This document shows, piece after piece, positions 1-64,000 of a DNA stretch of 64,000 nucleotides; positions within the stretch are counted from its first letter, which is position 1; each line of letters starts with the position of its first letter. Source of the DNA: Cylindrotheca closterium (taxonomy: Eukaryota > Bacillariophyta > Bacillariophyceae > Bacillariales > Bacillariaceae); assembly GCA_933822405.4 (NCBI GenBank), contig CAKOGP040002036.1, positions 64,636 through 128,635 of the forward strand, read 5' to 3'. The position numbers and the translations under genes were made by a program. A model generated the notes under the pieces. The model made no database searches. It saw only the letters and a program-made list of their open reading frames with translations, and was not told the DNA's origin.

Positions 1-485
1 TCAATAAAAAAAGGATCTGGTCGAATAAATAACCAAATCACAGGGTGCGTGCCGGTAGTCGTGGCGATAGAAATGTGCCAGTGCAGCCAAGGTGATTGTG
101 TTCTGTCCGCAATTAAGTGAACGGGAGGATATCGTTAAATACGAAAATTTCAACACAAGTGAGTTTCTGAACGGGTCCCAATAATATCGCGTCAAAAGCT
201 GTTCATGACGGTGGGCCGGCTTGCAAATCGTCAGCCATTCCTTTTTTTCGGCGACATTGATTCCCCGGGTGATTTCAGAACAGGAGTGCAGAATCGAATC
301 TTTAGATTCGAGGTTACGCACTTTGACCCATCTGATGGCATTGGAACAACCTGCTGTACCTGGTACCGTCCGTGTACCAGTAATCGATATATAGATAACT
401 ATATTTCAATAGATCCTCCAGTTGGCTTGCACCATGACAGCTATTAAAAATGTTTTATATACAGGCAAAGTCATCGCTTGATAAA
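1..485. other. intergenic, no supported gene
   Basis: This stretch lies downstream of the minus-strand gene that ends at 486. A 106-codon reading frame on the minus strand (1-321) reaches the window edge, but it has no recognisable domain, no signal peptide and unremarkable composition, so I do not call it. Nothing else is visible. Confidence 0.4.
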
Positions 486-3050
486 CTAAACAGGTGTCGC
501 AGAAGGGCCACTGGATGGTGCCAAGGAGTCAGTTGGACCACTAGATGGTACCATTGACTTGGTCGGCGGCACGCTCTTGGTTGGAGCACCGGATGGTACC
601 ATTGATGGCAGCACAGAAGGCAATCGACTAGGAGCATTGGATGGAAGCCGACTGGGAGATGATGATGGCAATCTTGAAGGAGGATCCGTAGGACTCTTTG
701 TTGGAGTCCTCGTAGGTACTGGAGTAGGACGTCCAGTCGGTCGATCTGTAGGGGATGTCGAGGGGGTGGTAGATGGACTTTCCGATGGTGAGATGGTAGG
801 GGATTGAGAGGGTTTGGGAGTCGGCATGGAACTTGGACTCGCAGAAGGAGCCAAACTTGGAGATATACTCGGCGAGTTGGTTGGATCTCGATTCTGGACA
901 CCGACCACGGATAGCGACTGAAAGAGAGAGGTGGAAAGACCAACCTTTTCAACAAGCGTTGACGATAAAGTGTTGCCACCACCTCCCGATGCCCCATCCT
1001 CGTCGACTTCGGCAAACTCACCAAGAATATTTGCCAGAAGGGAAAGCACAGGGAAGATTCGTTCTTCGCCCCTCAGTGAGAGTTCCATGATGACAGTAAC
1101 AAGGTAGCAAGATGGATCGTCGGCAGGATTCTGCCTTGGGTTGTTTGGGCATGGTGACTTGGATGCTACAGTGTCAATCACTTTGGCATTCTGAATCACA
1201 TACCGAATTTCACTCTGATTGCTGTCTTGGAGCTCGCGAGAATGGCCAGTCGTAGTACTCTGAACTAGCGTCATGTCACTCTTTCCCTCGGAGCGCCGGA
1301 GCAGACTAGGCAAGGCATCCAACTTGAGACGACGATTAGACGTCGAATCTTCCAAACACCCGACCAAAAGAGGCAGTAAGGATACCATGATTTGATCCTG
1401 AAAGTCTTCGAGCCATTTTTCTTCTTGAGCAGAAGTCATTCTTGATAGGACCACATCAAAGTTAAAGTCAAAATCGAGGGTAATGGAGCCTGGACCAAGA
1501 AAGCCAACATCACCCGGTATCAATCCAGAAGGACGACCAGTGATAAAGGCTCGGCAGATGGCATCATTCGGAGGTGGATACTTGTACAACGGTGTCACCT
1601 CTGCGGTTGGAACCAAGGATGCTGCCTCGGTCAAGGCAGGAGTTGGACTGGGCGAAATTGGAATGGATTGTATATCCTTTCCACCATTGTTGCCTTGCGT
1701 TTCATTATCCGTGCTTTCGTCTTCCATGCCAAGTCCAGTGAACTTCATGACCAAATATGTAATGAGAATGGCCAATCCGATTCCAACCAATGCCAACACT
1801 ACACGAAACCATCGTTTCTGCCATGCTTGAACCCAACAAGAAGGCTTGGGAGCAGGAGCCATAGCATCACGAGTGCGTTGTTTATCATCCTGCTTTTGAT
1901 TGCTGGCAATCGTATCATCGTCCGTATAGTATTCGTCGGGAACTCCTCCAAATAATGGTGCAGGAGCCGTCATTGGAGCCGTTCTTCGTTTTTCACGAGA
2001 GGTGGCCGATCGGGCCGATCGTGAAAACAAGGACGCTGACGAGGAAATAAAGTCCTTGGCTCGTTGACGTTTGGACTTGCGACTCTTGCTCTTTCTCTTG
2101 TTGTTGCTATCTTTTCTCCGTTTGCTACTACTCCTTTTGCGTGTCCCGTGAGGTGATGAGCGGCGTCGACTGTCTCTTCTCGATCGACGTCTTCCAGAAT
2201 GACGATCGCCCAATTCACCACTTCTATCGGCTTCATGACCATCGTCATTGTCCACCGGGGGTCTGCTTCTGCTGCGATGGCGTGTATGACTGCGATTACG
2301 CCGACGAGAGTCTTCATTATCGCCACCGCCACCACTCTTGTCCTTTAGAGGTACCATTGTCGTGGCTGGTGTAGCTTCATCTTCTTCTCCCACAGTTCTC
2401 CGATGGCGAGAGGAGCCACTGCGACTACGTCTACGAGTTCGTTCGTCACCACCACTTGTATTCCCATCGTTCGATGGCAGCTTGAGTTCACCGCTGTTGT
2501 TGTTATCATCGGATCGTGACTTGTGACGTGTGCGGCTCCGACTTCGTGGCTTGGTTTCTGCATCTTCACCATCGGTAGCATCCTTGAGAGGAAGAAAGAC
2601 ATCTGTGTTTGGATTTCCCTCCTCTTTGGTGTGCTGATGACGTCGACTAGACCGTCTACTACTACCACTCTTGGAATAATTAGGACGAGCCGAAGAAGAG
2701 CTCTTTCGCGTCTCCTCGCCGCCTCTTGTGGGAAGGGTGAGTTCACCAGAGTTTTCAATATGATCCTCCTTACCATCGCCACCAGAATGATGATGATGTT
2801 GATGATGATGATTTTGCTCATCCCCTCCGTCCGTTCCAGACTTTCTTGGATGACGGTGGCTTTCTCTCCGACTCTTGCTGCGTCTTTCTTGAGGATATGG
2901 TTTTCCACCAGCATTTTCTGTTGCTGCTACTGCATCAGACGCGTTTGCTGTTGTTGTGGAAGTTGCCAGTGGTGATGGAGTTCCACCACCATCAGCTGGC
3001 GCGTCGACACCAGCTGCTGCTGGTTGAAACTCACTCGACCCCGTCGTCAT
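486..3050 (-). CDS. single-pass membrane protein, RS-rich cytoplasmic tail, novel ectodomain, PS-repeat stalk
   Basis: Intronless, 854 residues; the ATG at 3050 opens the frame. Residues 1-410 are highly charged and Ser/Arg/His/Asp-rich, with RS dipeptides and repeated modules marked by SGELxLP and PLKD. A single hydrophobic span at about 412-434 follows the basic stretch WQKRWFR. There is no N-terminal signal peptide, so I infer type II topology with the C-terminus outside. Residues about 488-718 hold the ectodomain shared with three other genes here: PPPNDAIC start, LLPLLVGC core, YVIQNAK, then a Cys pair. Residues 720-854 are PSxxPS-type repeats rich in Pro, Ser and Thr, typical of extended and probably O-glycosylated stalks in diatom surface proteins. 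The ectodomain is more divergent than in the 42.8/44.4 kb pair and has an insertion. Function unknown; a cell-surface or silicalemma role is inference. Confidence 0.85.
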   Translation of the reverse strand: MTTGSSEFQPAAAGVDAPADGGGTPSPLATSTTTANASDAVAATENAGGKPYPQERRSKSRRESHRHPRKSGTDGGDEQNHHHQHHHHSGGDGKEDHIENSGELTLPTRGGEETRKSSSSARPNYSKSGSSRRSSRRHQHTKEEGNPNTDVFLPLKDATDGEDAETKPRSRSRTRHKSRSDDNNNSGELKLPSNDGNTSGGDERTRRRSRSGSSRHRRTVGEEDEATPATTMVPLKDKSGGGGDNEDSRRRNRSHTRHRSRSRPPVDNDDGHEADRSGELGDRHSGRRRSRRDSRRRSSPHGTRKRSSSKRRKDSNNKRKSKSRKSKRQRAKDFISSSASLFSRSARSATSREKRRTAPMTAPAPLFGGVPDEYYTDDDTIASNQKQDDKQRTRDAMAPAPKPSCWVQAWQKRWFRVVLALVGIGLAILITYLVMKFTGLGMEDESTDNETQGNNGGKDIQSIPISPSPTPALTEAASLVPTAEVTPLYKYPPPNDAICRAFITGRPSGLIPGDVGFLGPGSITLDFDFNFDVVLSRMTSAQEEKWLEDFQDQIMVSLLPLLVGCLEDSTSNRRLKLDALPSLLRRSEGKSDMTLVQSTTTGHSRELQDSNQSEIRYVIQNAKVIDTVASKSPCPNNPRQNPADDPSCYLVTVIMELSLRGEERIFPVLSLLANILGEFAEVDEDGASGGGGNTLSSTLVEKVGLSTSLFQSLSVVGVQNRDPTNSPSISPSLAPSASPSSMPTPKPSQSPTISPSESPSTTPSTSPTDRPTGRPTPVPTRTPTKSPTDPPSRLPSSSPSRLPSNAPSRLPSVLPSMVPSGAPTKSVPPTKSMVPSSGPTDSLAPSSGPSATPV

Positions 3051-4108
3051 AATCTCACGTTAGTCCCTCTTATCACTGCTGGGAATATGATATTGTGATA
3101 AAAAAAAGTAAGACCAAGCTGTGTTGTTTGGATATGTGTTCCAATCCATCAAGATGAGAAAGGTGGAAGCCATCTCAATCTTGCATGACATCCGATTGCC
3201 TCCTCGAATTAGTTAGAGAAATATTTAGGATTTAGACTGCAACGGATGTTCTTCAAGTCAACTGACATTTTTCGATTTAAGAAAATACGGGATTTTATAT
3301 GAGACGCACCAGAAAATTGGGAACCGGCGAGGCGGCGGGCCTGCGAGGCTTTGGACCCTCGAAACCGCGATGATGCGAAACGATATATATTATAAAAAAT
3401 AATGAAGGAATCTGGTCCGAAGCCAGATTCAAGCCAGATGGTCAAAGCACCAGGCGTGTTGCCTACGGTAGATCTTGTCTTCTGCCTCGGGTGAAATTAA
3501 ATGCAGTAGTCCTAGGGATAAAGCTGAAGAGCTAGAATGGAAATCAGAAATGTAGGAGGGTTGACCCTGGAGGTTCGATACTTTCTAAAACAATTGTTTC
3601 GACATTTGCTATTTCTTGAGGATTGATTCGACCGCCTTCCTCCTCTTTTTCTTCCACATGTTTGTGTTTCATTCATTCATTCATACAAAATCGTTTGACA
3701 TCGTCTGTCCATTGCTCTAGTCGAAGCAATCCACACAATTCCTCCAGAATGACCTTCCATGAGACCCACTTTGGCCAAAAGGGTCATCCCATCAAAAAGT
3801 CATTTTGACACGGAAGGGAGACGTACCAGCGACGTACCACGTTTCGTAGGAAAATACACAACGGAAGTACGGAAGCAAACCCGCGCGGCGTGAAATGGAA
3901 CGAAAGATTTCTACCGCACGGCCAAAATTGGGGAGAGGTCTTCCTGCTATCTAAAATCTCATCGTATATCGCTTGCATTGTAGTTCCTTGCTCTGCTATC
4001 CAGACGACAAACAACGCTTCGAAGTATCTTTATCCTTCATTGGTCATTAGACATTAGTCATTCATCAGTCAGTTAAGCACGCTATTGAAGTGAAGTCGAT
4101 TATTCAAC
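3051..4108. other. intergenic region between divergent genes
   Basis: About 1.06 kb separates the minus-strand membrane protein gene from the plus-strand ankyrin gene, so it should contain both promoters. I see short direct copies of cattcattcattc near 3671 but no tRNA, no supported reading frame and no element I can name. Confidence 0.5.
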
Positions 4109-5374
4109 ATGGGTGAAAAGGATAAGAAAGACAAGAAAGAAAAGAAGGACAAAAAGGATAAGAAGGACAAGAAAGAGGACAAGGAAGAGAAGAAGGAAAA
4201 GAAAGAGAAAAAGGAGAAAAAAGAGAAGAAGGATAAAAAGGACAAAGATGATGACTCTGAGGAAGACAAGGCAGCTAAAAAGGCAGCCAAGAAGGAGCGA
4301 AAGAAGAGTATTAATGCTGGAGAGAAACCTCCACCAGCTCTAAGCGGTGGAAATGATCCTCTCTCCAAAGCTGAAAGGCTATTCCGTAAGGGAGTCTTCA
4401 AGAAGAAGGAAAATGTCAGCGTCAAGCTGTACGAGGCTCCAGAAGCGATCCATCCTTCGGAAGATGCCAGACGTTTTCAGGATATCACAGATGAGGATCT
4501 CCTGAAATCTTGTAAGAAACTCTTCAAGATGCTCAATCTTGATCCTTGGAATGAAGCAACTAGGTACGATGATGATGATACTTGTGATGTTCTAATTGAT
4601 CATCCAGAACCTTGCTCGGTCAAATTCGAATTTGAAGGGTTCTCGGGATGTATCTATCCTCTTTCTATGTTGTGTGCTTTGCAAGCGTCCAAGGATGCTG
4701 CTGAATTGGCGTATGAGGCATTCAAACCCTGCATCAAGGAAACTGATTTGTGGGTGGGAACACCCTTTCACTACGCTGCAGCCTACAAAGCACCTGCGGA
4801 AACGGTAGAGTTCCTCATCGCCAAGGAACCTCAAGGAGTTGAAACCACAAACTACTACGGCCGAACTCCTCTCCACATGGGAGCTTTGTTCAAGGCACCT
4901 GCTGACTCGATGAAACTGATTGCGGACAAATTCCCCAAGGCAGCGCAAATCAAGGACAAGGAAGGGTACACTCCACTCCACTTGGCCTGTGAGAACGGTG
5001 CTTCCGCGGAAGTTGTCAAGCTTCTATTGAAGACATTCCAAAAGGCATGTTTCGCCAAGTCACAATACGACATGACACCCATCCACTTTGCTTGTTCGCA
5101 AAATGCCGATCCTGCCGTCATCAAGGCACTATTAGTCGACGGTGATCCAGATACCTGCCGCATGACAGATATGCTGGGCCATACTCCGCTGCACATGGCT
5201 CTCATGGGATTGGCTCCGTACGAAGTCATTGAATTGTTGGTGGCCAGTGCGCCGGATACGGTTGTGGCCAAGACACAAAAGGGAGAACTTCCACTGGAAA
5301 TTGCGTTACGGAAGAGAGCACCTACTGAGGTCATGGAACTCTTGGCAAAGACCATTGATAAATTGGCTGGATAG
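4109..5374 (+). CDS. ankyrin-repeat protein with lysine-rich N-terminus
   Basis: Intronless, 421 residues. Residues 1-70 are almost pure Lys/Glu/Asp (KKDKKEKK-type repeats) and are predicted to be a charged helix or disordered. Residues about 85-185 form a less repetitive region. From about residue 210 to 410 there are roughly six ankyrin-like repeats, seen as GTPFHYAAAYKAP, GRTPLHMGALFKAP, GYTPLHLACENGAS, MTPIHFACSQNAD and GHTPLHMALMGLAP. Repeat spacing is about 34-37 residues. No catalytic domain, signal peptide or membrane span is present, so a soluble protein-interaction role is likely. The basic N-terminus could bind nucleic acid or membrane, but that is a guess. A possible AATAAA signal follows at 5431. 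Confidence 0.9.
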   Translation: MGEKDKKDKKEKKDKKDKKDKKEDKEEKKEKKEKKEKKEKKDKKDKDDDSEEDKAAKKAAKKERKKSINAGEKPPPALSGGNDPLSKAERLFRKGVFKKKENVSVKLYEAPEAIHPSEDARRFQDITDEDLLKSCKKLFKMLNLDPWNEATRYDDDDTCDVLIDHPEPCSVKFEFEGFSGCIYPLSMLCALQASKDAAELAYEAFKPCIKETDLWVGTPFHYAAAYKAPAETVEFLIAKEPQGVETTNYYGRTPLHMGALFKAPADSMKLIADKFPKAAQIKDKEGYTPLHLACENGASAEVVKLLLKTFQKACFAKSQYDMTPIHFACSQNADPAVIKALLVDGDPDTCRMTDMLGHTPLHMALMGLAPYEVIELLVASAPDTVVAKTQKGELPLEIALRKRAPTEVMELLAKTIDKLAG

Positions 5375-5706
5375 GACAAGATAGGACTAGACTGGACTAG
5401 AATGATTATTGTGATGATGTACTAACATTCAATAAAGATATATAGCTGTTAATTTCGTTGTTTAGCAATAGCTTATCGTAACTTCCTATACTGAACTAGA
5501 CTTGTACCTAATCCTGTATATTTGTAATTCAGAATGATGGATTCTGACTTTGGACATCCGATCAAACCTTCCATTTGAAACAAACCACTTTGTTGGATCA
5601 CACTCTGGTCCGTTCTACATACTGATGGAATGATAATACAGATGGAAGACATAATAGCACATATGATACAATAATATTTAATTCATCTACTATTATGTAC
5701 ACTCTC
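5375..5706. promoter_or_regulatory. shared 3' region of convergent genes; possible poly(A) signal
   Basis: The ankyrin gene (+) and kinase gene (-) converge here. An AATAAA lies at 5431-5436, 57 nt after the ankyrin stop, and is a plausible polyadenylation signal. No other feature is visible in this A/T-rich stretch. Confidence 0.4.
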
Positions 5707-8383
5707 CTACAATAGGTGTTTGCCGAGAAATATGCTACAAAACTCTTCAAAATCTACAACACCATTCTGTTGCAAGTCCATTGTAGCCAGCAAGGCTTCC
5801 ACATCGTCTTCCGTTAGAATCAAGTCATCCAAATGAGTCAACAAGAGTTCCTTGAGTTCTTCCTTTTTCAAGAGACCCGATTTATCCAAATCAATGGCAT
5901 CAAAGACCTTTCGGAGTCCCTGTTTGTCACGAGGAAAGCTCTTGTTGAACTTCAAGACAATTGCCCTTCGAAATTCTCTTCGAAGAGCCAGTTCACTCAA
6001 TGATTCCTTGATCCCTGGATTCTTTTGGAACAAGTCATGGGCCGTATCGCGGTGCATGGTCTTGATGGTACAACCTTCGTCAGCAATGCATTTGGCCAAG
6101 TCTCGGCGATTGTTCTTTTCCATCAAGAAGGATTGAATTCCAAAGACTTCGCCGGGCTTGACATCATACAACCGCTTGCCTTTTTTGGTCATGACATCAA
6201 TCATACCTTCGCATAACAAATGAAAGCCAGATACTTCGTCTCCATCCGTAAAGACAATATGATTCTTGGGCACTTTCGTTTCTTCATTCTTGGCATGATT
6301 GGCAAGAATATATTCGGCCCGTCCAAATTTGCGGGCATTGATCTTTTCTCGCATCTTGATGCCCAATTCGGAATCGGATCCAATCAAATACTTCAAAAAG
6401 TGCTCACGGTCAATTTGAATGACATGGACTGGAGTCATGGTGCGTAGGGTGGCCGATCGTTGTCTATTTTCATTCAATAGTCCACCCTCTCCACAGGTAT
6501 CCCCATGTTGCAAGACTGCTCTAAATCCATCCTTAGTGGATACATCAATCTTGCCCGAGTTGATAAAGTACATGTGGTGACCAATATCACCTTCTCGGTA
6601 CAAGACATGACCTGTCGGTAGGTACTTGCTGACCATGTTGTCTCCCAATAGGGTTGAAAATTCCGAGAGCGACATGTCATCGGCAGGAACCCCATCCGCA
6701 GGAGGCGGCCCCACAAGACCGGAGAGTGCGGCACCCGACACATCGTCCACTGTCAAAAATCCCTTGTCTTCCTTGTCCATTGACGAAAATGCTTTTTGAA
6801 ACAAGGATCCCTTGGTCTTGGTATGGCCGGCATCCGCAAACGACACCAATTGTTGAAAGACTTTGGTTTCAATCTTGGAACGGAACTTGCGAATTTTGGA
6901 CAAGCGCTTGTCGGAATTTTCAATCTTGCCCTCGGTCGCCGTGAGGCCTCGAATCCACGGATGTTGAATCAATTTGGAAGCTTCCACGCGTTTGGTAGGA
7001 TCCGGTTCGAGCAAGAGCGTCAACAATTGGATGGCCGATGGACTCAGATGCGAAATAAAGGGCTTGAGTTTGCGGGACTCCATAAGATTGATCTTTTTGT
7101 CATAGAGCCGCCGTAATTTGGCCTTGAGTTGTTCGTCCGTGGAATTTCCTTCTGGGTCCAATGGATGCAACCCCGTCAGCATAATGAACAAAATGATACC
7201 CAGTGCCCACATGTCCAGTGCCTTGGTGGGTGCTTGCTTGGTATCCAGACCTCGTTCGGGAGAATAATAGGCCACAGTTCCTGTCGAATTGCGCTCTTGG
7301 GTCGACGGAGGCAATGGTAGATCCACAAGTTCGGAACAACCAAAGTCGACCACCTTGATGATGGAACTTCTGTGGGTCTGACTGAGCATTAAGTTCTCGG
7401 GTTTCAACTGCAATATGATTGTGGCGACAATGAAATGATAATGTGATGGGTGGATGGATGGATGCATGCATGTGTTAGTGCCTATATATTCATGCATTCG
7501 ATAATGACGCATCCACCGATGACAATAGCTATGCCAACATGATCTTCGCCAACAATGTTAAACTTACATCTCCATGAACCAAGCCAATGCCATGCAAAAA
7601 GTTAATTGCCGACACTACTTCTCGCATCAATCGGCTGGCATCCAATTCGGAATACGCTCCATTTTCCACGAGACGATCAAATAGTTCTCCTCCATTAATC
7701 AAATCCAATATGAGCGCATAATGCTGAGCTTCATCAAAATTTTCGTGAAGGGAACAAATGTGTGGATGTCCCCCATGTTCCTTGATGTGAAGCAAGGCGC
7801 TCATTTCCCGTTGACAATCTTGACGATTGGTAAATTCCTTCCATATCTTCTTGATTGCCACTTGTTCTCCCGTCTGTTTGTGGCTTCCTAAAAAGACTTG
7901 ACCAAAGGCGCCTTCGCCAATGGGTGTTTTGGACTTTATTTTGTATATGGATTCCAAGGAAGTATCCTTGGTTTCTGACTGATGCATTCTTCTCAAAATA
8001 GAAGACAAGCCTTTGGAAAACAATGAGGAAGAAGGTTGGGAGGTTGCGGCATCGCATTGAGCAACATTCATGCTGCTGCTGCTGCTGTTCAGTGTTGATG
8101 TTGGTAACAAGGGAAACCGGGAGTACTGATGATGATAGGGCGACTGCAAATGAAGAGGATCTCTGTAATACACAGACAATAACAATCGCCGGTCTCCATC
8201 AACATCTTGTTGTTCTCCTCCTCCTCCTGCTCCTCCATTCTCTCCTTCTTCCGCGTTTGCATCTGCCTGAGGATCATGATGATGATGATGATGATGATGT
8301 TCCCAAGTGATTACAGAAGCAATTCCCGTGGCGATGGCAGCAGTGGCTCGTTTAGAAGCCCTTTGAGAGGCTTGTTGAAACAT
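5707..8383 (-). CDS. protein kinase with EF-hands and two cyclic-nucleotide-binding domains
   Basis: Exons on the minus strand are 8383-7568 and 7407-5707. The 160-nt intron (7408-7567) starts GTAAGT and ends CAG, and splicing restores the catalytic loop as HGD plus LKPEN. The product is 838 residues. Residues 1-140 are low complexity with a natural run of eight His. The kinase domain (about 150-422) has GEGAFGQV, VAIKK, HGDLKPEN and DFG (293-295). A degenerate EF-hand (DKEDKGFLTVDD) lies near 481. CNBD1 (about 528-640) has a phosphate-binding-type motif GEGGLLNENRQRSAT. CNBD2 (about 655-770) is degenerate at that motif. Two C-terminal EF-hands follow, DLDKSGLLKKEE and DLQQNGVVDFEE. The family relation is to CDPK/CaMK and PKG kinases, and dual control by calcium and cyclic nucleotide is inferred. 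The usual HRD is HGD here, although the catalytic Asp is kept. Confidence 0.93.
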
Positions 8384-8947
8384 GCTGCAGCCTTTGTGCG
8401 AAGAGTGATCTTTTCAGAGACCAATCGTCTACAGTAGATGTGTGTGGTAATGATTGGAATATATCTTTCCAATTTGGTGTTCTGTAATCTGATGTATATA
8501 ATATGTTACGTATAGTGTTCCCATTCGTTCATCCAGTTCTGGTCATTCGTTCCTATTTTTAATCGGAAGTTTGGCGTTGGATGTTGGACCTTGGTTGGAT
8601 GGCTTGAGGATTGGAATCAGTGGAGTCGGAAATGTCCGTTGCACCGGGTTTGTCGAAACCCGACAAGCGAACAGACGGTAAGTCGTGACGGATCAAATTC
8701 GGGACTGTTTTATCACTTTCGGGGAAGATGGGATTCAGATTCGGGATTGTTGTCACTTGGGGGGAGATGGAAATTTTTGTTCATTCGCGACTGGAGCGGG
8801 TTCATAAAATACGAACAACACAATAACCACAACGACGCAACAACCACAAAAAACAACAGCAACACTACGCAACACCACCACAACACAACCACAACCACAA
8901 CAACCCAATCAAAAGAACAAGATCATACTTCATCAAATTTCAACGCC
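8384..8947. promoter_or_regulatory. bidirectional promoter region, kinase (-) and KIX gene (+)
   Basis: This 564-bp spacer separates divergent genes. Its right half (about 8815-8930) is a C/A-rich leader made of AACAAC and CACAAC runs just upstream of the KIX start, with a short palindrome (ccgggtttgtcgaaacccg) near 8646. An upstream in-frame ATG at 8591 exists but is not supported by the paralogous gene. Confidence 0.4.
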
Positions 8948-9538
8948 ATGAAAATCATCGTCAACACAACTCAGCTTCGAACCATGTCCGAAGACCAATC
9001 CTCTTCTAGTAGTAGCGCTCGGCCTGTTTCCAATAACAGACCTTTGCATGAGACACTTCTGCCAGCTGTGACACTTCCAGTGTCTGCACTTGGCAAGCGA
9101 AACATGGCAGCTGTCTCGTCTCCTCCTCGTGGTCTCAATGGCACTTGGCGTAGCAACTCGGACATGGCACAACGAAGAGTCATTGTCAAGGAAATGTACG
9201 TACCTATAGTATTCGACTACAGTTTTTTTGTGAAATTATAACGTTGAATATCATCAATTGGATAAATTCATGGATCTCACACATGACACTTTCCTGTTTT
9301 TGTTCGATATTTCTACTACAGTGTCAAAAGTATCCACAGACGTAGACCAAATGCCCCCCAGTCGTTCAAGAAGCAACTTCCAAGTATGGTGCAGAGATTG
9401 GAGGAGGCCTTGTACAAGAATGCCCCGTCGATGGAGGTCTATGCGGATCTTTCCACTTTGGAGCAACGCTTGGAAACATTGGCCCGTAAAGTGCAGCAAC
9501 AGGCAGCGGTCATGAAACAGCAGCAGCATTCAAAGTAA
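8948..9538 (+). CDS. small KIX-domain protein (MED15-like), copy A
   Basis: Exons are 8948-9195 and 9322-9538. The 126-nt intron starts GTACGT and ends ACAG, and splicing gives 154 residues. The start MKIIVN matches the paralog at 18112 (MKIIIN), which is why I prefer it to the upstream ATG at 8591. Residues 1-65 are Ser/Pro-rich and disordered. Residues about 66-136 fit the KIX fold of plant MED15: W-R-S-x(2)-D, then KEIVKSI, Lys/Arg-rich loops, LPSMVQRLEEALYKNA and YADLSTLEQRLETLA. The family recruits transcriptional activators to Mediator in plants and animals. With no other Mediator region present, this is more likely a free-standing KIX adaptor or decoy than MED15 itself, and it is probably nuclear. 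The protein ends in a Gln-rich tail. Confidence 0.87.
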
Positions 9539-10485
9539 TGGGCACCGCCACAGACCCACCACTTATCTATTCGATTGTTGGAGTCAGCTAACATTGCATC
9601 CACCATCTAATTAGGAATAAGGACTGGTCCTCTTCTTTGACAAGAGCCTATAATAATAAAAGTTTATACGATACGAATAGTACTTTCTTGAGATACCAAG
9701 AGCACCGCCGAACACCAAGTTCTTTACTATCGGGACGACATGTGCACTGCTGCTTTGGGTATTACGATAGAGCAATATTATGTATTAAAAGTAAGAGTAC
9801 GATAGGGGCGCAACGCATGCAATGCTACGATATACCTGTACTATTCTTACGAATGAATTATTTGTATCCATCCCCTTTACATATGTCTCCCCTTTTGTGA
9901 TCACGTCATATCTGACTCATCATCATATTTTATATTCTTCATTCTCGTCTATATATTTACCTAGCGGTATTATTATGCTCTCCTCATCATTTGAATATCC
10001 TTTCTTCTTCATTAATCGCCTGCTGGCATGGTATTCATTTTTTATAGTGTGTATATGTACAACCTCCTTTCCTTCTCACACAACAGCCCCCGCCCTTGCC
10101 ATTCAATTCCGTAATGTCGATAAGAATGGATGAGAGCGGTGAAGGTATAGGACCAAGAATAAGAACCACCACAGAAGGATGGTGGATGCAGTCAACGATT
10201 CACCATTCTTGTTGCACCCAACGACAACGATAGCAACACGGGAGACGATGAAAGTGAAAGCAACGACGAGTACTACTCCCGTCATGAACCATCAATATGA
10301 CAAGATTGATTTACAAGAATGAATCAATCGTTCGCCGCTATACCTTTTTTTCTTGCTTCTATCGAATATTCTCGCGAATCCTTCATCCAACATTGGCATC
10401 TTTCTACTGGCTGTGTCGCTCGCGAAGTCATTGCCATTTCTTCGATGAAAAGACGAAACCATTGCAGCAATGATCACGCCCACAA
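9539..10485. other. intergenic, no supported gene
   Basis: This A/T-rich stretch downstream of KIX copy A has a few short frames in several phases. One (9822-10133) is hydrophobic, but it lacks homologous features and is riddled with codons typical of non-coding AT-rich DNA. Nothing else is visible. Confidence 0.4.
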
Positions 10486-11272
10486 ATGATATTGTATCGG
10501 TCTATGCCACACACGTCCTGGTCTTTGCCGCAAATCGTTTGGACGATCCCACTATTATCCTACTGTCAACTTATTGAAGGGATTGGTGACAGTTTGTCTG
10601 CTTATCTTGTACAAGACGACAGCAACTTTATTCTCGAATACTGGGGTCTGCCTAATGGTCTTTGTCGGAGCCTTAGTCTTGTATCCAATTGTCAAAAAGA
10701 AGGTCCCCTATTGAAAGTGTTTCTGGGTCCCATTGGCATTTGCCTTTGCTCCGGGGGGCAGCGACCGAGGCCTTTACTCCCAGCATGTTCCGTTTTGTAT
10801 TTTCTAGGAAATTGTTCGGCATGCGATATCGATGATATTCTTCAAGAAGACAAAAGACAATAAGGGTGTTGAAACGATTGATTGCTACTACCAAGTTGGG
10901 ATCCGACAGAACGAGGTGTTGGAGCGCACTTTCCATCATTGCCCTGTCGGCACTGGTGCTCTTTCCGTGTTTACTTCCGATTGCTGGAGAGAAGAGTATC
11001 ATCTTTGGAGATGAGGACTCTTTCTTTTTCCCTCCGCCTTCTTCGTTGCATCAGACACCCGCCATCTGTGGATGTATAGTGTCATCCACATTATTTTCTC
11101 TCGGTCTGCTATTGGGTTCCAACCGAATCAAGGACATGGATATGTTGAATTGGTTGCCATTGCTTGCGAGAGTTTTGCTACGGCAGGATTAAACACTTTC
11201 AACTTTAGTCGCTCGTTCCTGAAGGAATGCTTTCGGATTTGTCTATTGCCATCAATCGAAAGCGGGTGACTT
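10486..11272 (+). pseudogene. broken frames of a possible multi-span membrane protein
   Basis: Successive plus-strand frames contain hydrophobic stretches that look like transmembrane helices but sit in different phases with stops between them. One is LLKGLVTVCLLILY (near 10570), followed by VCLMVFVGALVLYPIV in the same phase. Others are ALSIIALSALVLFPCLL (near 10920) and CIVSSTLFSLGLLLG (near 11075). Charged loops such as KKKVPY follow the spans, as expected for a polytopic protein. No GT-AG pairs that I tried join the segments cleanly, so a decayed gene is the simplest reading; an unrecognised multi-exon gene is the alternative. I do not recognise the family. Confidence 0.25.
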
Positions 11273-11753
11273 ATTCTACCGAGGCGTATTTCATTTACAA
11301 CCATTGATCTATCAAGTAACAAAAGTAGTAAGTGCCGTAGCTATTCGTTCATTCATACACTGTGCGTAGATAAACTGGTACCTCTGTTACCACAAAAGTT
11401 GTGATTTTGTCACACAATGATTCATGAAAGGTTTTCGTTCCAACTTCATGATGTGATTAGTGAAACGCGCGTTATTTGTAACATATATTTATGGTGCCAA
11501 AAGGCCACCAATTCGTTTCTACCGAGTATCACGAAGAACATCGCATTTTGAACATCATTCCCGAGCACGATTAGATTGACACGCTTTTCTATCACAAAGA
11601 ACACAAAACTACAAATATAGCGCGACCAGATCTGTTATTCTATTATTGGAGCTTGAGATTCTTCTCTTTGCAAATACCGGATGGCAACACAGCAGTAAAA
11701 TACAATTGCAGTTTTGCGTGAAAGAATTGAGCAGCAGAATAAGAACCACCATC
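11273..11753. other. 5' flank of the DUF285 membrane protein gene
   Basis: This roughly 480-bp spacer should hold the promoter of the gene starting at 11754. The frame stays open upstream to 11646, but the ATG at 11754 (in context accatcatgcc) starts a composition like that of the related proteins, so upstream codons are treated as leader. Confidence 0.4.
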
Positions 11754-14700
11754 ATGCCATCAGTAGATACAAACGAAGGATCTTCGCCAATCATCTCCGA
11801 GATGATGCCTTCCGTTGAAGACGATGGCGTCGTTGTTGGAGAACTTTCCAATTCAGCAACCGCACCGCAACGGAAATCAAAAAGGCGTGAAGGAAGGAGC
11901 AAACATTCCGAACGCAAATCAAAATACGGCTCAAAGTCTCGTTCCAAATCTCCTGACGACGATCTAGTACTGAGCGAACGCTCCGATCGTCATAGATCTC
12001 CTCACTCCTCGGACCACCATCGATCTAATCGCAGTAGATCGTCTAAAACTTCTGTTGATGCAAATTCCAAACAGCAGAAATCAAAAGAGAAAGCTGAAAT
12101 GCAAAAAGCTTCTCATCCTGGGGCTCAGTATGTTTCAAGCTCTGATCGCCGGGCCGATAGAAAAGCAGCGATGGGAACTCCCGGGGCTGAAAGAATTTCA
12201 AACTCTGATGGGGATGATGGCGCAAGAAAATCATCCAAGTATCGCAGCAAGACGAGACCGACGGAGCCGTCAGCGAGACCTGGGGCTACGAATGTGTCGA
12301 GCTCTGATCGTGATGATGGTACAAGAAAGTCATCCAAGTATAGCAAGACGAGGCAGAAGGGGGCGTCAGCGAATCCTGGGGCTACTCGTGTGACGAGCTC
12401 TGTTCAGGATGGCGGCGCAAGAAAAACATCCAAGTTTAGTAGGACGAGACATCAGGAACCGTCAGGGAATCCTGGGGCTCAGAGATTGAAGAGAGCTGAC
12501 AGGGATAGCACAAAATTGAAAGCATCACTTGATACCAAGCCAACCAAGGTCGAGGACGACATCCCTCTTCCTTCTTTGCATCCTGGGGCTACAGGCCGCG
12601 TGGATGAATTGGCGGAAGCAGTCGAGGCCACGACTACGCCTGATATGACGGCGGAGATCGAAGCTGCTCGTCAACAGGGAAGAGAAGAAGAACGAATTGC
12701 AAGGCGAGAAGAGGACGACCAGAAGATTGTTGTAGCTACTCCTGCACCAAAAAACAACAAGCGCCGGAAGTATGTTGCTGCTTTGTTCCTCTTTGCGGTT
12801 GCTACAGGAGTAATAACCTGGCTGTTGGTAAAAAAAGATGATACGAGCATTCAAAATAGAGTCATCTTTGATCCACCTACATTGGACGATTGTCTTGCCA
12901 TCTCCTTGGGACTAGAGACTGTCCGCCAAAATGGAACTACATCCAAATTGTTTGGAGTCGAGATGGACGTAACAGTCGCTTCTGGCATTGTAATGGAATT
13001 GCTTCAAGCCGAGCTTCGACTGAGAATACAGAGAAAGGTTCTACCACTGCTTGCTGGGTGTGACACCGAAGGCTCCATTTCGATTGAAAATAACATTTTC
13101 ATTGTGGAGAACGCTGTACTGAACGAGACCTCCGTTGACGACCCTATATCCTGCAGCTCCGACTCAATCGGGCTTTGTTCCTTTGTCTATCTGGGGCTTA
13201 ATATCTTTGCGAAGGACGAAGCTGTGTCGAGCGACGTACTGGTAGACCTCATCAAGGATGTATTTCAAGACAAAGGACTATTGGAACTCTTGGAGCTGCT
13301 TTCACCTGTGGAAAATATTGACTTCATCAAGGCATATGAAATCCTTCCATCGTATGCTCCGAGTTCAAGTCCATCCATCCAAGACAATGACAGTGGTTCG
13401 CCCTCCCGAGAAACCTGCGCCGCAATTGGCAATGGTACTGCTGTCTCCGGACGCGAAGACCTAGTTCAAGAGTACGAAATCATCATGGACGTCACTTTTG
13501 ATTCAGAGACTAAAGAAGAATCGCTGCTTGCCACAGAAATGGAAGAAAAGATTCAACGGATCTTGATGCCCTTATTAGCCGGCTGTACTGACAAAGTAAA
13601 CAACGAAAATAGGAACAAAGGCATTGTCAATGCGTTGGCTGATGTTGAGGCTGTGACGACTGACGAATGTTTGCCTGCTGCTGAAAGGCCATGCTCTCGC
13701 TATGTTGCTGATCTTGACCTCTACTTGAATGACATGGCATCGCCGACTCACTTGATAGAATCTATCAACACTGACCTTCGGGCTCTGCCGTTGCTTGAGA
13801 AGTTGGATTTGTTGCCACCCTTTAAACAAATCGACATTGTGAACATTTTGCAAAAGGAGACAATGTCGGCAAGTCCATCCCCATCTGGTAAGTATCAAAG
13901 TAAAGAGGTCTGCATACCTTTTGAATATCGACGAACCTCCTCAATCATCATCTTAAAATTCCGTCTTTGGCACCAGTCGGACCCCTCACTACCGCTGAGC
14001 CAACCAGTTCGCCAACGATACGGCAGACTTCTGTTCCAACGCGCCTTCTTACGACTCTGCCGGCTCCTGTTCCAACATTTCAACCTGTTGATGGTCATCC
14101 CACTTTGCAATTAACGCCACTTCCAACGTTTGAAGCCAGTCTATCACCATCGCAAATTCCTTCCAATACACCGACTGCTATGCCAACAACACAACCTGTG
14201 GTTGGTCCGACTTTGAAGCCTACGCCATTCCCAACGGAGGGGCCGTCAGTCTCCCTTTCGATGCAACCCAGTATATCTCCTTCGATCCATCCAACAGCAA
14301 ATCCTTCTAAGACACCTTCTGGCCAACCTTCTTTGTCCCCTTCAGCTGTGGAGTCTCGGCCACCTTCAACTCAGCCTTCCGTTCAACCTTCTTTGTCACC
14401 AACATCAACGTCATGCTTCCAAACTAGAGGAGAACTCATCAATATTGTTGGCGACTGGTTTGAACCATCACTGAAGGCATCAGTCGAGGCTAAGTACGGA
14501 CTAATAGGTAATTGGTGTTTTGGTGCAGGTGTGACAAATATGGAGGATCTGTTCAGGGATCGCGAGACTTTCAATGAAGACATTTCGAAATGGGATGTTT
14601 CTGCTGTGACTTCCATGAATGCAATATTTTACCAGGCAAGCTCGTTCAATGCTGATGTTTCATCATGGGATGTGTCTTCTGTCACGAACATGGGCTCTCT

Positions 14701-15535
14701 GTTCAATAGTGCATCGGCTTTCAATCAAGATTTGTCATCATGGAATGTTTCATCCGTAACAACAATGCAACAAATGTTCCAATTGGCGAGCGCTTTCAAT
14801 GGAGATATTTCATCATGGGATGTCTCCTCCGTAACAACAATGCAACAAATGTTCCAATTGGCGAGCGCTTTCAATGGAGATATTTCATCATGGGATGTTT
14901 CTGCCGTCAATATCATGACTGCAATGTTTTCCGAGGCACACTCTTTCAATGCTGATATTTCAGCGTGGGATGTGTCTTCTGTCACGGAGACTCGCTTGAT
15001 GTTCCATGGTGCATCGGCTTTCAATCAAAACTTGTCATGGGATGTTTCTTCGGTAACAACAATGAAACAAATGTTCTATCTGGCGAGCGCTTTCAATGGA
15101 GATATTTCATCATGGGATGTTTCATCTGTAACAACAATGCGACAAATGTTCCAAAGGGCAAGCGCTTTCAATGGAGATATTTCAACATGGAATGTTTCAT
15201 CGGTGACCACCATGCTATCAATGTTTTACGAGGCACTTTATTTCAATGGGGATATTTCATCATGGGATGTTTCTTCTGTCATGGTATTGGAGAGAATGTT
15301 TCTTGGCGCAGAATCCTTCAATCAAGACATATCATCATGGGATGTTTCTTCCGTAACATCCATGAACCGTCTACTCCTTGGGGCATCATCGTTCAATTAC
15401 AGTATTTGTGCATGGGGCTCACGCATTCCCAGCACTGTCAATGTTGACGCCGCATTTCGCGAAACGAGCTGCCCAACAATATCCGGTCCCAGCTTTACTT
15501 CAAATCCACCCGGTCCTTTTTGCCATGTTTGTTGA
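11754..15535 (+). CDS. membrane protein: RS/PGA-repeat tail, two novel ectodomains, PT stalk, DUF285 repeats
   Basis: Exons are 11754-13887 and 13977-15535. The 89-nt intron (GTAAGT..CCAG) joins in phase 1, giving 1230 residues. Residues 1-335 are basic and Ser/Arg-rich, with about five 33-residue repeats built on PGAxxxSSSD and RKSSKY. One membrane span lies at about 339-360. Two copies of the window's novel ectodomain follow: about 372-537 (FDPPTLDDC, VLPLLAGC) and 547-701 (MPLLAGC). Next is a Pro/Thr/Ser stalk (about 713-857). Residues about 858-1213 carry eleven 25-residue repeats of the type FNGDISSWDVSSVTTM, the BspA-like LRR of DUF285. In bacteria these repeats occur on surface lipoproteins and adhesins, and diatoms have expanded them. 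Repeat 7 lacks one residue (NQNLSWDVSS). I infer an outward-facing adhesion or recognition protein. Confidence 0.9.
14571..15400 (+). repeat. coding DUF285 repeat array, 75-bp unit
   Basis: There are eleven tandem 75-bp units encoding F-N-x-D-[IVL]-S-x-W-[DN]-V-S repeats. Units at 14756-14823 and 14831-14898 are identical over 68 bp, pointing to recent unit duplication or conversion. One unit is a codon short without a frameshift. Confidence 0.9.
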
Positions 15536-18111
15536 AAACGGTTGGTGTCATAATACAATAGATTCGTTTTGGAATAAATTGCACCGCAGGTAGAGCCCTA
15601 GGATATCGCAACACTGTGGTTTAGTATTGCAGGTCGTGCGTGACTAGAAATCTGACAGTGTATCATATCTGACGAAATATAGACGCGTGGTATTTATATT
15701 ATGCTATATTTTATAGATTTTATACCATATTGTACAATGGTTAGATTTGTGAAGCGTTTCGATTCATTCCAATGGATGATCAATCAACCAATCAATGGAA
15801 AAAAATGAAAAAACGTAATACTGTAGGTTTCTTTCAAGCAGTTCCGTCGTCGATGTGGATAAAAACATGTGACACCGGCCCGGATTATGTGTCCCACCCT
15901 CATTGAGACTAACTTGGAACACAGCAAAATGTGCCAGATTCAAACAAGTCTGGAAAGTCGGCCTATCAGAGTCCAGAGCTTGGCTATTTTCAATTTGTCT
16001 TATTTGTTGAAGCAATTTCGTGATAAAAAATGTAGTCCGAAAATATCAAGAAATTTAGAGGGAAAGACGACTTCGACTAGTACTACGGTACCAATACAGG
16101 AGAGAATTTCGCCAGCGCGGCAATCGCCCCAAAGAGAAGGAGAGAAGGCAGATGATTTTCAATATATATAGTCCGAATCAAAATTAGAATGTACGTAGAA
16201 CTAGTAGGCCATGTCACACAATCGGTCTAACAAAGTACTTTCACATTTTTTGCGCGCCTTCGTAGATTTTCGTTGATTTTGTACCAAATAATCAAAACAA
16301 CAAATCGGCATTTCCATCATCAACCTTCGAACCCATTGTTGACATCAAGAAAACATCGATCATCCCTCTTTTCTTGCAGAATACTCTTCTAAAGATATCA
16401 AAGAAGTAAAATGTCAAAAAAAACGACATGCCCGATGATTTTAAATAGTGAAAATCTACCAAAAAGGCAGATGGATTTGATTTCACCATGGTGGTAAGTT
16501 CTGAGGCACCTGTATTCATCACCCACTACAAGAAAGTCGATGCGTAGCTAAAAGCACCTGTATATGGATACTTGCTACCCTGTTCCTATGAAGTGATCTG
16601 GTCTCATTTGTTTCTTTGGTCCCGAAAATGACCGCTGGCGCCTACCTTCAACGTCCAAAAAGAAGTTTCCGAAGGGTTTTGGGACACCACAGAGTCCCAT
16701 GGCACAAAGAGCTTCATAATTTTCGTGGAGGTTGCTTCTATAGGTATACTGAGGACTTTGCGATCGTGTGGTGTCTGATATCATGGTGCCTTTGTGCAGA
16801 TTATCAACCGAGTCCATCATTTGGCAAAACTACTCAAAATCAGATGAAGGTCCCCGTGGCCGCCATGGAGACAGCTATCCATTCAACAATACACCAGGAC
16901 CTCCCTTGGATACCTAGAGTCGATAAATTTTGGGACCCATTCAAAGATTCGGTCTAGATCAAGCAGACAGGGGCCAGAATGGGGCCAGAAAAGAGGTACG
17001 TTTGTTGAAAATTCTGGAATTGTCGAATTGCTAGCCTGGTTTCCTCAATCTTCTTTATTCTAACACGTATTTGTCGTCCATGGGTATTTGTAACAAGGTT
17101 TGGCGGCTTGGAATGGGATATTTCAAGGTCAAAGTGATTGAACTGCACCTGATTGACCTTTCTGGTTAATTCGGCATGCAATCCAGAAGTGGCCAAGAAT
17201 CTATCCCAGTCAATGTGTCGCTATCCACACACGGTTGGACCCCGACAAAAGTTATCATTATACATACACGCATCGACTTTGTGTGCTGTTTTGCAATGTC
17301 GAGGCAGAAATGAGATTCCTTTCTCTGATTTCCTGCCCCCTTCCGAACATTTCAGGTGGCTCGGATGAATGTTTCGAAATTCCATATTTTATAGATCGAA
17401 ATTTGCAATGGAAAGTGCACGCACCTCTAGACTATGTAGTTTCAGAATTTCGGTCATTTTCAAGTCGAATAAATCAAATTATTAATCCGACTCAATCGAA
17501 CGCCACGTTTCGTGCCACCACTACGGATTTTCCACGATGTCCGGTCTGATTTTGATTGGGACATGAGTTCCAAGTTGGTCTCAATGAGGAGGGTTGGACA
17601 CACATACTGTAATCCGGACAGGATGACGACTCCTCCTGCCCCTCCTCTGTCACATTTTTTAAAAATATTCATGAGCAGACGTTTTACAGCTTCCTTCAGC
17701 GGCCAAGAGGTATTCTGCGAATGCGCGATACCCTCCTCCCTCCTGGAAAGTCACCTGAGCAGAAGTATCAGAATGACGCGACTTCAAAACAATTAAAGGC
17801 ACACAAGATCAGACCAGAAAACACGAGGGAGTTTTTCCTTTCTTCCATTCAAATTCGGGTTTGTTGCCACTCCGACCGCTGTGGTGAAATCATCAGGCAT
17901 CTTTTGCCACATAAAAAAACCATCGTATCGTATCATTGTGTCGCATCGTATCGAGGCGGTATACAAAACAATTATTTGATACGATACGACAAATCATCTG
18001 ATCACAAATCATCACCAAGAGCTCGCACTCTCGAGACATACATTCACAAAAGCAAAATAATAACATCAGCAGCACACATATTTTTTAAACCCAACAAAAC
18101 TTCCTTTAGTC
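15536..18111. other. intergenic region with a candidate 1.7-kb element
   Basis: This 2.6-kb region has only short, unconvincing frames. A roughly 40-bp inverted repeat (about 15883-15921 and 17566-17606, core ATTGAGAC[TC]AACTTGGAAC) bounds about 1.7 kb without recognisable coding. A stretch near 17926-18000 is rich in CGTATCGTATC-type short repeats. The last 100 bp is the A-rich leader of the KIX gene at 18112. Confidence 0.4.
15883..17606. mobile_element. possible non-autonomous element with short inverted repeats
   Basis: The left end reads tgtcccaccctcattgagac and then taacttggaac. The reverse complement of the right end gives the nearly identical tgtccaaccctcctcattga followed by gaccaacttggaac. 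The interior has no transposase frame I can recognise, and I did not find a convincing target-site duplication. It could equally be two unrelated copies of one dispersed repeat in opposite orientation. Confidence 0.3.
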
Positions 18112-18749
18112 ATGAAAATCATTATCAACGCAACTCGCCTTCGCACCATTTCGGACGGCTCATCCAGCATCCCAACCGGTTTGCCTATGGTCAAGAACAG
18201 GCCCTTGCATGCTGATAGACCTCGGCAACCTGCTGTGACTCTAGCGGCATCGGTCGTTATTGCCAAACGAAACCGCGATTCAAAGATTGCGAAAAAGCAG
18301 CGCAAAAGTACGACTACTAGTACGGCTGGTGCCATTCAGCATCATTCCAGGACATCCAGCAACAAGAAGCCCTTTTGCCTTGATTTCAATGGCAATTGGC
18401 GAAGTGAGGCCGACATGCCAGCACGAAGAATAATCATCCAGAAAATGTACGTATTGGTTTCTGAAACGAAGAATTGAATCATCAATTTCGCATCTCAACA
18501 TCATCTCACATGCCAATTTCTCTTGTTACTTAATACTTCAGAGTTCGCAGTATTCGTACACGAAGGCCATATGCACCCCAGTTGCTCAAGAGGCAACTTC
18601 CAATGATCGTCAAGAGAATAGAGGAGGCCTTGTATAAGAATGCCCCGTCGATGGAAATATATTCGGACCATTCCACTTTGGAGCTCCGGTTGGAAATTTT
18701 GGCCCGTCAAGTACAGGAACAGGCAGCCGCTACTAGGAATCAACATTAG
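18112..18749 (+). CDS. small KIX-domain protein (MED15-like), copy B
   Basis: Exons are 18112-18446 and 18542-18749. The 95-nt intron starts GTACGT, ends TTCAG and falls at exactly the same codon and phase as in copy A. The product is 180 residues. Residues 1-95 are Ser/Thr/Lys-rich. The KIX domain (about 97-165) reads WRSEADMPARR, QKIVRSIRTRRPYAPQ, LPMIVKRIEEALYKNA and YSDHSTLELRLEILA, and it ends in a short Gln-rich tail. The two copies share start, intron and domain but differ in a roughly 25-residue basic insertion before KIX (KRNRDSKIAKKQRK), which could serve as a nuclear localisation signal. The likely role is a transcription adaptor. The pair is about 9 kb apart in the same orientation with an unrelated gene between them. 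Confidence 0.88.
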
Positions 18750-18863
18750 ACAACACCAACAATAGACGTGCCAATCCAGATGATATGCAACTAGGCTTTA
18801 CAATATTTATAAATGATCACTCATTAACTATACCCACGCCCGCGTGGCATATCACACTACTAG

Positions 18864-20573
18864 CTAGACCAATAGCAACATCTTTTGGGAACAAGGTAGA
18901 TCAAAACTGCTCGAAGCGTATCCCAAATACAAAATTTCATTTGAAAAGTCCCCTGGAAGTACAAAGTTCACATCCGGAACAGAACTACTCCCTCCACCAC
19001 CACTGCCCATTGGTCGTAGGTTCGTAGTAGCATGATTGTCCTCCAATATACTACTTGATCGATTTCTGGTTGGGCATTGTTGGCTGTAGTCCAATTGTGT
19101 GAGAAAACCCACACACTTCACCTCACAGGAGGATGTTACCGATACGGAAAGAGCAATCAACATTTCACCACTGCCTCTCTTACAATTTACATTGTAGCGC
19201 CCATCGATTCTTCCAGTCTTGGTTCGGTAGGTCTCGCCACCAAAGAAGGTCGACATAACCTCGGGGCTTAGGCAGTTTGTTGGAGCCGTAGTGAGGGCAA
19301 TCGAATCGGGTGTGGTGGGTGGCAAGGATGGAGGAGGAGGAGGAGTCAGCGTTGAACTATTTCCAGTCGAGGCAGGAGAGGATGCTTTGCTGTTTCCAAA
19401 AGGAAGCCAGTCTACTTTGTTTCGCAACACAAACCAGGCAGCTACCACTCCAGCTATCAAAATAAACGTCCAAACGAAACAGCAACGCCATCGCTTCCCA
19501 CCACAACAGCAACCCCGTTTAGGTTGTCGTTCCGTGTTTTCGCTGATCCGATTCTTTCGAAGCCGTTCCGTTTCCTCCTCCAGACTTTTCCGAACCTTTT
19601 CAGACCGTTCTTGGTCCTGTTGTTGTCTCCTTTGTGATGATCGAAGAGCTTCCAGCACATCATCATTGTCGTTGCCTCTTGTTTTATCGAGTATAGATGG
19701 ATGGGAGTACTGAGGATAGGTTGTTGGTTGGGAGTACTGCTGCGGATAGGGTGACGGTATCGGTCTTGGTCTGGCGTTGTGTGTCGATCTGGTGATATCA
19801 TTTGCTCCTGAAGCATGATCATCCTCATCATGTTGACGTTGACGAGCTCCTGGAGTAAAGGGTATCTGGTGATGTTGCCGATAGCTATATTCCAACTCGT
19901 CTAGAAAAGGTTCCATATTGTGATGAGCATGCGTTGGTACTAGATGATCTTCGTCATCATCATCATCATCATCATCCTCATCGTAAAAAGTCAAGGCCGC
20001 TACACTGCCTCCTCCACCACCATCATTCGTAGATTCTTGTTCACCCTCCTCGTCTGTGGCTGTGAACACTTGAATGCTTTGGTTCAGGATCATGCTTCTG
20101 TCTTCGGCGGTTGTGATACTACCATCACGACTGCTCACACTGTTCTTATGAGTTGGAAGAAATAAGCCTTGATTGTCACGAGGGAAATTTGGTGGATTCG
20201 ATTCGTAAGGTTTCAGTGATGATGATGATGCTGATAGTTGTTGTTTGTCTTCTTCTTCTTCTTCTTGTCGTCGTTGTCGTTCTTCAATTTCCATCAATAT
20301 GCGTCGTTGTTCGTAAATCATCTGTGGCGAAATGAAATTTCCGTTATTGCTATCACTACCAGTATCCAAAGTATAAGCTGAAGCTGAATCCTCATCCGAG
20401 GAAACCGCCCACGAAGGAAGTTGAAACTCTGACATGCGCAAGGATGGTCGAAAGACAGCACTACTGTTGGTACTACTACTAGCTTGTTCTTCATCAGCAG
20501 CATCATCTTCTCGTCGACGACGACGATGATGATAGTATTGGTCAAAAGGCTGATGGTGATGGTGACTGCTCAT
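18864..20573 (-). CDS. type II-like membrane protein with acidic cytoplasmic region and Cys-rich ectodomain
   Basis: Intronless, 569 residues from the ATG at 20573 (MSSHHHHQ). An upstream in-frame ATG at 20690 would add 39 residues, but these look unlike a signal peptide. Residues 1-340 are low complexity: His/Arg at the start, a run of Asp/Glu near 190-200, and a charged coiled-coil-like stretch (RRQQQDQERSEKVRKSLEEE) near 310-330. A Cys/Arg cluster (RGCCCGGKRWRCC) sits at the cytoplasmic edge of the single span (about 362-381) and could be palmitoylated. Outside are a PPPPPSLPPTTP linker and a compact Cys-containing domain (NCLSPEVMSTFFGGET, NVNCKRGSGEMLIALS). I do not recognise the ectodomain, and it is not the one shared by the other membrane proteins here. 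The layout is nevertheless similar. Confidence 0.8.
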   Translation of the reverse strand: MSSHHHHQPFDQYYHHRRRRREDDAADEEQASSSTNSSAVFRPSLRMSEFQLPSWAVSSDEDSASAYTLDTGSDSNNGNFISPQMIYEQRRILMEIEERQRRQEEEEEDKQQLSASSSSLKPYESNPPNFPRDNQGLFLPTHKNSVSSRDGSITTAEDRSMILNQSIQVFTATDEEGEQESTNDGGGGGSVAALTFYDEDDDDDDDDEDHLVPTHAHHNMEPFLDELEYSYRQHHQIPFTPGARQRQHDEDDHASGANDITRSTHNARPRPIPSPYPQQYSQPTTYPQYSHPSILDKTRGNDNDDVLEALRSSQRRQQQDQERSEKVRKSLEEETERLRKNRISENTERQPKRGCCCGGKRWRCCFVWTFILIAGVVAAWFVLRNKVDWLPFGNSKASSPASTGNSSTLTPPPPPSLPPTTPDSIALTTAPTNCLSPEVMSTFFGGETYRTKTGRIDGRYNVNCKRGSGEMLIALSVSVTSSCEVKCVGFLTQLDYSQQCPTRNRSSSILEDNHATTNLRPMGSGGGGSSSVPDVNFVLPGDFSNEILYLGYASSSFDLPCSQKMLLLV

Positions 20574-21230
20574 CTTCGTAGTGGCCAATGAGGATGTAAA
20601 GGGGATTGGATAATCAGCGCTGTACCTTATTGCGATAAATTCGGCCTTGGCATATAACCAGCAGATGCAATAAGATTCATCAGGTTTCATGCAATTTCTC
20701 GGAAGCTGCGATAATTATTTGTATCGTGTCAAATGCGGACCGCGGGTGTCCGTGATTGCCTTGATTATCGGACTTTCGAACAAATGTTCTTCGTACCTAC
20801 AGTTCGTGTACCACCACGTCTGTGGCACACACGGGAAAAAATCCATCATCAATGATAAAATCATCATGGTGATCAATCTTCACAATTAAAAAACCATAGC
20901 GGAAACGTTGTTGCGCATCCATCATGGATGGATGTTTCATCACCTTATTTAGTTAGACTCAAGGAAGACCAATTGGTCAAAGAAAACCGTCGATCCATCG
21001 TTATTTCGTTGAGTATTTCAGCCTATTTCGGAACCAAACTTTATATATTCAGCGAGGCCGTGTTTGGATCCACGATCATATATTTGCAAACTTCCAACAT
21101 TTTGCACGCTTCGTGACGAGTTGACGCTTGGAAACGTCTCACAAAAATCATTTTCCAAGAGGTTTTTGGTCTATTGCATTCATTCACATGACCTTATCTT
21201 TCATATCACACACCGTCACACACCACAAGA
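20574..21230. other. intergenic, no supported gene
   Basis: This spacer lies between the minus-strand membrane protein gene and the first repeat array. Short frames are present but none has coding character. Tandem ATGGATGGATG-type bits occur near 20923. Confidence 0.4.
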
Positions 21231-21256
21231 ATGAATGATCACACTACTACAGTACA

Positions 21257-21432
21257 ATATTGGAAGCAAATCAACAACGTTATTGCAGCAAACGAGGAGC
21301 CGACCGTCATATTGTCGAACAGAAGTGTCCAAGGGCGACAAAAGAAGAACGTAACCAGCTCAGGTGGTCTTGTTCGAAACGGTGACTGCCGGCTTGTCTG
21401 TTGCTGTAACGTTGTTGATTTGTTTCCAATAA
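21257..21432. mobile_element. fold-back MITE-like element, copy A
   Basis: The left end (attggaagcaaatcaacaac) and right end (gttgttgatttgtttccaat) are inverted copies over about 30 bp. The interior is also partly palindromic (ccgaccgtcat.. and ..gactgccgg). There is no coding capacity. Two further copies lie at about 36626-36791 and 37749-37903. The flanks carry gaatgaatgatc-like sequence. Confidence 0.6.
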
Positions 21433-21449
21433 TAATAAGATCATGCTCA

Positions 21450-22420
21450 GAATGAATCGATCGGATAGATGGATGGATGTCGACGGTGACGATCGACATG
21501 GATGGAAGGCAATGGTCCATCGATCGACAATTGAATCACAGCAAATTAACACTCCGACTTTTACCGTGTCGAGAACCTGTCGGAAGATGGCCTCTCGAAA
21601 GAGAGATGCCCACGACACGCACATCATATATACTCCTCAGATGGACAATATGAATATCAACAACAGTCACCATGTCGCAATCATTGGCAAGTTGTCAAAG
21701 ATGGCCTCCTCTTGAAAGATAGAGAGAGACGGCCATGACAAGCATGATATTTGCTGCCGTATCGGGGAGCGGTGATTGATTGATTCATTCGTTCAGCAGA
21801 GAACCAAACTCGAAAACGCCCCTGATCCGCACATCATCCTCATCAGATCGACAACATGAATAAGTCACAACATGAGCGAGTACCAACATTCCAACGATTA
21901 CCTTAACGCAATCAATCGACGAATTGTCAAAGATGGCCTCTTGAAAGAAAGAGACGCCCATGACAAGCATGATATCTGCTGCTGTATTATCGGCGACTGG
22001 CGAGTGATTTTCTCCACAGAGAAGCAAACATCCCTGAACCGCATATCATCCTCGACAGACGAATCGACAATAGGAACAACAAAAGTCCAAACAACATTCC
22101 AACTCGTGCAATGTCGCAATCATCAAAGAATTGTCAAAGATGGCCTCTTGAAAGAGACAGAAACGCCCATGACACGCATGATATTTGCTGCCGTATCGGC
22201 GACTGGCGAGTTCATCAACAGAGAAGCAAACGCCCCTGATCCTCATAACATCTTCGACAGATCGACAATATGAACAATAGCACATGAATGATATCTGCTG
22301 CAGCATCGGCGACTGGCAATTGTGAGTGAGTCTCAACAACAGAGCACAGATCCAAACGCCCCTGATCCGCATATCATCATCCTCGACAGACGAATGAATC
22401 CACTATAGGGATGAATGAAT
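21450..22420. repeat. left array of about 205-230-bp diverged tandem units
   Basis: Recurring landmarks are gtcaaagatggcctc (about 21693, 21926 and 22130), gacgcccatgaca, gcatgatatttgctgccgta, cggcgactggcga and gcaaacgcccctgatccgca. A variant unit near 21585 reads aagatggcctctcgaaag. Short frames inside are conserved only because the repeat is conserved. The same units occur in inverse orientation at 36.2-37.6 kb. Confidence 0.75.
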
Positions 22421-23452
22421 CACGAGAAGATGCGTACATACTAGCAACATTCCGACTCTTCTTACCGAGTCACAATCATTGACGAGCCTATGCATCATTG
22501 GAGGATGCTGGCAAAAAGGCAAGGGAGGGAGGTATTGGGTATGGCAAGATATTGGAACGAGAGGAAGTACAGCAACAGATTGCTCAAAAGCATTTCAATT
22601 TGAAATTAGCAGTAGACTCCAAAGATATATGGCTTATTCATTTCCAAGTCATCCAAAATAAATCACATGGTCCAGAACTTCGAAGCGGTGACGATGGCGA
22701 CTTCCTTGTGAGCAGGATTATCATCAGCGGTTTAATTCCAACGTTTGCATAAAGTCGACAAAGGACTATGTATATTATGCTTGCAGTGCCATGTTGTTCA
22801 AAGCACTTTAGCAAAGTCGTTGCCCGTTGTCTTTTCGGTAGGTGCATTATGAACCCTCTCTCCTCACGCTTTTTGCAGACGAAATCAGCTGGCGATATCA
22901 GCTGATGATATCTCTCAGCGATGATTCATTCATTCCTCCTTCCTCACCATTAAAATACAAAAAAAGGCTGCAATATACAGTATAGTACCAAACACTTTAC
23001 TCCAACCTTGCGTCCCCTCAACAACCATACACCAGCCTCCGCCCGTTTTTGAATTTGCCGCTTTCAACTTTGCAGAGAACGCATAAATGTAGCAGGACCT
23101 GGTACAGTAGGCGGTGTACCGTATATGGGCGGGTCAGGCTTCGTAGTTAGTAAAAAACATTGATAATTTTGAATAAAATGAAGAAGATGCCATCGTACCT
23201 ATAACCGGTACGGTACCTACTGGTATGGTCAGAAATCCCAACTTTTATTGAAATCTCGCTTTCTGGAAATGCGACACGTGTACGACGGACATCGTCCTTA
23301 ACTACAGTCACGAATTCGAAATCATCATTAAATAAAAGTGTGTTTTTGCTACATACATATTATGCATAATATATTTAAGGCCAAGTCAGGGTGTGCAAGA
23401 TGTTTGAAATTTTGTCACGTGAAAAAATAACAAGAATAAAATACAACGATCG
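22421..23452. other. intergenic between repeat array and VWD gene
   Basis: An 84-codon frame from a TTG (22498-22752) has a hydrophilic, helical-looking start (LEREEVQQQIAQKHFN) but no ATG and no recognised relative, so it is at most an orphan exon. The rest is A/T-rich with ACCGGT and GGTACC motifs near 23203 and is presumably the promoter of the gene at 23453. Confidence 0.35.
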
Positions 23453-24852
23453 ATGATGATGATGATGATGATGAAAGTAGTTAACCTGCTCCCATTAGTA
23501 TTAGTGCTGGTAGTAGTAGTAGTAGCAGCAGCAGCAGCAGCCGATGCTGCAACAGCTCCAGAGGCTCCTGCCGATATGACATTCTTTGGTGAAGGTGCTT
23601 GTCGCGCCGAGTTGGATGGCTATCATGATTGGGCGGCTGCCAAGGACATTTATACAGTCCAAGCCTGCGACCTGCTTTGTAGAACAAATGATCCCAACAA
23701 AGGTCTGCGAGGCTTTGTTTTAGATGCCGAGTTCGATCATTGCATTTGTTACTTTGAGGATGGTCTGTCTCCGGGCGAAGGAGGAACTTGTCCACCAGCT
23801 TACACCCGTGACCTTACACCTGGCAATTGCAAGGTCACCAACAATGGAAAAGGTCCTGTGGATTCGTATGAGTCTCATTCGGAGGCTTATTGTTACGCTT
23901 ACAATGCCTTTCCCGGTTCTGAGAGCAATGGAGATCCTCATTGTGAGTATAGTAGTTGTCTTGTATTGTCATTGTATTGTCATTGTATTGTCATTGTATT
24001 GAAATATTTGAGTGTTTGAGTATTGTACGTACATTTGTGGATGTGTTTTACTCACACTTCACTTTACTTGTAACACACTTCACTTTCAACACAGTCCGCA
24101 CCTGGAAGAACGAACATTTCGAATTCCACGGACAATGCGATGTCGTCATGACCTCGGTCAAGAACTTTGTTGCTTCCGCCAACAGCAATCACGAAACAAT
24201 AACCTTGGACCTTGACATTCACCTTCGTACCAAAATGGTGCGTTACTGGAGTTACATTGAAAAGGCTGCCATTCGCATTGGCAATGATATTTTAGAAGTC
24301 GAAGGAATGCCTGATTTCTCTCTCAGCTATTGGATCAACTTTGAACACAAGGGCGAGTTGACGAATCTAGCAGGATTCCCAGTGTCCATTAATGAAAACA
24401 ATGACAAGTACACCATTCATTTGGACGCCATTTTTCCTGGACAAAGGATTGAAATCAAAACCTACAAGGAATTTGTCGGTGTCAAGATTATCGGTGCCAC
24501 ACAAGCCTCCTTTGGCAATGCCGTGGGTATCACTGGAGACTACAAGACTGGTCATACCTACGCACGTGATCAATCCACCATTCTTCATGATTTCAATCAG
24601 CTGGGCCAGGAATGGCAAGTCTTGCCCAGTGATGGCAGATTATTTCATGCCATGGCAGCTCCACAATTCCCAGAACATTGCTACCTTCCAGAAGATCCTC
24701 AAGGACAACGTCAACGTCGTTTGGACGAGTCTAGCATTACCGAAGATCAAGCCGAAGTGGCATGCTCGGGACTTTCGGATGACTTTGATCGCAAGGGTTG
24801 TGTCTACGACATAGTAGCTACTCAAGACTTGGGCATGGTGGGGGCCTACTAG
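23453..24852 (+). CDS. secreted GDPH/VWD-domain protein, left copy
   Basis: Exons are 23453-23942 and 24095-24852, giving 415 residues. The 152-nt intron (GTGAGT..ACAG) interrupts the codon right after the GDPH tetrapeptide (160-163) and contains a short tgtattgtcat repeat. Splicing restores GDPHFRTWKNEHFEFHGQCD. The N-terminus is a run of Met and then a strongly hydrophobic signal peptide (LLPLVLVLVVVVVAAAA). Residues about 40-155 are a Cys-rich module (ACRAEL, CDLLCR, CICYFEDG, YCYAYN) of PAN/WSC-like appearance. Residues 160-370 are VWD-like (HLRTKMVRYWSYIE, IRIGNDILEVEG, SFGNAVGITGDY). The conserved C-terminal segment starts RRLDESSITEDQAE. GDPH sites in mucin VWD domains self-cleave between Asp and Pro, and diatom adhesive-trail proteins carry the same motif. 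A role as extracellular adhesive is inferred. Confidence 0.9.
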
Positions 24853-25636
24853 ATATACATTTCAGAGAAAAAATAAACTATAATTGCAACATTTGCAATG
24901 GCATACCGGTAGGATATAATAATAATAATAATAATAATAATATTTTAAAAAAATAGGCTCTAAATTATTGACAATGCTTTCCTAATAGCTGTCTCGAGTA
25001 CCGTATATATATCATACAATGTGAAGCCAAAGGCAGTACTGTATGTAGTATGTGTATAATATACCGGTAGTCCTACCGTATAGCTATTAGCAGATTACTA
25101 TACCTATAATAATATATTCTGAATATATCGACTGGAAGACGTGGATGTGGAGCGCTCATGAATTTTTTGCCAGTGCCGCGTGTTGGGAATCCCAATTCAA
25201 TTATAATCAATTCAATGAATGAATGAATGAATTGCCAATCATATTTTGACCAATCCGTCCAATTGAACAACTGTGCAAAAGATTTGCTTCAATGTATAGG
25301 TAGCCTCGTCAGCATCCCAATCCATGAGTTGCAACACCATCAATGAATTGCCATTTGCTTCTCAACTGTTGTCATGTATATATATATATGTACCCACACT
25401 TCAATAGTAGGAGGAGGATGGATGGATGGACGAATACATGGATACATGGATACTTGGATGGATGGGTACTGTCAATGCCCTCCATTTTGATCGGTCTGCA
25501 GAAGCTTGAATACGGATCTTCCTCTTCTTCTATTTCTTCTTCCACAATAGCATATTATAGGTATCAGATCCAATTCAATTCAGATCTTGAATCAAATCAA
25601 ATCAATTCAGAATCAATTCAGAATCAATTCAATGTT
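24853..25636. other. 3' region of VWD gene and intergenic DNA
   Basis: A possible poly(A) signal AATAAA lies at 24872-24877, 20 nt after the stop. A (TAA)n microsatellite covers about 24917-24943, and imperfect atccaattcaattcag and ggatggatgga runs lie near 25420-25630. No gene is seen. Confidence 0.45.
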
Positions 25637-26533
25637 TCAATGTTCTACATAGGGATGCAAATATTCTCGTTCCTTTTGTTTTTGCTTCCGTCCCCAGGTA
25701 GCATTCTTGGTGGCTCGTTTCCAAATCTCCGCCGTTTCGGCGACATGACTCAACTTCATGGTTTCGCTGGTCCGTCTTCGGCGGCCCTTGGTCACATTGG
25801 CCATTTTCTTGCCATGATTGCGTTCTGCGAGCGAAAACCCTTGCGATTTTAAAATACCATCGCGATGAGAGGCGGGCATTCGCAATTGGACCATGCTGCG
25901 GGGTGGTTGTGGTCGACCCGATTCGTAATCTTCCAATTGGAATTCCAGCTCGTCCACATGTTCCCAATCAATGGTCACGGGAACTCCGGTGAGTGCGGAA
26001 GGATTGTCTCCCACAATCATGGGATACTCTCGTATTTGAATTTGTGAAAACTTGACCACTATCTTTCTTGGTGGTGAGAGTGGTGTTGTCGATGACAAGT
26101 CGGTCGTTGTAGAGTTTTGCTGCGTTTGTTGCTGCTGTTGTTGCTGCCGAGGTTTGCCCTCAGTTTCAGATTTTTCAGAAGAAACGGACGAGGAGAGACT
26201 CTCCAATTCGGTGCGCATCGTATTGTCCGCTACTGGTGACTTGGGATGTTGTTGCGGACCTTCCATGCCATCGTGGTCATGATCGTGGTCATGATGATGG
26301 TCATGGTCATGGTCATGATCCTCGTCATCATCATGCAGCAGAACATCCGTCTCGGAATCTGTACCGCTCGTGGCAATTTCCATGACATGAGACTCATCAA
26401 TCGATTCGTCACCCGAGAGTCTTCCTAGGTCAATGACTTGACCCGAGTAGTCCACGAGGAATGGTGACATTCTGGTCATTGAGGAGGAAGCAGATTCACT
26501 GGTAAAGCTGTACATCATCAATGATAATGGCAT
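25637..26533 (-). CDS. diatom-expanded REY/GDNP-motif protein, function unknown
   Basis: Intronless, 298 residues. Residues 1-150 are disordered, with an Asp/His repeat (DHDHDHDHHHDHDH near 72-88) and a Gln run. A compact conserved region follows (about 155-290): KFSQIQIREYPMIVGDNPS, then TGVPVTIDWEHVDE, then Arg/Lys-rich segments and EREYLHPYVEH at the end. The combination R-E-Y-x(4)-GDNP-x-(6)-P-[LV]-T-I-x-W is familiar to me from large families of uncharacterised stramenopile, especially diatom, proteins. I know of no assigned biochemical role. There is no signal peptide or membrane span. The His/Asp-rich region could bind metals, which is inference. Confidence 0.82.
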   Translation of the reverse strand: MPLSLMMYSFTSESASSSMTRMSPFLVDYSGQVIDLGRLSGDESIDESHVMEIATSGTDSETDVLLHDDDEDHDHDHDHHHDHDHDHDGMEGPQQHPKSPVADNTMRTELESLSSSVSSEKSETEGKPRQQQQQQQTQQNSTTTDLSSTTPLSPPRKIVVKFSQIQIREYPMIVGDNPSALTGVPVTIDWEHVDELEFQLEDYESGRPQPPRSMVQLRMPASHRDGILKSQGFSLAERNHGKKMANVTKGRRRRTSETMKLSHVAETAEIWKRATKNATWGRKQKQKEREYLHPYVEH

Positions 26534-27288
26534 TAGGCACGGTTCACGGTAGGATTATAATTCTAGATACGACAAAATGTATTTCTATAAAATAGACAAA
26601 CAAACAAACAAACAAACAAACTTTGAACTTTCACAGACAAAAGTGAAAGGGTCTCATATCACAACCAAACAAACTTACCAACCAGCGACTCTTCGGAACT
26701 ATTCTTATCAAATATGCTACTGCACCGACACTTGTACCGGTACTGTAGGTGATTTGCAATTGCAGCGGCAGTATAGTCAAAAAAAACCAGTGTTCCGCCT
26801 TTCCTCCAATGGAACCATCTTCTTATAATCTACCGGAAGTTTGAAAACCTATTATGGCGGATCGCATAATTACGATCAGTGTAATAATACCGGTATAAGT
26901 AACTTTGTACGTGATAATGTAAGATCGCCTTCCATATATAGGTTAAAGAATTCCACTGGGGATTTGAAACATTCGCCAAGTCATCATCCGGTGGGACATC
27001 TACCGGTATTCCTGGGGGACTGAAATATGAGAATGCCAACATTTATATTTCCCTTCCCTCAAAATTGTCACTTGTGATGCGATGGCAGGCCAGACGTTAG
27101 AGGAACGCGAACTCCACATCAATATTTTAATCGATCAATCAATCAATGCGAAACGCATCATCGTCTCGACGACGAGAAGCCGCCCCGTCGTGTCGCAATC
27201 TCTCATATACATACCGGTACCGGCACACAACATTCAAAATCAATACTTTCTTCCAACAGCAAGAAAAACAGCCCAATATCATTCCATC
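26534..27288. promoter_or_regulatory. bidirectional promoter region, REY/GDNP gene (-) and VOC gene (+)
   Basis: This 755-bp spacer lies between divergent genes. It holds an AAAC repeat (about 26596-26622) and several copies of the palindrome TACCGGTA (near 26732, 26888, 27000 and 27212). Upstream in-frame codons from 27082 are ignored because the ATG at 27289 begins a good targeting peptide. Confidence 0.4.
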
Positions 27289-27437
27289 ATGTTTGCTGCT
27301 TCCTCACTTTCCAAGACTGCCACCAAGGCCTTATTTCTACGTTCTTCCTCGGCAGCAGTCCAACAATCATGCAGCAGACCATTCGCATTGCTAGTATCCT
27401 CCTCGTCTTCCTCCTTGCGTCAGAATGCACGTTTCCT

Positions 27438-27469
<32 letters not shown>

Positions 27470-28058
27470 CCCAGCGTCCCTTTGAAATTCTGGGCATTCA
27501 ACAAATAGCCATTGGATCTGCCAATAAATCAGGTTTGGATGCCTTGTGGAAGGGCATCTTTGGATTTGATCAGCCAGTCGCTACCATGCGCATGGAGGCA
27601 GAGAATGTCGTGGAGGACATCTTGAAGGTTGGTACTGCGCCTTTTGAGGTGGAAGTGGATCTCATGGTGCCCATTGATGAAAACAAGAGTCCCAAGGTAC
27701 GTCTTGTTCTTCTTCTTCCGTTATTGCCATTATGGTGATGGTCATGCTGATGGATGTTTTTGTGTCTTCTATCATCATTATACTCACTCACATTCTCAAC
27801 TTCTCATCATAGGTTCATGTCCCTCCGCTCAATCATATTGGATTGTGGGTAGACGACTTGCCCCAAGCAGTCGAATGGATGAAATCACAAGGTGTCCGTT
27901 TCACACCCGGTGGGATTCGACCCGGTGCGGCAGGACATGACATTACCTTTATTCATCCAAAGGGCAATGATGAATTTCCAATTTCTGGAAATGGTGTCTT
28001 GATTGAATTGGTACAAGCACCGCCCGAAGTGATTAGTGCCATGGGCAGCAAAAAGTAG
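27289..28058 (+). CDS. VOC/glyoxalase-superfamily protein, probably mitochondrial
   Basis: Exons are 27289-27696 and 27813-28058, with a 116-nt intron (GTACGT..TAG, phase 0) and 217 residues. Residues 1-65 are Ser/Arg-rich without acids and look like a mitochondrial presequence. Two beta-alpha-beta-beta-beta modules of the vicinal-oxygen-chelate fold follow: [15 protein letters not shown] with [14 protein letters not shown], and [18 protein letters not shown] with [12 protein letters not shown]. The second module has the usual metal-ligand His (LNHIGL) and Glu (IELVQAP), but the first-module His is Gln (IQQIAI). Candidate activities are lactoylglutathione lyase or a methylmalonyl-CoA epimerase-like reaction. 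The sequence alone does not decide between them, and the exact substrate stays open. Confidence 0.88.
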
Positions 28059-28309
28059 AAGTATAAAGCTGTTGTTGGCTTGCTGGATGAAAGATTCTTA
28101 TATATGCCTGCTGAAAGAATGACTAGAACTCAATGACGACTGCCTACAGTATGCAATATGCTTCATAATCCGAATGAATAAGGAACAAAAAAATATCGAT
28201 AGGACCTACAACAAAGCAAAACAAAACAAAAATAATAATGCAAAATAAAATAAATACATATAGCATACGGCAACATTATAGGTCCTAGCGTCACAACAAC
28301 AGATAGAAT

Positions 28310-30800
<2,491 letters not shown>

Positions 30801-31185
30801 TCTGGTTGACCAGCAGCTCTCGGAACGCATCGCAGAGTGAAATGTATTTTATCAACAGAGCAACAATTTTGGATTCCTTCGACTGAAACACACCAATCAT
30901 ACCGGTACGGTATATAGGATTCGATGGATTCATTCTTCATTTCGATTCGCTCTCATCGAACAATCCCATCAACGACAGCTGCCCGAATGTTCTCATCATG
31001 TCAAAGTATCACATTTGTAATACTTTAGGATTCACCAAGCAACATCAGCACAACAGCTAGCATAACACCCTTGACAGAACAAGGCAGGACTCGCTCACTT
31101 CGCTCACCGACCAACTTGGCTTCAAAGAATAAGAAAGATACCAACGAATCAATCAATCGTATCTTTTTCGAACATAATACAAAGG

Positions 31186-31632
31186 ATGAGTTTCCTTTCC
31201 AGAGCTTCCAAGCCTTTCATTATGCTAATGACCTGGGCTTTTCTGATCATTATGATCCATACTACCGAGGCCTTTCAAATGAATCATCCATCATCTTCTT
31301 CTTCACTGGTGCTGCAGCAACGCCAAGAATTCTCACCCTCATCCACAACAAGTCGTCTTTTCAGCAGCTCATCCATCGACTTTTTCTTCCCCGTGCCATT
31401 TGACAATAATGGGCAAGACTACTATCATACCGGTACTGATGCTGGCACTGTGGAGGAGGGACCTTCTTTGGAACTTTACGTCGGTGACTATTACAAAGAC
31501 GAACAGAAGAACAATGACAATAAGAAGAAACCGTTGTTTTCCAAGTTTCGGTCCTTTTCCAAGGGTCTCACCAAACGACAAGAAAGTCAAAAGATGAACC
31601 AACAAGAAATACAGCAAAAAGAACAACAGCTA

Positions 31633-31664
<32 letters not shown>

Positions 31665-32025
31665 ACAGCAACAGCAACAGCAACAACGACCCCGAAGACA
31701 GCGGCCGCAACAACAAGTAGAAGATCAGAAAGACAAAAGCAACAAGAACAGTGACATTCAATGTTACCTAGTCAATTATGATGCCGTCCAAAATGAGGGC
31801 GCCATCCCAGAAGTCTATTGCACCTCCGACAAGGAAGAATTTGCCTGGTACCATGGATGGGACGTCGACGATTTGATCCCTACCGATAAGATGCCGACGC
31901 TTGCCCTCGACTTTTTCGAATGTGCCGAAGGAGCGTCCCATCGAGGCAATCCAGAATGGGAATGCAAAGTGAAGGAAGATGATGATGATGGTGAAGAGAT
32001 GGATTGGAAGAACTTTGGAATTTGA
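31186..32025 (+). CDS. poly-Q protein with possible bipartite plastid signal
   Basis: Intronless, 279 residues. The N-terminus (MSFLSRASKPFIMLM, then a hydrophobic core WAFLIIMIHTTEA) is a likely signal peptide, and the predicted cut precedes Phe (TEA-FQM). Phe at +1 of an ASAFAP-like motif, followed by Ser/Thr-rich sequence, is the hallmark of diatom plastid import. Residues about 145-168 hold a run of about 18 Gln followed by RPRRQRPQQQ. The C-terminal part (about 185-279) is more ordered: DIQCYLVNYDAVQNEG, EEFAWYHGWDVDD and ALDFFECAEGASHRGNPEW, then an acidic end. I do not recognise that domain. The alternative is a secreted protein. The poly-Q length may vary between alleles because the run is CAG/CAA. 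Confidence 0.75.
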
Positions 32026-32696
32026 AAAAAGCATTGTTGCTACAGCAGTAGACAAGGGTCTATGCACCTGAACTGAGACCACTCAATAAGACAGCACAGG
32101 AGCAGACGCTACAAAATCCCAGAAACGGATGATTGATTCAAGAACAGAACAAGAACTACTACAAATTCTACAAAAGAGAGAGGGAGAGGATGAGGGTAAA
32201 GTGACGGGATACTAGATAGCAATGACATACACGAAAGGATGACTCGTCACCACCTCCAAACCCAAGAGACTAGATCATTTTGTATATATACTAATGGATA
32301 TAATAATAATATAATAACCAAACAGGAGTACTAGGCAAGCTCAAAGACTTCATTATGTTCAAAAGTAGGTCGAACGTGTTATACTACTACTACATTCGCC
32401 TGTGAACTAGAACGTTTGTCGCAACGATCGATCGAGTGCGTGCGTTCCTGGTCGCTGGCAAACGTTGATGAGACACCGCACACCAATGATTGAAGCAAGA
32501 TGTACGGGATCAAAATGGTATGATCATGAGCAATGCACAAACAAGAAGAAACCAATATTACATACACCCACAGTATTATATATATATAGAATGAAAACTT
32601 CCCTAAACAAAAATGGTTATATTCAGAATGCACTGCTGTTACATATTATGAATACTCTGTAGTGGTACTGTAATACAAGAGCAAAAAAGAAGTTGC
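32026..32696. other. shared 3' spacer of convergent genes
   Basis: About 670 bp lies between the poly-Q gene (+) and the right VWD gene (-). It is A/T-rich with TATATATATA near 32578 and ATAATAATAT near 32300. No frame of interest is seen. Confidence 0.5.
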
Positions 32697-34223
32697 TTAG
32701 AAGGCACCAGCCATGTCCATATCTTGGGTGGCCAAGATATCATAGACACAATCCTTGCGGTCCAAGGCATCCTTGAGTCCGGCACAGGCGGCTTCCGCTT
32801 GTTCCTCGGTAATGTTGGACTCGTTCAAACGACGTTGACGGTCTCCACGAGGATCTTCGGGCTCAATGCACAATTCTGGGAATTCGGGAGTGGAAGAGGT
32901 GCGGAAGTACTTCTTGTCGGATGGAAGTACTTGCCACTCGCGTCCGAAATCGGTAAAGTCATTCAACTCGGTGATTCCATCACGGGCAAGGGTCTTTCCA
33001 GTCTTGAAGTCTCCCAACATACCAACAGCGTTTCCAAAGGATTCAACGGTGGGCTTGACAAAGTCAACCTTGACGAATTCCTTGAAGGTGGAAAGGGCAA
33101 TCTTTTGTCCTGGGTACTTGGAACTCAAGTCGATTTCGATGCGGTTCTTAGTGATGGAAGTTCCTCGTTGAGAGAACATCTTCACGGGGAAACCAGCGAA
33201 TTCGGTAAGTTCGGCTTGGTACTCGTAGTTGACCCAGTAGTGAGTCTCGACATCAAACTCGGTAGCAGATCCTTCAATCTCAAGAATGTCATTTCCGATA
33301 CGAATCACAGCAGTCTTGATGTAACTCCAGTAACGGACAAGCTTGGTACGGATGTGAACATCAATTCCAAGTCCATTGGCAAATTCTTCATCCTTGGCAA
33401 GGACAAGGTCGCACTGTCCATGGTACTGGATGTGTTCGTCCTTCCAGGTCTTGAAGTGAGGATCGCCACCGCCACCAGGAGTTGGTGGAGGGTTGTTGTC
33501 GCCAACTGGTGCCGGAGTTGGGGCAATGGGGGCAGTGGGAGGTGGTCCGGAAGGAGGGGAGAGAATTGGGGGTTGACTGAGATCGCAAACATCGCAAGTT
33601 CCACCAGCCGGAGGGATCGTGAATGCCCAGGTACGCTCCTTTTTGGATTGTTCATCATCAGGTTTGCCTCCACCACATCTGTACTCATGGTTGAAGCAAT
33701 GGACCTCAGCTTCACACCCCACAGTAGGGTGAAAAGTAAAGTCGAACCGTTTTGGGTTGGGGTCTTCAATAACCGCGTCATTTCCATCCTTGAGAATCCA
33801 GTAAAGAGTGTCACCGGGCTTGCCCTCTTGGCACATCTTGGCTGTGTTGACTCCTCCGCACTTTCCACCAAAGATTTTACCATTGTTCTCTCCATCGAGA
33901 TCGCATTGGCCGTCAGGACCGCTTTGCCCCAATTGAGGGAGACCGGTAAGCTCATCGAACTTGGCGCAGCCAGTCTCAGTGTCGGACTGAGCACACATGT
34001 GACTAAAGTTATCATCCTTCTTTTGACAGTTTCCATGCTCGTTGGACATGTTTCCATCGATAATCATGCAAACTTCGACGGGACAGTCACCGTCAACACA
34101 GCTACTACTAGTCATGGTTTTGAGTTCAAAGTCAACGCAACTCTTTTGTTCATCACAGGTGTCTACTGGGGCAGCACTGACTGTGGCGAGGGCAACCAAC
34201 AAAATCGAACAGAAAAGCTTCAT
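32697..34223 (-). CDS. secreted GDPH/VWD-domain protein, right copy
   Basis: Intronless, 508 residues from the ATG at 34223. The frame is open further upstream, but only this Met starts a signal peptide (MKLFCSILLVALATVSAA). Residues about 20-225 are a Cys-rich module unlike that of the left copy (DTCDEQKSCVDFEL, CGGVNTAKMC, CEAEVHCFNHEYRC, TCDVCDLSQ). Residues 226-250 are a Pro-rich linker. GDPH is at 253-256, followed by a VWD-like domain (FKTWKDEHIQYHGQCD, RTKLVRYWSYIKTAV, SFGNAVGMLGDFKTG). The same C-terminal segment closes it (RRLNESNITEEQAEAAC, then ILATQDMDMAGAF). By eye more than half of the VWD and tail residues match the left copy, but the N-terminal modules differ and the intron after GDPH is absent. 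A secreted adhesive or mucin-like role is inferred. Confidence 0.9.
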   Translation of the reverse strand: MKLFCSILLVALATVSAAPVDTCDEQKSCVDFELKTMTSSSCVDGDCPVEVCMIIDGNMSNEHGNCQKKDDNFSHMCAQSDTETGCAKFDELTGLPQLGQSGPDGQCDLDGENNGKIFGGKCGGVNTAKMCQEGKPGDTLYWILKDGNDAVIEDPNPKRFDFTFHPTVGCEAEVHCFNHEYRCGGGKPDDEQSKKERTWAFTIPPAGGTCDVCDLSQPPILSPPSGPPPTAPIAPTPAPVGDNNPPPTPGGGGDPHFKTWKDEHIQYHGQCDLVLAKDEEFANGLGIDVHIRTKLVRYWSYIKTAVIRIGNDILEIEGSATEFDVETHYWVNYEYQAELTEFAGFPVKMFSQRGTSITKNRIEIDLSSKYPGQKIALSTFKEFVKVDFVKPTVESFGNAVGMLGDFKTGKTLARDGITELNDFTDFGREWQVLPSDKKYFRTSSTPEFPELCIEPEDPRGDRQRRLNESNITEEQAEAACAGLKDALDRKDCVYDILATQDMDMAGAF

Positions 34224-36215
34224 GGTTTCAATTTGTTCGGAATGAAAAAGTATGAAGTCCAAATAATTTTGTGAGAGAGCAACTGAGTTGAGCTTTTGAG
34301 CTGCTAAAGTGCGAAACTTTGCGAACGGAAGTTTCTCACTTCGGATACCGCTTTGCGAGATTGTTAGAAATGCGTTAACGTTATGCGGAATCACGAATTC
34401 GACCTAGCCCTTAAACAGGTCACATCAGGTCGAATTCGTGGAACTATCCACATAAAAGTCACTTAACGCCTTGTATATTTTCCATCAGGTGCAATCACGA
34501 ATCGTTAAGTGTGGGTGGCCTCCTCCTAATCAATATTTTATTCAACGAACCCGCATCCATCGACAGATTATTTAACTCTTTGCCGGAAGGAGGAGGGTCA
34601 TACCAGGGCTTTTTTATTAGTTTTGTGCGAAACGAAAAGTCCTAACGTTTCACTGCTACGGCGAACTGGGTCAAAGATGAATTTGAATCTAGCATAGAGT
34701 GACGTTAAATGCACTACTGCTCGCCACCATGCCATATAAATAAGAGCGATCCTACGACTTCATGATCGTCTTATATAAAAAGTGTCATCAATTCCGGTTC
34801 CCAGCAATCGCATTCTTATCGCGCGCTACTGAGGTCCAGACCGCCGGTGACCTAGAGATTCGCGGTATTCAAATTGTCATTGAATGGCACACGTGGCTTC
34901 TAGTACACGTGTACCAGCGGCACGATACCAGATAATGTACAGGTGCAATACAGATGCTGGAAGAGCGAAACCGATCACGTTTTAATTGGTGATGTTAAGT
35001 GGAATACTGCATTACGCCTTGAAAATGGTCGACTACCGGTGAGCATTCAGCATGAAAAAAACGGGACACTGCATTCCCTCTTGAAAGCCAAACGCCTGTT
35101 GGATCAGTGTTTTTCGCCCTCAAGGAACAAATGCGACGATAATGGCAGTAGGAAAAGTAAAACCGCCGGTGACCCAGATATTCGCGGAATTCAACTTTGT
35201 CATTGAATCAATCACACACGTACACGTACCTCCTAGTACCAGGTACCAGGTACCACCGGTACGATACCATCTTGAAAAAGGTCGACTACCGGTGAGCATA
35301 CCGTATGAAGTTTTTAAAATAAATGTTTTGGGATGTCAAAAACGGAACACTGCTTTCCCACTTGAAAGTCAAACGCCTTTTGGATCACCTTGTATCCGGT
35401 TTTAGGTAGACTTTGAAATTATAAAGTCTTTTTCGCCCTCAAGGAACAAAAGAGACGACACCCGGAAAGCCACAGAGTGATCAAATTGACCATCGATCTG
35501 TGTTAGACGCTACTATACTTGTACGGCAGTACACCACCATGCGAGTAATGATAAAAGTGCACAGCGAGGTAGTAGTACCAGGTACTAGGCGATTTGGGAC
35601 AGCAGGACTGCTGGTCAAGAGTCGAACCATACCAGCAAGCAGCAGGACTAGCTGACTTTGTGCACATGAGAGGCTGCAAATCGAAAGGTACTGTAGCACT
35701 AGCGGCTAACATTTTATGTGGTGGCTGGTGTTGGAGGATCTTTCATTGCATTTGTTGGCATAGTATCATCAAGAGCTAGTGCTTGAGTTTGTTATGGTGT
35801 TAGCGCACCATGTGCTTGCATTATTTTAAGTACACTATCATTACATACAGCGTTGACACATCGTACTAGTCGGAAAGTGTAGAGTACCCAGTGGATGTAG
35901 TAAGTTTTAAAAGACTAGTGTGCCTTCGGCGCCAATCTTTCATTGGATACAGCCATTGCTTTCTGTGGTACTGTGGTCGCACAGATCGATATCAAACCAA
36001 ACTGGTTTCAATCTCACCACAATGCATGGATACACTATAATACCAGTAAACACTACATACGTATATAAGGAATGTCTGATATTGACGTAGTCCTATTTTG
36101 CATATATGGCTGTTACATACATTTACTGGGGATTTTGACCGGTGGGTTGTAGTGTCGCAGCATGCAGAGACTTGTTGGTGGTTAGGCAGTTTGATTCATT
36201 GATTCAATCAAGCTG
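34224..36215. other. 5' flank of right VWD gene and repeats
   Basis: No gene is supported in this 2-kb stretch. A short inverted repeat (gaattcg.. at 34391 and ..cgaattcgtgg at 34430) lies upstream of the VWD start. A two-copy tandem repeat occupies 34.84-35.46 kb. The rest has only short frames. Confidence 0.45.
34838..35460 (+). repeat. two diverged tandem copies of a roughly 320-bp unit
   Basis: Matching landmarks are ccgccggtgacc at 34841 and 35162, ggtcgactaccggtgagcat at 35026 and 35279, gaacactgctttccc-like sequence at 35062 and 35343, and ttttcgccctcaaggaacaa at 35109 and 35429. Spacing varies from about 250 to 320 bp, so there are indels. The frames here are not coding-like. Confidence 0.75.
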
Positions 36216-37620
36216 CCCACATGTCTGCGGATCAGGGGGCGCCTCAGTCTCAATTTGAGACTCGCCAGTCGCCGATAAAGCAGCAGATACCATGCCTGTC
36301 ATGGGCGTCTCTCTCTTTCAAGAGCGGCCATCTTTGACAATTTGCGAATGATTGCGTCACGGTATTCGTTGGAATGTTGGTACACATGCTGTTAATCATA
36401 TGGTCGATCTGTTCAGGATGATATGGGTGCCGTGGGCATCTCTCTTTCGAGAGGCCATCTTCGACAAGTTCTCGGCACTGTAAAAGCAGACACGTTGGTA
36501 TACTGTGATTTTATTGCCAATTGATGGACCATCGACTTCCATATCGTCACCAGCGACATCCATCCAGTTGATTTCGCAGGGAGATCGAACTGCCATATTG
36601 TCGTAGTCAATTTGCATCTCATGATCTTGGAAGCAATCAACAACTTTACAGCAACAGAGAAACCGGCCGTCATACTTTTGAACAAATGAGTGCCTGTTAA
36701 GTTTTTCTGGTTTCGCCCTTTGGCGCTTTTGTTCGATAGTATGACGGTCGGCTCCTCTGTTGCTGCAATATTGTTGATTTGCTTCCAATAATAAGATCAT
36801 TCATTCTTGTGTGCGACGATGTGTGTCATGGCTGTTGTGAATGGATGCATAATATTTCATGGGAAATGATTACTGGGAGACATCTGGCGATTGATTGCGA
36901 CATTGTAATAGTTGGAATGCTGTTTGGACTTTTGTTGTTCATATTGTCGATTCGTCTGTCGAGGATGATATGCGATTCAGGGGCGTTTGCTTCGCTGTTG
37001 ATAGAACACTTGAATCGCCAGTCGCCAATACAGCAGCAGATATCATGCGTGTCATGGGCGTCTCTCTCTCTATCTTTCAAGAGGAGGCCATCTTTGACAT
37101 TTCTTCGATGATTGCGACATTGCAATAGTTCGAATGTTGGTACTCATGTTGTGCCTTATTCAAATTGTTGATTCATCTGTCGAGGATAATATTCGGATCA
37201 GGGGCGTTTGCTTCTTTGTTGATAGACTCACTCGCCAGTCGCCGATCCAGTAGCATATATCATGCGTGTCATGGGCGTCTCTCTATCTTTCAAGAGGAGG
37301 CCACCGTTGACAATTCTTCGATGCTTGCGACATGGTAGTAGTTTACATGTTGCTTGGATTGTTGTGTCGATTCGTCTGTTGACAATGATATGCGGATCAG
37401 GGGCGTTTGCTTCTTTTTTATAGAACCATTGAATCGCCTGTCACCGATACGGCAGCAAATATCATGCTTGTCATGGCCGTCTCTCTCTATCTTTCAAGAG
37501 GAGGCCATCTTTGACAACTTGTTCTGATATGAGTTTATATGATGTGCGTGTCTTGGGCATCTCTCTTTCGAGAGGCCATCTTCCGACAAGTTCTCGACAT
37601 GGTAAAAGTCGGAGTGTTAA
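36216..37620. repeat. right array of about 205-215-bp units, inverse of the left array
   Basis: The landmark gaggaggccatctttgacaa (reverse complement of the left-array word) recurs near 37085, 37300 and 37500, with variants near 36325, 36450 and 37575. The words atcatgcgtgtcatgggcgt and ggatcaggggcgtttgcttc recur with it. The array is split by a fold-back element at 36626-36791. Confidence 0.75.
36626..36791. mobile_element. fold-back MITE-like element, copy C
   Basis: Ends are cttggaagcaatcaacaact and the inverse attgttgatttgcttccaat. It is more diverged than copies A and B, and the flank reads gatcattcattct. Confidence 0.55.
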
Positions 37621-37748
37621 TTTGCTGTGATTCGATTGTCGATCGATCGGCCATCGCCTTCCATCCATGTCGATCGTCACCATCCATCCATCCGATCGAT
37701 TCATTCATTCATTGATTCCAGGTTACTCGACTTGAGCATGATCTTATT

Positions 37749-37903
37749 ATTATTGGAAACAAATCAACAACGTTACAGCAACAGACAAGCCGGCAGTCAT
37801 CGTTTCGAACAAGAACACCTGAGCTGGTTACGTTCTTCTGGTGTCGCTCTTGGGCACCTTTTGCTGTTCTTTTGCTGCAACGTTGTTGATTTGCTTCCAA
37901 TAT
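37749..37903. mobile_element. fold-back MITE-like element, copy B
   Basis: Ends are attattggaaacaaatcaac and the inverse gttgttgatttgcttccaat. The interior closely matches the inverse of copy A, including gaacgtaaccagctcaggtg. It is non-coding. Confidence 0.6.
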
Positions 37904-37940
37904 TATACTGTACGGTACTAAGTAGTAAGCTCATTCATTC

Positions 37941-37994
37941 TCGTGGTGTGTGACGGTGTGTGACGGTGTGTGACGGTGTGTGACGGTGTGTGAT
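37941..37994 (+). repeat. 11-bp minisatellite
   Basis: About five near-perfect copies of tgtgtgacggt. It directly abuts the fold-back element copy B on the outer side. The corresponding edge near 21215 has a much shorter form (caccgtcacacacc). Confidence 0.85.
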
Positions 37995-38587
37995 ATGAAA
38001 GATAAGATCATGTGAATCAATGAATGAATGCAACACATTTCTTGGAAAATGATTATTGTGAGATCATCCCAAGAGTAATTTTAGGATCAGCGTGCGTGCA
38101 ATGATCAGTTTTGTTGTTAAACTCGAACAGTCTGGTGCGTAACGACCTTGTCCGAACGTCCGAATTTTAATCGGACAGTTCCCGAACCTCGTCTCAAATT
38201 TCAAGCAAGCATAGAAGTGGACAGTTGCCTACTGTGCTGATACCAAAAGCTATGCGCCTTTTTGTTTCTTCAACACTGAATTAGAATCGAACATACCTAA
38301 TAATCGAATGCAACTGACAACATTCACATGCATCATTCTATACTACGGACGGTTTCGTTAATTGCATTCCAGCTAGTCGATTAGACTGGTTCGATCACAT
38401 GAAACTCCATCCTGCATTTTTCAGTCATCACATGCGATGACCGCGTGGCCCTGATTTCTGATTTTCATTCACAAGCATTGCGTAATAGCTTCATCGCGGT
38501 GCACAATAATACCATACAGCATACAGTACAGTACGCATTATCAATTCAATTTCTTGCAGCAACCAAAAGGGATTCTGATTTTAAGTG

Positions 38588-38631
<44 letters not shown>

Positions 38632-38758
38632 TTGAACACGAACGAGGAGACAAAAGCAAACTCAACGAACGAACGAACGAACGAACGAAATATTTGGACC
38701 AAACACATCCATCCAACAATAGCGCAATACAAAAAAAGAAGAACAGAATAATTGCAAG
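37995..38758. other. intergenic with microsatellites
   Basis: No gene is seen. An (AATC)n run lies at about 38587-38631 and an (AACG)n run at about 38664-38690, just upstream of the gene that starts at 38759. Confidence 0.5.
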
Positions 38759-39452
38759 ATGAAACTGTCAAGTGCTATCGCCATTTCCTTCTGTTTATTC
38801 TTGCTATCGCCAAGAAGCATGGTGCAAGCAGCAAAGATAAATTCAGGACGTTCTGTTGTTGTTGAATCATCAACATCATCATCGGTATCGTCAGTATCCA
38901 CGAATCATAGAATTCTGGAAGGAGATGATGACGGTGATGCAGGAGACGAAGAAGAAGAAGAAGTAAACGACAATCAAAGCAATCAAAGCAATCAAAGCAA
39001 TCAAAACAATCAATCCAATCAATCCAATCAATCCAAACAAGCCGTACCACAGGATCCCAACACTCCCATTCATGACAAGGACAATCATCAACCCATTTTG
39101 TTCAATCGCAAACAGTTAGTCTTGTTTGCGGGTCCTCACAATTCGGCATCGACGTCCGTGGAAGAATTCATGGCGCAGTGGGCGGAATCTGGTTGGAAAC
39201 GTGGGCATCCCCATACCAAAGCGTGCGTACGAATATATATGTGAAACGATGATGGTTGTCATTTGTATACCAAGATTATGTATTTGTTGCGATGGGATCG
39301 GACGCAGCATCACCCAATCCTGACATCTCTTTTTGGTCGTTGTGGTTCCATTTTGATTGCATTTTCTCACCTTTCGTTCTTCCTCCTATTTTATAATCAT
39401 CTATCTTTGTTGTGGAATTTAAAAATTTGCAATGCACACAAACACGCTACAC

Positions 39453-39527
<75 letters not shown>

Positions 39528-40766
39528 ACATGTACACAAAACAGTCTGGAATATTGGAGATGGCCGAGAGTCATGGGAACCTACGGAACGCATGGCACCA
39601 AAGTCTTTGGTCGACTGGTAACCGAACCGAACAATGATATTTTGCACCGCTCCATTATGGATACCATTGCGCAAAGCATGAACGAAGCGCCAAATGGAGT
39701 GATTGTCGGTACGGAAGAATTTGATCAAGTCGGACCGGATGCATTGAACAATGCAATTCCGGCCATTAAAAAACTCATCCGGCATTTGAATCTCAACAAT
39801 GAGGATGTTACCTTTGTGTTGAACTATCGGTCGCCCCGACTGGATCAATGGGTCAGTATTTGGAAGCATGAGGAAGGTGACTTTATGGATTCTACCTACG
39901 AAGATTTCTTGTGCATGTCTCACAACGATCCTGCCGAAAGGAGACGACGATTTGATATGCTGGGAGCCCAAATGAATCCCCTCGGTGCGGCCCAAATCTT
40001 TTTGGAAGAAGGATGGAAGGTCAAACTCATTGATATGGGTGGTGTCGAAAATGATGATAAGGATATTTCACACGTCATTGGCTGCCGCGTCTTGTTGGCC
40101 GGTTGTATCGACGGCTTTTTGGGATCCTTGGGGGACGAACTGCCGCGGGAAAATGCAGTGGAAAAACCATTTGACGAATTGAATGACGAAGAATCCGGCA
40201 AGATGGAACAATTGTTTCAGAATCGTGATTGTGGATACCAGCATTCCCTCAAAAAGTGGATTGACAATGGACAGATGGAAATCGAATACCAAGATACGCT
40301 ATGGAAATCATGCGAAAGCGGTCGTCAATCGTATTACACCAGCTTGGTCGGTGCTACCGAAGTCCTCTTCAATGCATTTTTGTCCCAATTGGAATGCAAA
40401 GACAATCCACACGACCTTCGTGATGGAATCACCATGGACCAAGCCTTGGGAAACAATAATACAATCGGCCATATGGTCAATGGATTTGTAGAGGCGGTAC
40501 TAATTCCTCTCGTTTTCTTGGGTGGTGTTGGCTATGTCATGATGATGATGCTCAAGGGTAAACAACAACGACGATTGGATGAACGGGGCATTGCCGTGGT
40601 CCAAGCAGAAATGACACCCTACCCATCTTCGGCCTTTCAAGACGACCATGAAAATGAAGGAGGAGGTGACGATGATGGTGATGATGATGAAAATGACAGT
40701 GACGACGATGTAGAAGAAGTCTATAAGGATCCAGCTAAGAGTGAAGATGACAAAGATGGGGAGTAG
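38759..40766 (+). CDS. sulfotransferase-like type I membrane protein
   Basis: Exons are 38759-39222 and 39545-40766. The 322-nt intron runs GTGCGT..ACAG in phase 2, and the product is 561 residues. Splicing joins HTKA to LEYWRWP. A signal peptide (MKLSSAIAISFCLFLL) is followed by an acidic stretch and six NQS sequons packed into about 20 residues (near 73-95). A P-loop-like motif LVLFAGPHNSASTS (about 119-132) matches the PAPS-binding start of diatom sulfotransferase-like families. Downstream, TFVLNYRSPRLDQWVSIWK resembles the second PAPS-contact region. A membrane span (about 470-492, VLIPLVFLGGVGYVMMM) is followed by basic residues and a long acidic tail. I infer an ER/Golgi or surface enzyme with its domain in the lumen. 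Sulfotransferase activity is not proven by this sequence. Confidence 0.82.
39455..39528 (+). repeat. (CAA)n microsatellite inside the intron
   Basis: About 25 CAA units end only 16 nt before the exon 2 splice acceptor (exon 2 starts 39545). The run occupies the place where the polypyrimidine tract would be expected. Confidence 0.95.
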
Positions 40767-41358
40767 ATATGTCTGTGCATACTATGTGAATACTATGTGA
40801 AGATGAGGAATACTACAGTATAGAAGGAGCGAGGAGGGGTACTCCTAAGTTTAGGACAAAAATTGCGTAGATAACAATGCAATAGGATATAATAACTGAA
40901 AAGTATTACAGCTGGTAGAAGCGCCTCCTACAGTACATGTACTGAGTACGCTACAGTACGAGAACTGATCTCATCGGATCGATATTGATTGGATGCCTTC
41001 TGCAGATTATTGCCAGATGGCAACGAGATCTTTTTTTTTTTCAACTCCACTTTTGGGAGGGAATATTACGGTTGTAGGATGGTCCGGCGTGCGTGTTTCA
41101 CAACTTTTGTTGGCTCTTTTCTGGTGGCGTCACTATTTTTCTGCCAGCTATTCCGTTGCGCAGGCCTGACTTGGCGCGGAAAAAGTTCGTAGGATCAAGT
41201 TCTGCGGATGAGAAAAAGCATCATCATCGTTTCTGAGAGTAAAATATTCATCTGGATTATATTGCAATTGAGAACCTTGATTGATTGATAGATANNNNNN
41301 NNNNATTGATGAGTGCATCTAATATCTGTGTATTGAACCACTCATCATAAAAACTACC
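40767..41358. other. intergenic with assembly gap
   Basis: The stretch ends with a 10-N scaffold gap at 41295-41304, flanked by attgatag/attgatga. The frame at 40989-41192 has no support. Repeat collapse may be hidden at the gap. Confidence 0.6.
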
Positions 41359-41961
41359 ATGGAACACTTACAACAATCACCACAAGACGCAAAAACTGAG
41401 CAGTCACGGCCTACCGTTGGCTATACCACCTCTGATTTTCCGGTTGATGCTGTCAAACCCAGGACGAGGTTTAACCTATCAGACAAGCGTCCTGTAGACT
41501 TTCCAAGAAAAAAGAATGGGTCTCAGAGGCAACGAAATGGTCTAAGGCTAGAAGATGAAGCGAAGCTAGAGGGGGAACAGCCATCATCATGGCTTTGCTT
41601 TGCCCCTGACATGACGTCTAGTGGTGAGAGAACCGCCCCAGCAGCAGTAGCATCACAACAACAAAAAGCTGCCGAGAGATTTTCAAAACGTAATGTTAGA
41701 AGAGGAAAAGATTCTGCGTCAATTCCCCAGTCTAATTTGTTGTTCGATGACAATACTGCTGGTGATGACTACAATATTTCTGATGATGATGATATGTCAG
41801 GGATTGTATCTGCTCTTACTACCAAGACTCCTGTTGCCGGCAATCGGGGCAAGAAGCTGGATCTATTCCAACCGATCTATGACCGAATGGGGATATATTC
41901 GAAAAAGGACAAGGAGGGGCTCCGGGATGCCATTGCTGATCTTTTGTTCATTGTGCGATGA
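41359..41961 (+). CDS. uncharacterised hydrophilic protein
   Basis: Intronless, 200 residues, starting at an ATG in context taccatgg 54 bp after the gap. It is hydrophilic and mostly disordered, with a basic patch (PRKKNGSQRQRNG) near residue 50 and an acidic patch near 140. The best-ordered part is the C-terminal 35 residues (KLDLFQPIYDRMGIYSKKD, then LRDAIADLLFIVR), which look like an amphipathic helix. That end loosely resembles the C-terminus of the protein at 57503-59794 (PKNDFERIMADLLFL). No known domain, signal or span is present. The gene could be partial if the gap hides an upstream exon. Confidence 0.55.
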   Translation: MEHLQQSPQDAKTEQSRPTVGYTTSDFPVDAVKPRTRFNLSDKRPVDFPRKKNGSQRQRNGLRLEDEAKLEGEQPSSWLCFAPDMTSSGERTAPAAVASQQQKAAERFSKRNVRRGKDSASIPQSNLLFDDNTAGDDYNISDDDDMSGIVSALTTKTPVAGNRGKKLDLFQPIYDRMGIYSKKDKEGLRDAIADLLFIVR

Positions 41962-42776
41962 TGATCATGATAATAATTCAATGAATGCCATCTGAGATAG
42001 TACGAAAATCAGGGGATGACCATGCCAACACCTTGACATGGCTTAATTTTTCGACTTTCAGTGCATTATTGATAACGAACATCTTCTTCAATTCTTGTCG
42101 CGATTCCGCAAAAGTGCGAGAGCACGATCGAGTGGCTGAAAAACAATAGACTGGCTCTGCCAAACTAGCATATAGAACAAATGTCTAGACAAGTACTATT
42201 CATTGAACGAACTGATTGATTCGCAAGATGCTGTGTACTCTAGGGATCCTTGACCCTATCAAGCGATACTCCATAGCTAACTCTTGATTTGGTGAGGGGA
42301 ATACCAGCGGGCGGCATAGTATCAGCATGCCAAGAAGGAGGAACAATCAACTTCTGATTGCTCCAAAAGCAAATGTTATGATGATGATTCTAGACAGCTG
42401 TAAGGCTTTGAAAGCAAGGACCATGAATCATGATGAGAACCGCATGTGATCGTGGCAAATTGAATTTGAACTACCATTGCTAGACCCAAGAGTAAAACAT
42501 AGATGGCAGTTGGTGTAAGTAATTCGATCCCGACGAAATCACAGAGCTTCCCGTAACGGCCGCCATAATTGGAAAAACAGAGCAATTATTGGTGCCACCT
42601 AAAACACACGTGCTTTCGACAAAGATTTTGCAAAAAAACGAAAGAATTTGGTGAGTCGAAACAGAAGTGTCACGCGTGGTCCATCATCGTCCAGAATCAC
42701 ATTCCAACAGATACCTGCCCAACACTTTGATTGACAAGTATCTCCATTCAGCTCAGCACAATAACCAGTAGTAGTC
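41962..42776. other. intergenic, no supported gene
   Basis: This 815-bp spacer precedes the Asp-tail membrane protein gene at 42777. Only short frames are seen and no repeat is obvious. Confidence 0.4.
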
Positions 42777-43877
42777 ATGGACAAGCAAGAAGAGTTTCAA
42801 GACGAGCTTGCCTCACTCAATTTCAACGGTGAACGAGAAACGAAGCCTCTTCATCGCAAACCGAAGTTTTGGATTCCGGTTGGAATCATAATTATTGCAA
42901 TCATAGTTACCATCGCTGTAACAGCCTCTGGTAGCTCTAGTAGCGTCGAATCGTCACCAGAGATTCTGCCTGGTTTGAGTGATGGGAGTAAGGATGGAAA
43001 CTTCAATTCTGTTCCAGCCCAACCCACATCATCCTCCCAAAAGACGAACCCTCCTACGATGCCTCCAACCACCAGTCCTCCTACAGAGGCTCCTCCTGCA
43101 GCTGTTGCCTACGATCCCCCTTCAGCAGCAGAATGCCAAGCGATTGCCCAAGGTGAAAGTGTAGCTGGACAATCTGGTATGATTCAACACAGCTTTCAGG
43201 TTCCAATGGATGTTGTCTTGGCTGATTCAAGCAATATCATTGATGAGTCGGCAATTGTCCAACAGCTACAAGACAAGGTCCAAACGAGGCTTATGCCGGA
43301 TATGGCCGGGTGTAACACCCGACGAAAGCTCCGAAGTGGATTGTCTACGATGGAACAGCACCATCCACATCGCCAACTGGATGATAATGCCTATGTTATT
43401 GCGAATGCAAAGTCACAAGTCGCGGCACAACTGATCGGTTGTCAAATGAGCAGTAGCTTGAACTGCATCCATGTTGTTGTGAGTTTGAATCTCCATTTGA
43501 AAGGAATTGAAACTACAGATGCTTTGATGAGATTGATCTCGGACACCTTTGCACCGCCGGAAGGAATGGTGAACAAGTTGGAGCTGAATGAACCCATTGT
43601 GGGGCTATGGATCAGCTCGGTGGCAACTTCGGCGCCAGTTGCTGCTCCGCCAACTCCACCAGCTCCAACGCCATTTCCTCCTGGACAAACGGCGCCTGGT
43701 GATGGGTTCACACCAATTCGATATGATCAAGATGATGATTTGTATGACGATTTGTATTATGATGATTTGTATGATGATGACGCTGATGATGACGCTGATG
43801 ATGATTTGTATGATGACGACGCTGATGATGATGATGATGTGTATGATGATGACGCTGATGATGATGATACCCTTTAA
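42777..43877 (+). CDS. Asp-tailed membrane protein with novel ectodomain, copy 1
   Basis: Intronless, 366 residues. A short cytoplasmic N-terminus (EEFQDELASLNF, then PLHRKPKFWIP) leads into one span at about 31-51. A Pro/Thr-rich linker follows, then the shared ectodomain (about 111-282): YDPPSAAECQAIAQGE, MDVVLAD, RLMPDMAGC, YVIANAK, LNCIHVVVSLNLHLKG. The four conserved Cys could form two disulfides. After a PTPFPPGQTAP linker the protein ends in an Asp/Tyr-rich tail of about 50 residues (units like LYDDDADDD). With the neighbour at 44389 it shares the cytoplasmic FQDELA box, the span, the domain and an acidic tail, so the two arose by tandem duplication. An acidic extracellular tail could bind calcium or polyamines, which is inference. 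Confidence 0.87.
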   Translation: MDKQEEFQDELASLNFNGERETKPLHRKPKFWIPVGIIIIAIIVTIAVTASGSSSSVESSPEILPGLSDGSKDGNFNSVPAQPTSSSQKTNPPTMPPTTSPPTEAPPAAVAYDPPSAAECQAIAQGESVAGQSGMIQHSFQVPMDVVLADSSNIIDESAIVQQLQDKVQTRLMPDMAGCNTRRKLRSGLSTMEQHHPHRQLDDNAYVIANAKSQVAAQLIGCQMSSSLNCIHVVVSLNLHLKGIETTDALMRLISDTFAPPEGMVNKLELNEPIVGLWISSVATSAPVAAPPTPPAPTPFPPGQTAPGDGFTPIRYDQDDDLYDDLYYDDLYDDDADDDADDDLYDDDADDDDDVYDDDADDDDTL

Positions 43878-44388
43878 TCACAACCATGTTCGCAAGAAGT
43901 GTGAGACTCAGACTCGATGCCTGTCGTCGTAAACTAATTTCATAGTATCCTAAAAGCGCATAGGACTAGACAGTACGTTTTAAAAATATTTTATTTCTGT
44001 CATCTGCTAGTCACTCATCTACTACGGTAGTTACCTCTTCAAACTGGTATGACATCACTACGATACTACCCTGCCGTCAATTTTGAAATTGCTTCTCGAG
44101 TTTTTGGGATTTCGAACGACCATGTGAATAAACCATAAGTGAGATATTCTGTTTTGCCGAAAATTTATCTAGGCTTTCGACGAAAATACTATTTGGCAAG
44201 AGCCATCACTAGGAAGAAATTATCTGCGCGACCATCAGTACGTCACGTATTTTGGTGACATTACCCGACCCACAACTTCTTGTAATAATATTTTTAAAAG
44301 CTTATATCTGTTGCGTGTTTGAAGGTTGACGCATACAGCAACAGGAGCAAAGGCATTCACATCTATTGTGCTAGCCTCTCACATCACA
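43878..44388. other. spacer between the tandem Asp-tail genes
   Basis: A 511-bp A/T-rich spacer containing the promoter of the second copy. An in-frame TTG at 44326 precedes the ATG at 44389 but would make an unlikely start. No other feature is seen. Confidence 0.4.
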
Positions 44389-46335
44389 ATGCCTGCGACG
44401 GAAGACGAATCACAATCAGTCATAGACTCTGAAAGCTTTCACAACAAATATGAATCCGACATCATGATCATGCGTCAAAGATCCGAAAGGTTTCAGGACG
44501 AGCTTGCACAACAAACGAAAGATCCCCGGCCAGAAGAAAAGAAACCAATATACAGAAAGCGACTTTTTTGGATCGCCAATGGCATTCTAGTTATTGGGTG
44601 CATAATTGCCATTGCCATTGCTGTCGCCGCAATTTCCAGAGAATCCTCAGCAACAAATGAATCATTTGGTGGCGAAGCTGGGAATCCTAATGAGTCGCCC
44701 CTTGGAGATCCTTCTGGTATCAATTTGCGACCAAGTACTAGCCCTGTAGAAGAGACTCCTAGCTATCAACCCAGTGGGCCTACGAACCCTCCTTCCAAAT
44801 CTCCTTTCTACGATCCCCCTTCCAAACAAGAATGTGAAGCAGTAGCCAAAGGAGAGACCTTGCCCCGAGAAGAAAACCTAATCCAGCACTCCTTCCAAAT
44901 ATCTATGGATTTAGCCTTGGCAAATGACACGAATCAACAGGCGGTGGTTGAAGAACTACAAGCTAAAATGCAAACTACACTTATGCCCATCATTATCGGA
45001 TGTGACATGGCGGCTACGATCCGACGGAAGATTATGAGTGTGTCATTTCATAAAAGTGTGGAACATCATCGACAGCTCATTATGTCACCCTATGTTATTG
45101 CCAATGCTCGAGCTGCTGTGGAAATGGACTCTGCCGCTTGCACAACAAACGGTTCCTCCAATTGTATCCATGTGATGGTCAACCTTGATTTACATTTGAA
45201 AGGATTCGAGCAGTGTGACGAAATATCAAATTTTGTATCTTCAGTGTTTGGACCAGAAGAAGGAATCGTAGAGCTTTTGGGTCTGGGACAGTCCGTAGAG
45301 GGAATGGCAATGGAATTAGCGGGATCTGAATGTGTTTCTCCTCAAACTAGTTTGCCCGCGTTGAGACCGAGTACAAAACCCTCTGTGCCTCCAACCATTG
45401 TGGCGTCGGCCAATCCTACAACAGCACCGGCGACATGGCCGACAACGGCAGAGCCAACAAAAATTGAAACGTCGCCGCCCAGCACACTTCCCACCAAGAC
45501 ACCATCATCATATCCTTCTGCCATTCCGACCATTACAGCTTCATCGAACCCAACGGCCGCTCCTGTCACGTGGCCAACAACAGAGGAGCCAACACGGTTT
45601 CCAACGCTGGCACCGAGCAAAGTTCCTTCCAAGGTCCCTACTAAAGCCCCTACAAACGTGCCAACATTGAAGCCTTCAATTTCCCCGACTCCTATTCCAA
45701 CCATAATGGTATCAGTAAACCCAACCTCGGCTCCTGTAGCATGGCCGACAACAGAGGAACCAACAAGGCTGCCGACACAAGTGCCTACAAAGGTTCCCAC
45801 TACTTCACCATCGTCAAAGCCGACAATTGCACCCACTCGCAATCCAACCTCCATGCCTACAGTGACCCCGATTCCACAACCCACACGAGTCCCAACTGAT
45901 CCGCCAACACCTGATCCAACAATATCTCCAACCCGTCCACCAACCCTAGTTCCAACGCTCCCACCTACTCCAGCAACAACTTTAGAGCCAACGGTAGCAT
46001 CTCCGCCAACTCCGCCACCGACACCTAGCCCAACGGCACCTCCCACTCCTCCGCTGACTCTATCGCCAACAGCAGCACCGCCACCAACATTCCTGCCGAC
46101 TCCTCCTCCCACTTCTCCTCCTACGCCACCGCCAACACGGCCTCCCACTCCTCCACCAACCTTGGTACTAGTTGATGATGATGACCAAGTAGGCGATGAT
46201 GATGATCAAGTAGACGATGATGATGATGATCAAATAGGTGATGATGATGACCAAGTAGGCGATGATGATGATGATCAAGTAGGTGATGATGATGATCTAG
46301 GAGGTGACGATGAGGGTGATGATGACGATTTCTAG
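44389..46335 (+). CDS. Asp-tailed membrane protein with novel ectodomain, copy 2
   Basis: Intronless, 648 residues from the ATG at 44389 (MPATEDESQS). The cytoplasmic part carries RFQDELAQQTKD and PIYRKRLFWIA before the span (about 60-82). The ectodomain (about 141-313) aligns closely with copy 1: YDPPSKQECEAVAKGE, IQHSFQISMDLALAND, TLMPIIIGC, YVIANARAAVE, NCIHVMVNLDLHLKG. It is followed by a long Pro/Thr/Ser stalk (about 314-593; units such as PTTAPATWPTTAEPT and PTPPPTPSPTAPPT) that copy 1 almost lacks. An Asp-rich tail then follows (about 594-648; units DDDDQVGDDD). The stalk length suggests the domain or tail must reach away from the membrane, for example across a wall layer. The stop lies 47 bp from the convergent gene. 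Confidence 0.88.
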   Translation: MPATEDESQSVIDSESFHNKYESDIMIMRQRSERFQDELAQQTKDPRPEEKKPIYRKRLFWIANGILVIGCIIAIAIAVAAISRESSATNESFGGEAGNPNESPLGDPSGINLRPSTSPVEETPSYQPSGPTNPPSKSPFYDPPSKQECEAVAKGETLPREENLIQHSFQISMDLALANDTNQQAVVEELQAKMQTTLMPIIIGCDMAATIRRKIMSVSFHKSVEHHRQLIMSPYVIANARAAVEMDSAACTTNGSSNCIHVMVNLDLHLKGFEQCDEISNFVSSVFGPEEGIVELLGLGQSVEGMAMELAGSECVSPQTSLPALRPSTKPSVPPTIVASANPTTAPATWPTTAEPTKIETSPPSTLPTKTPSSYPSAIPTITASSNPTAAPVTWPTTEEPTRFPTLAPSKVPSKVPTKAPTNVPTLKPSISPTPIPTIMVSVNPTSAPVAWPTTEEPTRLPTQVPTKVPTTSPSSKPTIAPTRNPTSMPTVTPIPQPTRVPTDPPTPDPTISPTRPPTLVPTLPPTPATTLEPTVASPPTPPPTPSPTAPPTPPLTLSPTAAPPPTFLPTPPPTSPPTPPPTRPPTPPPTLVLVDDDDQVGDDDDQVDDDDDDQIGDDDDQVGDDDDDQVGDDDDLGGDDEGDDDDF

Positions 46336-46382
46336 ACTTGCTGGGAACCATCATCTTTTTCATTATAGAACAAATAATAACT

Positions 46383-47861
46383 TTACGCGTACAGCACCAG
46401 ATCATTGGCAGCTTCTTCAAAAGCTTTCGCGTCAGTCTCGTCCTCTGCGCCTTCTGTGGTACAAGCGCACATTGGGACATACTCTTCCTTTCCGATTGTT
46501 TCTGGCACTATTTCGCCAATCATGGATTCAATTGCGGCGAAAAATGGAGTAAAGCTATTCGATGTCTCTTTGGATCGCCGGTCGGCTTCTTCCTGGTCCA
46601 TCTTGTCAAAAATGTCAGAATTCTCGTCTTCAAAATCGTAGCTGTTATTTTCCCACACAACATCAGGGCCACTACAGTTCATCATGTTTTTCATTTTTGC
46701 CATCCTCTTTGCTTTTTTCGAGTGCTTCTTATTGTTCTTTCTTGGTATCCTATCGCTCAGAGAAACGTATTCGATATCCTCTTTTTCTTCTTTGGGGTCC
46801 AATCCATCGTCTTCTTCTTCATAAGCATCATCATCATCATCCTTTTCGCCTTCGCCAACGATGGAAGTAACAGTGTCTGGGTTGGCCTCACCGCTTGCTG
46901 GCATTGGTGATGGAACTTCTTTGCCTTTGGAAGTTGCTATTGGAACGTCCGCAGTCTTGGTAATGGTGGAAAATGTGTCTTGCATGAACTGACGGAGCCA
47001 TGATCCTTGATGTTCGCTCCCTTCTTCTTCTTTCGCGATGTTGGGCATGTCTGTTGCAGCACTATTGTCATCTTCCACACCAGCAAAAATTGCAGCCAGT
47101 GCTATTCCTTTGCGATTGTTCCGTGGTGGGGTCCTCACGCTGGTAGAAACAGAGTCTGATGACGAACATGTCTCCTCTTTTTCATACACCAACGCTGATG
47201 ACGATTGTTGTTGCAATTCATCCTCGGGTTGTTCCTCGTCCATTGCTCTCTCGTCGATTGGCACTTCGGGCTCATCGTAGTCGGCAGCACTGGCTACTGT
47301 CTCGGGGGTATGCGCCTTAAGTTTTGATGTTTGGATGGTAGTGCTGGGAGATTCTGGCGGACTTGTTGAAGGCGGTGGTGGTAGCATTGTTGTTGTTGTT
47401 GTTGTTCTTGTTGAACGACCACCAGACTCCTCCTCTTGACCCCTTAATTCCAACTTTGCCAACGATGCTTCATCTTGCTCGTGGTCGTTTTCAAAGCTAG
47501 TGTCCTTTATCTTTCTGGAGGATACTACTGCTATGGATGTAGCTGTTTTGGATACCATTGTATCACCGACAATATCCGTTTGTGGTTCCTTGAGATAAGA
47601 ATGATGATGTGCTGCTTCTTGCAGATCGTTCGTCATGGGACCCAATTCAGATGATACTTCTTCTTCAAGATCCTCCGAGGTTCCATTCTTGGCTGCACCG
47701 TCATTCGAGTAGCGGCCTGCCTTGTGTTGTTGGTTCAAAGATCCCGAGGATGACAATTGACTTTTGATCCGACCAAGTCGGGCCCCCTTGCGTGAAGTTA
47801 TCGCTTCAATGGAAGAAGAATCATCCAATAACCGAGTACTGTTGCTCTGCCGCCGAACCAT
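46383..47861 (-). CDS. acidic disordered protein, function unknown
   Basis: Intronless, 492 residues from the ATG at 47861 (MVRRQSNSTRLL). The frame extends 28 codons further upstream to another ATG at 47945, which adds a hydrophobic stretch without a clear signal. The protein is Ser/Glu/Asp-rich with a Thr run and TMLPPPPSTSPPESP near 178-195. More conserved-looking pieces are RKGIALAAIFAGVED (about 265), GSWLRQFMQDTF (about 295), a basic NNKKHSKKAKRMAKMKN (about 385) and a C-terminus with SFTPFFAAIESMIGEIVP. There is no signal peptide, span or catalytic motif. It converges with the Asp-tail gene with only 47 bp between stops. I do not recognise it. Confidence 0.72.
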   Translation of the reverse strand: MVRRQSNSTRLLDDSSSIEAITSRKGARLGRIKSQLSSSGSLNQQHKAGRYSNDGAAKNGTSEDLEEEVSSELGPMTNDLQEAAHHHSYLKEPQTDIVGDTMVSKTATSIAVVSSRKIKDTSFENDHEQDEASLAKLELRGQEEESGGRSTRTTTTTTMLPPPPSTSPPESPSTTIQTSKLKAHTPETVASAADYDEPEVPIDERAMDEEQPEDELQQQSSSALVYEKEETCSSSDSVSTSVRTPPRNNRKGIALAAIFAGVEDDNSAATDMPNIAKEEEGSEHQGSWLRQFMQDTFSTITKTADVPIATSKGKEVPSPMPASGEANPDTVTSIVGEGEKDDDDDAYEEEDDGLDPKEEKEDIEYVSLSDRIPRKNNKKHSKKAKRMAKMKNMMNCSGPDVVWENNSYDFEDENSDIFDKMDQEEADRRSKETSNSFTPFFAAIESMIGEIVPETIGKEEYVPMCACTTEGAEDETDAKAFEEAANDLVLYA

Positions 47862-48429
47862 TTCGGTATTAGCTACAATAGTATGGTATTGAAATGTGAG
47901 AAATGGAAAACCAAGAGAAGTCTTTTGAAAAGAGCAAGCCATCAACGGTAGGATCGAATCCCATGGATCCTCTAATCATCCGCACCCACCTCTCCAAACA
48001 TCCAACTATGGTGTGGAGCTGTTTAGGCTTAGAATTTTGAGGGTCGTCAGGCTTTCCGTTGCCAATTGGTATTTAGGAGTCGGAACGATCGAAAATAGGG
48101 AGAAATTGGATATGGCATGTCGCAAGGGACTACCAAGCGGGTTTCAACAACCTGGGACTTGAAACAGGAATAATGACCGACAAAGGGAGGAGGGAGGATG
48201 GATTTCGGGGGCACCATCATTGCACGCCGGCTGGGCTGTTTTCAAAAGGTTTGAATGCCGACGATTTGAAATTTCTGCCCCCAATACGACATCTCTTCAA
48301 AAGCAGATACTGCATCAGGCGTCAGTTGCAAATCATTCAAATTCATCCCTTAACGCTACCAGCGCTACCAGCGCTACCAACACTACCAACACTACCAACA
48401 CTGTCTACTTTACAATAACACCAAACAAT
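47862..48429. promoter_or_regulatory. bidirectional promoter region between two disordered-protein genes
   Basis: This 568-bp spacer lies between divergent genes. A 9-bp repeat (ctaccaaca and variants) near 48355-48410 sits in the probable leader of the gene at 48430. The frame upstream to 48220 is open but repeat-driven. Confidence 0.4.
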
Positions 48430-48508
48430 ATGGTACTTTCCGACAGTGCTTCCAACTACATACAAAGGTTGGACGAACAAGTTGCTGCAATGACAGAATC
48501 ATCATCTG

Positions 48509-48545
<37 letters not shown>

Positions 48546-50217
48546 GCGAAGTATTAATAGCAGTCTACGAAGAATGAAGATGCCTTCTGCACCCAGGGTG
48601 AAGGTGCCCAAGAAGTTGAAAGAAATGAAAATGCCTTCAGCACCAATGGTATACGTACCAAAGATGAAGAGTGCCGTCAAGAAGAACCTTAAGGACATCA
48701 AAATGCCATCGGCACCCAAGGTCAATGTACGAGTACCCAAAATGAACATCCCGTCTGCTTCTAGTAACAAAGAAGTGGTTTCTTCCTATCTAGCCAAACG
48801 CAAGGCCAAGAAAGACGAGAAGAAGAGAGCCAAAACATTGTTGCTCTTGCAAACGGAACGTCAAGATGAAAAGAAGCGGCTGCAACAAGAACGGCGCTTG
48901 CTCCAACGACAACACCAGCAACAGCAATCCTATCATCATCATGAGGTCCTCCTTCCTCGTCGCAAATTGCAATATCCTCCAGCCATTGAACGACAACATC
49001 AAGACGACATCTTTAACGAAATGGTTCCACTGCCACCACCACCAGTAGTGTCCGTGTCCTATACAACACTAACAACAACAAAAGAAGAAGATCATCCTGA
49101 AAAATGTCGAGAACAAGAACTGGGACTCCTGTGTCAAAAACACTACGCTGTATGTCAGGAACTCAAACAACAAGCTTTGATGCAACAGCAGCAGCAACGT
49201 CCAAAGATTGTCTGGCGCGAAGAGAGTGACGACGAAGCAACCACTTATGACGACCATGATGATGATGATGACATGGCAGAAATGAAGCAACAAGAAGAAG
49301 AAGACACCAAACATATCCATTGGCAAGATTTTGAAACGCAAGTCGTTCACACCACAATCTTGGTCCAGCCAGCATCTGTCAAAGACGTTGATCTGCAGCA
49401 ACAACAAGATCCCAATGCAGAGATTCGTTCGGCTAACACATTTTTCCAAGAACATTTTGAAAACTTCGATATTTCCAAGACTTGCGAATCCACAATCATG
49501 GAATGTCAGCCCATTCTACAAAATTTGAACGATGCATTGGTCCAGCAGCAGCAACAACAACAACAGACGAACAATAACAACAAGACTACTTCGGAGAACA
49601 ACGAGCCAGCAACATCACACCAAGAGAACAATGGTATCAGCAACATCTTGAACACTAGCGATATTGCGCTTCTCAATAGTAACATGTCTGTGGACACCAT
49701 CAGTACTCTTGGTGTACAGCACGAACAATTCATATGTGGGATTGATCCCGACTTTGTCCAAAAGTCAATGGAACACGAGGAGGAGGAGAGGACTAGGATG
49801 CCATCACTACCAACATCAGTGACGCCAACACCAAACAAGAACAATAATAATGGCAATCAACAAAAGACTGTACGCTTTGCCAAATTGGCCACTACTGCTG
49901 GAACACCCGACACGGCTCCTCTACAAGACGACGACAATGATGAATCTCCCACTGGATCACGACGAAACAAGAAGAATGCTCGTCCTTCTCGATTTGACAA
50001 TTTGATTGGTGACTTGAGTTGTGGCATGATTGACATTCTTTACACAGACTTTTCTTATCAGGAAGATAATAATGATGATGATGGAGACGAGGGAGTGGCA
50101 CAACCACAAGAAAAAGAAGAATCATCATCATCAAGCAATCAACGAAAGCAACAACGAAAAGAGGGGAGGGTTGACTTGAACCATGCCGTCCGACAACTCT
50201 TGTTCATGTCCATGTAA
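48430..50217 (+). CDS. disordered protein with KMPSAP repeats
   Basis: Intronless, 595 residues starting MVLSDSASNYIQRLDEQVAAM, the best-looking start. The frame is open upstream to 48220, but that part is 9-bp repeat. An Asn run lies at about 27-38. Residues about 50-115 hold four repeats of KMPSAPxVxVPK type alternating with Lys-rich linkers. A Lys/Arg/Gln-rich probable coiled coil follows (AKKDEKKRAKTLLLL, then QERRLLQRQHQQQQ). The middle is acidic and Gln-rich. Conserved-looking sections near the end are KTVRFAKLATTAGTPD (about 478) and SRFDNLIGDLSCGMIDILY (about 520). The RFAK..VRF style resembles docking motifs but I cannot assign one. No signal peptide or span is present. Function unknown. 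Confidence 0.72.
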
Positions 50218-51517
50218 TAGGTATAGTATGCCTATGCACAAACTTTGTGGGAACGAACTATTCAGTCAAGACAATATTTTTAAAATAGGTTAGAGTTAAC
50301 GTACCGTAATATTTATACCGTAATGTTTTCAAGCTGTACCTATTGTACGATAGCGACATGGGCTGGTACTACTCATGCCGTGCCTCGATTTTGTTCAAAG
50401 ATGTAGTGTAGTGTGCATGGTCATGGTGATGACGTGCAAACAAGTAAGGCAAGCTTGGAATTCAAAATCACTAAAGTACTTGTACTTATAATAGTGTATC
50501 TTGAAACTAGTACTAACAGACGATGATTTCGAGCCCTATTGTTGATGGGAAGTCGTTGTTACATAGGAGGTTTCACACTATAGCCTATCGTTTTTTAATA
50601 CTTTAGGTATACTCTTGGGTCTTGAGAGAAATACATTTGACTTCTTGCGCTCTAAAGTAGGAGCCAAATAAATGTGAGCATTTCGTATGAACTGTATCAC
50701 CTCTACCGTCAACCGAGGTGCCGATCTGTATATATAGGTGACAAGAGGTGCGTATACTATAAAGTGATGGAAGGAACACACTACACGCCCGTTTGGGTAT
50801 TCCATCGAAAAACAGTAGAAGGCAGAAACCAATTCATTGGGCGTTGAAAGGTAGCAGTCTAAGCCTTGTTTGCATTGGTTGGCTTTGGTTTGGTGGAGAA
50901 GCCAGTTAGTCAGTGGGTTGTGAATTGTGTTGAAAAAGGGCTGACGTCGACTCACGGAAGGAATGAATGAATCAACCAGCTACCTTTGGTCAGAAGAGGG
51001 TTGGTTGTTATTCTCTCCATCAATGTGAAAGAGATAGAGGTGAGGACATGGTGTGAGGACATAGTTCCAGCCTTTTCGCTTGCCATGAAAGCGTGGTTCT
51101 TGTTGGAACTCTTTCACTTCTCCAAGACCAACCAATCGATGTTCCTTGCATGGGCTTCTTGCAGCACCTTACAGTGCAAGCACCATGAATTGCTATAGTA
51201 GCTAGCAAAGAGACTATCTGGTACTAGATGAACCTTGTTTCCATGATTCAGTTGCCTGCATAATTGATCCTTCTCCAACGTTCTTTGGGCACTTCCACGA
51301 TCCACAAAATGACGTGAATGGGTAATACGTTGTAGTTGTAGATCCTGTGACAAGAGGTGAAAGAAGAACACAAAGAGAACGAGAGTCTACTAATAGGGTA
51401 AACAAACTGTGTTTTTCAAAACTACCCGGTTACAAAATTACAAATAAGTTTGTGTTTGTTTTTTGCTCTTCAACGATCACATGAAAACAACGTTCACGTT
51501 GAAAATCATCCTGCTGC
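50218..51517. other. intergenic, no supported gene
   Basis: A 125-codon minus-strand frame (50578-50955) and shorter frames (51020-51405) have neither a domain nor a coding-like bias and are left uncalled. Nothing else is visible. Confidence 0.4.
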
Positions 51518-51811
51518 TTACTGCAGGTGAGTCAAGTATCGTCGGGAAGACTTGGAGGATGCAGAAGAAGCAGAAAGCTTGGATCCCTTGGAGGCAGATG
51601 GGGTCTTGGCCTTCTTGGCAGCCTTGGGTGCCTTTCCTGCGGCCATAACTGGGGCCATAACTGGGGTCATGACAGGAACCATAACTGGGACCATGACGGG
51701 GACGGCAACAGGAACGGCAACTGGGACAGCAGATCCAGAGGCAGCTGGGGCGACGCTTTGTCCGAAGGCAACAGCGAAAAGGGCAACGAAGATAAGAAGG
51801 GACTTGAACAT
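51518..51811 (-). CDS. short secreted silaffin-like Lys/Ser peptide
   Basis: Intronless, 97 residues from the ATG at 51811 (MFKSLLIFVALF), chosen over an ATG nine codons upstream because it starts a classical signal peptide (cut near AFG-Q). After a short Ala/Ser stretch comes a tandem VPVM/APVM repeat (about residues 30-55). A basic tail follows with spaced lysines (GKAPKAAKKAKTPSASKGSK) and Ser clusters (LSASSASSKSSRR). Lys-x-x-Lys spacing among serines after a signal peptide is the signature of silaffins and related silica-forming peptides. The peptide is shorter than known silaffins and has few copies of the motif, so the match is by composition only. The last bases (CTGCAG then TAAGC) leave open whether a 3' exon exists. 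Confidence 0.65.
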   Translation of the reverse strand: MFKSLLIFVALFAVAFGQSVAPAASGSAVPVAVPVAVPVMVPVMVPVMTPVMAPVMAAGKAPKAAKKAKTPSASKGSKLSASSASSKSSRRYLTHLQ

Positions 51812-54800
51812 CTTGAGATACAGTAGGTGGCTTGGCAAAAACTTAATTCCGGTACGTTTTGTGAAAGATCGGATGCTACTTTTTTCCCGTCACACCCAAA
51901 TTCACCTCGCGCCTGCTAGCATCCAATCTTGTAAGTAGAATTTAAACAGATAGTTTTTGTCTAAGTAATTATGTTCCGTTGACGCGTTGGCCAGTCTTTC
52001 AATCTTTTTCAAACCGTTTTGCCGTTTCAAAATTCCCACCCCGCGTAGGTCGGACCGATTTCGCGCGCAGTGGATGACTTCCGACGCGTAGTTCACGTAG
52101 AAACGATACTAAGATGAAAATCGGGGGAATGTCCGTTGCCGATTGCCACAGCCTATGTCACGCACCGCTTACCCGACTCAACTCATTCTTGTGGGTAGTA
52201 ACAGCTACTGAGTGAATCCGCAACGGCGAGAAAAGGCGGAAGCGGGATTTTTGGGTTCCTACTCCTCGGCTGACTCCGACTGATGTGATTCATTCGGGAT
52301 GGATGGCGGACGGATTGGACGGAAGGAGAAGAATGGAGGACACGTTTTGACTGTTCAGAAGAGTAACCTCCTTGATCTAACCATGCGGTACGGACAAGCA
52401 CTTGATCCAATTTAGCCAGAATAAGACACATACAATGCAAAGACAAAGTATGGCGACGCGACAATGCTAAAAAACATGAAAAAGCATACAGAAGGCACCC
52501 AAAAAAATGTGAATTGTTGACCATGGAATAGATATTCGTTCGGTGGTTGATGATTCATTCATGGCAATGAAAAATGTCTTTTACCGTTCTAGATACCATG
52601 GAAAAACCGGCTGTTCGAAGGCGTAAAGGTATTTAGACTGGCTGCCGCGTCCGTTTTTGAAAGAATAGCATTGCTCGCCAACCTTCACTTCGTCTCATCA
52701 CCTTCTTCCTTTTTCTGTCTACAACGGCAAAATCTATCATTCACTCATTGTCAGATTAGTTCCACGGAATGGATACACTGCGCAGAATAAGACTGAAGAT
52801 CACAGGAACTTTCGAACTGCGCCGACAGTAGAATCACTATCACACAATAATCCACCAGAATGAATCAAATCAATCAACAAGTCAAAAGTTTCCATGACTT
52901 GATGAGGTCGGTTCAATCTGCTCCTAATTGACCACTTGCAACTACCACGAAACAATATGCAAGTGGTTATTGTACGATTTATGAAGCGTTTTTGCATCAA
53001 TCAAGATACAGTATTGGATGCACACCACCCAAAAGGTGAGAACCTTTCGAATTACTACAGTCAAGAGACACACGATCGGATCGATCGATGATCCTAATGA
53101 TGCACGATCGATCCTAATAAATGCAGCTTGCAAGAGCACTACAAAGAGGCAAGGCACCATTTTGTGAGAAGCTTTTAATTATTATTCACCAACATCATTG
53201 GAGGATGCCTGTGCACAAGCTCTTCTTTACATACACGCAAGTGAGAATCGTTCGAATACACGATCGATACAATGCACGATCGATACTGTGTAGGATGCAC
53301 GATCGAATACTGTACGCAACAAAACGTTGAAAGACAGGCAAACGATTATTGCAGTGCTGTCGCGGTAGATATACCTTAAAATAACAGAGTATAGAAGTCA
53401 ATTAGTCAACAGAATTCATCCTCCATCAATTTATGTGAAAAAGATAAAAGAGTTGCCAAGTACTATAATACCACTACTGTACGATACTCCTCTCTTGTAT
53501 CAATAGTACCATAAAAGCATTGATTTCAATAATGGTCTCTCTTATCTTATCCCGATCAACTATACCTTATAATGTAGCCGTTGTTTGTGTCGCGTAGCTT
53601 CGGGCATGCTTTTGGTCAGTAATAGTAACTACTATACATAACTACTAGTCTATCCACTTTGAACAAGACGAGTTTAATAGTGTACTGGCATTAACTCATT
53701 GGGTTTGTGTGCTACTGCTACTACTACTACTACTACTACTAAACTTCCATTCTATTACTGTAGAATTGCAACTAACTTCCATCATTCTACTACCATTATT
53801 GTAAATCCTATTCCGCAAGTCGTAGTAGTAGTAGGTAGTAGGATGGAGCCATGTTGGATCCATCACTTTTTCGTTCTCTTTGCCACAACCAACCCAGCAT
53901 GGAAGGCACCACCAACACACACACCCACACAATCAGTCCATCATGTCATGTCATGTCATATCATATTAAAATGTTTTGCTTCCACAAGAATAACATGCAA
54001 TGATCGATTCATTCGTTCCTTCCCCACTGTGAACTGCATGGTATAGCAGCAGCATGGTGTGCTGTACCAGTATAGTGCACTCTCAAACCATCCGTGATCA
54101 AAATCGGTATTCAAAGAAGCATTATTGGAGGAATGAATCCTGCCAGCATCGAAATGTACTATAGCTTCTATATATATATAGAAGCAGCAGCAGCAGCAGC
54201 AGCATTCCCACCCAGCAATGAAAAGACTCCATCCATCGTTGATATTCCAATCGTCAAAAGTGATTGGCTTTGTGGGGGGCGGAGAATGTTCCTTGACCAA
54301 ACCATGATGCTTCGCAGAGTATTTGAGTTGAGTTGCATACTACGCAATATCGTTTGTAGTCATTTGACATTCGTAATAATGAACCATGCATCCTTCACAC
54401 TTCTCAACTCATCGTGGTCAGTGCATTGACTTATTTCTCGAGTAAATGGTTGCATAGTCGTACAAATATATATAATGATGATTCATTCTGTGGAATGCTG
54501 CCAAGTCCTCTTGGTGATATTTTGAAAGGGAGTCCAGGATAGAAGAGTCCAGGGTACAGTCGAGTCGTCGTCTCACATAGTAAAAAGGAGGAAGGAGAGA
54601 TCTATGATGGCAATCAAATCATCATCATCATCACCATCTAATCAAAGAGGAGTTACGAAGAGAAGAGATGACTTGACAATCAACAAAGAATCGTGTGGGC
54701 TTACACATCATTGTCTTGCTTGAGCTTTCAATGCCATCATTCCAATGCATTGTATACTGTAGGGTACCATAAGCATGATACAACTCAACCAAAACCATAC

Positions 54801-55767
54801 TGTAATATATTCACACTATACTATACGCTTCACAGTAGGCCTAGAACGAACCATGACCGGTTTTCCTTCTTCCTTGTTCATCCTGATCATTCTTCATCTA
54901 TGCAAAAGTGATTCGAATGAATGAACGAATGAATGAATGCACAGAAATGAAAACGAGAAAGAAAATACTCCATCACCAACACGTCCCTTATTCTTTTCCA
55001 ATCGTTGAAAGTGAAGGGTGAAGGTTTTTTTGGATATCATCTTTTAGTGTTTGGTATTTATTGCCATTCATTTCAACGACCAGCTTTCCATGGAATTGAA
55101 GACCAACACTGTGGTCTATAGCTCTTGTTCATTCTTTCGGATGTGCATTTTATGCAATGATAATAGAATCATGGCATGTGGTCGTTTGCCCGCATTGTGC
55201 TTTTCTTTTGTTCATCATCTTACATAATCTCGATATGGCATTCTGAACTTTTGGTAAAAACGCCTATACAAGTACCTACAATTTCATTTTCATCGTTTTT
55301 TTTTTCATCATCATCATCGTTTGTTGATGAATGCATTCATTCGCAAAAGGAGAGATGACTTAAAATTTCTTCTAACAAACCAACACTTTGGAATGTCACC
55401 ACAAGAAGATCAATCAAACGATAGCAGTCTTGTCGCCATCAAAAGTTTTCATTCATGGGTCAGAATTATTATTATTATTATTATATTCGCAGACGAAAGC
55501 AATATAACAAAGCATCGTTCCATGATTTCCGTCCTGAAATTACACTACAAAGCTACCGGTAGTACTCGTACCTGGTACTTTAGATGGATAGTATCATCAT
55601 ACGTGTACGTGTCACATGTAGTGAAATAGCAAGAGCAAGAGCAACAGCACTAGTAACAGCAAGCGGTGGCAAAATATCGGCGACCCTCCACACAAGGAAG
55701 TGAGTGATCTAATGATTGACGATCCATTCATTCATTCATTCATTCTTTCATTTTCATTCAATCGTAC

Positions 55768-55804
<37 letters not shown>

Positions 55805-57502
55805 CATGGAACGTATGATTTATTCCATTCTCTCCCATTATATTATTCTCCCATCTGATTCCAAGGAATATTTATAAATGTTCTTGCCAATAATATTTTA
55901 AAGCCAGACGAGTATCCCTGCACAATAATTGTAGGAGATCAATAGTAAATATAGTGATGATTCTAATCAACCGTACCGTACCGGTATTGACAGGCATATA
56001 CGGTAGTGTCAATAATAAGCATACCATCCATATCGGCAAACGGTGTACCTGTAGTAGGTTATGTGATGGATTTCGATATGTCTGACGCTACAGTATTATA
56101 TTGATGATTGTATCAATAAAAATGCAATATACGACATTCATTATTGCCAAGGGTCTGACTTGTTGTTGTTGGATGAATGACTGAATGAATGAATGAATGA
56201 CTGATTGATTGAATGAATGAAGGTTTATTATTATATTATTATATGAATATGCATGCATACCGTACGATGATCGATCCGATATCCTCATCACCGTTTCGAT
56301 ATGGTTCATGATGATCATCGTCCTCATCCAATCTCAGAGAGTCTTGGTAGAGTTCGTTCTATACTCCATTCGACTTATCGCATATACTCACTCTTGAATT
56401 GCCGCGTCGTTATTATTCAAATATTTTTGCAATCATGTATTTATAAAACGTTGCATCATCAATATAATGACTCGATATCTTTCTTGTTCTTGTTCTTATT
56501 CTTGTTGTTGTTGTAGTACTGTAGAACGGCAGCACTCGACTGAGCGCTCGTGAGTACTTGTACATCCAATCGCATTCAGTTAGATTCATTCTTGAATATA
56601 TGATGGATGAATCATCATCGTTACGATTTTTTTATATCATCGTTGTTTTAATCCTCTAGAAACCATGCAAGAAGAATGAATGAAAGCATTCCAGGTCAGT
56701 TCCATTTTTTGTTTGTTTGTTTGAAAAGCCATTACGACAATAGCGACCAGACAAGAAAATAATCCAACCAACCTTTTTCTTTCTTGTTCATCTTCTTCCC
56801 CAACAACAACATCTTTTTATTGACCGGCACAATATGTCAACAATGTTGAGTTCCTTTCGCATATACCGGTATACACACATAACGGCATCCTTTTCTTCAT
56901 AATCATCATATGACATATGATTGTTGATACCAACATACCAACTAGTAAAATGCAGATGAGACGATGCGGAACCACCACCCCCAAAAATGGCATATGATCG
57001 ATCGATCAATCCCAACATCATATTGACACTCATTATTATTTCTTCTGGAAAAAATGACAATGACAATGACAATGACGACCGACGACCGACGAGTATAATA
57101 TACACTCGAGCTGTATATTCCAGCATATATGTCATCGCATCGATATTCGTCGGTCGTTCTCAGAAAGAAGCTACACAAGTACTACGAACCAATGTTTTTT
57201 ATGATGTCGCCAAATTTGTGGCAGCCCTTCATCCACAATCCCATGGTACCTTTCGCGAGGAATGACTGTTGGAATCATGAACCGTCTTGAACGGATATTA
57301 TTTGAAATCTCATTGCCTTTTTTTTTGTGGAACCATATTGCAATAAAAAATGATAATGATAATGATATCTACCGGTATACGATATATATAGTAACTTTCA
57401 ATAAGGAACGCATCACGCATCGCACTTATTTTTTTCTGTGGTTTGTTCATCAAATAAACTTGTTGAGATCAATCATCAAACAAACAAACAAACAAACAAC
57501 TC
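51812..57502. other. long gene-free region
   Basis: In 5.7 kb I find no supported gene. Simple repeats are frequent: CGATCGAT words near 53070-53310, (TAC)n near 53714-53743, (AGC)n near 54184-54203, (ATTC)n near 55728-55745, (AGT)n near 55768-55805, (GAAT)n near 56183-56220 and a CAAA run near 57478-57498. Palindromic ACCGGT words recur (55556, 55980, 56867, 57371). The last 240 bp should hold the promoter for the gene at 57503. Confidence 0.5.
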
Positions 57503-59033
57503 ATGACGTTCCTATCACCATCCTTCAAGAAGGGACTATTATTGAAACCATTCAAGAAGAGGGGACAATTCAAGAAGAATCACTTCAAGGAAGATTTGGA
57601 ATCATCCATCAATAAGGATCTTTCTTCTTCGTCGTCGTCGTCGTCGTCGTCTTTGTCTATCGGAACGATTGAAAAAGATCATGATGATGATTCTAGTCTC
57701 GAGGATCCTGGCAACGACGAAGTTGTTCTTGATACAGAACAACAACTACAACAAAAACAACAAAAACAACAAGCAGAAGCCGAAGTACAACCAAATGTGG
57801 AATACTCTTCCGTCTTGGTGGAAAACCACCATTTGGACGATCAACCCGTCGAAACCGAATTGGTCTTGACCACGACTACTACCTACACTCATTCCAATGA
57901 TCTTGACGAAGAGCAACTATTCCGCATGCAACTACAGTCACAAGAAGACGAAGAGGAGGAAGAAGAAGAAGGTTCCAGCATTGCCCAATATTATACTTCT
58001 GTCCAATGTCCTTCCTTGGACGTCACCTCTGATGATACCGAAGTCATTCTCAATACCAACAATGTTTCACGATTCCTTGCCCGATGCACTTCTGTCCAAT
58101 CTTCCACTTCTTTTTCTTCTTCTTCTTCTTCTTCATTGGACGAGGTCAACACTACAGAAGTCATTCTCAATACCCAAGATGTCTCACGCTGTACTTCCGT
58201 CTTGATTGAAGAGGAAGGACACAATCATCACAACAATTACAAGCCCTCCGGAACCGAAATGGTACTCACGAAAGCACGAATGATGGTGATGATGATAGAG
58301 GGTACTACTCCTACTACTCCTACTACTCCTACTCCTACTAGTATTCAAGAAGAAGACCACCAAGACAAACAAAAAGAAGAAGAAGCAAGCATGCCTGAAG
58401 TGATTCCGCCCTCGGAAGATGACTTTATTGTGGTCCTTTCCGATCATCATCATCATCATCCTCATCATCATTATCATCAGCAGCATGACCACAACAACAA
58501 CTACAACAATAAGGAGGAGGAAGAAGAAGAAATCAAGAATGTCCAAGAAGAACCTACTACTATTAACAATACTCCACAAGACACGACCACGACCGCCATC
58601 ATTGTTGACCATGACGATGATGATGATGATGATAATGATGATGACAATGTGTCAGTCTCGTTGCTTTCCTTTTGCAACCACCACATGGCCAAGAAGCACC
58701 AAACGGAACAAGAAGAAGAAGAAAAAGCATCATCGTTCATGGGACAAGAATCTACTACTACTACTACTGTTCCACAAGACATTATTGATCATGAGGATAA
58801 TGTGTCCGTCTCGTTACTGTCCTATCATATGAATGCCAACTACAAGAATCATCCTGTTCCCCTACAAGAAGATGAAGAAGAAAAAGAAGCCGACAATGTA
58901 TCCGTATCTCTATTGTCCTTTCTTCAGAACAATGACTACAGTGACAATACTAATAATGATACGGTCCATCATCGTCATCATCATCATCATCATGAGGAAC
59001 AAAAGAATGTTCACCGGGGACGCACAATCGTCC

Positions 59034-59070
<37 letters not shown>

Positions 59071-59794
59071 GTCGTTTGCCACTCGCTTTTATGGGCAGAG
59101 GAGCGCCAGTACTACTACTACTACTACTACTAATGCTACGAATCCTTGGAGAGGAGAAAGCAAGGAAGAAGAAGAAGAAGAAGAGCAGTACCATGATAAT
59201 CATTATGATCATCATGACTATGATTACGATTCCACACGACCAGTATTTGATACCATCACCCAACGGGCACATTCGGAACAAGAAGCCAGTGCAATGGCCT
59301 ATGACCAAACGCCAAGCATCTTGTCCTTTACCACCTTTCAAAATGACTTGTGGATCAAAATGATTCATTATGGTGGTGGTGGTGGTGGTGGAAGAACTGC
59401 AGGAGGAGGGAGCAATCATCCTTCGGAAGAAAGAACCGAGGAACAAAAAGACAACGACGATTCCAGCAGTGTCGATGCGACTCAAACACTTGGACAAACG
59501 ACGATTGGTTCTGAATCGACTGGTATCACTACTACCACGGTTCATCGTGCAGGTGCAGAAGCAGTAAATCCCTTTACTCTCTTGTGCACTGCCTTGGAAG
59601 ATGAGGTTGCTCACAGCAGTCAAGAATTGCAATCCATGTTGACCCAAGCTTTGGATGATTCTGATTATTCTCCCTCGTCGTTATTGGCTCAATTGGTGAC
59701 CAATAATAACAATTGGTTGCAACAAAAGGCATTGAGGGCTGGCATTCCCAAGAACGACTTTGAACGAATCATGGCGGACTTGTTGTTTCTATGA
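57503..59794 (+). CDS. disordered repeat-motif protein, function unknown
   Basis: Intronless, 763 residues. The start MTFLSPSFKKGLLLKPFKK is basic and amphipathic. The body is low complexity (Ser, Glu, His, Asn and Asp runs) interrupted by two families of short conserved motifs. One is TEVILNT-x(2)-VSR with related DEVVLDTE, TELVLTT and TEMVLTK, five in all (about residues 72-250). The other is DNVSVSLLS[FY], three copies (about residues 380-465). The C-terminal 80 residues look ordered and helical: NPFTLLCTALEDEVAHSS, LLAQLVTNNNNWLQQKALRAGIPKNDFERIMADLLFL read in two parts. No signal peptide or span is present. Conserved motifs among fast-evolving linkers suggest repeated docking sites for one partner. 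Confidence 0.75.
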
Positions 59795-60548
59795 ACATTA
59801 ACTTGTTGATTGATGGAACGAACGAATGATAGTGGTAAGCATGTTCTTGGCAGGCTGCTGGAATTTTAAAAAAATGTGTGAGTGTGTGGTGTTTTTTACA
59901 TTTGTCGCTCAATCTTTGATTCTTGTTGTTCCAAGAAGAATGAGAAGCAGGTCCTATTCCTTCCTTCCTTCCTTCCTGCCCGCCAAACACCATCATTGAG
60001 AATACAGTACACATACAAAACATTACCATTCCATGGTTTCATTCATAAAATAGATTAGGGACAATTGATTATTGTTTAGTCCTATATACATTTGCATTGT
60101 ACAGACTTATAATTATACGGTATCCTATTGTTGCCTACCGGCATCAGTATCGGTTCTCAATATGATATACTGTATGCGTTGAGTTTTGATTATCCAACGA
60201 ATGGTCATGCCCCCTCCCACGACGGGTGACTGGTAATTCCCGCTATACCGACCGGCCAGCGCGATTTTTTGAACTTGCTGCGAATTGTTTGGAAGTAGGA
60301 AATCTACGTAGCTGACTCATTCTGACGTTTGGGGGTTCTGAAAGAGTGGGTGTTTTTGAAAATAACTCTTACGAGTATAATATTCGTATCATCGACAAAT
60401 CATCAATTTTGAGAAGACGAGAAGGAATCTAAGACACAACTGCAATTGCTATTGCAAGACTATACTGTACTGTGCCTGTCTTTCACACCCTTTTGTTTCA
60501 ATTAATTACATTGCGTTACATTACATTATTATACATTTTGCATTGAGA
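59795..60548. promoter_or_regulatory. intergenic, probable promoter of the transglutaminase-like gene
   Basis: A 754-bp spacer between two plus-strand genes. A CTTCCTTCC run lies near 59960. No tRNA or frame is seen. An in-frame TTG at 60543 precedes the ATG at 60549. Confidence 0.4.
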
Positions 60549-63500
60549 ATGAAGATGAGAACAAGAACCTCAAGCACTAGCACAAGCACAAGCACAAGCA
60601 CACAACAATGGCAATGGCAATGGCAATGGAAATGGCTTTTGATTCTTCTGTGGCAGTCTTCCAACTTATCCCAAGCGTTGACTCCATTGGAAGCCAAGAG
60701 CATGTCTGCCAAAGTCGTCATTAGCAGCGGGGTGGAATTCCAATCCTCGGTCCCGCCCATTCCCGGTGTCTTGCCCGCCGCAGAGGTTCCAGATGTATCT
60801 TCGGTTCTGGCCACGCTGACATCCTTTCCACGAGAATCCTTTCATCAAAAGGTCCAAAACGTCGACGTGACGGGCAATCCGCAACCCGAAGCGGTCACGA
60901 GAGACGAATTCAACAATTTGCAATTGTATTGGACCAAGCCAAACACTCCCATTTGTAGTTTCCAATTGCAAGCGACGGTCAATTGCAATTCCAACATTTT
61001 GCCCATTCATCAAAAGATTCCATTTCCCATTTCCGAGGATATTTTGCCGCCCGACATTGTCAATGATTTTCTCAAGATTACCGAAATTGCCAATCAAAAT
61101 GCCCAAATTCAACAAATTGCGCATTCCATTACGAATGCCGCTAGTCAAGGAGACATGGACAATTCCGATTTGTATCACGTGGTCTTTGCCATTGCCGATT
61201 GGGTCCAAACCAACATCAAGTATGACAAGAATGCCATGAAGACGACGAAGAAGAAGAACCCCTCCAAGGCGATTGGTATTTGCAAATCGGCCACGGAAAC
61301 CTTGCGCACAGGAGTGGGCAAATGCGACGAACTGTCCGCGCTCTTTGTCAGTTTGAATCGGGCCTTGGGAATTCCGGCACGATTCGTCACGGGATATGCC
61401 TACACGAACATTCCCATTGGCAACAGCGAAGAAGAAAATTGGGGAGGACATGCCTGGGCCGAAGTTTACTTTCCAGGAATTGGATGGGTACCCTTTGATG
61501 TGGCCTATGGAGAATATGGATATCTCAGTGCGGGGCATGTCATGCTGTCCACTTCGGACGATGCAGCCGACAACACCAACGTCCATTATCATGCCCAAGG
61601 ATTTGATTTTACCATTACCCCCCGGATTATTGATATTTCCGTGACTCCGGACGAACTAATAACACAAGGAGCGGAAGATTGGGGAGACTTGCAAAAAACA
61701 TCTTCCGCCCAAGACGTTCAAGTCTCACTCGAGGCGCCACCCCAAGAAGCACCACATGCTGGAATTGGAGAAGTCATTCGACTCTTGTGCACCTTGACCA
61801 ATCCGCATGATTATTATGTCTGTACTAGACTCGATATTGCCAATACACAAGATACTACCTTGTTGGACGAACTATCCGATCATGTCTTGTTGAATCCCAA
61901 ACAAACCAAACAAATTCCATTGGCCTTTCAAGTGGACCCTAATCTTCAAAAGGGTTATGCCTACGAATTCCCATTTTCCGTTGCTTCTGGAGCCCAAGAG
62001 GCACGAACCACGATCATGGTCAAGGATCAAGCCGATTCTAGACAAAAACAGATTCAAGGAATGAAGATGCAATGGGAGAATCCGGCACGAAGACCTTATT
62101 ATGACAATAATAATAATAATGATCCACGGGGTCCGCAACAACAGCCACCGTATAATGGTGGATACTACGATGGACGGGATAGTGGAAGTACTGGAAATAC
62201 GGCTGGCGATTGGTGGGGCGAAGCTGGTGGAAAGAGCATGTTCATGAGCAACCAACCAAGACAACCAACTCCAGAAGATTGGAAACGAGCCGAACAAGGA
62301 GGAGGAGGAGGAAGTTATCGTGGTGGTGTTGGCGGACCACAGCAGCAGCAAGGCAATATTCCAGGATATCCAGGACCAGGAGGAGCAAACATTGATCCGA
62401 GAGTAGTAGGAGGACTAGGAGGAGGACGAGGATACCAACCAAATGACCGAGGAGGATTTGGTCCACCACCACCACCTGAATATGATATGTATCAACCGTC
62501 CAATCAATGGAATCCAAATCAAGCCATGAATCGAGGCCCCTCCAATAATAGTTTTGGTGGACCAGGAAGCCGAGGTCCGGCCACGAATAGTTTTGGCACA
62601 AATAGTTTTGGAGTACAACCGCCACCACCACCAATGAATAACAATCTAGGAGGACCAGGCCTAGGAGGGGTCAACAGCTTCCAGCAACAACAGCAGCAGC
62701 AGCCACCAATGAATCCCCGTCCAACCACCGCACCGTCCAATTCGCGAGATGCCGATTGGTTTGAAAAGGCAGGCGAAACAATCTATGATAGTAGCAATGG
62801 ATGGTGGAACAAGGAAAAAAGAGAAGGAAACAAGGTGGTTCGTGATTATGAAAAGACCTATGTTGATAATACCAACAAGCAACCACCACTACAACAACAG
62901 GGGGATACCACTTGGTCCATGGGCCCAAAAGGAAGAGTGGATGACACCAGAGGAGCAGGTCGAGTTGGAGGAGGCTATGCTGATAGCAGTGGTGGTGCCA
63001 CTCGTGGTCCATCTTCCTATGGCACGGCACGAGGATACGACAATCCCACTCCTGGCATCCAGAATCCACAACGATTTGAAAATCCCAATCGATACGACAA
63101 TAATGTGTACAAGGGACAGCCGCCGCAACAACCCGGTCAATATGGTGGTGGTGGTGGGGGTGGTCCTCCCAATATGCAACAAGGATATTCCAGCTACGGT
63201 GGTGGTCAAGCTCCAGCAGATGGAGGAGCATGGAGAGGCGATGACAATGCCCGAAAGAATTTTTCCAATGAATGGCAGCGCAATGATTTATTGGGTCGGA
63301 GTCGAGAAAAGTACCTACAAGGGCAAATGGGGAATCAACAACCTCCACCTCCACCAGGTTTTGGTGGTGGTGGTGGACCATATGATCCATATGGTCCACC
63401 ACCGCCTCCTGGAATGATGGGGGATCCCTACTATCCACAAGGACAAGGAGATTATCGAAATGATCCTCGCATGATGGGAGGCCAGCAACAACAACAACAG

Positions 63501-63602
63501 CAGCAGCAGGGACGACAAAACTACGACGGGCGGGGCAATCCAAGCGCTGGTAGTAGCTATTATGGGAATGCGGACAGTCAGACATGGTGGGACGACAAAT
63601 AA
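60549..63602 (+). CDS. secreted transglutaminase-like enzyme with Gly/Pro/Gln/Tyr-rich tail
   Basis: Intronless, 1017 residues. The N-terminus is a Ser-Thr and Gln-Trp ladder (TSTSTSTQQWQWQWQWKW) leading into a hydrophobic signal or anchor (LLILLWQSSNLSQA). Residues about 40-400 carry the enzyme. The transglutaminase-core triad is visible as C259 (GKCDEL), H301 (GHAWAEV) and D317 (PFDVAYG), with normal spacing. Residues about 400-510 look like a beta domain. From about 515 to the end (about 500 residues) the chain is Gly, Pro, Gln, Asn and Tyr-rich, with repeated Trp islands (DWWGEAGGKS, DWFEKAGETIYD, GWWNKEKREGN, TWWDDK). Related domains act as transglutaminases or as proteases. A cell-surface cross-linker that may act on its own Gln/Lys-rich tail is inferred. 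Confidence 0.88.
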   Translation: MKMRTRTSSTSTSTSTSTQQWQWQWQWKWLLILLWQSSNLSQALTPLEAKSMSAKVVISSGVEFQSSVPPIPGVLPAAEVPDVSSVLATLTSFPRESFHQKVQNVDVTGNPQPEAVTRDEFNNLQLYWTKPNTPICSFQLQATVNCNSNILPIHQKIPFPISEDILPPDIVNDFLKITEIANQNAQIQQIAHSITNAASQGDMDNSDLYHVVFAIADWVQTNIKYDKNAMKTTKKKNPSKAIGICKSATETLRTGVGKCDELSALFVSLNRALGIPARFVTGYAYTNIPIGNSEEENWGGHAWAEVYFPGIGWVPFDVAYGEYGYLSAGHVMLSTSDDAADNTNVHYHAQGFDFTITPRIIDISVTPDELITQGAEDWGDLQKTSSAQDVQVSLEAPPQEAPHAGIGEVIRLLCTLTNPHDYYVCTRLDIANTQDTTLLDELSDHVLLNPKQTKQIPLAFQVDPNLQKGYAYEFPFSVASGAQEARTTIMVKDQADSRQKQIQGMKMQWENPARRPYYDNNNNNDPRGPQQQPPYNGGYYDGRDSGSTGNTAGDWWGEAGGKSMFMSNQPRQPTPEDWKRAEQGGGGGSYRGGVGGPQQQQGNIPGYPGPGGANIDPRVVGGLGGGRGYQPNDRGGFGPPPPPEYDMYQPSNQWNPNQAMNRGPSNNSFGGPGSRGPATNSFGTNSFGVQPPPPPMNNNLGGPGLGGVNSFQQQQQQQPPMNPRPTTAPSNSRDADWFEKAGETIYDSSNGWWNKEKREGNKVVRDYEKTYVDNTNKQPPLQQQGDTTWSMGPKGRVDDTRGAGRVGGGYADSSGGATRGPSSYGTARGYDNPTPGIQNPQRFENPNRYDNNVYKGQPPQQPGQYGGGGGGGPPNMQQGYSSYGGGQAPADGGAWRGDDNARKNFSNEWQRNDLLGRSREKYLQGQMGNQQPPPPPGFGGGGGPYDPYGPPPPPGMMGDPYYPQGQGDYRNDPRMMGGQQQQQQQQQGRQNYDGRGNPSAGSSYYGNADSQTWWDDK

Positions 63603-64000
63603 AGAACCGCAACAACCACAAGGTACAAGGTATTAGGTATTAGGTCGTGTCCAATCGTGTCCAATACGATCAACAAGCTACATACTACTACTACTACTAC
63701 TACCACCCTTTCCAGCATGTGCTGATATGATGTGATGATGAGCGACCGAGGTGATGTAGAATAATATTATATATATAATGTAATCAATCCATTTTGTGAA
63801 ACTTCGGCTTCTATTTTTGGATTAATTGATGATTGATTTGTTACTACCTATGGCGTTGCAGCTGGGACAGTGTATGTTGTAAACAACAGTATGTTTCAAT
63901 TCAGATCTTAGTTCTTCTGTTGAAAAATGTTACAGAAGGCTCGGACAGCATAAACAAACCCGGTTGTGCGCCACATCCAGATCGTCATTGACATGCAATT
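63603..64000. other. 3' flank of the transglutaminase-like gene
   Basis: The final 398 bp are A/T-rich with a (TAC)n run near 63683-63702 and an ATATATATA tract near 63766. No feature is called. Confidence 0.45.

Follow-up and report, generated by a model that had tools for sequence, protein, structure and literature searches.

Raphid diatoms glide over surfaces, stick to them and foul them, and of their surface proteins with a membrane anchor, few are understood. The closest described counterparts of the ectodomain analyzed here are the SEA domains of mucins, Notch and Gpr126 (ADGRG6). According to the available text of PMC6954182, the SEA domains of Mucin-1, Notch2 and human GPR126 are cut in the loop between strands 2 and 3, and cleaved SEA domains stay together until they are pulled; those of zebrafish Gpr126 and Notch are described there as lacking self-cutting. 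A second point of comparison is the tripeptide R-X-L of diatom proteins. Its removal has been reported in silaffins and proposed for Silicanin-1 (Sin1) (PMC5525289, in the part available). The accessible part of the paper on the SAPs states that a role of R-X-L in processing is yet to be proven and that R-X-L sites had until then been found solely in biosilica-associated proteins (PMC5647440). In Sin1 and the SAPs the tripeptide follows a signal peptide, and SAP1 and SAP3 harbor a second R-X-L further on (PMC5525289, PMC5647440, same excerpts). Finally, the proteins of diatom adhesive trails and the GDPH/vWD proteins form a large raphid-diatom family that is thought to act at surfaces, and a G-D-P-H box has been reported for diatom adhesive proteins (PMC7335047, available sections).

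The family described here was traced from a stretch of 64 kb from Cylindrotheca closterium, referred to as the window. This species is a pennate diatom of the Bacillariaceae (taxid 2856), in agreement with the diatom origin assumed by the original prediction, which had claimed five related ectodomain copies in four membrane-protein genes. A hidden Markov model (HMM) trained on 26 copies from elsewhere in the genome recovered all five. It detected no sixth copy in window ORFs of at least 80 residues, and 20 shuffles of each of the 217 ORFs of this size yielded no match at E values up to 10. Leave-one-out scores among the five window copies ranged from 24.3 to 150.6 bits, compared with at most 10.2 bits in 500 shuffles each. 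The computed layout of the genes is as follows.

486..3050, minus strand: gene 1 (854 aa), with a basic, Ser-rich tail, a single predicted span, the domain and a P/S/T stalk
1746..1802, minus strand: predicted membrane span of gene 1 (hydropathy)
885..1580, minus strand: domain copy g1, the longest of the five (HMM 65.7 bits, partial profile coverage)
1230..1238, minus strand: R-E-L tripeptide (R-X-L type) of gene 1 in the loop before strand 2
11754..15535, plus strand: gene 2 (1230 aa once the predicted intron is removed), with a tail, a span, the domain in two copies, a P/S/T stalk and a DUF285 head
12777..12830, plus strand: predicted membrane span of gene 2 (hydropathy)
12867..13343, plus strand: domain copy a of gene 2 (g2a), short loop without R-X-L (HMM 73.1 bits)
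13395..13859, plus strand: domain copy b of gene 2 (g2b), short loop without R-X-L (HMM 98.0 bits)
13371-13862, plus strand: region of the g2b structure model m5bb222e0b71c
13888..13976, plus strand: predicted GT-AG intron of gene 2, 89 bases, stalk stays in frame
14726..15037, plus strand: head of gene 2, best of four DUF285/BspA stretches (residues 183-286 of 14180-15532)
42777..43877, plus strand: gene 3 (366 aa), with a short tail, a span, the domain, a short stalk and an acidic tail
42870..42926, plus strand: predicted membrane span of gene 3 (hydropathy)
43110..43631, plus strand: domain copy g3 (HMM 151.9 bits)
43083-43643, plus strand: region of the g3 structure model m154a0de03f72
43323..43331, plus strand: R-K-L of g3, model residues 81-83, in a short helix (79-84) that opens the stretch between C2 and strand 2
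43371..43379, plus strand: R-Q-L of g3, model residues 97-99, in low-confidence coil directly before strand 2
44389..46335, plus strand: gene 4 (648 aa), with a tail, a span, the domain, a long P/S/T stalk and an acidic tail
44566..44634, plus strand: predicted membrane span of gene 4 (hydropathy)
44809..45330, plus strand: domain copy g4 (HMM 149.6 bits)
45064..45078, plus strand: H-H-R-Q-L of gene 4, which includes an R-X-L before strand 2

Genes 3 and 4 have the open reading frames described earlier. The orientation of gene 1 had to be corrected to the minus strand, and gene 2 is not a single open reading frame: its raw translation meets stops, and splicing out the predicted intron gives 1230 residues. 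The head of gene 2 was assigned to DUF285/BspA (Pfam, E 6.6e-124) and is the sole DUF285 head among the window genes. A P/S/T stalk or an acidic tail follows the domain, as had been claimed. The proposed motifs hold in part. The domain starts with PP and then a cysteine, at a spacing of PP-x(4)-C and not x(3), and g2b lacks the PP; the [LM][ML]P-type GC core opens with V-L in g2a; and the Y-V-I-x-N-A box is literal in g1, g3 and g4 only, reading FIVENA in g2a and KGIVNA in g2b. A single predicted span is indeed found beside the domain. Its position "just outside" the span is strictly true for gene 2 only, because the two are separated by 13 residues there (by hydropathy) and by 56, 58 and 63 residues in genes 1, 4 and 3, respectively.

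The original prediction knew of no named family for this domain, and this holds. Sequence searches with 18 aligned members gave no significant match in Pfam, NCBIfam or PDB (best E values 0.11, 0.054 and 0.77, respectively), and membership in a named family was rejected on these grounds. The SEA model PF01390 matched none of the 18 members at E values up to 10, in a search whose filters drop weak matches; across the genome it gave one match, under the cut-off, with about 56 kb separating it from the closest copy listed for that contig. The domain is not named in the open-licence literature searched.

Structure models were computed with AlphaFold2 for the two divergent copies g3 and g2b (pLDDT 86 and 85, pTM 0.82). 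Although the two models come from overlapping alignments, both show a near-identical predicted ferredoxin-like fold of the order beta-alpha-beta-beta-alpha-beta, and not two unrelated folds. When structures were ranked by Z, SEA domains came out on top, yet level with unrelated folds. Foldseek alone found nothing for the g3 model at E ≤0.001 and listed no SEA domain among its best 50 matches, which is not evidence against a SEA-like fold. The domain is probably SEA-like, and it would share with the SEA domains of mucins, Notch and Gpr126 a ferredoxin-like sandwich as ectodomain near Ser/Thr-rich stalks. It differs from them in the absence of a PF01390 match, in its four conserved cysteines and in the lack of the GSVVV motif, which occurs in none of 95 full-length copies; the looser pattern GS[VI][VIA] is found in none of the 95 between strands 2 and 3 and in three anywhere in the domain. 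Cysteine occupies the four columns in 94, 95, 94 and 95 of the 95 copies, and in the C3 exception, L071, a cysteine lies three residues downstream. Two disulfides are plausible from this pattern. Very probably, the copies represent an uncatalogued, presumably SEA-like domain family of membrane-anchored proteins.

The family is not confined to the window. With gene 3 as query, at least 110 matches were found in the window's own assembly of 47.6 Mb. A compact copy as query located at least 150 genomic places, with every place scored being a match, and two further queries located at least 120 and at least 131. These counts are lower bounds of places and not of genes, as one gene may hold two or three; some places are duplicated identically on two contigs (C321 and C570), and some are interrupted by stops. 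About twelve places were counted by eye on a contig of 90 kb (C571), which is denser per base than the window. The description of the family as locally expanded therefore does not fit, and local expansion as the main story was rejected, since copies are spread across the whole genome. Among the window copies, g3 and g4 are the only pair that resembles local sisters (45% identity over 167 columns, tree support 91/54). Outside the window, 80 stretches were sampled, 20 long ones from the top matches of gene 3 and 60 short ones picked by hand from the match lists, so that the sample is not random; loci L001-L008 were excluded as duplicates. The 95 full-length copies analyzed remained after nine partial copies had been dropped. 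At L010, L013, L020 and L027, broken partial copies lie next to intact ones and are either pseudogenes or intron-split genes. One ORF (L085, C170:17500-19300) harbors three domain copies, all without R-X-L in the loop discussed below. The domain core is under purifying selection: dN/dS had a median of 0.23 and a maximum of 0.64 for 71 of 72 pairs with more than 60% identity, pairs that overlap. Protein searches seeded on shared five-letter words, two of which covered about 8000 candidates, yielded at least 3, 11 and 2 proteins, and the named matches were all from C. closterium. Among them, P0004 is 100% identical to one copy, and P0010 was assigned to the species by its taxid (2856). P0010 comes from an entry of the transcriptome project MMETSP; the family is thus probably transcribed.

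Topology and architecture were assessed in 29 domain ORFs, comprising 20 long loci (L009-L028) and the window. Between the end of the most hydrophobic stretch and the domain lie 13-63 residues. The N-terminal side of this span carries the more positive net charge in 26 of the 29 ORFs, both sides are equal in two and the bias is opposite in one. A second hydrophobic stretch exceeded a crude threshold in seven ORFs, none of them a window gene. The charge bias and the single stretch suggest an N-in, C-out orientation, i.e. a type II topology with the tail in the cytosol and the C-terminal side outside or in the secretory lumen. The tails, of 30-658 residues, could be delimited in the 28 ORFs with a start before the span; the R-X-L tripeptides counted below lie beyond them, inside the domain.

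The loop between C2 and strand 2 has a median length of 19 residues (range 5-51). It contains R-X-L in 71 of 95 copies, including g1, g3 and g4 in the window, against 30.9 copies on average after shuffling within each loop. The narrower pattern R[RQHEYKN]L, whose middle residues were chosen post hoc after inspection of the sequences, occurs in 69 of 95 loops versus 15.3 on shuffling. The tripeptide depends on loop length, being present in 3 of 19 loops shorter than 14 residues and in 68 of 76 longer ones. Elsewhere in the domain it is found in the N part of 25 copies and the C part of 23, both parts being longer than the loop. In the g3 model, residues 88-96 have pLDDT values below 50 and adjoin the second R-X-L. 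Basic pairs are also frequent in the loop ([RK]R in 59 of 95 copies, furin-type R-x-[KR]-R in nine), so that a kexin- or furin-type protease acting there is also conceivable.

A predicted shape that resembles SEA, combined with a frequent putative cut site in a floppy loop, may point to a releasable clasp, and from this we infer how the proteins might work. They would be type II single-pass proteins that keep a mostly basic, Ser-rich N-terminal tail in the cytosol and expose the domain, usually a mucin-like P/S/T stalk and then a variable head or acidic tail to the outside or the secretory lumen. A protease would cut the protein in the flexible loop with R-X-L that leads from helix 1 to strand 2. 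With presumed disulfides C1-C2 and C3-C4, neither of which would bridge the two pieces, these would remain joined through the sheet, and a pull on the head could release it from the membrane. As in SEA domains the cut would be intradomain, here predicted only, and it would lie before strand 2, whereas SEA domains are cut between strands 2 and 3. As a whole, this cleavable clasp as a releasable base for interchangeable heads is assigned a probability of roughly 0.4.

The domain might instead remain uncut and act as a structural spacer or a pairing module, keeping stalk and head off the membrane, with R-X-L no more than part of a basic, exposed loop. In accordance with this, all 24 copies lacking R-X-L in the loop retain the four cysteines, and g2b, one of the two window copies without it (g2a, g2b), yields nearly the same confident predicted fold. 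However, R-X-L exceeds shuffles that keep the loop composition, and does so also among 59 copies with less than 50% identity to each other (47 copies with R-X-L versus 21.0 shuffled; 45 with R[RQHEYKN]L versus 10.5). Moreover, the leucine of the last loop R-X-L lies 7-12 residues before the asparagine of the NA box in 57 of the 71 copies. This renders a mere spacer somewhat unlikely.

Beyond the stalk the proteins vary. A Pfam scan of 23 of the 29 ORFs assigned the following heads.

DUF285 heads: gene 2 of the window, L009, L013, L024 and L028
Xlink heads: L012, L016 and L015 (L015 slightly below the cut-off)
DUF7640 heads: L017 once and L011 twice (one of those of L011 below the cut-off)
WSC head: L021 twice (one below the cut-off)
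Ricin B head: L018

For the remaining scanned ORFs no head could be assigned, or they carry an acidic tail or may continue in an unread exon. LRR models were listed for two proteins, P0010 and P0011. With BspA-like DUF285 surface proteins the family has only the head in common, as the core itself has no DUF285 match (Pfam, 18 aligned members). On a tree of 28 cores, DUF285 requires four changes, at least two of which are forced by well-supported branches, and L024 with its DUF285 head lies inside a supported group with DUF7640 heads (99/97). Heads thus seem to have been swapped among the cores of the family, although eleven of 25 inner branches are weak and the tree still shows clusters of head types.

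Alternatively, the proteins might reside in the membrane of the silica deposition vesicle, undergo R-X-L processing in the manner of Sin1 and the SAPs, and keep acidic tails and stalks in the wall. Like Silicanin-1, SAPs and silaffins, they are diatom membrane or secretory proteins with a short R-X-L in a part that is probably lumenal, and in the available text of PMC5647440 such sites belonged to biosilica-associated proteins only. The single predicted span of the window genes and the acidic tails of g3, g4 and L019 are also compatible with this role. However, R-X-L follows a signal peptide in Sin1 and the SAPs (PMC5525289, PMC5647440, as far as available) and here lies inside a folded domain after what is probably a type II signal anchor, and heads such as WSC, ricin B and BspA repeats would rather suggest binding of sugars or surfaces. 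A function in silica formation is therefore improbable.

That the proteins are receptors, whose variable heads sense ligands such as mates or bacteria and whose cleavage frees the basic cytosolic tail for signalling, would suit the diverse heads on one core and the motif P-G-[AV] of the tails (52 occurrences in 21 of 28 tails, related tails being treated individually, versus 3.3 on shuffling, maximum 8 in 300 shuffles), but is very improbable, as no kinase or other enzyme-type signalling domain exceeded the Pfam cut-off in 23 of the 29 ORFs. By eye, the tail motif often reads [RK]-A-[ST]-x-P-G-[AV] (L009-L028 and window).

Other window genes encode further proteins of note. Two proteins with a literal G-D-P-H box were seen (32697-34223, minus strand, and 23453-24852, plus strand); Pfam gave only a weak match to the MUC4 C8-3 domain (E 0.012) or nothing at E 0.001. 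No vWD domain was listed in the Pfam scans of 23 ORFs of the ectodomain family, which resembles the adhesive trail proteins in being a large raphid-diatom family with a possible role at the surface. The gene at 18864-20690 (minus strand) encodes a protein without Pfam match in which a single clear hydrophobic span is visible by eye and the ectodomain bears cysteines; besides the gene itself, phmmer found three weak matches (2.6e-6, 1.5e-4 and 0.0066), and on these a common ectodomain of this gene and the family is not claimed. At 5707-8383 (minus strand), two ORFs, which an intron probably separates, each hold one half of a protein kinase domain; cyclic-nucleotide-binding and EF-hand domains follow. 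A transglutaminase-core protein with a long Gly/Pro/Gln-rich tail is found at 60549-63602 (plus strand).

The original prediction is partly supported. It correctly described a shared, unassigned ectodomain with four conserved cysteines, but it did not include the head domains, the loop with R-X-L, the predicted resemblance to SEA or the motif of the cytosolic tails. For the cleavable clasp, the most far-reaching version is an origin in diatoms, independent of animals and without sequence kinship that could be detected, of a protease-nicked SEA-like mechanical clasp that relies on the diatoms' own R-X-L processing, has its cut one connection from that of SEA and serves as the common base of about 150 copies with interchangeable adhesive heads; this is unlikely. 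R-X-L processing would then extend to a class of proteins not known to be in silica. The family bears on the question of a repeated origin of SEA-type mechanical clasps. A domain present at about 150 places, with a putative cut site and swappable heads, may provide a handle on how these cells grip and release surfaces.
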